IMG/VR virus record: IMGVR_UViG_3300046007_008166
Location: 1-23,769 of that record
From: a virus
Length of the DNA: 23,769 nt
Reading direction: 5' to 3' (one strand)
The position numbers and the translations under genes are program-made. A model generated the notes under the pieces. The model saw only the letters and a program-made list of their open reading frames with translations. It was not told the DNA's origin and did no database searches. Within the stretch, counting starts at the first letter, position 1. The number at the start of each line of letters is the position of its first letter. Below are positions 1-23,769 of the stretch, piece after piece.

Positions 1-52
1 AAGTGCAGAAAAGTTTATTAGCCAATTCGTATACTGTTATTATTCGTGGCAT
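1..52 (-). CDS. 5' end of an unidentified gene (truncated by window edge)
   Basis: An ATG at 52-50 opens a frame that stays open to the window edge and gives 17 codons starting MPRIITVYELANK. It begins 7 nt after the stop codon of the polymerase gene and is read in the same direction. The repeated ATAAATAT element (plus-strand reading, 51-58) overlaps the start codon, as if the element served this gene. Too little is visible to name a product. It could also be a chance open stretch. Confidence 0.4.
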   Translation of the reverse strand, partial: MPRIITVYELANKLFCT

Positions 53-58
53 AAATAT
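51..58 (-). promoter_or_regulatory. Repeated ATATTTAT element, copy 1
   Basis: Exact copy of the 8-mer (minus-strand ATATTTAT) found before many genes of this window. Here it overlaps the ATG of the edge gene, which is closer than at other sites, so its use is less certain than for copies placed 13-25 nt upstream. Confidence 0.35.
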
Positions 59-59
59 G

Positions 60-1316
60 TTAAATTCTTGTTAAATTACTGTAATTGTCTCCTGTAGCTA
101 CTCTAACCTTATGGCGTACTTGATCAAAAGATGAATGATACTCACAAGTAGTTATTATCTCTGGTAGATGTTTCATGTCTTCCTTAGCCATGTCAATTAG
201 AAACGAGTCGTAGTTATATAGTACTATTTTACTTTTAAGTCTATTAGCTCTAAATATAAACAAAAGGTGATTCAAAATTACTATGTTCCGTTCAGTTTCA
301 TAATATTGTAAGTAATAATTCAATAATTTACTTGGCGTTAAATCGCTTTTAACGCCGAATAAACCGCCGTCATATTCTTGCCATAATTTATCCGTAAGCT
401 CAGATGCCGCGCGAAAATACGGCGTATCTAGCGTAATACCACCATATAATTGGCGGAATGTATTCACCTTAGCTGTTTCAACATCTGTACCCATCTGATT
501 AGCTAGGTCTAGATAGATATTATCACTAAAATGAAACGGTTCTTTAAGATGGTTATTTAATAGTCGTGGATGATACCCATTAAAGTCAAGCTCAACAAAC
601 ATATAATTAGTTGGCTCAAACGCGTCACGTTTATCTTTTGGTATAGCACTAAAATTTATACCATTAAATGAATTGGTAGGTCGTGTTGTTTTATTATTTA
701 AGTTATACTTAGTGTATATCTTATTACCTATCATTGAATGTGGTGCATAAGTTATGTCAAAGTATTTATTTATCTTTTTAGGATCACAACCTATACCTTG
801 TTTTTCTATTTCATAAAATATATAATATTTTTTATGTTCCTCATTTAATGGAAATTTACCATAAAAACTATCTGTGTATAAATTATTATACTTTTCATAA
901 TGTTTTGATATAGGAATTAGCTGGTTTAAACCGACATGGTAATACTTTGATTTGTATAAATGATCATGTATAGGAGTATTAAAAACAGCTATATTTGAAT
1001 ATTGAATGTTTATTAATTGTTTACCTAGATTGTCTAAAAAATATAAAGTATATTTTGGATCAATACATAATAATGTGCCTGATAGTGCTATGTTACTTAA
1101 AAATAACTTAACTTTCTCCCATGGTACATTTAATGACTCAGGGTGATTAACACATATCATATATGGTTTAGTATCATGCCATCCATAAAAAAACACTAAG
1201 CAAGGTGCGGTGAGTGCAGGATGAACCAAATCATTAAGTGGTACAATATGAATAAATGCTGTTTGGTTATGGCTTAAAGTAGCCAGTTGTTCCTCTGTCT
1301 CAATGATGTAATGCAT
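60..1316 (-). CDS. Short family-A DNA polymerase (PolA-type palm/fingers, no recognisable exonuclease)
   Basis: The 418-residue protein carries the polymerase motifs of the DNA polymerase I family. TRPTNSFNG...AIPK (about 211-227) corresponds to the TGRLSS..NLQNIP segment. Motif A is LDFNGYHPRLL, with the metal-binding Asp244. Motif B is KVNTFRQLYG (283-292), which matches the Kxxx(F)xxxYG spacing of the fingers helix exactly. Motif C is YNYDS, with Asp370 in the place of HDE. Both catalytic Asp residues are therefore present, although motif C lacks the usual His and Glu. Residues 1-160 show no DxE exonuclease motif, so proofreading seems absent or degenerate. Expected role: templated DNA synthesis during phage replication. 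It lies 47 nt after a baseplate-associated gene, an unusual place for a replication gene. The leader has AAAGG 3 nt before the ATG, about the only SD-like sequence in the window, and no ATATTTAT element. Confidence 0.78.
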   Translation of the reverse strand: MHYIIETEEQLATLSHNQTAFIHIVPLNDLVHPALTAPCLVFFYGWHDTKPYMICVNHPESLNVPWEKVKLFLSNIALSGTLLCIDPKYTLYFLDNLGKQLINIQYSNIAVFNTPIHDHLYKSKYYHVGLNQLIPISKHYEKYNNLYTDSFYGKFPLNEEHKKYYIFYEIEKQGIGCDPKKINKYFDITYAPHSMIGNKIYTKYNLNNKTTRPTNSFNGINFSAIPKDKRDAFEPTNYMFVELDFNGYHPRLLNNHLKEPFHFSDNIYLDLANQMGTDVETAKVNTFRQLYGGITLDTPYFRAASELTDKLWQEYDGGLFGVKSDLTPSKLLNYYLQYYETERNIVILNHLLFIFRANRLKSKIVLYNYDSFLIDMAKEDMKHLPEIITTCEYHSSFDQVRHKVRVATGDNYSNLTRI

Positions 1317-1363
1317 AAACCTTTATTTCAATAAAGATAAGATAAAATCTTAAGGTAGAAAAA

Positions 1364-1957
1364 CTAAGATTCTCTAAATTGCAAAGGATCAGTTAAGAAT
1401 GATGAAACACCTTTAATTATTTTTTCAGCTTCTTGTATTGAACGTAAATTAGCATCTCTAACACCAACTGCTACTCTAATATTACCACTAAAAGCATCAT
1501 CAATTGGACCTGTTAATTTCCAAAATAATGGTACTGTTGGGTAAACTAGACTTAAAGTTGTGTTTTGAATTATTTTATCATAATGATCCTTATTCACTTC
1601 AATGAATATAGGTTGTGATGCTGATATAAATTTAGCTATATAACGAGTAAAATAACCTTTAGCATAATCATCAGCTGTTGGTTGTATAAAATCATTATTG
1701 AATGATTCAGTTTGTATACTTTTACCATATGCTTTAGTATAAGAAGCATTAACTAAAGAATTAGCTGGGTTGGTTGTTTGTTGTGTGTATATAGGTCTAA
1801 GTTGGATTGAAGAACTAGATGATTCTTTGCCTGACCAGTAATTTCCTTGTTTGTCTTTAAAATAATATCCCTTATAGCTTAGCTGAGTTGCTGCTATTAA
1901 ATACTCTGTTCCTTGAGTATATCCTGTTTCTACTATATTTGATTTAGGTATGTACAT
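1364..1957 (-). CDS. Baseplate-region structural protein of unknown function, 197 aa
   Basis: The N-terminal part (residues about 12-47) has the pattern YTQGTEY...YKGYYFKDKQGNYWSGK. Similar YxGyYh...dG..ytGk segments occur in small proteins next to baseplate genes in many uncultured marine phage genomes (from memory, not searched). No catalytic motif, signal peptide or membrane helix is evident. The start codon follows the stop of the 1042-aa gene by 1 nt, so the two are almost certainly translationally coupled and probably act in the same structure. Likely a minor baseplate or tail-tip component; the exact role cannot be read from sequence. Confidence 0.7.
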   Translation of the reverse strand: MYIPKSNIVETGYTQGTEYLIAATQLSYKGYYFKDKQGNYWSGKESSSSSIQLRPIYTQQTTNPANSLVNASYTKAYGKSIQTESFNNDFIQPTADDYAKGYFTRYIAKFISASQPIFIEVNKDHYDKIIQNTTLSLVYPTVPLFWKLTGPIDDAFSGNIRVAVGVRDANLRSIQEAEKIIKGVSSFLTDPLQFRES

Positions 1958-1958
1958 A

Positions 1959-4900
1959 TTATTGTGCTTCTACTGATATACCTATTGGGCTAATTGCTGT
2001 AGGTGACGCAGCTGGGTCTACTTTTGCTACTGTGAATGATCTTATCCAATTATAATATACATCATATAATGCTTGGTAATCTAATTTTCCTCCTTTAGTT
2101 GGAAATTCTAACTTAAATCGAGAACCATTTGGTTTAAGTATAGGTAATAAAGGATATTTTGTTGGGTTTGTTCTAGATAAAAATACATCTCCAGCTCCAC
2201 TATCAAAATTATCATCATTATAATCTAATTCAAAGTTACCACCAACATTTTTAGTGTTATATCCTTGATATGCTACTCCTTCAAAATCAAAAACCAATGG
2301 TAATGTTGTTTCAACATTATTAACAACAACAGGTATTCTTATACTATTGTTTGATTCAAATTCTGATGGTGGTATAATTCTATCTTTAGCTGCTTGACTT
2401 GTAACTAAAGGTAAAATTTTATTATACCATTGAGCATAATAAGCTTTAAAACCTAATGGTTTACTTCCATAATACCCAGCTAAAAATTCATAAGCGGTGT
2501 TATCACTTTTGCTTACTGAACTATCATTCATGTATGTATTAGGTATATTTGTTATAGTACCACTATCAAAATCTTTACCACTTTTTTTAATAACTTCTTT
2601 AGTTAAGTAAACTAACCAATCAACATACGCGTCCCAAACACCACTATTTTTTAATTCAATATTTCTAAGTTCATCTAAAGCAGCTAATAATTTAGCTTGA
2701 AGATCTTTATTTGGATTTTCTTTTTTAAGTTCATCTTGATCTAATAAACATATTTGAGTTCTTAAACGAGTAACCCAATCATTATTTTGCAATGTATGAG
2801 ATATACCTGTTATAATAAAACCAACATGTTTTTGAGAATAATCTCTAGGTAAAATAGATGTGTCAACAGTAAATAGCTGTCCAATAACAAAACCACCTAT
2901 ACCATCTAATTCTATTTCAAGTTCAAACGGAATGATAGCTTTGAAATCAATATCTTCACCTGCTACTTGTAATTGAAATGTTTTTAATAAGCTACTAGCT
3001 GATTGTATTTCATTACTTTGAGGTACTATTATTTTATATATACCATTATCTCCTTCTTTACCTGAACATTTTAAGTTAAGATAATACTGTAAATTTTTAA
3101 TGTTACTAAATAACGTTTTAACATAAGCTAATTGATCAGCAGCTGTAGGTGCCTTTCCTGGTTTTAGTCTATCTGTTAATCCATTATTAAGGTATGCTTG
3201 TGTTGATGAGTATATGTCACCAATGTTAGCTCTAGCTTGAGCTGATATGGCAATCATGGTTGATTGGCTTTCAAATATACGTGAGTTAATTTTAACATCA
3301 CGACATATGCTTTTTAAACCAACTAAATCAAATTTATATTTTGTATTTTTAGCGCTTTTAGATCCATTTTCAAGATACTTAGCATCAATGATTTGTGCTT
3401 TGTTTTTATCAACAAATATTTTAAAGTCATTAATACCACCTAAAGCAAAAGAAATATCATCTAATAGTTTTTGTAAGTAATCAACTAATAAAACACCATC
3501 TTGTCCTTGGTTTGTTGATTTATATAATCTAACTAATTTATCAATAGACACTAAAATATTACCTACATCACCATTTCCATCCGCTTGCAAAAATTCATTT
3601 AATATTACATCTTGATGTATATAAGCCCCAGTGTCTGTTTGACCACCAAAAGTATAAAGTTTAGGATTAAATCCATCAATAGGAAATCCTTTACTAGTAT
3701 CATTACCTGTTATAAGTTTAGCTTTACTATTTCTTATAGTACAAGTAGTAGGATCAATTGATACAGAGTTTTTACTAGCTAAACAAGGTGTACCTTGAGG
3801 TAATAATATTTTTACTAATGTTTGGTTAGTCTCGTTTTTTAATGTGAAATAAGTATTAATAATAGCTATAAATGTATTCAAAGGAATATATTCAACACCT
3901 GTACCTTGCTCAGCGTTACCATCAGCTAAAACATAAGCACCTAATACTCCTACTCCTAAAGGTTCACGAACAGAAGAAGCACCATCATATGCTTCAAAAG
4001 TAGTTGATTTTAAAGTAGTATTTAGTTCTTTTACTTGTTGAGTTGCTGTGCTAATATTAATCTGTGATGTTATAAAAGCAGGGTTTGATTTATCTTTCTC
4101 TGCTTTAACAAATGAACCATTAGGATCAATTGTTTCTTTTTGGTTAAGATAAGCCTGGATGTTATAGAATATTCTTTCAAAGTTAGTTAGGGCAGGTTCA
4201 CCTGTATCAGATGTAGGTAAAAGAGAAGTTATTCTATTATCTGTGTTACTACTTAATTTTAAAGTTGATATTACTTCACCTCTTGATATTAATATAGTTG
4301 TACATTCAAATCCTCCATTAGGCATTAGCTGCCATGAAAAATTTCTAATGTAACCTAACATACCATCATAGTTACCATTTGTTTTCTCATTATATTTTTC
4401 TATAAGAGAATAAACTGTATCTTCTGTTAATCCTGCTTTAAAAGGATCAATTGTAGGTGTATTAAATGTTTTTATGTTTATACCACTTGGTACATCATTA
4501 ATACCTGCAACATTATGATCTAGATACTCACTCCATCCCCATTCAAGTAAAACAGTATAACCTGTTCTCATATATAATAACTCAAGTTCTTCTAGTTGGT
4601 GTTTATCCCAACAAAAAAACTTAATAGTAGCTTCTCTTAATGAACCATAAGCACTTTTACTTATAACACTAACTGAGGTAATTCCAGGCATTGGTCTTAT
4701 ACCAAACTGTCTATCAACAATATTAGCTTTATTAGTAACACTTATATCATAAGTTCTATCAATTTCACTACCATAGGCAGAGCCAGGACTTAATAAACCA
4801 GAACGTAATGAAAAGTCATTTGTTCCTTGTTTATTATATAAAGTACCTCCTTCTAAAACATACTTTCTAGCTAATTGTTGACCTTGATATTTGTATCCTG

Positions 4901-5087
4901 CTTTAGGATTTTTTATATCAACAGGTATTTTAGCATCAACAAAAGAAGCCATTCGTACCCAAGAATTTTTTCCTGTTGTGTACATTAAAAATTTAGGATC
5001 TCTATTGCTGTCAGTTGATACAACTGCTTTTCGAGCATTTAATTGAGAAGCGACAAACGGTTTAAGAGTATCTTTAAAAATTGACAT
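1959..5087 (-). CDS. Large baseplate hub/wedge-like structural protein, 1042 aa
   Basis: A long protein with no signal peptide, starting MSIFKDTLKPFVASQL. Residues about 145-186 (SAYGSLREATIKFFCWD...ELLYMRTGYTVLLEWGW) form a segment I recognise from large structural proteins of uncultured marine myoviruses. Residues about 715-783 read IPFELEIELDGIGGFVIGQ...LPRDY...GFIITGISHTLQNNDWVTRLRTQ, resembling the beta-rich end of gp27-type baseplate hub proteins, which bind the tail tube and central spike. The middle third is Asn/Thr/Ser-rich and I cannot assign it. It follows the gp53/LysM-like gene by 6 nt and precedes the 197-aa gene by 1 nt, so these genes form a baseplate cluster. Hub versus wedge is inference from position and weak motif likeness; a structural role is well supported. 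Confidence 0.75.
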   Translation of the reverse strand: MSIFKDTLKPFVASQLNARKAVVSTDSNRDPKFLMYTTGKNSWVRMASFVDAKIPVDIKNPKAGYKYQGQQLARKYVLEGGTLYNKQGTNDFSLRSGLLSPGSAYGSEIDRTYDISVTNKANIVDRQFGIRPMPGITSVSVISKSAYGSLREATIKFFCWDKHQLEELELLYMRTGYTVLLEWGWSEYLDHNVAGINDVPSGINIKTFNTPTIDPFKAGLTEDTVYSLIEKYNEKTNGNYDGMLGYIRNFSWQLMPNGGFECTTILISRGEVISTLKLSSNTDNRITSLLPTSDTGEPALTNFERIFYNIQAYLNQKETIDPNGSFVKAEKDKSNPAFITSQINISTATQQVKELNTTLKSTTFEAYDGASSVREPLGVGVLGAYVLADGNAEQGTGVEYIPLNTFIAIINTYFTLKNETNQTLVKILLPQGTPCLASKNSVSIDPTTCTIRNSKAKLITGNDTSKGFPIDGFNPKLYTFGGQTDTGAYIHQDVILNEFLQADGNGDVGNILVSIDKLVRLYKSTNQGQDGVLLVDYLQKLLDDISFALGGINDFKIFVDKNKAQIIDAKYLENGSKSAKNTKYKFDLVGLKSICRDVKINSRIFESQSTMIAISAQARANIGDIYSSTQAYLNNGLTDRLKPGKAPTAADQLAYVKTLFSNIKNLQYYLNLKCSGKEGDNGIYKIIVPQSNEIQSASSLLKTFQLQVAGEDIDFKAIIPFELEIELDGIGGFVIGQLFTVDTSILPRDYSQKHVGFIITGISHTLQNNDWVTRLRTQICLLDQDELKKENPNKDLQAKLLAALDELRNIELKNSGVWDAYVDWLVYLTKEVIKKSGKDFDSGTITNIPNTYMNDSSVSKSDNTAYEFLAGYYGSKPLGFKAYYAQWYNKILPLVTSQAAKDRIIPPSEFESNNSIRIPVVVNNVETTLPLVFDFEGVAYQGYNTKNVGGNFELDYNDDNFDSGAGDVFLSRTNPTKYPLLPILKPNGSRFKLEFPTKGGKLDYQALYDVYYNWIRSFTVAKVDPAASPTAISPIGISVEAQ

Positions 5088-5093
5088 AACTTA

Positions 5094-5399
5094 TTAAGCG
5101 GTTTCATTTAATAATAGGAAATCATTCACTATTTTTGTTTTATTAGCAGGAATTCTTAATTGAAAACCACCAGGAGGATATAAAGAATCATTAGGTAATG
5201 TTGGGTTAGCTATTGATAATATCCACCATAAGGTAGCATCTTGATAGAATTGATACGCTAAATTATCTAACCTATCACCACGTACAGTGTAAATAAATAC
5301 ATCATTTTCACTAAAAGGTATGTCAGGGTAGCGTGTAGAAGCACGATATCGTACTCCATCTTTAGCTATTAATATTCTATTATCAGTATAACGGTCCAT
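5094..5399 (-). CDS. Baseplate wedge protein, gp53/LysM-like
   Basis: A 101-residue protein. Residues 35-85 carry a LysM-like fold signature: FIYTVRGDRLDNLAYQFYQD, then LWWILSIANP, then PGGFQLRIP. GDRLDxLAxxFYxDaxLWWiIaxAN..dp is characteristic of the small gp53-type wedge proteins and related LysM-like baseplate proteins of myoviruses, which join inner baseplate parts rather than degrade peptidoglycan. It lies between the 605-aa junction-type protein and the hub-like protein, which fits baseplate assembly. The ATG at 5399 is only 4 nt from an ATATTTAT element, which implies a very short leader if that element is a promoter. No SD sequence is present. Confidence 0.75.
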   Translation of the reverse strand: MDRYTDNRILIAKDGVRYRASTRYPDIPFSENDVFIYTVRGDRLDNLAYQFYQDATLWWILSIANPTLPNDSLYPPGGFQLRIPANKTKIVNDFLLLNETA

Positions 5400-5403
5400 G
5401 ATA

Positions 5404-5411
5404 ATAAATAT
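5404..5411 (-). promoter_or_regulatory. Repeated ATATTTAT element, copy 2
   Basis: Exact 8-mer, embedded in the near-palindrome GATAATATTTATTATC, in the 28-nt gap before the gp53-like gene. It is only 4 nt from the ATG, so transcripts would be almost leaderless if it acts as a -10 type promoter core. Confidence 0.4.
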
Positions 5412-5427
5412 TATCTCAATAAGTTAT

Positions 5428-7245
5428 TTAGTTTCCAGTCCTAATTAAGTTTTCAGTCGCGGTATTTGGTGTTACAGCTTCACCAGTGTTTGATGTTGAT
5501 CTTCTTCGTGTACCTGTGACTACTACTTCATCTAATGTTGTAGCAGCTGTTGTGACTGTGTTTTCTTTACTATCTGTTTTCTTGACTGGTTGTTTGATAG
5601 GTAAGTATTTGTTATCACCTCTATTGTAAGCTACAACATCTGGAGTGATGAATGGAGCTGTATATTTGTTTATTGTGTTTCTTCTTGGTAAGAATGTATG
5701 GATAGGTTTGAATGATAAAGTAACAACAATATGTTTTGGTACTTCATATTGACCACTATCTGCACCTTTATTACCTGAACTTCTTTCTTCTGGTTCATCA
5801 ACTGCTATTTCCCAATGTGTATCAAGCATTCCACTTAACTTAATATCAGTGAATACTCCTGGTTGGCGATATAAGTAATCACCTACTGTTAAATATCCAA
5901 TATTACCTCTCATTTTATTATTACTATAATCAGGGGTAAAGGTAGACATTAAGTAGTTTAACTTATTATATATTGGAGCCATTTCTTCAGGTGAGTGGGC
6001 GTAAATTGTGAATGACACGGAAATATCGCGTGTAAAGCCATTATATATGTAAAATTCTTCACCACGACCCATATAACGATAGGAATCCCATTTAGCGGCC
6101 ATCCCATCATTAAAATCATTTATGTATGCTCTAAATGCTAATACTTCTGTATTAAGACCACCTGCTACGGGATTATCATTATTTAGAAATTCAAGTCTAA
6201 ACTTAATAACATCACGACCAAACTTTCCATCTATGTCAGTGTCTTTTGTAACAGTATCACTAAAAATAGTACCATCTTTAGCTAAATCATTATTTGATTC
6301 TACAGCGCTTAAAGCTGTTTTATAGAAAACTCCACTACTAAGAACATTAATAGTATTGATACCATCAACTGATCTTTTCTTGTTTAATGAATATCTACTT
6401 CTAGATGCGCCTAAACGCTTTTCAATATTTTGAATATTGTAATTTTCAGGTATTAATTGATCAGAATGATAAGTAGCATTAGTTCTAGCTTCATCTGATG
6501 TTCTATCTAGACTATAATAGTTTTGGAAACTACCTGCCTCAGAAATATTATTAGTATTTAAAGACGGATCATAGTCTGTTGTGAAAACACCAGGGAATAT
6601 TTGTGTTGTTCTTATGCTTGTAGTTCCAATACCATAAGTAGAGTTAGGTCCTCCTGGGTATGGTTTTTTAAGTATAACAGGTTCAGCTGGTTTTTGAGAA
6701 GCGTAGTTTACTTTAGCTAAAAAATTAACTAAACGATTAGCTGAGCTGTCTCTAACAATTGTATTGTTTGTTTTTTGGTTATTATTCCAAATAACATAGC
6801 CATAGCTATTTTTACCTGTTGCTCGTTCAGTACTATTAATACGTGGTAATACACCATGTCTAATAACATGTTGTCCAAATGCTTGAACACCCACTTGAGT
6901 TAAAGTATTTAAACCTAAATTATAAAACCTATTATTGTCTAGTCTATTTAGTAAACTAGTAACTCCAACATCTACATTTTGTTCAAGTTGTGAGTTGGAT
7001 CTTTGTAATCCTATTTGCTTAGTAGCAAATAAGAAGCCTTTAGTTGTAGTAAAGAATTTCCCTATACGACCAAGATCTCTAACTGTAGAGATGGCTGTAT
7101 TAACAACACCTCCTCTAATTAAACCATCATCAAAAGCAGTATATTTTACTTTTGGTATTTCTGGTTTTTGAGAGAAGTTGCCTTTACCTCCATAATAATA
7201 TTGGAAGTCAGAAACCCCATTAGCTAAGTCAACTAAAAAGGGCAT
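5428..7245 (-). CDS. Baseplate / tail-tube junction-type structural protein with TonB-box-like C-terminus
   Basis: A 605-residue protein. Residues about 343-520 form the recognisable domain: FGRDVIKFRLEFLNNDNP, FRAYINDFNDG, YMGRGEEFYIYNGFTRDI, and NKLNYLMSTFTPDYS...MRGNIGYLTVGDYLY. This pattern recurs in structural proteins of uncultured marine myoviruses. Its place, after the tape measure and before the gp53-like gene, corresponds to T4 gp48/gp54, which cap the baseplate and start tube growth; that equivalence is inference from position. Residues 1-300 are Asn-rich and unassigned. The last 35 residues include LDEVVVTGTRRR (571-582), a motif otherwise typical of TonB-dependent receptors. The start overlaps the stop of the 85-aa gene as TAATG, a translational coupling signal. 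Confidence 0.75.
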   Translation of the reverse strand: MPFLVDLANGVSDFQYYYGGKGNFSQKPEIPKVKYTAFDDGLIRGGVVNTAISTVRDLGRIGKFFTTTKGFLFATKQIGLQRSNSQLEQNVDVGVTSLLNRLDNNRFYNLGLNTLTQVGVQAFGQHVIRHGVLPRINSTERATGKNSYGYVIWNNNQKTNNTIVRDSSANRLVNFLAKVNYASQKPAEPVILKKPYPGGPNSTYGIGTTSIRTTQIFPGVFTTDYDPSLNTNNISEAGSFQNYYSLDRTSDEARTNATYHSDQLIPENYNIQNIEKRLGASRSRYSLNKKRSVDGINTINVLSSGVFYKTALSAVESNNDLAKDGTIFSDTVTKDTDIDGKFGRDVIKFRLEFLNNDNPVAGGLNTEVLAFRAYINDFNDGMAAKWDSYRYMGRGEEFYIYNGFTRDISVSFTIYAHSPEEMAPIYNKLNYLMSTFTPDYSNNKMRGNIGYLTVGDYLYRQPGVFTDIKLSGMLDTHWEIAVDEPEERSSGNKGADSGQYEVPKHIVVTLSFKPIHTFLPRRNTINKYTAPFITPDVVAYNRGDNKYLPIKQPVKKTDSKENTVTTAATTLDEVVVTGTRRRSTSNTGEAVTPNTATENLIRTGN

Positions 7246-7502
7246 TACTTAGGTAAATTTTTAGTATATTCTTTTGGTGTTTGACCACCTAAGTCTAAAC
7301 GTGAAGGTGGTACCTTCGTGATATTAACACCTTTACCATAAGTTCTACCTAAAATCATATCTTGAGATGATTTTAAGTTATTGTTAGTTGATAAAGCTTG
7401 AATATCAGAAGTTGACTTTTGGAATACACTTTCAAAAGTTGGTCCTGGTTTACCTTTTAAGCCTAATGGGCTTTCTGGTAGTTTGTCAATTAATCCGGGC
7501 AT
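7245..7502 (-). CDS. Small protein after the tape measure, unknown function
   Basis: An 85-residue protein rich in Lys, Pro and Gly, starting MPGLIDKLPESPLGLKGKPG, with no membrane helix or catalytic motif. It starts 25 nt after the tape-measure stop and its own stop codon shares a base with the ATG of the 605-aa gene, so it is probably co-translated with that baseplate protein. An ATATTTAT element lies 17 nt before the ATG and a G-poor, SD-less leader follows. A small tail-tip or baseplate accessory part is the natural guess, but nothing in the sequence proves it. Confidence 0.65.
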   Translation of the reverse strand: MPGLIDKLPESPLGLKGKPGPTFESVFQKSTSDIQALSTNNNLKSSQDMILGRTYGKGVNITKVPPSRLDLGGQTPKEYTKNLPK

Positions 7503-7519
7503 GTTATTGTTTGTTTATA

Positions 7520-7527
7520 ATAAATAT
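7520..7527 (-). promoter_or_regulatory. Repeated ATATTTAT element, copy 3
   Basis: Exact 8-mer 17 nt upstream of the 85-aa gene. It lies directly against the stop codon of the tape-measure gene (7528-7530). Confidence 0.5.
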
Positions 7528-9750
7528 TTAAGCGAATCGTCCTGAGTTGCCGTATTGTCCTGCACTTGTTTGCCATTTCTGTATAGTATCACCACCTGTT
7601 GATAAGTTGGCTTGTACTACTACTGGTCGATTAGCTAAAGCAGCTATATCATCTCTAGTCACACCACCACCGCTTCCACCTTTCATGGCGTCAGCTATAC
7701 CTGGTGCTGCTACAACTTGATCAGATTTATCAGTTATGAATGAGCCTTTAGGCCCTGATACTATTAGTCGACCACCTGTGTCTATACCACCATCTTTAAT
7801 TTGAGTAGCACCATATACTAATCCACCTACTAAACCAGCGGCTGCTAAACCACCAAGTAACATTAATGGATTGGATAAGGCTGTACCTATACCTTTAGCA
7901 ACAGCAGTGGCTTGTTCTATTTTTCTTAACTTATCAGCTAATAAAATCATTTGAGCCATACCTTGTATTGTCTTAATAATACCTCCAGCTATCATTACTC
8001 CCATAATAGTACCTAATACAGCAGCATTATCTAAAAGTTTACCAAGCATTCTTACAAAGTCACCCATTGGTCCATCCACAATACTAACTAAAACTTCTTT
8101 TAGTTTAGTAAATGTTTCATTTAATCTATCTTGTGCTGCTTGTTGTTCAAGAGATTTCATAACAGATTGTTCAAGTGTTATACCATTCTCTTGAGCATAT
8201 TTTAATTGTTCAGCAGCTGATTTTTCAGCTACATCACCTAACTTAGCAAATTTTTCTTGGTCAATTAAGGTTTGAGATAATTCATCTCTACTCATACCCA
8301 TAGTTTTAGCTATGGATTCTTGTTGTAACCTATTCATTTTGTTGTACTCAACTAAACCACCTGTTTGTTTAGCTAACTCATTCATTAATCCAACTGAGTC
8401 ATTAGTTAAGGCATAGTATCTAGCTTTTTCAAAGTTAAGTTCTTTACCTGTTAATAATTCAGCTTCAAGTTCACTCTGAATTGATTGTTCAAAGTTAAGA
8501 AGTGACTCTCCTATCTTACTTACTTGATCAAGAGTTAAGCCTAAAGATTTAGCTTGTACTACTGCTGCAGCTAATGCTTTTGGATTTTGATTAAAAGTAA
8601 CTAATATACCTCCACTTAATTTAGAGATGTCTTTCATTACATCTCTAGCACTGATCTGAACCCTATATTGTTTATTAGATGCTACAGTACCAGCTATAAT
8701 AGCTTCTTCTGTTTGTTTAAGTGTCTGGTTGTTTAATTTGCTTATAGCAAATAGTTTAGTTGCTTCTTGAGCACTTAAACCTATTGTTTTAGTTAATTCA
8801 GTGAATTGAACTACTTCTTGCTCACTAAACTTAAGTGAAGTACCTAACTCAGCATTTATTTCTTGTAATCCTTTAAGTAAAGTACTTAATGCAAAATTAC
8901 TATCAGTGAATTTACCTGATACTTTGCCTAGACTTTCACCAAATGCTTCAGCTTGTTTAACTGAAATACCTAATTGTTGAGCAGTTTCAGTTTGTTGTTT
9001 ATTTAAAGCTTTGAATGTCTCAAATAATGAACGAAGAGTAAGACCAAAAGTGATGGCACCTAAAACACTATCTAAAACTTTCTTACGAAGTTCTTCTTGT
9101 TCTTTCTTTTGTTGTTGTATTAAGTTAACACCTTGTTTTAGCTTATTATTTCCTTCTTGATAGTTTTGAATTAATCTATCAGTGACTTCAATATTCTTTT
9201 GTATTTGTTCTACTCTATCTTGTTCAGCTTGAGTAGCTTCCATAGCAGCCTCAAGTATCTGTTGAGCTGCTTTAGCTTGTTGTAAAGTACCTGATGCTAG
9301 AGCGGTTTGATAATCAAGTTGAGCTCTTTGTTGTTCAGATTGTTTTAATGCTAAGTCATTTTGAGCTATTGCTAAGTCAGTTTGAATTTGTTTTCTAGCT
9401 GTACCTAAGTCAATTATCTTAGCTTCATTTTTCTGTATTTCTTTTTGTAAATCAATTTCTTTAACTAAACCTTTACCTAATGATTCAAGTAATCTTATTT
9501 GGCTTGTTAAAGTAGCATTTATGCCTCTGTTAATTTTAAGTAAAGTATTAACAGCATCAATATCACCACCTGTGGCGTTAGTTAAATTTTTAGTATTTCT
9601 AACTTGTGTAATAATTTCAGCACCAATATTTCTATTGATGGCTAAAACATCATTAAGTTCATCAGCTAATTTTTTAGCTTCAACTTGAGCAGCACGTAGC
9701 TCATCAGCTGATGGGTCCATAAATAGGCGTGGTGTAAAGTCTGTACGCAT
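7528..9750 (-). CDS. Tail tape measure protein
   Basis: A 740-residue protein. Residues about 15-225 are Gln/Leu/Lys/Glu-rich and strongly predicted coiled coil by eye. Hydrophobic stretches lie at 227-243, 574-606 and 623-650, as in tape measures that insert into the host membrane. The C-terminus has GGRLIVSGPKGSFIT (about 659-673), a pattern seen in gp29-type tape measures. It follows the tube and gp26-like genes, the canonical position. The protein should span the tube lumen, set tail length and leave during injection. At the family rule of about 0.15 nm per residue this predicts a tail near 110 nm. The start is uncertain: ATG at 9750 is used here, but Met11 (ATG at 9720) would leave 34 nt from the upstream element instead of 4. 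No lysozyme domain is visible. Confidence 0.9.
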   Translation of the reverse strand: MRTDFTPRLFMDPSADELRAAQVEAKKLADELNDVLAINRNIGAEIITQVRNTKNLTNATGGDIDAVNTLLKINRGINATLTSQIRLLESLGKGLVKEIDLQKEIQKNEAKIIDLGTARKQIQTDLAIAQNDLALKQSEQQRAQLDYQTALASGTLQQAKAAQQILEAAMEATQAEQDRVEQIQKNIEVTDRLIQNYQEGNNKLKQGVNLIQQQKKEQEELRKKVLDSVLGAITFGLTLRSLFETFKALNKQQTETAQQLGISVKQAEAFGESLGKVSGKFTDSNFALSTLLKGLQEINAELGTSLKFSEQEVVQFTELTKTIGLSAQEATKLFAISKLNNQTLKQTEEAIIAGTVASNKQYRVQISARDVMKDISKLSGGILVTFNQNPKALAAAVVQAKSLGLTLDQVSKIGESLLNFEQSIQSELEAELLTGKELNFEKARYYALTNDSVGLMNELAKQTGGLVEYNKMNRLQQESIAKTMGMSRDELSQTLIDQEKFAKLGDVAEKSAAEQLKYAQENGITLEQSVMKSLEQQAAQDRLNETFTKLKEVLVSIVDGPMGDFVRMLGKLLDNAAVLGTIMGVMIAGGIIKTIQGMAQMILLADKLRKIEQATAVAKGIGTALSNPLMLLGGLAAAGLVGGLVYGATQIKDGGIDTGGRLIVSGPKGSFITDKSDQVVAAPGIADAMKGGSGGGVTRDDIAALANRPVVVQANLSTGGDTIQKWQTSAGQYGNSGRFA

Positions 9751-9754
9751 GTAT

Positions 9755-9762
9755 ATAAATAT
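9755..9762 (-). promoter_or_regulatory. Repeated ATATTTAT element, copy 4
   Basis: Exact 8-mer immediately downstream (in the minus direction) of the hairpin at 9765-9789 and before the tape-measure gene. This is a terminator-then-promoter arrangement. It is 4 nt from the first ATG and 34 nt from the alternative ATG at 9720. Confidence 0.45.
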
Positions 9763-9764
9763 AA

Positions 9765-9789
9765 AGAGCGACTATTTTTTAGTCGCTCT
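9765..9789 (-). terminator. Hairpin overlapping the 3' end of the 94-aa frame
   Basis: Perfect 10-bp stem AGAGCGACTA / TAGTCGCTCT with a five-A loop (minus strand), followed by the T-rich TTATATTTATATA. The stem contains the TAG stop codon and last codons of the 94-aa frame. It separates that gene from the tape measure, so it is a probable Rho-independent terminator or attenuator. The T-tract is interrupted by A, so termination may be partial. Confidence 0.6.
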
Positions 9790-10056
9790 AGCTTTAGTTG
9801 ACATATCAGCTTGTGGTACATTAGGTTTTGCTGGTGAGTTTATGTTTTGTGCTTTTCCTTGTGCTTTTTCTTGAGCTTCATTCATTCTTTCTATATGCTC
9901 ATTTATTTTTTGTATATGATATTTTCTATATTGTATAGGCATATTATATACTTCAGTATAGCTAAAACCACCTTGTCCATGATAAATTAAATCATGAACC
10001 TCACCCATGAATATCGGTTTATATTCCGGCGTCAGGCCAAAAAAAGTTAACTCCAA
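9772..10056 (-). CDS. Small protein overlapping the gp26-like gene (possible frameshift partner, chaperone T-like)
   Basis: This frame runs into the 3' end of the gp26-like gene. The first ATG in frame is at 10008 (MGEVHDLIYHGQGGFSYTEV), 10 nt after the upstream stop. The frame is open and looks protein-like upstream as far as a TTG at 10056 (FFGLTPEYKPIF before the Met). The segment DLIYHGQGGFSYTEVYNMPIQYRKYHI resembles short proteins next to tail-assembly genes in other phages, from memory. The C-terminal third is Gln/Ala/Lys-rich and likely disordered. Position between tube and tape measure is where the T part of G/GT tail-assembly chaperones lies. It may be made alone from ATG 10008, from TTG 10056, or as a fusion by +1/-2 frameshifting at the T7 run. 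Which of these is used cannot be decided from sequence. Confidence 0.65.
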   Translation of the reverse strand: MELTFFGLTPEYKPIFMGEVHDLIYHGQGGFSYTEVYNMPIQYRKYHIQKINEHIERMNEAQEKAQGKAQNINSPAKPNVPQADMSTKARATKK

Positions 10057-10762
10057 TTGGTAGGTTAACGCCCTCCACTACGTCACCATTAGCTCTAGTT
10101 ACGCTAATCTTCATGTTAATGTCTGGAGCGATTTGATTTATATGGCTTTGTAAAGATCTTACGTCTTTAGCTAACATATTATCAACAAATCCTCTAATAG
10201 TGGATTGCTCTCTATTACCATTAATTGCTGTTATAGTATGTTTTAAACGAGTAGTTACATCAAATGAACCTTGTGGGCTTAATTTTTTCATACCCACTAT
10301 TTCCTTATCAATATTTTTCTCATCATGGTTATTTAATAACTTAAATGATACTACTATTTTAGACATTGGTAATGTAAAATCAAAGTCATTTTTACCTGGT
10401 GTGAAAATAGATTCATCAATTGGTTTAGGGTCAAGTGTTGTTAAGTCAAAATTGATTTTTTCATCACCAAGAGAAAACTCATATTCTTTACCATAACCTA
10501 AAATACGAGATGCTATTAATAAAGCGTTTTTGTCACCTACTAATAAGTCATCATAATTGATTGGTGTAATAACCATTGATTGTATTAACTTATCAATCAC
10601 AATACCTTGTTTAATAAAGTTAGTGTTTGTAAGTATATCTTCTTCTTTAGCAGTCATGTACTTCATCTCTACAAAACCTTTAGCTAATGGGGAGTCTACA
10701 GGATATGGTAATCCTTTTGATGGTAGGTCGATTCGTTCAGTTGGGAACTTTAATTCACTCAT
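10019..10762 (-). CDS. T4 gp26-like baseplate / tail-assembly protein
   Basis: A 247-residue protein. The N-terminal segments LPSKGLPYP (13-21), EMKYMTAKEEDILTN (32-46) and DLLVGDKNALLIASRILGYG (72-91) are those I associate with the T4 gp26 baseplate family (the family called T4 base plate protein in Pfam; not searched). In T4, gp26 is needed to assemble the central hub. Here the gene sits between tube and tape measure, the usual place of tail-assembly chaperones, so an assembly-factor role is plausible. The 3' end contains AAC TTT TTT TGG, a run of seven T, inside the overlap with the 94-aa frame. A terminator and an ATATTTAT element precede the gene, so it probably begins a transcription unit. 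The leader is A-rich and has no SD. Confidence 0.8.
   Translation of the reverse strand: MSELKFPTERIDLPSKGLPYPVDSPLAKGFVEMKYMTAKEEDILTNTNFIKQGIVIDKLIQSMVITPINYDDLLVGDKNALLIASRILGYGKEYEFSLGDEKINFDLTTLDPKPIDESIFTPGKNDFDFTLPMSKIVVSFKLLNNHDEKNIDKEIVGMKKLSPQGSFDVTTRLKHTITAINGNREQSTIRGFVDNMLAKDVRSLQSHINQIAPDINMKISVTRANGDVVEGVNLPIGVNFFWPDAGI
10039..10045 (-). other. Candidate +1/-2 ribosomal frameshift site (T7 run)
   Basis: Seven consecutive T on the minus strand, read as AAC TTT TTT TGG in the gp26-like frame and as ACT TTT TTT GGC in the 94-aa frame. A Phe-tRNA can re-pair perfectly with TTT after a +1 or a -2 slip, and translation then continues through the 94-aa frame. A -1 slip would hit TGA almost at once. 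Use of the site is inferred. Confidence 0.4.
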
Positions 10763-10786
10763 AACGTTTTATTTGTTTTTATATAT

Positions 10787-10794
10787 ATAAATAT
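10787..10794 (-). promoter_or_regulatory. Repeated ATATTTAT element, copy 5
   Basis: Exact 8-mer 24 nt before the ATG of the gp26-like gene and 8 nt beyond the terminator T-tract. The leader after it is A-rich and nearly G-free. Confidence 0.55.
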
Positions 10795-10802
10795 ACAGAG
10801 AT

Positions 10803-10831
10803 AAAAAAGGCCATCCGAATTTCGGATGGCC
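10803..10831 (-). terminator. Rho-independent terminator after the tail tube gene
   Basis: On the minus strand GGCCATCCG - AAATT - CGGATGGCC is a perfect GC-rich 9-bp stem (10809-10831) followed by six T (10803-10808). It begins 23 nt after the tube stop codon. It is the clearest terminator in the window and would end the sheath-to-tube transcript. There is no T-tract on the other side, so it works in the minus direction only. Confidence 0.9.
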
Positions 10832-10854
10832 TAAACTTTATATTTAATGGAAAA

Positions 10855-11340
10855 TTAGTAGTTTAAGATACAATAATCCATGGCAATTGTAAGAGCTATT
10901 GTGATATATTGATCATTAGACCAATCATACTCACCAAAGTTAGCTTCCTTTACATAAGCACCTTTTACGATCCATTCACCTACTACATCACCAACAGGAC
11001 CTAAAACGTCAAAGCGTAAATCTTTTTTATAGAAATCACTATATCCATCTCTACCTGTTACTGACTCATGGGCTAAACGGGCCCACTCCATTACTGCTTG
11101 TGCACCACTTGGAGCGATAGGATCATATAATTCTATGTTCATATCATTCCATCTAACTTTACCTTTAACTTTACGGTAAACGTTGATGTGGTCTAAAATT
11201 ATTTCACCTGCGTTAAAGCTTGGAGACGATGCTTTTTTGATCATGTATGTTGGAATACCGTCGATATACATCGCAAAGCGGTTTTGAACTTTTGGTTCAA
11301 ACGCGGTAAACATTATTTCATTTGGGTCTAATACTGCCAT
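10855..11340 (-). CDS. gp19: Tail tube protein, gp19-like
   Basis: A 161-residue protein, almost the length of T4 gp19 (163). It has the family pattern: FEPKVQNRFAMYIDGIPTYMIKKASSPSF, then DHINVYRKVKGKVRWNDMNIELYDP, and near the end WSNDQYITIALTIAMDYCIL. It forms stacked hexameric rings of the inner tube through which DNA passes. It lies downstream of the sheath, as expected, but separated from it by a 128-aa gene. An ATATTTAT element lies 17 nt before the ATG and the leader (AAACACAACACAAC) is SD-less. A strong terminator follows, so this highly needed protein probably has its own abundant transcript. Confidence 0.93.
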   Translation of the reverse strand: MAVLDPNEIMFTAFEPKVQNRFAMYIDGIPTYMIKKASSPSFNAGEIILDHINVYRKVKGKVRWNDMNIELYDPIAPSGAQAVMEWARLAHESVTGRDGYSDFYKKDLRFDVLGPVGDVVGEWIVKGAYVKEANFGEYDWSNDQYITIALTIAMDYCILNY

Positions 11341-11357
11341 GTTGTGTTGTGTTTGAT

Positions 11358-11365
11358 ATAAATAT
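11358..11365 (-). promoter_or_regulatory. Repeated ATATTTAT element, copy 6
   Basis: Exact 8-mer within GTATATTTATATC (minus strand), 17 nt before the tube ATG, in the 41-nt gap after the 128-aa gene. The leader between element and ATG contains no G. Confidence 0.55.
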
Positions 11366-11381
11366 ACTACTAGAGAAAACC

Positions 11382-11768
11382 TTAGATCTTAACATCAGGT
11401 GTACTAGCACCTGAGCCAGCGCCTGTAGCTCTATCCATAGCACCTTTAAATGCTTTAGTAGCTAATGCGTCTAATGTTTTTGGATCTGGAACTTCTTTAC
11501 CGGCTGCTTTAAACTTAGCAACTAATTCTTTTTTAGCTTGTGCTACACCGGCTTTAACAATACCGAATGCTACACCTGCTAAACCAGCGAAGCCACCAAT
11601 CGCTTGAAGAGCTTCCATTGCTTCAGGACTAAGCTCATTTAACTGCTCAGATTCTTCAAGTTTATCTTTTTTGTCTTTTTCTTCTTTAGCTTTTTTATCA
11701 GCTACTTTTTTCTTAATTGCTTCAGCTAATTCTTTAGGAATACGTACTTTGATTTTCTTATTTTCCAT
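11382..11768 (-). CDS. Ala/Lys-rich small protein between sheath and tube, unknown
   Basis: A 128-residue protein. The first 45 residues are highly charged and predicted helical (KKIKVRIPKELAEAIKKKVA and following). A hydrophobic, Gly/Ala-rich stretch at about 55-77 (LQAIGGFAGLAGVAFGIVKAG) could be an amphipathic or membrane-inserting helix, and the Lys/Ala-rich end finishes GSGASTPDVKI. I do not recognise a family. It sits between the sheath and tube genes, which are adjacent in T4. Possibilities are a minor tail part, an assembly factor or an unrelated insertion. It starts 20 nt after the sheath stop, behind a one-mismatch copy of the repeated element. Confidence 0.72.
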   Translation of the reverse strand: MENKKIKVRIPKELAEAIKKKVADKKAKEEKDKKDKLEESEQLNELSPEAMEALQAIGGFAGLAGVAFGIVKAGVAQAKKELVAKFKAAGKEVPDPKTLDALATKAFKGAMDRATGAGSGASTPDVKI

Positions 11769-11781
11769 TTTTATGTTTTAT

Positions 11782-11789
11782 TTAAATAT
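11782..11789 (-). promoter_or_regulatory. Repeated element, degenerate copy 7 (ATATTTAA)
   Basis: 7 of 8 bases match ATATTTAT. It is 13 nt before the ATG of the 128-aa gene and overlaps the sheath stop codon. The mismatch makes it the weakest candidate. Confidence 0.3.
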
Positions 11790-13549
11790 TAAGCGAATGT
11801 TGCACCAGTTGGTTGAACGTTAAAATCTAATCTGATAAATTCAGCAGTCTTAGTTGGTTGTAAAAATATTTGACCTACTAATTGGTTTCTGTCGATTACA
11901 TCAGGTGTGTTGTTTGAATCATCCATTATTACTTGGAATGTATATAAACCTTGTTTTTGTTGAACACTTTCTAAGTATGGAGTAACTTGAGCTAAGAATC
12001 TATTTCTTGTTACAGTTGTATTTTGTTCAAATACTAATGATTTAGCTACGTTACCAATATATCTCTTAAGAGCGATTAATAATCTTCTTACATTAATTCT
12101 ATCTAAAGCACTAGCTTTTGATTGTAATGTTTTCTGACCATATGCTGTAACTCCAATATTAGGGAAAGTAGCAATTGGATTAACTTTACCAGCATATAAT
12201 GTATCACGATCTGATGGTGATAATTTTCTTTCAGCTTGAATAACACCACCAATACCACCTCTATTTAAACCTGCAGGAGCAAACCATTCAGCACTTACAT
12301 CATCGTTAAATGCGTAAACACCAGGCATTACAGTTGAAGCAGGTACCCAAACTAACTTGTTAGTTTCTTGAGACACTACTTGAACCCATGGCCAATAAGC
12401 ACCAGCATAGTTAGTATCAATAGCTTGAGCTTGAGTTACTGAAGCACCCAATGTAGAACCAAAAGGTACTAAATCAGTTATGTAGAAGTAATCACCTCTT
12501 GCTTCAGCGTTTTGAATAAAGCTAGCATCAGCTACATGATACTGAGCTATAATACCAGGAGCTGATAATAATGAATAGTCATATTCATCTTTATTAGCTA
12601 GGATTGAAGAGGCTGTATAATAGTTATCTATTGTTGCATCTGAACGTAAACCTTGAGTTGTAAAAGTACCGTTAGAAGCTATATCTGTATTTAATGAATT
12701 TCCAATGTTTGGAATGTCGTTACCTGAAGCAGCACCAAAAGCACCACCTACTGAACCACTACCAACTACTGGTAATGAACCAGACCAGCTATTTCCAGTT
12801 CCATCAGTTCCAACACCACCTGCATTATTAAAATAATTAGGAGTTGAAGCTACTGATTTAACACGAACGTAACGGCTAGCATTTGGATAGCTACCAGAAA
12901 TTTGAATATACCAACTACCATTTCCATCAGGTTGAGGTGATTTTTTATAGTCACCAATCACTGCTGCGATGTAGTTAGGTTGTAATGGATCTAAAGAAAC
13001 ATTAGGATAAGTTTCTAAAACAACTTTGCTGTTTTGATTATCATCACCTCTACGGATCAATACTGAGAATGTACCTGTTTTAGTGTTTGTATTTGTTACT
13101 TCCCAACGAACGTTATCAGCTGTACCATTTGATAATGAGTTATTACTTAGAATAGTACCTTCGTTATTGTTTATAGTACCTACATTTAATGTTTCTAAAA
13201 CAAATGAAGGAGTGACTGCACTAGCAGTTGTAGCAATTAAACTTGAAGTAGCAGGAGTAAAAGTACTAGCAACAACTCTTGTCACTAATATTGTACTACC
13301 ACCCTGTAAGAAATAATTATAAGCTGCAACTGAAGTTAAGAATTCATAAGCAGCACCGCCACTAATGAATGAACCACCAAATTTGTTTTTGAAATCACTA
13401 TATGAAGTTACAACAGTTGGAACGTTAGGTAAACCCTTAACTGTTGGACCTACTAACGCTAAACCTACGGTAACTGGACCTTGTGTTATAAATGACTGGT
13501 CGTTTTCTACGGTTAGTACGCCTGGAGAGATTAATGTTTCTTGCGCCAT
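11789..13549 (-). CDS. gp18: Contractile tail sheath protein, gp18-like
   Basis: A 586-residue protein (T4 gp18 has 659). The N-terminus SPGVLTVENDQSFITQGPV...GLALVGPTVKGLPNVPTVVTSYSDF is the hallmark of phage sheath proteins. The C-terminal assembly domain is also present: DRINVRRLLIALKRYIGNVAKSLVFEQN, then RFLAQVTPYLESVQQKQGLYTFQVIMDDSNNTPDVIDRN, then IFLQPTKTAEFIRLDFNV. The middle (about 100-330), rich in Asn/Ser/Gly/Thr, is the variable surface-exposed part. It polymerises around the tube and contracts to drive it into the host. The leader is SD-less and has an ATATTTAT element 25 nt upstream. A hairpin separates it from the genes before it. Confidence 0.96.
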   Translation of the reverse strand: MAQETLISPGVLTVENDQSFITQGPVTVGLALVGPTVKGLPNVPTVVTSYSDFKNKFGGSFISGGAAYEFLTSVAAYNYFLQGGSTILVTRVVASTFTPATSSLIATTASAVTPSFVLETLNVGTINNNEGTILSNNSLSNGTADNVRWEVTNTNTKTGTFSVLIRRGDDNQNSKVVLETYPNVSLDPLQPNYIAAVIGDYKKSPQPDGNGSWYIQISGSYPNASRYVRVKSVASTPNYFNNAGGVGTDGTGNSWSGSLPVVGSGSVGGAFGAASGNDIPNIGNSLNTDIASNGTFTTQGLRSDATIDNYYTASSILANKDEYDYSLLSAPGIIAQYHVADASFIQNAEARGDYFYITDLVPFGSTLGASVTQAQAIDTNYAGAYWPWVQVVSQETNKLVWVPASTVMPGVYAFNDDVSAEWFAPAGLNRGGIGGVIQAERKLSPSDRDTLYAGKVNPIATFPNIGVTAYGQKTLQSKASALDRINVRRLLIALKRYIGNVAKSLVFEQNTTVTRNRFLAQVTPYLESVQQKQGLYTFQVIMDDSNNTPDVIDRNQLVGQIFLQPTKTAEFIRLDFNVQPTGATFA

Positions 13550-13574
13550 GTTTTTATGTATGTTTTATCTAATG

Positions 13575-13582
13575 ATAAATAT
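13575..13582 (-). promoter_or_regulatory. Repeated ATATTTAT element, copy 8
   Basis: Exact 8-mer 25 nt before the sheath ATG, in a 132-nt non-coding gap and beyond the hairpin at 13612-13645. This is a natural place for the promoter of the sheath-tube unit. Confidence 0.55.
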
Positions 13583-13611
13583 GAAGGGATTGATATAAAA
13601 CGATAAGTATT

Positions 13612-13645
13612 GGAAGAGCCCCATCATCGCTGACGGGGCAATTCC
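13612..13645 (-). terminator. GC-rich hairpin before the sheath gene (terminator or leader structure)
   Basis: Minus strand GCCCCGTCA - GCGA - TGATGGGGC: a 9-bp stem with one G-U pair closed by a GNRA-type tetraloop (13618-13639). It can be extended by GGAA/TTCC across a 2x2 internal loop. It lies 37 nt past the stop of the 72-aa gene. No T-run follows directly (TCTTCCAATACTT), so it may be a terminator of weak type, an mRNA 3'-end stabiliser or a structured 5' element. Confidence 0.45.
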
Positions 13646-13681
13646 TATTTACTCCTAACACCTAACAATACATATTATAAT

Positions 13682-13900
13682 CTATGATATCTCACCTGTT
13701 TCTACATTAATTGAGCCAGTGCCATACTTAGTATTTAAGTCAGCAGCTAATGCTTGTTCTTGTAGAGTTAAGTTATCATATTGGTTTAATAAATTACGCT
13801 TTTGCAATTGATTCTCACCTAAACTATATGCTATATCAGCGTATTGTTTTCTTATATTTTTCACCTGTTCTAATTCTTCAGGTGTTAACTTATTACTCAT
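13682..13900 (-). CDS. Small helical protein upstream of sheath, unknown
   Basis: A 72-residue protein, predicted to be mostly two coiled-coil helices, ending KYGTGSINVETGEIS. Similar tiny proteins (EEL..i..i......lG..e.qk..ll.....L..qe..l...l..kYG.g.i....Gei) are, as I recall, common in phages of Bacteroidota, with no known function. Its ATG overlaps the end of the 166-aa gene by 8 nt, so the two are translationally coupled and may work as a pair. A hairpin follows. Confidence 0.75.
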   Translation of the reverse strand: MSNKLTPEELEQVKNIRKQYADIAYSLGENQLQKRNLLNQYDNLTLQEQALAADLNTKYGTGSINVETGEIS

Positions 13901-14393
13901 CTACCTTAATTAATTTAAAGAATGTATTATAAACACCATCTGTCTCTACACTTTCAAAATCTTCTAGTTTAAAAGCGTGGTATTCAAGTTCACGTTCTTC
14001 ACTTAGTAAAGCGTTAAAATCATTTTGGAAGCTAATGAAGTCTGGGTTGTAAACTTTGACAGGTACTTCTTCTTCAGTACCGTCTTCTTTAGTAATTTTT
14101 GTTTTTACAACTTCACCATTTTCATCTACTTGGTCAATTGCCATTGGAATACTAATAGCACCATCTTCTTCTTTACCGTATTTCTTAATCAATTCTTCCT
14201 TAAGTTTCTCTACTGATTCTTTCTCAGCAGCAACTTTTTTGTTAAGATCAGTTAACCAATACTTAGTTACTAACTTAATCTTTTCACTTAATAAACCTTT
14301 AGAAACTACTTCACCTGTTTGTTGGTTCGTAACTCCATTAAGTTCACTTTCTAAAGCATAGAATTCATGCAACTTTAATGTGATTTTTTCCAT
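13893..14393 (-). CDS. Conserved-looking phage protein, 166 aa, unknown
   Basis: An acidic, Glu/Lys-rich protein starting MEKITLKLHEFYALESELNG, with NQQTGEVVSKGLLSEKIKLVTKYWL at about 23-47. Residues 53-72 are predicted helical or coiled coil; a charged loop with DENGEVVKTKITKEDGTEEE follows, and the C-terminal half (NDFNALLSEERELEYHAFKLEDF) is probably helical. The style resembles DUF1617-type small phage proteins, but this is a weak memory match. It starts 3 nt after the membrane-protein stop and overlaps the 72-aa gene by 8 nt. A soluble scaffold or assembly helper is possible; no function is shown. Confidence 0.75.
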   Translation of the reverse strand: MEKITLKLHEFYALESELNGVTNQQTGEVVSKGLLSEKIKLVTKYWLTDLNKKVAAEKESVEKLKEELIKKYGKEEDGAISIPMAIDQVDENGEVVKTKITKEDGTEEEVPVKVYNPDFISFQNDFNALLSEERELEYHAFKLEDFESVETDGVYNTFFKLIKVDE

Positions 14394-14396
14394 ATA

Positions 14397-14645
14397 TTAT
14401 TTTACTTTTTTAGCTTGTTTTTTAGCTTGTGGTTTTTTAGTTGCTGATTGTTTAGCAACTGGCTTTTTAGCGGCCGCTTTAGCTACAATAGCTTCAACGA
14501 TAGCTGGTTCTGGGGTAGCTTCAGGAGCTAAGTCATGAGATTCATCGTGAAGTTTTACTTCAACTTTTTGTTCTTGTTTTTTGTTAACTGAATAAGCTAC
14601 AAATCCTGCAACTGCTAACAATAGAATAATAATTAATAAAGTCAT
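14397..14645 (-). CDS. Single-pass membrane protein with histone-H1-like Lys/Ala/Pro tail
   Basis: 82 residues from the ATG at 14645. An N-terminal membrane helix TLLIIILLLAVAGFVAYSV is followed at once by positive residues (NKKQEQK), which predicts a cytoplasmic C-terminus. Next come an acidic Pro-containing linker and a Lys/Ala/Pro-rich end (AAAKKPVAKQSATKKPQAKK), like the tails of histone H1 and bacterial Hc1-type proteins. A longer start at 14696 exists, but it would place the ATATTTAT element inside the coding sequence and add a second hydrophobic stretch, so the shorter start is preferred. Possible roles: tethering DNA or RNA at the membrane, or a lysis accessory such as a spanin-like part. 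No spanin lipobox is seen, and the function is unknown. Confidence 0.7.
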   Translation of the reverse strand: MTLLIIILLLAVAGFVAYSVNKKQEQKVEVKLHDESHDLAPEATPEPAIVEAIVAKAAAKKPVAKQSATKKPQAKKQAKKVK

Positions 14646-14668
14646 AAATTGTGTTTTTAATGCTATAT

Positions 14669-14676
14669 ATAAATAT
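14669..14676 (-). promoter_or_regulatory. Repeated ATATTTAT element, copy 9
   Basis: Exact 8-mer in TATATATTTATATATAGC (minus strand), 23 nt before the preferred ATG at 14645 of the membrane protein, in the gap after the PA14-like gene. Confidence 0.5.
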
Positions 14677-14709
14677 ATAATACTTTGTGAAAGCAACCAA
14701 ATTTATTTA

Positions 14710-16224
14710 TTAGAAGCAAGCTCCATCTGCAACATAAACATAAACTGTAGCTCCACTATCTATTTGGGCACTTACTAATGTGCAGGTGCCAGATGATCCA
14801 TTTAATGTACAACATATAGTACCAGCTCCAGTATCATATATGTTTATATTTTGGCTTGGTATATGGCCACCATAATCAACAAATATAGTATTAGATGCAC
14901 CAGAAACATAAGCAGTAGTTGTAAATGTTCCATTTTCGCCTGCATCAACATTAAAGTTAGCTCCACTATCATAATTAACCGCAACTCCATTAATATATAC
15001 ACCTGTAATAGGTACATCAAGTGAGTTATTGTAAATAGCTATATAAGCTACGCCACCAGGTGTTGGTGTTGGTGATGGAGTAGGAGTTGGAGTAGGTGTA
15101 GGTGTTAAAGTTGGAGTTAATGTTGGTGTAGGTGTTGGAGCACCAGGAGTTAAAGTTGGTGTTGGTGTAGGTGTCATTGTTGGTTGAGGACATTCTATTG
15201 ATGTATTATTAAAAAATGCTCCAATAACACCAGATCCTTTATAATTAGCAGATGAGTCTAGAATATTAATTCCAGATGGGGTAGCAGATCCTCCAGGAGC
15301 TGAAGCTATACTAGCTGATATTTGGGTTGAAGTATTGTTATATACTTCAACACCCATGCATCCTTGAGAACCAATATTAGTGCCTAATACTCTAATTGTT
15401 CTAGTTCCGGCACTTAAAGTGATAGGATATATATGCCAATATCTAAAGTTATTTACATCTGATATGTTGGCTGTTTGGGCGAATTGGAATACATTATCAA
15501 CATATAAAGCTATGTAGTTATCACTACCTACTCCGACAAAATAAGTACCTGTACTAGGTACAGCTACACCAAAAGATAAACTACCAGTTCCAACATAAGT
15601 TTGAGAACCAGACCAAATACCTGTTTGGTTTAATCTACCAGCAGCTGTTGATTGGTTTGGATTAGCCCAATAGGTACCAGAATAAGAACCACCATCATTA
15701 GCTGTTTTCCAATCTATGTAAGTACCACTACCATCACTATTAACTGTAGAGTATAATCTTACTCCATTCATTCCATAAACACCAAGTTGAGACGCAGCTG
15801 AGTTACCTGATGATACTCTTCCATTGCATGCTCCTCCTGCTGTCACTGTTAAACCACTATTACTAGTTACAGCCATAGTACCATCATAGTTCATGCGTGT
15901 ACAATAGTTTTTATCTGTATTAGCAGGAACACTAATGTTAGTAGGAATACCAGGATATGCTACAATAGTAGCAGTACCTGTTGAACCTCCAGCTACATAT
16001 CTTGTACATTTATATAACGCTTCTTGAGCGTAGAAATCACTGTAATTGAATGGAGCTGACTGGTTAACACCAGCAGTATTAACATTACCTGATCGATACC
16101 AGTACACCATAGAATCAGTAGTAGGAGTTGTTCCACCAGCCAACTTGTGAGTTGTGCCAGTAGAAGCTCCTACTTCTAAAGATATAATGTCTGAACTAAG
16201 TACTCCCTGTGATGGTAGTGCCAT
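14710..16224 (-). CDS. Tail-tip / adhesin-like protein with PA14-like domain and Thr-Pro linker
   Basis: A 504-residue protein. The N-terminus MALPSQGVLSSDIISLEVG plus APFNYSDFYAQ resembles the start of minor tail proteins of marine phages. Residues about 150-300 (GVRLYSTVNSDGSGTYIDWK..., GVAVPSTGTYFVGVGSDNYIALYVDN, TLSAGTRTIRVLGTNIGSQGCMGVEVYN) look like a PA14/GLEYA-type carbohydrate-binding beta-barrel; this is my reading of its pattern. Residues 347-389 are an almost pure Thr-Pro linker. The C-terminal domain (390-504, AYIAIYNNSLDVPITGVYINGV...) is a separate beta-rich unit. Two Cys lie side by side near the end (TICCTLNG). A likely virion adhesin binding host surface glycans. It starts 18 nt after the neighbouring 134-aa gene and has no ATATTTAT element, so it is probably co-transcribed. 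Confidence 0.75.
   Translation of the reverse strand: MALPSQGVLSSDIISLEVGASTGTTHKLAGGTTPTTDSMVYWYRSGNVNTAGVNQSAPFNYSDFYAQEALYKCTRYVAGGSTGTATIVAYPGIPTNISVPANTDKNYCTRMNYDGTMAVTSNSGLTVTAGGACNGRVSSGNSAASQLGVYGMNGVRLYSTVNSDGSGTYIDWKTANDGGSYSGTYWANPNQSTAAGRLNQTGIWSGSQTYVGTGSLSFGVAVPSTGTYFVGVGSDNYIALYVDNVFQFAQTANISDVNNFRYWHIYPITLSAGTRTIRVLGTNIGSQGCMGVEVYNNTSTQISASIASAPGGSATPSGINILDSSANYKGSGVIGAFFNNTSIECPQPTMTPTPTPTLTPGAPTPTPTLTPTLTPTPTPTPTPSPTPTPGGVAYIAIYNNSLDVPITGVYINGVAVNYDSGANFNVDAGENGTFTTTAYVSGASNTIFVDYGGHIPSQNINIYDTGAGTICCTLNGSSGTCTLVSAQIDSGATVYVYVADGACF
15059..15186 (-). repeat. Thr-Pro linker repeat (ACNCCN units)
   Basis: Low-complexity tract coding Thr-Pro pairs with occasional Leu, Ser and Ala, residues about 347-389 of the 504-aa protein. 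The plus strand reads as repeated GGTGTT/GGTGTA/GGAGTT units. It acts as a stiff extended spacer between two beta domains and is prone to length change by strand slippage. Confidence 0.85.
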
Positions 16225-16242
16225 AACTTATTTTAGTTTATT

Positions 16243-16647
16243 TTAGATTGAACCTGTTGGTACAAACGGTGTTGGTGTTGGTTCTGCTGTAGGAGTTGGT
16301 GTTGGAGGGATAGTCCAAGGTGATTGTAAAGTCACTACAGGAGGATTGATTTGGTTAGCGATGTTAGTTGCTAATCCATCCTTTAAGTTTTGTACTTGTT
16401 CAGCGCCCATACCTTCTTCTACCCATCCTTGTACTACTTCTAATGTTAATTCCTCAAAAGGAATAAACGCTGATCCTGAATGTACAGGGATAGATTGAGT
16501 ACCAATTGAGGTAGCATTGTAAGTAACATCTTCTACTGTTTCAGTAGCGTGTAATTGCCAGTGAGCCACGAATACTACATCAAGTTCACCTGATGAGGTA
16601 GGGTAAGCTTCTAACGGGTTAATTGTCCAATTGTAAGAAACGGCCAT
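16243..16647 (-). CDS. Small phage protein (DUF7936-like) with Thr-Pro tail
   Basis: A 134-residue protein starting MAVSYNWTINPLEAYPTSSGELDVVFVAHWQLHATE. FIPFEELTLEVVQGWVEEGMG...INPPVVTLQSPW completes a pattern I know from small proteins near tail-fibre genes in cyanophages and other marine phages (called DUF7936 in recent annotation, from memory; not searched). Function unknown; probably a tail or fibre accessory. The last 20 residues are a Thr-Pro tract like the linker of the next gene. The ATG follows the fibre stop by 11 nt. An ATATTTAT element lies 25 nt upstream, inside the last fibre codons. Confidence 0.75.
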   Translation of the reverse strand: MAVSYNWTINPLEAYPTSSGELDVVFVAHWQLHATETVEDVTYNATSIGTQSIPVHSGSAFIPFEELTLEVVQGWVEEGMGAEQVQNLKDGLATNIANQINPPVVTLQSPWTIPPTPTPTAEPTPTPFVPTGSI

Positions 16648-16658
16648 TGTATTTTATT

Positions 16659-19600
16659 TTATTTGTTTTGTAATAAATATTTAAGTTCATCGATTTGATG
16701 TTGTTGTTCTTTGATTGCTTCAATAAGCAATGGTACTATCTTTTCATATCGTACTGCTTTATATCCACTATCTCTTGTAGTTACAAGTTCAGGTAATACT
16801 TCTTCAACTTCTTGAGCTATTACACCATAATCTTTTTTACCTGTTTCGTAAACAGATTGTTTATCATTCCAGTTGAACGACACACCATTTATCTTTGATA
16901 TTTTTTCAAGTGGTGATTCAATAGCGCTAATATTATCTTTTAATTTAGCATCTGAGCTAAAGTATGCTATAATATCTCCTGTGGCGTTAATATTACCTTG
17001 GAAGTAGTTATTATTGTTTGGTAAACCATACTTTCTAGCTAGGTAGGTTTCAACATATAGTATTTCTTCTGTAGTTAATGATCTATTGAACACAATAACT
17101 TCAGCTACCATCCAGTTTGATGGTTCTCCATTATTACCTGCATTAATGCTAAGTCTGTCACTTGTTCCTCCACCACCTGTAGCTGAGTATACAGAAGCAT
17201 TACTTTGACCTTTGTAATATGAGTTTTGATCTGTTGAAAGTACCCAGTTAGTAGTAAAATGATCTGTTTGATCTGTTATCCATCCTTGATGAAAAGCAAC
17301 TCCAGAATTTCCACTCCAGAAACCAGATAACCAGTTTGTAGTATATCCTGAAAAAATTCTTGCTTCAGTACCACCAGCATATCTAGCCACATGGAATAAA
17401 GTATAAGTTGTAGGAAGAATAGCTGTTGGCCACACTAAAGCGTCACTTGTACTACCACTAACAACACTAAATGATTTATAAGCATTTTGAACACCACCAC
17501 TAAATGTCACTTTAGTTGGAGATCCTTGTGATCCGTTTGTATGGTTAGCATTACCAGAAATATCATACCATACTTTATCAGTTGCATTATATGAATCTCC
17601 TGTATACCATCCTACTAAACCAGCTAAACTTCCTATTTCTTCATCTTGACCTACTTTAGCACCTGATAGATTTACAGAGCGAGCCATTGTAGCTCCAGTA
17701 TCACCAAGTATTTGCATTAGTGTACTAGGTTGGTTTCCATATCCTTTAGCTCCTTTAGCAAACACAAATGATCTACCACCAACTGCATTAGTATTATCAA
17801 TAGCAAATGTTTGGCTAAAATGTGAACTTATAACAGCATTATCTGTATTAGTAAATTCTATTGTTGATACAGTTGTTAAAGCAGCTGGTGCTATTGTTAA
17901 TTTAGAAGGTACAGTTGTAGTACCTATACCGACATTACCATTAGAGTCAATTAACATTCTAGAAGATCCAGCTGATCCGTCATATATGTTTAATGATGTA
18001 GAAGATCCAATAATTTCGAATAATCTACCATTAGAAATTTGTAATTTTGTTCTTGTAAGGATATCTGAGTCTGCTGTTAATACTCCACTAAATCTACCTT
18101 GTCCACTAACATCTAATCTATAGGCGGGTGATGATGAACCTATACCTACGTTGCCAACAGCACCTGCTCCAGCAGGCAATAATGCGAAACTAGTGTTTGT
18201 ATACCAATTAGAAATAGTACTTGATTGATAGAAAGTCATTACTTGAGTACCATTACCTATTGCTATATCATTAGCTCCAAAGCCAGTAGTTCCAACTGAA
18301 CCAATTTGAAGTTTATTTGCTGGTGATGTGGTACCTATACCGACATTACCAGAACTATCAATTTTAACTTTTACTCCTTGAGTTCCTAGATTAAAATAAA
18401 AACCATTGTAAGCATTAAACCACATTATTTCACCAGCTCCACCAGCACCATCTAATCCAATACCAGGATCATTATGTACACCACCATTATCATACATTTT
18501 GACTCTATAACCAGTTTCTGATTCAGGTCCACTAAATCCTCCTCCTGCTACATATACTGCTCCACTTCTTACATCTAATTTATATGCTGGTGATGAAGTG
18601 CCTACACCTACATTTCCATTAGAATTTATAAAAATTCCATAATTACCATTTACAACAGCCTCAATTTGAGCATTGTTATTACCATAAATGTAAGTATTAG
18701 CTCCCCATTTTAATGAAGCACCAGTAGTAAATCCAATATCATTGTTAACTGTTAATCTATAAGCGGGAGATGTAGTACCTATACCAACATTGCCATTTTT
18801 CAAAGTCATTGTGCTTAAAGAAGCTCCACTAGTAGTAGAAGTACAAAATTCTAAATAACCGTCAGCCCATGCTGAACCTACATTATTTACTTTAGCGTTA
18901 GCTACCCATCCATTATATCCATTAGCATGGCCTAAAAACCATTCAATACCTTTATCAGCATCACCTACAATTCTAATACCATCAATTCCTGAAGTAGCTC
19001 CTGTTATGACAGCGCCAGCATTAACTTGAAGTTTAGTTACTGGTGATGTAGTACCAATACCAACATAGCTTCCAGTAATTCTCATTATTTCAGTATTAGA
19101 AGAACCAATACCAAACATTATTGAACCTGCAGCGTTAGCTGCTAATAAAGCAACACCTCTTTGATTATTATATATACCTCCTAAGTTTGGAGCATTTGTT
19201 AATATACCAGAACCACCAGCATTATATGATGTTCCTGTATGGAAAAATTGTGTTCTTGTAGTTCCATTACTAGCAAAGAACTGAGCTGTTGCTGCAGTTC
19301 CTGAGTTTGGGTTTGTGATTTGATAAACAACATCCCCATTAGATGATTTATAAGCTTCTACTAATTGAGATGGTGATGTAGTACCTATACCAACATTACC
19401 ATCATCATAATTAATTTTTAATCTATCAGTATCAGCTCCAACATATGAGCTTTGTAAATAGAAATGACCATCATTTTTAGCTCTAAATCTCCAACCTCTA
19501 TCATCATTTTCTTGTACTATATATATTTGGTTACCATTTGAATTAGCTCCTTTAATTGTTAATAATCCAGCTGTATTTATACCACTAAGATTAGTATTTA

Positions 19601-22600
19601 AACCTAAATTACCTCCACTACTAAGTACCATTCTTACACTGCCTGGGTAACGATTGTTACTTCCTGTTTGGTAGAAGCGTAAATCAGTTTCATTAAAGAT
19701 TCCCCAAGAACTGTCTGTTCTAGTTAATGATATAGTAGCGTTATTACTATTAGAAGCACCATCTACAATAAGACTTAAAAATTTACCAGTACCAGTGACA
19801 TCTAATGTTTGAGATGGAATTTTAGATCCTATACCTACATTACCACTACCTTCAATTGTCATTACAAATTTAGTACCAATAGTTGATAAAGTATCAGTAC
19901 CATAGTTCCAAGTATAAAAATCTATATTGTTGCCTGAAGCTGCTCCTGATTGATGTCTTGTTTTTATAGCATGACCATAGTTTAATGTTCCATCATAGCT
20001 AAGTATAATTTGGTTACTACCACTAGTAGAAGAAGCATTACCTGCTCTTGTAGCTAAAGCATTATTTGATAAAGCACCGCCAGCTACTGTAATATCTAAT
20101 CTAGCGCCAGGAGAGGTGGTGTTTATACCAACATTACCATCAGCTTGACTAATAACCATTCTGGTTTGTTCTCCTGTTCCTGATGTTCCTGCTCTAAAAA
20201 CTAAATTAGTTCCATCAGCTACAAAACCATTTCTTCTAACACCATATGAATCAGACCAAAATCCAGTAACTCCAGTAGCATAATAGTTAGAAGCTTTAAC
20301 TTCACCATTAACATCTAATTTAGTAACTGGGTTTGTAGTACCTATACCGATATTACCACTTTTAAAAGTGAGCATATTAATATCAGGGCCATTATCATTT
20401 TGTATTACTCTATAATCATATCCACCTCCATTATGGTAAGACTCAAATCTAAGTTTCCATGCTGCTTCACTACTAAGTTCAAATAAAGATTGTGAAGTAT
20501 AAGGAGAAAGATCTGTACGAATATTTAATTTAGCTGATGGAGAACTTGTGTTTATACCAATATTACCATTACCACTAATATATAAGTAAGGTAAACCACC
20601 AGTTTGATCATAAACTCTTAAAGTAGCATCAGCAGAGGTTGTACCAGCTTGAATTAATGGTCCATAAGATTGGCCTGAAGATGCTGAGGTATATAAGCCA
20701 ACAGATGAATAGTTATTTGTTGTTTGACGTACAACTAATTTTTCATTTGCCGATGTTGTGCCAATACCAACATTACCACTATTAAGATAACTTCCACTTT
20801 GGCCTAATTTTATAACATCCGTTCCAGAAGTATTAGTTAAGATCATTTCAAAGAACTGGTCTACTCTCCATCTATATTGGTCTGATGAGTCTGTAGCTCG
20901 ATAAATATTTTTACTTGATACAGTGCTTTTAACATCAAAATAAGCTTGTGGAGATGGGTTGTTGATACCAACATTTCCTCCATTTGGATTAAGTACTAAA
21001 TCACCATAATTGGCTCCTTCAGTTGTGATAGATTGTATAATACTATATCCTCCGCTTCCTTTAGAAGTACCAAGGTACATAAATGTACCATTAACCGCTG
21101 TATTACCAATAGCAATAGTACGTTCATTATATCCAGTACCTGATCCTGTTACTTCTAATGGGTATCTAGGTGAACTAGTATTAATACCTATTTTAGCATC
21201 ATAGTAATAAACATTAGAAGCAGCACCTAAAGATCCAGCATTATTATAGATCATTTGGGTGTTAGATCCAGGTGAAGCAAAAGTACCACTAAATGAACCT
21301 GTATATGAAGTAGCATAAACATTACCATTAACATGTAATGTTGCTTGTGTTGGTGATGTTCCTATACCAACATTACCGCCAGATAGAATAGTTATTCTAT
21401 CTACGTTGTTAGTCATTAAACCTAAAACAGAGCTATTATTTGAACCAACACGAGTATATCCATCAGCTACAAAACTACCTGTATTTCCTGATCCTACATT
21501 TCTTAAATATACTTGTTTAGTACCAGTACTATCTATTCTTATTTCACTACCATATACTTCTAGTTTTGCTTCAGGAGATGAAGTACCAATACCAACATTA
21601 CCTCCATTTAAAATAGTTACTTTATTGCCAGTAGATGCGTCTAAAGCATATATATTTAAACTATCATCACCTGGCGCATTATATATTTGCCATTTTTGAA
21701 CTCCTGCTTCTTTAAATTCAAGAATTGGATAGCTATCAGCAGATGCTTCCATTGTTAATACTGCAAACCCTGATGTGCTTCTAACTTTTATACCATCATT
21801 ATATCCACCACTATATACTACTTCTAGTTTAGCAGTGGGAGATGTAGTACCTATACCGACATTGCTTCCGGTAACAGTCATAGCAGGACTGTTAAAATTA
21901 CCATTTATAAATGATAAGGCAGAACCAAAAATTTCTAATCTATTTCTTCTAGCTGTAGTAGAAAATGTAGAACCAATTTGTTGTACACCACTTAAACCAA
22001 CATTACTTTCAAAAAAATATAAGCGAGCGTATTGACTAGCATCAGTAATATTTAATTGAACATCAGGTTGGCCAGTACTAAACCTACCACTACCTGATAC
22101 TTCTAATTTTTGAGATGGTGATGTAGTGCCTATACCAACATTACCAGAAGCACTCACAGTCATAGCAGGAGATGTTATTCCTGAATTTCCTATAAGTAAT
22201 TTGCCAGAGAATTTTATAGCACCATCACCAGATACCGCTCCAGTAAAAAATTCATCAGTATTACCTGCTACACCAAGTTCAAGATCACTACTTGTTCTAC
22301 CTATAGAAATAAAAGTGTAAGCTGTTGAACTATTAGACCAAAAACGTGAATATGTGTTAGCTGCTATAACTTGTAATTTACCATTAGGGTTTGTAGTATT
22401 AATACCAACATTGCCATTAGCAGCAATACGCATTTTTTCATCAGCGTTTGTCCAGAATATTACTGGGTTGTTTGTTAGTGATCCTAAGGCAAATACAGTT
22501 GATGTTGATGTAATTCTTGAGGTTACGGCGTTAGAAACAATATCAAGTTCAAATGAACCTGCACTGTTGATAAATCTACTATTTGTACCACTTACATCTA

Positions 22601-23769
22601 ATTTATATGCAGGAGATACAGTACCAATACCAACACTTCCACCCACAATCCAATGATCACCACTACCACTTACTCTCAAACTACCAGTCATTGATTGAAC
22701 ATCCGTAGTTAACTTACCAAATGTATTTGAACCACTAGAATAAACTATACTAGAGGTTACTTGTTGAACATTAAGTGTTTGGGCTATGATAGTACCTTGT
22801 ACAGTTTGAGTACCTGTAAAAGTATTACTACCTGTAGTAGCATAAGATCCTGTTTTAGCATTAAGTGAGGTAACTGATGCTTCTGCATTAGTTACTCTAA
22901 TGCTTAGTGAACTACTCATGTTAACAAATGAGGCACTAGCATTAGTTAAAACAGAGGCAGTTGATTCTAAGTTAGTAGTTCTAGTACTAAATGAACCGCT
23001 TGCTGCTGTTAAGTTATTTGTTATGCTTGTTAAAGATGAAGCAGTTGCTTCAAGATTAGTTATACGAGTTGAGGCTGAACCTGAAGTGATAACAAAGTTA
23101 GAGGCGGTTGTTTCTAGTAATGTTACTCTAGGTACTAAGTTTGAAGCAGTTGCTTCTGTGTTAGTAACTCTTGTACTAAACGAACCACTTGCAGTCTCTA
23201 GACTTGTTAGTCTTGTACTTGTAGAACCACTAGCTGATTCAAGTGTAGTAACTCTAGTACTAAATGAGCCACTTGCACTCTCAAGATTAGTTAATCTTGT
23301 AGATGCACTACCACTTGCAGTTTGAAGTGATGAGATATTAGTTTCATTTGTTGTAACACGAGTTGAGAATGAACCTGATGCTGTCACTAGTCTAGAACCT
23401 GTTGCTTCTTCATTTGTCACTCTAGTGCTAAACGAACCTGAAGCATTAGTTAAAGATGTAATAGATGATTCTGTGTTAGTTACACGAGTAGAGAAACTAC
23501 CACTAGCAGTTTCTAAGTTAGTTGTTCTTGTTGTGAGAGATGATGCTGTTACTTCTAGATTAGTTACACGAGAAGATACAGAACCAGAAGTTAAGACAAA
23601 GTTTGATGCTGTTGTCTCTAATAGTACCACTCTAGGTACTAAGTTTGAAGCTGTCGCTTCAGTATTAGTAACACGAGTTGAAAAACTACCAGATGCACTT
23701 TCTAAACTAGTTAATCTTGTACTTGTAGATCCACTCATTGGTGAGTAAGATCCACTTACCACAGCAAAA
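16659..23769 (-). CDS. Giant tail fibre with S74 intramolecular chaperone (5' end outside window)
   Basis: At least 2367 residues are visible. The frame is still open at the window edge and its first candidate start, GTG at 23762, is not convincing, so the N-terminus is missing. Residues 1-300 are Ser/Thr-rich heptad-like coiled coil (SxSTRVTNLE). About 335-1960 hold 21 GIGTTSP-type repeats, about 2046-2247 a LamG-like lectin domain, and 2269-2360 an S74 peptidase/chaperone with SDAKLKDNI, GVIAQEVEEVLPELV and YEKIVPLLIEAIKEQ. In the family, the chaperone trimerises the fibre and then cuts itself off at a Ser just before DxKLK (here Ser2270 or Ser2269). The last residues form a coiled coil. 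It binds host surface receptors, probably glycans. First visible gene of the module, transcribed into the 134-aa gene. Confidence 0.93.
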   Translation of the reverse strand, partial: FAVVSGSYSPMSGSTSTRLTSLESASGSFSTRVTNTEATASNLVPRVVLLETTASNFVLTSGSVSSRVTNLEVTASSLTTRTTNLETASGSFSTRVTNTESSITSLTNASGSFSTRVTNEEATGSRLVTASGSFSTRVTTNETNISSLQTASGSASTRLTNLESASGSFSTRVTTLESASGSTSTRLTSLETASGSFSTRVTNTEATASNLVPRVTLLETTASNFVITSGSASTRITNLEATASSLTSITNNLTAASGSFSTRTTNLESTASVLTNASASFVNMSSSLSIRVTNAEASVTSLNAKTGSYATTGSNTFTGTQTVQGTIIAQTLNVQQVTSSIVYSSGSNTFGKLTTDVQSMTGSLRVSGSGDHWIVGGSVGIGTVSPAYKLDVSGTNSRFINSAGSFELDIVSNAVTSRITSTSTVFALGSLTNNPVIFWTNADEKMRIAANGNVGINTTNPNGKLQVIAANTYSRFWSNSSTAYTFISIGRTSSDLELGVAGNTDEFFTGAVSGDGAIKFSGKLLIGNSGITSPAMTVSASGNVGIGTTSPSQKLEVSGSGRFSTGQPDVQLNITDASQYARLYFFESNVGLSGVQQIGSTFSTTARRNRLEIFGSALSFINGNFNSPAMTVTGSNVGIGTTSPTAKLEVVYSGGYNDGIKVRSTSGFAVLTMEASADSYPILEFKEAGVQKWQIYNAPGDDSLNIYALDASTGNKVTILNGGNVGIGTSSPEAKLEVYGSEIRIDSTGTKQVYLRNVGSGNTGSFVADGYTRVGSNNSSVLGLMTNNVDRITILSGGNVGIGTSPTQATLHVNGNVYATSYTGSFSGTFASPGSNTQMIYNNAGSLGAASNVYYYDAKIGINTSSPRYPLEVTGSGTGYNERTIAIGNTAVNGTFMYLGTSKGSGGYSIIQSITTEGANYGDLVLNPNGGNVGINNPSPQAYFDVKSTVSSKNIYRATDSSDQYRWRVDQFFEMILTNTSGTDVIKLGQSGSYLNSGNVGIGTTSANEKLVVRQTTNNYSSVGLYTSASSGQSYGPLIQAGTTSADATLRVYDQTGGLPYLYISGNGNIGINTSSPSAKLNIRTDLSPYTSQSLFELSSEAAWKLRFESYHNGGGYDYRVIQNDNGPDINMLTFKSGNIGIGTTNPVTKLDVNGEVKASNYYATGVTGFWSDSYGVRRNGFVADGTNLVFRAGTSGTGEQTRMVISQADGNVGINTTSPGARLDITVAGGALSNNALATRAGNASSTSGSNQIILSYDGTLNYGHAIKTRHQSGAASGNNIDFYTWNYGTDTLSTIGTKFVMTIEGSGNVGIGSKIPSQTLDVTGTGKFLSLIVDGASNSNNATISLTRTDSSWGIFNETDLRFYQTGSNNRYPGSVRMVLSSGGNLGLNTNLSGINTAGLLTIKGANSNGNQIYIVQENDDRGWRFRAKNDGHFYLQSSYVGADTDRLKINYDDGNVGIGTTSPSQLVEAYKSSNGDVVYQITNPNSGTAATAQFFASNGTTRTQFFHTGTSYNAGGSGILTNAPNLGGIYNNQRGVALLAANAAGSIMFGIGSSNTEIMRITGSYVGIGTTSPVTKLQVNAGAVITGATSGIDGIRIVGDADKGIEWFLGHANGYNGWVANAKVNNVGSAWADGYLEFCTSTTSGASLSTMTLKNGNVGIGTTSPAYRLTVNNDIGFTTGASLKWGANTYIYGNNNAQIEAVVNGNYGIFINSNGNVGVGTSSPAYKLDVRSGAVYVAGGGFSGPESETGYRVKMYDNGGVHNDPGIGLDGAGGAGEIMWFNAYNGFYFNLGTQGVKVKIDSSGNVGIGTTSPANKLQIGSVGTTGFGANDIAIGNGTQVMTFYQSSTISNWYTNTSFALLPAGAGAVGNVGIGSSSPAYRLDVSGQGRFSGVLTADSDILTRTKLQISNGRLFEIIGSSTSLNIYDGSAGSSRMLIDSNGNVGIGTTTVPSKLTIAPAALTTVSTIEFTNTDNAVISSHFSQTFAIDNTNAVGGRSFVFAKGAKGYGNQPSTLMQILGDTGATMARSVNLSGAKVGQDEEIGSLAGLVGWYTGDSYNATDKVWYDISGNANHTNGSQGSPTKVTFSGGVQNAYKSFSVVSGSTSDALVWPTAILPTTYTLFHVARYAGGTEARIFSGYTTNWLSGFWSGNSGVAFHQGWITDQTDHFTTNWVLSTDQNSYYKGQSNASVYSATGGGGTSDRLSINAGNNGEPSNWMVAEVIVFNRSLTTEEILYVETYLARKYGLPNNNNYFQGNINATGDIIAYFSSDAKLKDNISAIESPLEKISKINGVSFNWNDKQSVYETGKKDYGVIAQEVEEVLPELVTTRDSGYKAVRYEKIVPLLIEAIKEQQHQIDELKYLLQNK
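16662..16958 (-). other. S74 self-cleaving chaperone domain of the fibre
   Basis: Residues 2269-2367. It begins SSDAKLKDNISAI, with the conserved Ser-Asp-x-Lys/Arg-Leu-Lys of the endosialidase-type chaperone, followed by VSFNWND, YGVIAQEVEEVLPELV and the KxVRYEKIVPLLIEAI helix. Cleavage is expected next to Ser2270, releasing a domain of about 11 kDa. Confidence 0.9.
16673..16680 (-). promoter_or_regulatory. Repeated ATATTTAT element, copy 10
   Basis: Exact 8-mer 25 nt before the ATG of the 134-aa gene, placed within the fibre codons for KYLL. A G-poor leader of CAAAACAAATAAAATAAAA type follows. Confidence 0.5.
17022..17627 (-). other. LamG-like (concanavalin fold) domain of the fibre
   Basis: Residues about 2046-2247. 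LAGLVGWYTGDSYNATDKVWYDISGNANH at the start and WMVAEVIVFNRSLTTEEILYVETYLARKYGL at the end are the two characteristic edges of LamG/Laminin_G_3-type lectin domains. It lies just before the S74 chaperone, so it is the distal tip of the mature fibre and the most likely receptor-binding part. Confidence 0.8.
17888..22652 (-). repeat. Tail fibre GIGTTSP repeat array (21 copies)
   Basis: I count 21 copies of a motif like NVGIGTTSPxxKLxVSG, spaced on average about 75 residues (about 230 nt). Exact residues vary (NVGINTTNP, NIGIGTTNP, NVGVGTSSP, NVGIGSSSP), and one unit (NLGLNTNLSG) is degenerate. Each marks the start of a beta-rich shaft unit. DNA between motifs is unique, so this is a protein repeat, not a simple tandem DNA repeat. 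Confidence 0.88.
23028..23732 (-). repeat. 67-residue internal duplication in the fibre N-terminal coiled coil
   Basis: Residues 11-77 (23732-23532) and 179-245 (23228-23028) are nearly identical in protein: GSTSTRLTSLE.ASGSFSTRVTN, TEATASNLVPRV.LLETTASNF. They are offset by 504 nt. DNA identity is clearly lower because many codons differ synonymously. Confidence 0.85.

Follow-up and report, generated by a model that had tools for sequence, protein, structure and literature searches.

A short AT-only box as a probable T4-type late promoter core in T4-like phages of Bacteroidota

The late promoter of phage T4, TATAAATA, is a known promoter (PMC2988020) that works with gp55, gp33 and gp45, and the gp55 residues N13/H95 and T99 read A-9 and A-8 (PMC7892883). 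A variant of the same kind is found in Aeromonas phage Aeh1, whose late promoter has a/gC in place of TA at -13/-12, and the sites of clamp attachment are also known to vary (PMC2988020). For Bacteroidales, the published promoter consensus is -33 TTTG / -7 TANNTTTGY (PMC8748976). Judged by titles and abstracts, none of the papers searched describes a late promoter or late sigma for T4-like phages of Bacteroidota. Here we propose that ATATTTAT forms the core of a late promoter of T4 type in these phages, with leaderless starts in a minority of genes and a phage gp55-like sigma as its reader (probability about 0.8), and that it is very probably the late switch for structural genes in a large group of them.

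The DNA analysed (the window) is a stretch of 23,769 nt from a viral IMG/VR record. An annotated relative, the Flavobacterium phage immuto (MW353175), carries the late box at its sheath, tube, hub and terminase genes, with matching gene order in their vicinity; its record annotates no promoters and no sigma factor. The boxes, variants and adjoining hairpins of the window are the following.

51..58, minus strand: ATATTTAT, sharing bases with the start codon of the gene next after a polA-like gene
1331..1338, minus strand: ATCTTTAT, a 7/8 variant and possibly a weak box, 14 nt 5' of ATG 1316
5404..5411, minus strand: ATATTTAT box, 4 nt 5' of ATG 5399; predicted +1 is the A of the ATG (leaderless)
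7520..7527, minus strand: ATATTTAT box, 17 nt from the gene start at 7502; predicted +1 at 7515
9755..9762, minus strand: ATATTTAT box, 4 nt 5' of ATG 9750, predicted leaderless, with a hairpin directly 5'; the gene (740-aa protein) is probably the tape measure, by synteny with immuto
9765..9789, minus strand: terminator-like hairpin of 10 pairs, adjoining the box at 9755 on its 5' side
10787..10794, minus strand: ATATTTAT box, 24 nt from the start of the baseplate-hub gene at 10762; predicted +1 at 10782
10808..10832, minus strand: strong intrinsic-terminator-like hairpin with a T run (11 pairs, 7 G-C), adjoining the box at 10787 on its 5' side
11358..11365, minus strand: ATATTTAT box, 17 nt from the start of the tail-tube gene at 11340; kept in 74/80 relatives
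11782..11789, minus strand: ATATTTAA, a 7/8 copy, 13 nt 5' of ATG 11768
13575..13582, minus strand: ATATTTAT box, 25 nt from the start of the tail-sheath gene at 13549
14669..14676, minus strand: ATATTTAT box, 23 nt from ATG 14645 of a small gene (measured to this ATG, not to TTG 14696)
16673..16680, minus strand: ATATTTAT box, 25 nt from ATG 16647, placed in the final codons of the fibre gene
20901..20908, minus strand: ATATTTAT within the fibre gene

The ten positions that a sequence-only reading had given for exact copies were all correct. From box end to ATG the spacing is 4-25 nt for eight exact copies and 13 nt for the 7/8 copy, with overlap at 51. Every exact copy reads in the coding direction (minus strand), and the plus strand has no copy. 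The raw count is by itself only marginally high and not unusual (10 versus 5.5 expected, with 5 of 100 shuffles reaching 10); it is the strand and the placement that are unusual. Eight of the ten exact copies fall in 2.8% of the window sequence (P = 1.5e-11), and these eight lie 4-25 nt 5' of a start codon where 0.18-0.40 are expected (P about 1e-8). This expectation is drawn from the composition of the window's upstream zones themselves. Among the upstream 8-mers of the window ATATTTAT has the strongest enrichment, and no good box is present at the tightly coupled gene junctions from which it had been said to be missing.

In the relatives compared (70-90% tube identity), the box 5' of the tail-tube gene is replaced by CTATTTAT in five genomes beyond the 74 that keep ATATTTAT. 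Equal use of both strands, which would have spoken against a promoter, is not seen in immuto or in four other large relatives, the coding and opposite strands holding 31 and 4 copies in immuto, 40 and 4 in G001, 33 and 13 in G002, 28 and 1 in G004, and 11 and 0 in G003. Across the window and these five genomes, 99 of the 152 boxes are no more than 40 nt away from a start, versus 17.6% when the letters of the box are permuted into 55 other 8-mers. Among upstream 8-mers ATATTTAT ranks first in G001, second in G004 and ninth in G002, while the top 8-mer is the overlapping TATTTATA in immuto and the variant CTATTTAT in G003. The upstream zones contain the T4 box TATAAATA 0 times in the window, 3 times in G001 and 0 times in G004, versus 8, 29 and 17 times for ATATTTAT; as a positive control, T4 late genes put through the identical pipeline gave TATAAATA as their leading 8-mer.

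The surroundings of the box suggest where transcription may begin. In 77 boxes from six genomes, base frequencies reveal no -35 conservation, and the sole upstream feature that is conserved is an enrichment in T between 3 and 6 nt ahead of the box. Counting so that position 12 is the fifth base after the box, positions 8-24 are A-rich and G-poor, consistent with the AT-rich melting region that follows directly on the box in promoters of the T4 late type. When 69 boxes are taken from the window and the five large relatives, position 12 is a purine in 88% of cases versus 63% downstream, and G occupies 28 of 138 cells at positions 12/13 versus 33 of 934. Among 507 distinct boxes, those 4-5 nt from the ATG form a peak of their own and none is 9-10 nt away, and therefore the ATG of this class of genes is position 12. 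Since the purine/G signal stands five nt beyond the box, just where this class of genes has its ATG, we infer that this base is +1 and that these mRNAs are leaderless, which would place the box at -12 to -5. This signal is less clear in contigs picked by the sigma gene described below, which hold 32 ATATTTAT boxes, many of them orthologous. Terminator-like hairpins stand just 5' of 18 of 96 genes with a box versus 11 of 624 others (P = 4e-10). Of three hairpins that had been described as each followed by a box in the window, only the two strong ones (10832-10808 and 9789-9765) stand, each with a box right after it; the one before 11358 does not clearly qualify as a terminator.

A candidate reader of the box is immuto26A_153, a protein of 232 aa annotated as hypothetical, which is predicted to fold like sigma factors, T4 gp55 among them, and whose gene lies directly before the late box at immuto 78884. 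Its predicted model (pTM 0.48) aligns with gp55 chain 7d7c_F at Z 10.1 over 127/137 residues, middling Z values being common among helical proteins, and by their titles the best-aligned 50 solved chains all appear to be sigma factors or sigma-like promoter-specificity subunits. This structural support comes from realignment of the Foldseek list plus a viral library; Foldseek alone gave no match in the PDB under E 0.001. The similarity of sequence to gp55 is very weak: an HMM of the T4 late-sigma family matched at E 0.008, profile-profile comparison (hhalign) of the sigma family with 17 T4-type gp55 sequences reached a probability of 0.5% and lends no support alone, a PDB sequence search with the sigma-family profile found no sigma factor, and a search with phrog_12791 had no match outside T4. 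The sole match to Pfam sigma-70 region 2, in G003, was a glycosyltransferase-like frame and was discarded.

The candidate and the tube gene occur together in immuto, G002, G048, G052, Mel-JY01 and LR756508, and each has more than 600 matches in IMG/VR. In G001, the closest large relative of the window's phage, neither profile nor pattern searches turned up a gp55-like frame, which is explained by the absence of the whole segment from that contig. Nor was the candidate found in the window, a genome fragment, or in short window-like contigs, as expected of fragments; we nevertheless presume that the window's own phage carries it. In 80 contigs picked by the sigma gene, the upstream box takes the form (C/A)TATTTAT and the top upstream 8-mer is CTATTTAT, with 132 copies in the zones versus 28 elsewhere. 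Comparison with the relatives points to immuto26A_153 and its homologues, with a sigma region 2, as probably the reader of the late box.

Set beside T4, the system would belong to the same gp55 kind of promoter but with an altered sequence, (A/C)TATTTAT rather than TATAAATA. Both have a single -10-like box of 8 bp, made up of A and T only and lacking a -35, located about one helical turn before the start (as predicted here), followed by an AT-rich segment and standing at the head of virion genes, and both would use a phage sigma of region-2 type. Given the proposed +1, the boxes agree at -12, -11, -10, -7 and -6 (A, T, A, T, A); ATATTTAT or CTATTTAT differs in having TT instead of AA at -9/-8 and an extra T at -5, and the predicted leaderless starts are a further difference. 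The Aeh1 box has likewise drifted among T4-like phages, there at -13/-12 and here at -9/-8. In a low-identity alignment, the gp55 residues F86 and Y97, which form the -12 pocket, are retained in the candidate as F84 and Y95, while N13/H95 and T99 correspond to T13, F/Y93 and Q/G97. Searches for a gp45-like clamp gave matches in G001 and G002, weak ones in two others and none in immuto, G048 or G052, and no hydrophobic C-terminal clamp-binding motif like the LDFLY of T4 gp55 is conserved in 40 relatives of the candidate. It should be noted that ATATTTAT is ruled out as a T4 box on the opposite strand, being the plain complement of TATAAATA and not its reverse complement; the polarity therefore differs, and we take this match to be a coincidence.

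Host sigma could in principle suffice, if the box were an ordinary -7 box (TAnnTTTG) that had lost its -33 element. The late box does share ATATTTA with the -7 box of the distinct early promoter of immuto, TTG-N19-TATATTTAG, a promoter of host type, and to this extent the likeness to the Bacteroidota box that had been remarked on holds. It does not extend to -33, where TTG is found at the proper distance in 30 of 153 late boxes (window and five relatives summed) versus 21 of 26 early-type boxes (ATATTTAG) of immuto; moreover, the leading T is not conserved, as the base before the late box is A, T, C or G, and the final G is replaced by T. With a gp55-like protein present in those phages of the group that are complete enough, we consider a host-sigma promoter improbable.

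The proximity to start codons and the A-rich, G-poor leaders might instead suggest a role in translation, as a leader or ribosome-binding element of hosts in which Shine-Dalgarno pairing is little used. Such a role is very improbable, given a distance to the ATG that varies between 4 and 30 nt and skips 9-10 nt, the absence of the box from most internal cistrons, its position directly after terminators and a downstream purine/G signal that is anchored to the box and not to the ATG. The association with terminators and the fixed downstream purine are also compatible with an RNA-processing or cleavage site behind terminators, without any transcription start; an AT-only, -10-like box would be unexpected for cleavage, and the T4 counterpart obtained by the identical pipeline is a known promoter (PMC2988020), leaving this reading very little probability. 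A chance product of AT-rich intergenic sequence, which the marginal raw count in the window might favour, is refuted by the placement relative to upstream-zone composition, by permuted 8-mers that lack such placement and by conservation among the tube-gene relatives.

The view that ATATTTAT is a phage-specific promoter core is thus supported as far as sequence allows. In the T4-type late promoter that we propose, a single box without a -35, followed by an A-rich, G-poor segment, would direct initiation at the fifth base after it, restarting transcription at the head of late (virion) units, often right after a terminator, and yielding leaderless mRNA in the minority of genes where the start is the ATG. 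The gp55-like sigma would move host RNA polymerase from the host-type early promoters to the late box. From these comparisons we infer initiation at the box, binding by a sigma of the immuto26A_153 type and late timing. We further speculate, tentatively and as a combination that is unlikely to hold in full, that this is a split-off T4-type system in which the -9/-8 pockets of the sigma and the box have changed together (AA to TT), giving a -33-free near-copy of the host -7 box, with frequent leaderless late mRNAs, no T4-type clamp in immuto-like members and late transcription uncoupled from replication via the clamp.

Phages of this group are abundant in water metagenomes, and a short predictive box with a named candidate sigma could make late expression readable from sequence in uncultured T4-like Bacteroidota phages and testable in a cultured phage-host pair. 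The system may also be a natural case of joint change in a box and a sigma pocket, and would offer a test of whether T4-type late transcription requires a sliding clamp.

Two exact copies in the window, at 51 and 20901, are exceptions to the promoter reading, having neither the downstream A nor the purine at position 12, and because these are missing the copy at 20901 is probably due to chance. At the position equivalent to 51, a box is also present in immuto, in G001 and, as CTATTTAT, in G003.

The 8-mer ATATTTAT, repeated before minus-strand genes of the window, most likely serves as late promoter in a wide range of T4-like phages of Bacteroidota, a reading of sequence patterns in which the box would most likely work as the T4 late promoter does, with a different sequence. 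We found no description of this promoter in the searchable literature, which is not proof of absence; if true, a T4-type late promoter with a changed box in Bacteroidota phages would be a variant not found described there.

The window spans an entire virus contig from IMG/VR (23,769 bases). It is AT-rich (GC about 0.34), carries every long gene on the minus strand and encodes T4-like contractile tail proteins (sheath, tube, baseplate hub and wedge, long fibre). Among annotated phages, Flavobacterium phage immuto, whose complete genome measures 160 kb, is the nearest, with 52% identity in the sheath and 65% in the tube. The large relatives used were immuto and the contigs G001 (133 kb), G002 (114 kb), G003 (74 kb) and G004 (57 kb). 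The ten exact copies of ATATTTAT in the window, all on the coding strand, are unremarkable as a number but remarkable in placement, with 8 lying 4-25 nt before an ATG against 0.18-0.40 predicted from base composition; the element picked out by the sequence-only reading is real. Counted on both strands, the box has a coding-strand excess of 2.5 to 28 times in immuto and the four large contigs, with 11 to 0 in G003, and it clusters before gene starts in all of them. Among upstream 8-mers, ATATTTAT ranks first in the window and G001, second in G004 and ninth in G002, behind A-rich leader words; the variant CTATTTAT leads in G003 and the overlapping word TATTTATA in immuto. The T4 late region, passed through the same pipeline, ranks the T4 late box TATAAATA first, and thus the pipeline recovers a real late promoter. 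Among 80 tail-tube relatives fetched, exact ATATTTAT lies upstream of the tube gene in 74 and CTATTTAT in five more, at a spacing that differs by lineage.

When 77 boxes, drawn from the window and the five large relatives, are aligned on the box, the -35 region shows no conservation. Positions 3-6 nt before the box are rich in T, and an A immediately after the box opens an A-rich, G-poor leader; the fifth base after the box is a purine in 88%, and G returns at positions 12 and 13 (28/138 versus 33/934 further downstream). The distances from box to ATG (507 distinct boxes, which include orthologues and are not all independent) form two classes, 4-5 nt and at least 11 nt, with none at 9-10, and the ATG of short-class genes has its A at that same fifth base. 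Most simply read, transcription would start at the fifth base; the box would then span -12 to -5, and short-class mRNAs are predicted to be leaderless. Each of the eight well-placed window boxes has A at this predicted +1. Hairpins resembling terminators stand directly before 18 of 96 box genes versus 11 of 624 others (P = 4e-10), and two such hairpin and box pairs occur in the window. This pattern is expected if transcription restarts at the box, after the hairpin, where a new unit begins. Conservation, strand and start bias in relatives, the lack of a -35 region and the terminator association together support the earlier proposal of a phage-specific promoter core.

In immuto, the small genes grouped at 60-76 kb carry a different promoter, TTG-N19-TATATTTAG(G/A)TAT. 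It comes close to the Bacteroidota consensus as published (-33 TTTG, -7 TANNTTTGY; PMC8748976), whereas the late box does without the TTG, which is found at 30/153 late boxes across all genomes versus 21/26 ATATTTAG boxes in immuto. The late box is common in the structural regions, terminase, sheath, tube and hub genes among them; judged by gene content, one of the two immuto blocks would be expressed early and the other late. Near-identical early promoters, TTGC-N19-TATATTTAGgTATcAATAATTAAAA, precede many small genes at 67600-76300, and their downstream part, TATCAATAATTAAAAC, equals the -7 box in conservation.

Searching immuto with the PHROGs T4 late sigma family gave one weak match, immuto26A_153 (232 aa, annotated hypothetical), which has over 600 relatives in IMG/VR. 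A stretch conserved in this family, IEDLK..IVSMLLEEKI.KFDPTNGAKAYSYFGTIVKRWLINYNN, reads like sigma region 2; in the sigma-like gene at G002:97236-98210, a ~60-residue insertion interrupts it between two conserved halves. Because sequence-level support is weak, family membership rests on fold. The solved structures listed as matches to the AlphaFold model (pLDDT 76.7, pTM 0.48) are, judged by title, sigma factors and sigma-like subunits, and T4 gp55 in the late-promoter open complex (7d7c) scores Z 10.1 over 127 residues. The best viral structural match (E 1e-4) has 264 aa, the length of gene p020 of Rhodothermus phage RM378, a weak sequence match to the family and possibly the late sigma of that phage; p020 (17032-17826) is recorded as a hypothetical protein.

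An independent test used eighty contigs selected only for carrying the sigma gene. Their top upstream 8-mer is CTATTTAT (132 in upstream zones, 28 elsewhere), and a TATTTAT box precedes at least one gene in 80/80, with orthologous genes recurring among them. Sigma and tube genes occur together in immuto, G002, the related contigs G048 and G052, Mel-JY01 and LR756508. This family is the probable reader of the late box. In immuto, a host-type promoter at 76191 precedes the gene and a late box at 78884 follows it directly, an arrangement that might fit a switch gene. The sigma gene is not in the window, a fragment, and its whole segment is absent from G001, the closest large relative. Replication machinery also differs within the group: matches to the T4 gp45 sliding-clamp family occur at G001:41855-42574 (minus strand) and G002:33277-33993, and none was found in immuto, G048 or G052.

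Given the predicted +1, the box shares T4's bases at -12, -11, -10, -7 and -6; at -9 and -8 it has TT in place of AA. T4 gp55 stacks A-12 on Y97, contacts A-9 through N13 and H95, and bonds A-8 through T99 (PMC7892883). In a low-identity alignment, Y97 and F86 of gp55 pair with the invariant Y95 and F84 of the sigma family, whereas N13, H95 and T99 pair with T13, F/Y93 and Q/G97. That changed bases coincide with changed pocket residues is suggestive only, because register and alignment are both inferred and base -12 is C in many boxes, yet Y95 is invariant. ATATTTAT is also the exact base-by-base complement of TATAAATA; as this is not the reverse complement, we set it aside as coincidence.

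One conserved site is left unexplained by the promoter model. In four divergent phages (window 51-58, immuto 1336, G001 and G003), the gene that follows a polA-like gene has a late box touching or overlapping its start codon, too close to that codon for the predicted +1. The protein encoded downstream has the conserved segment NKLFCT close to its N-terminus.
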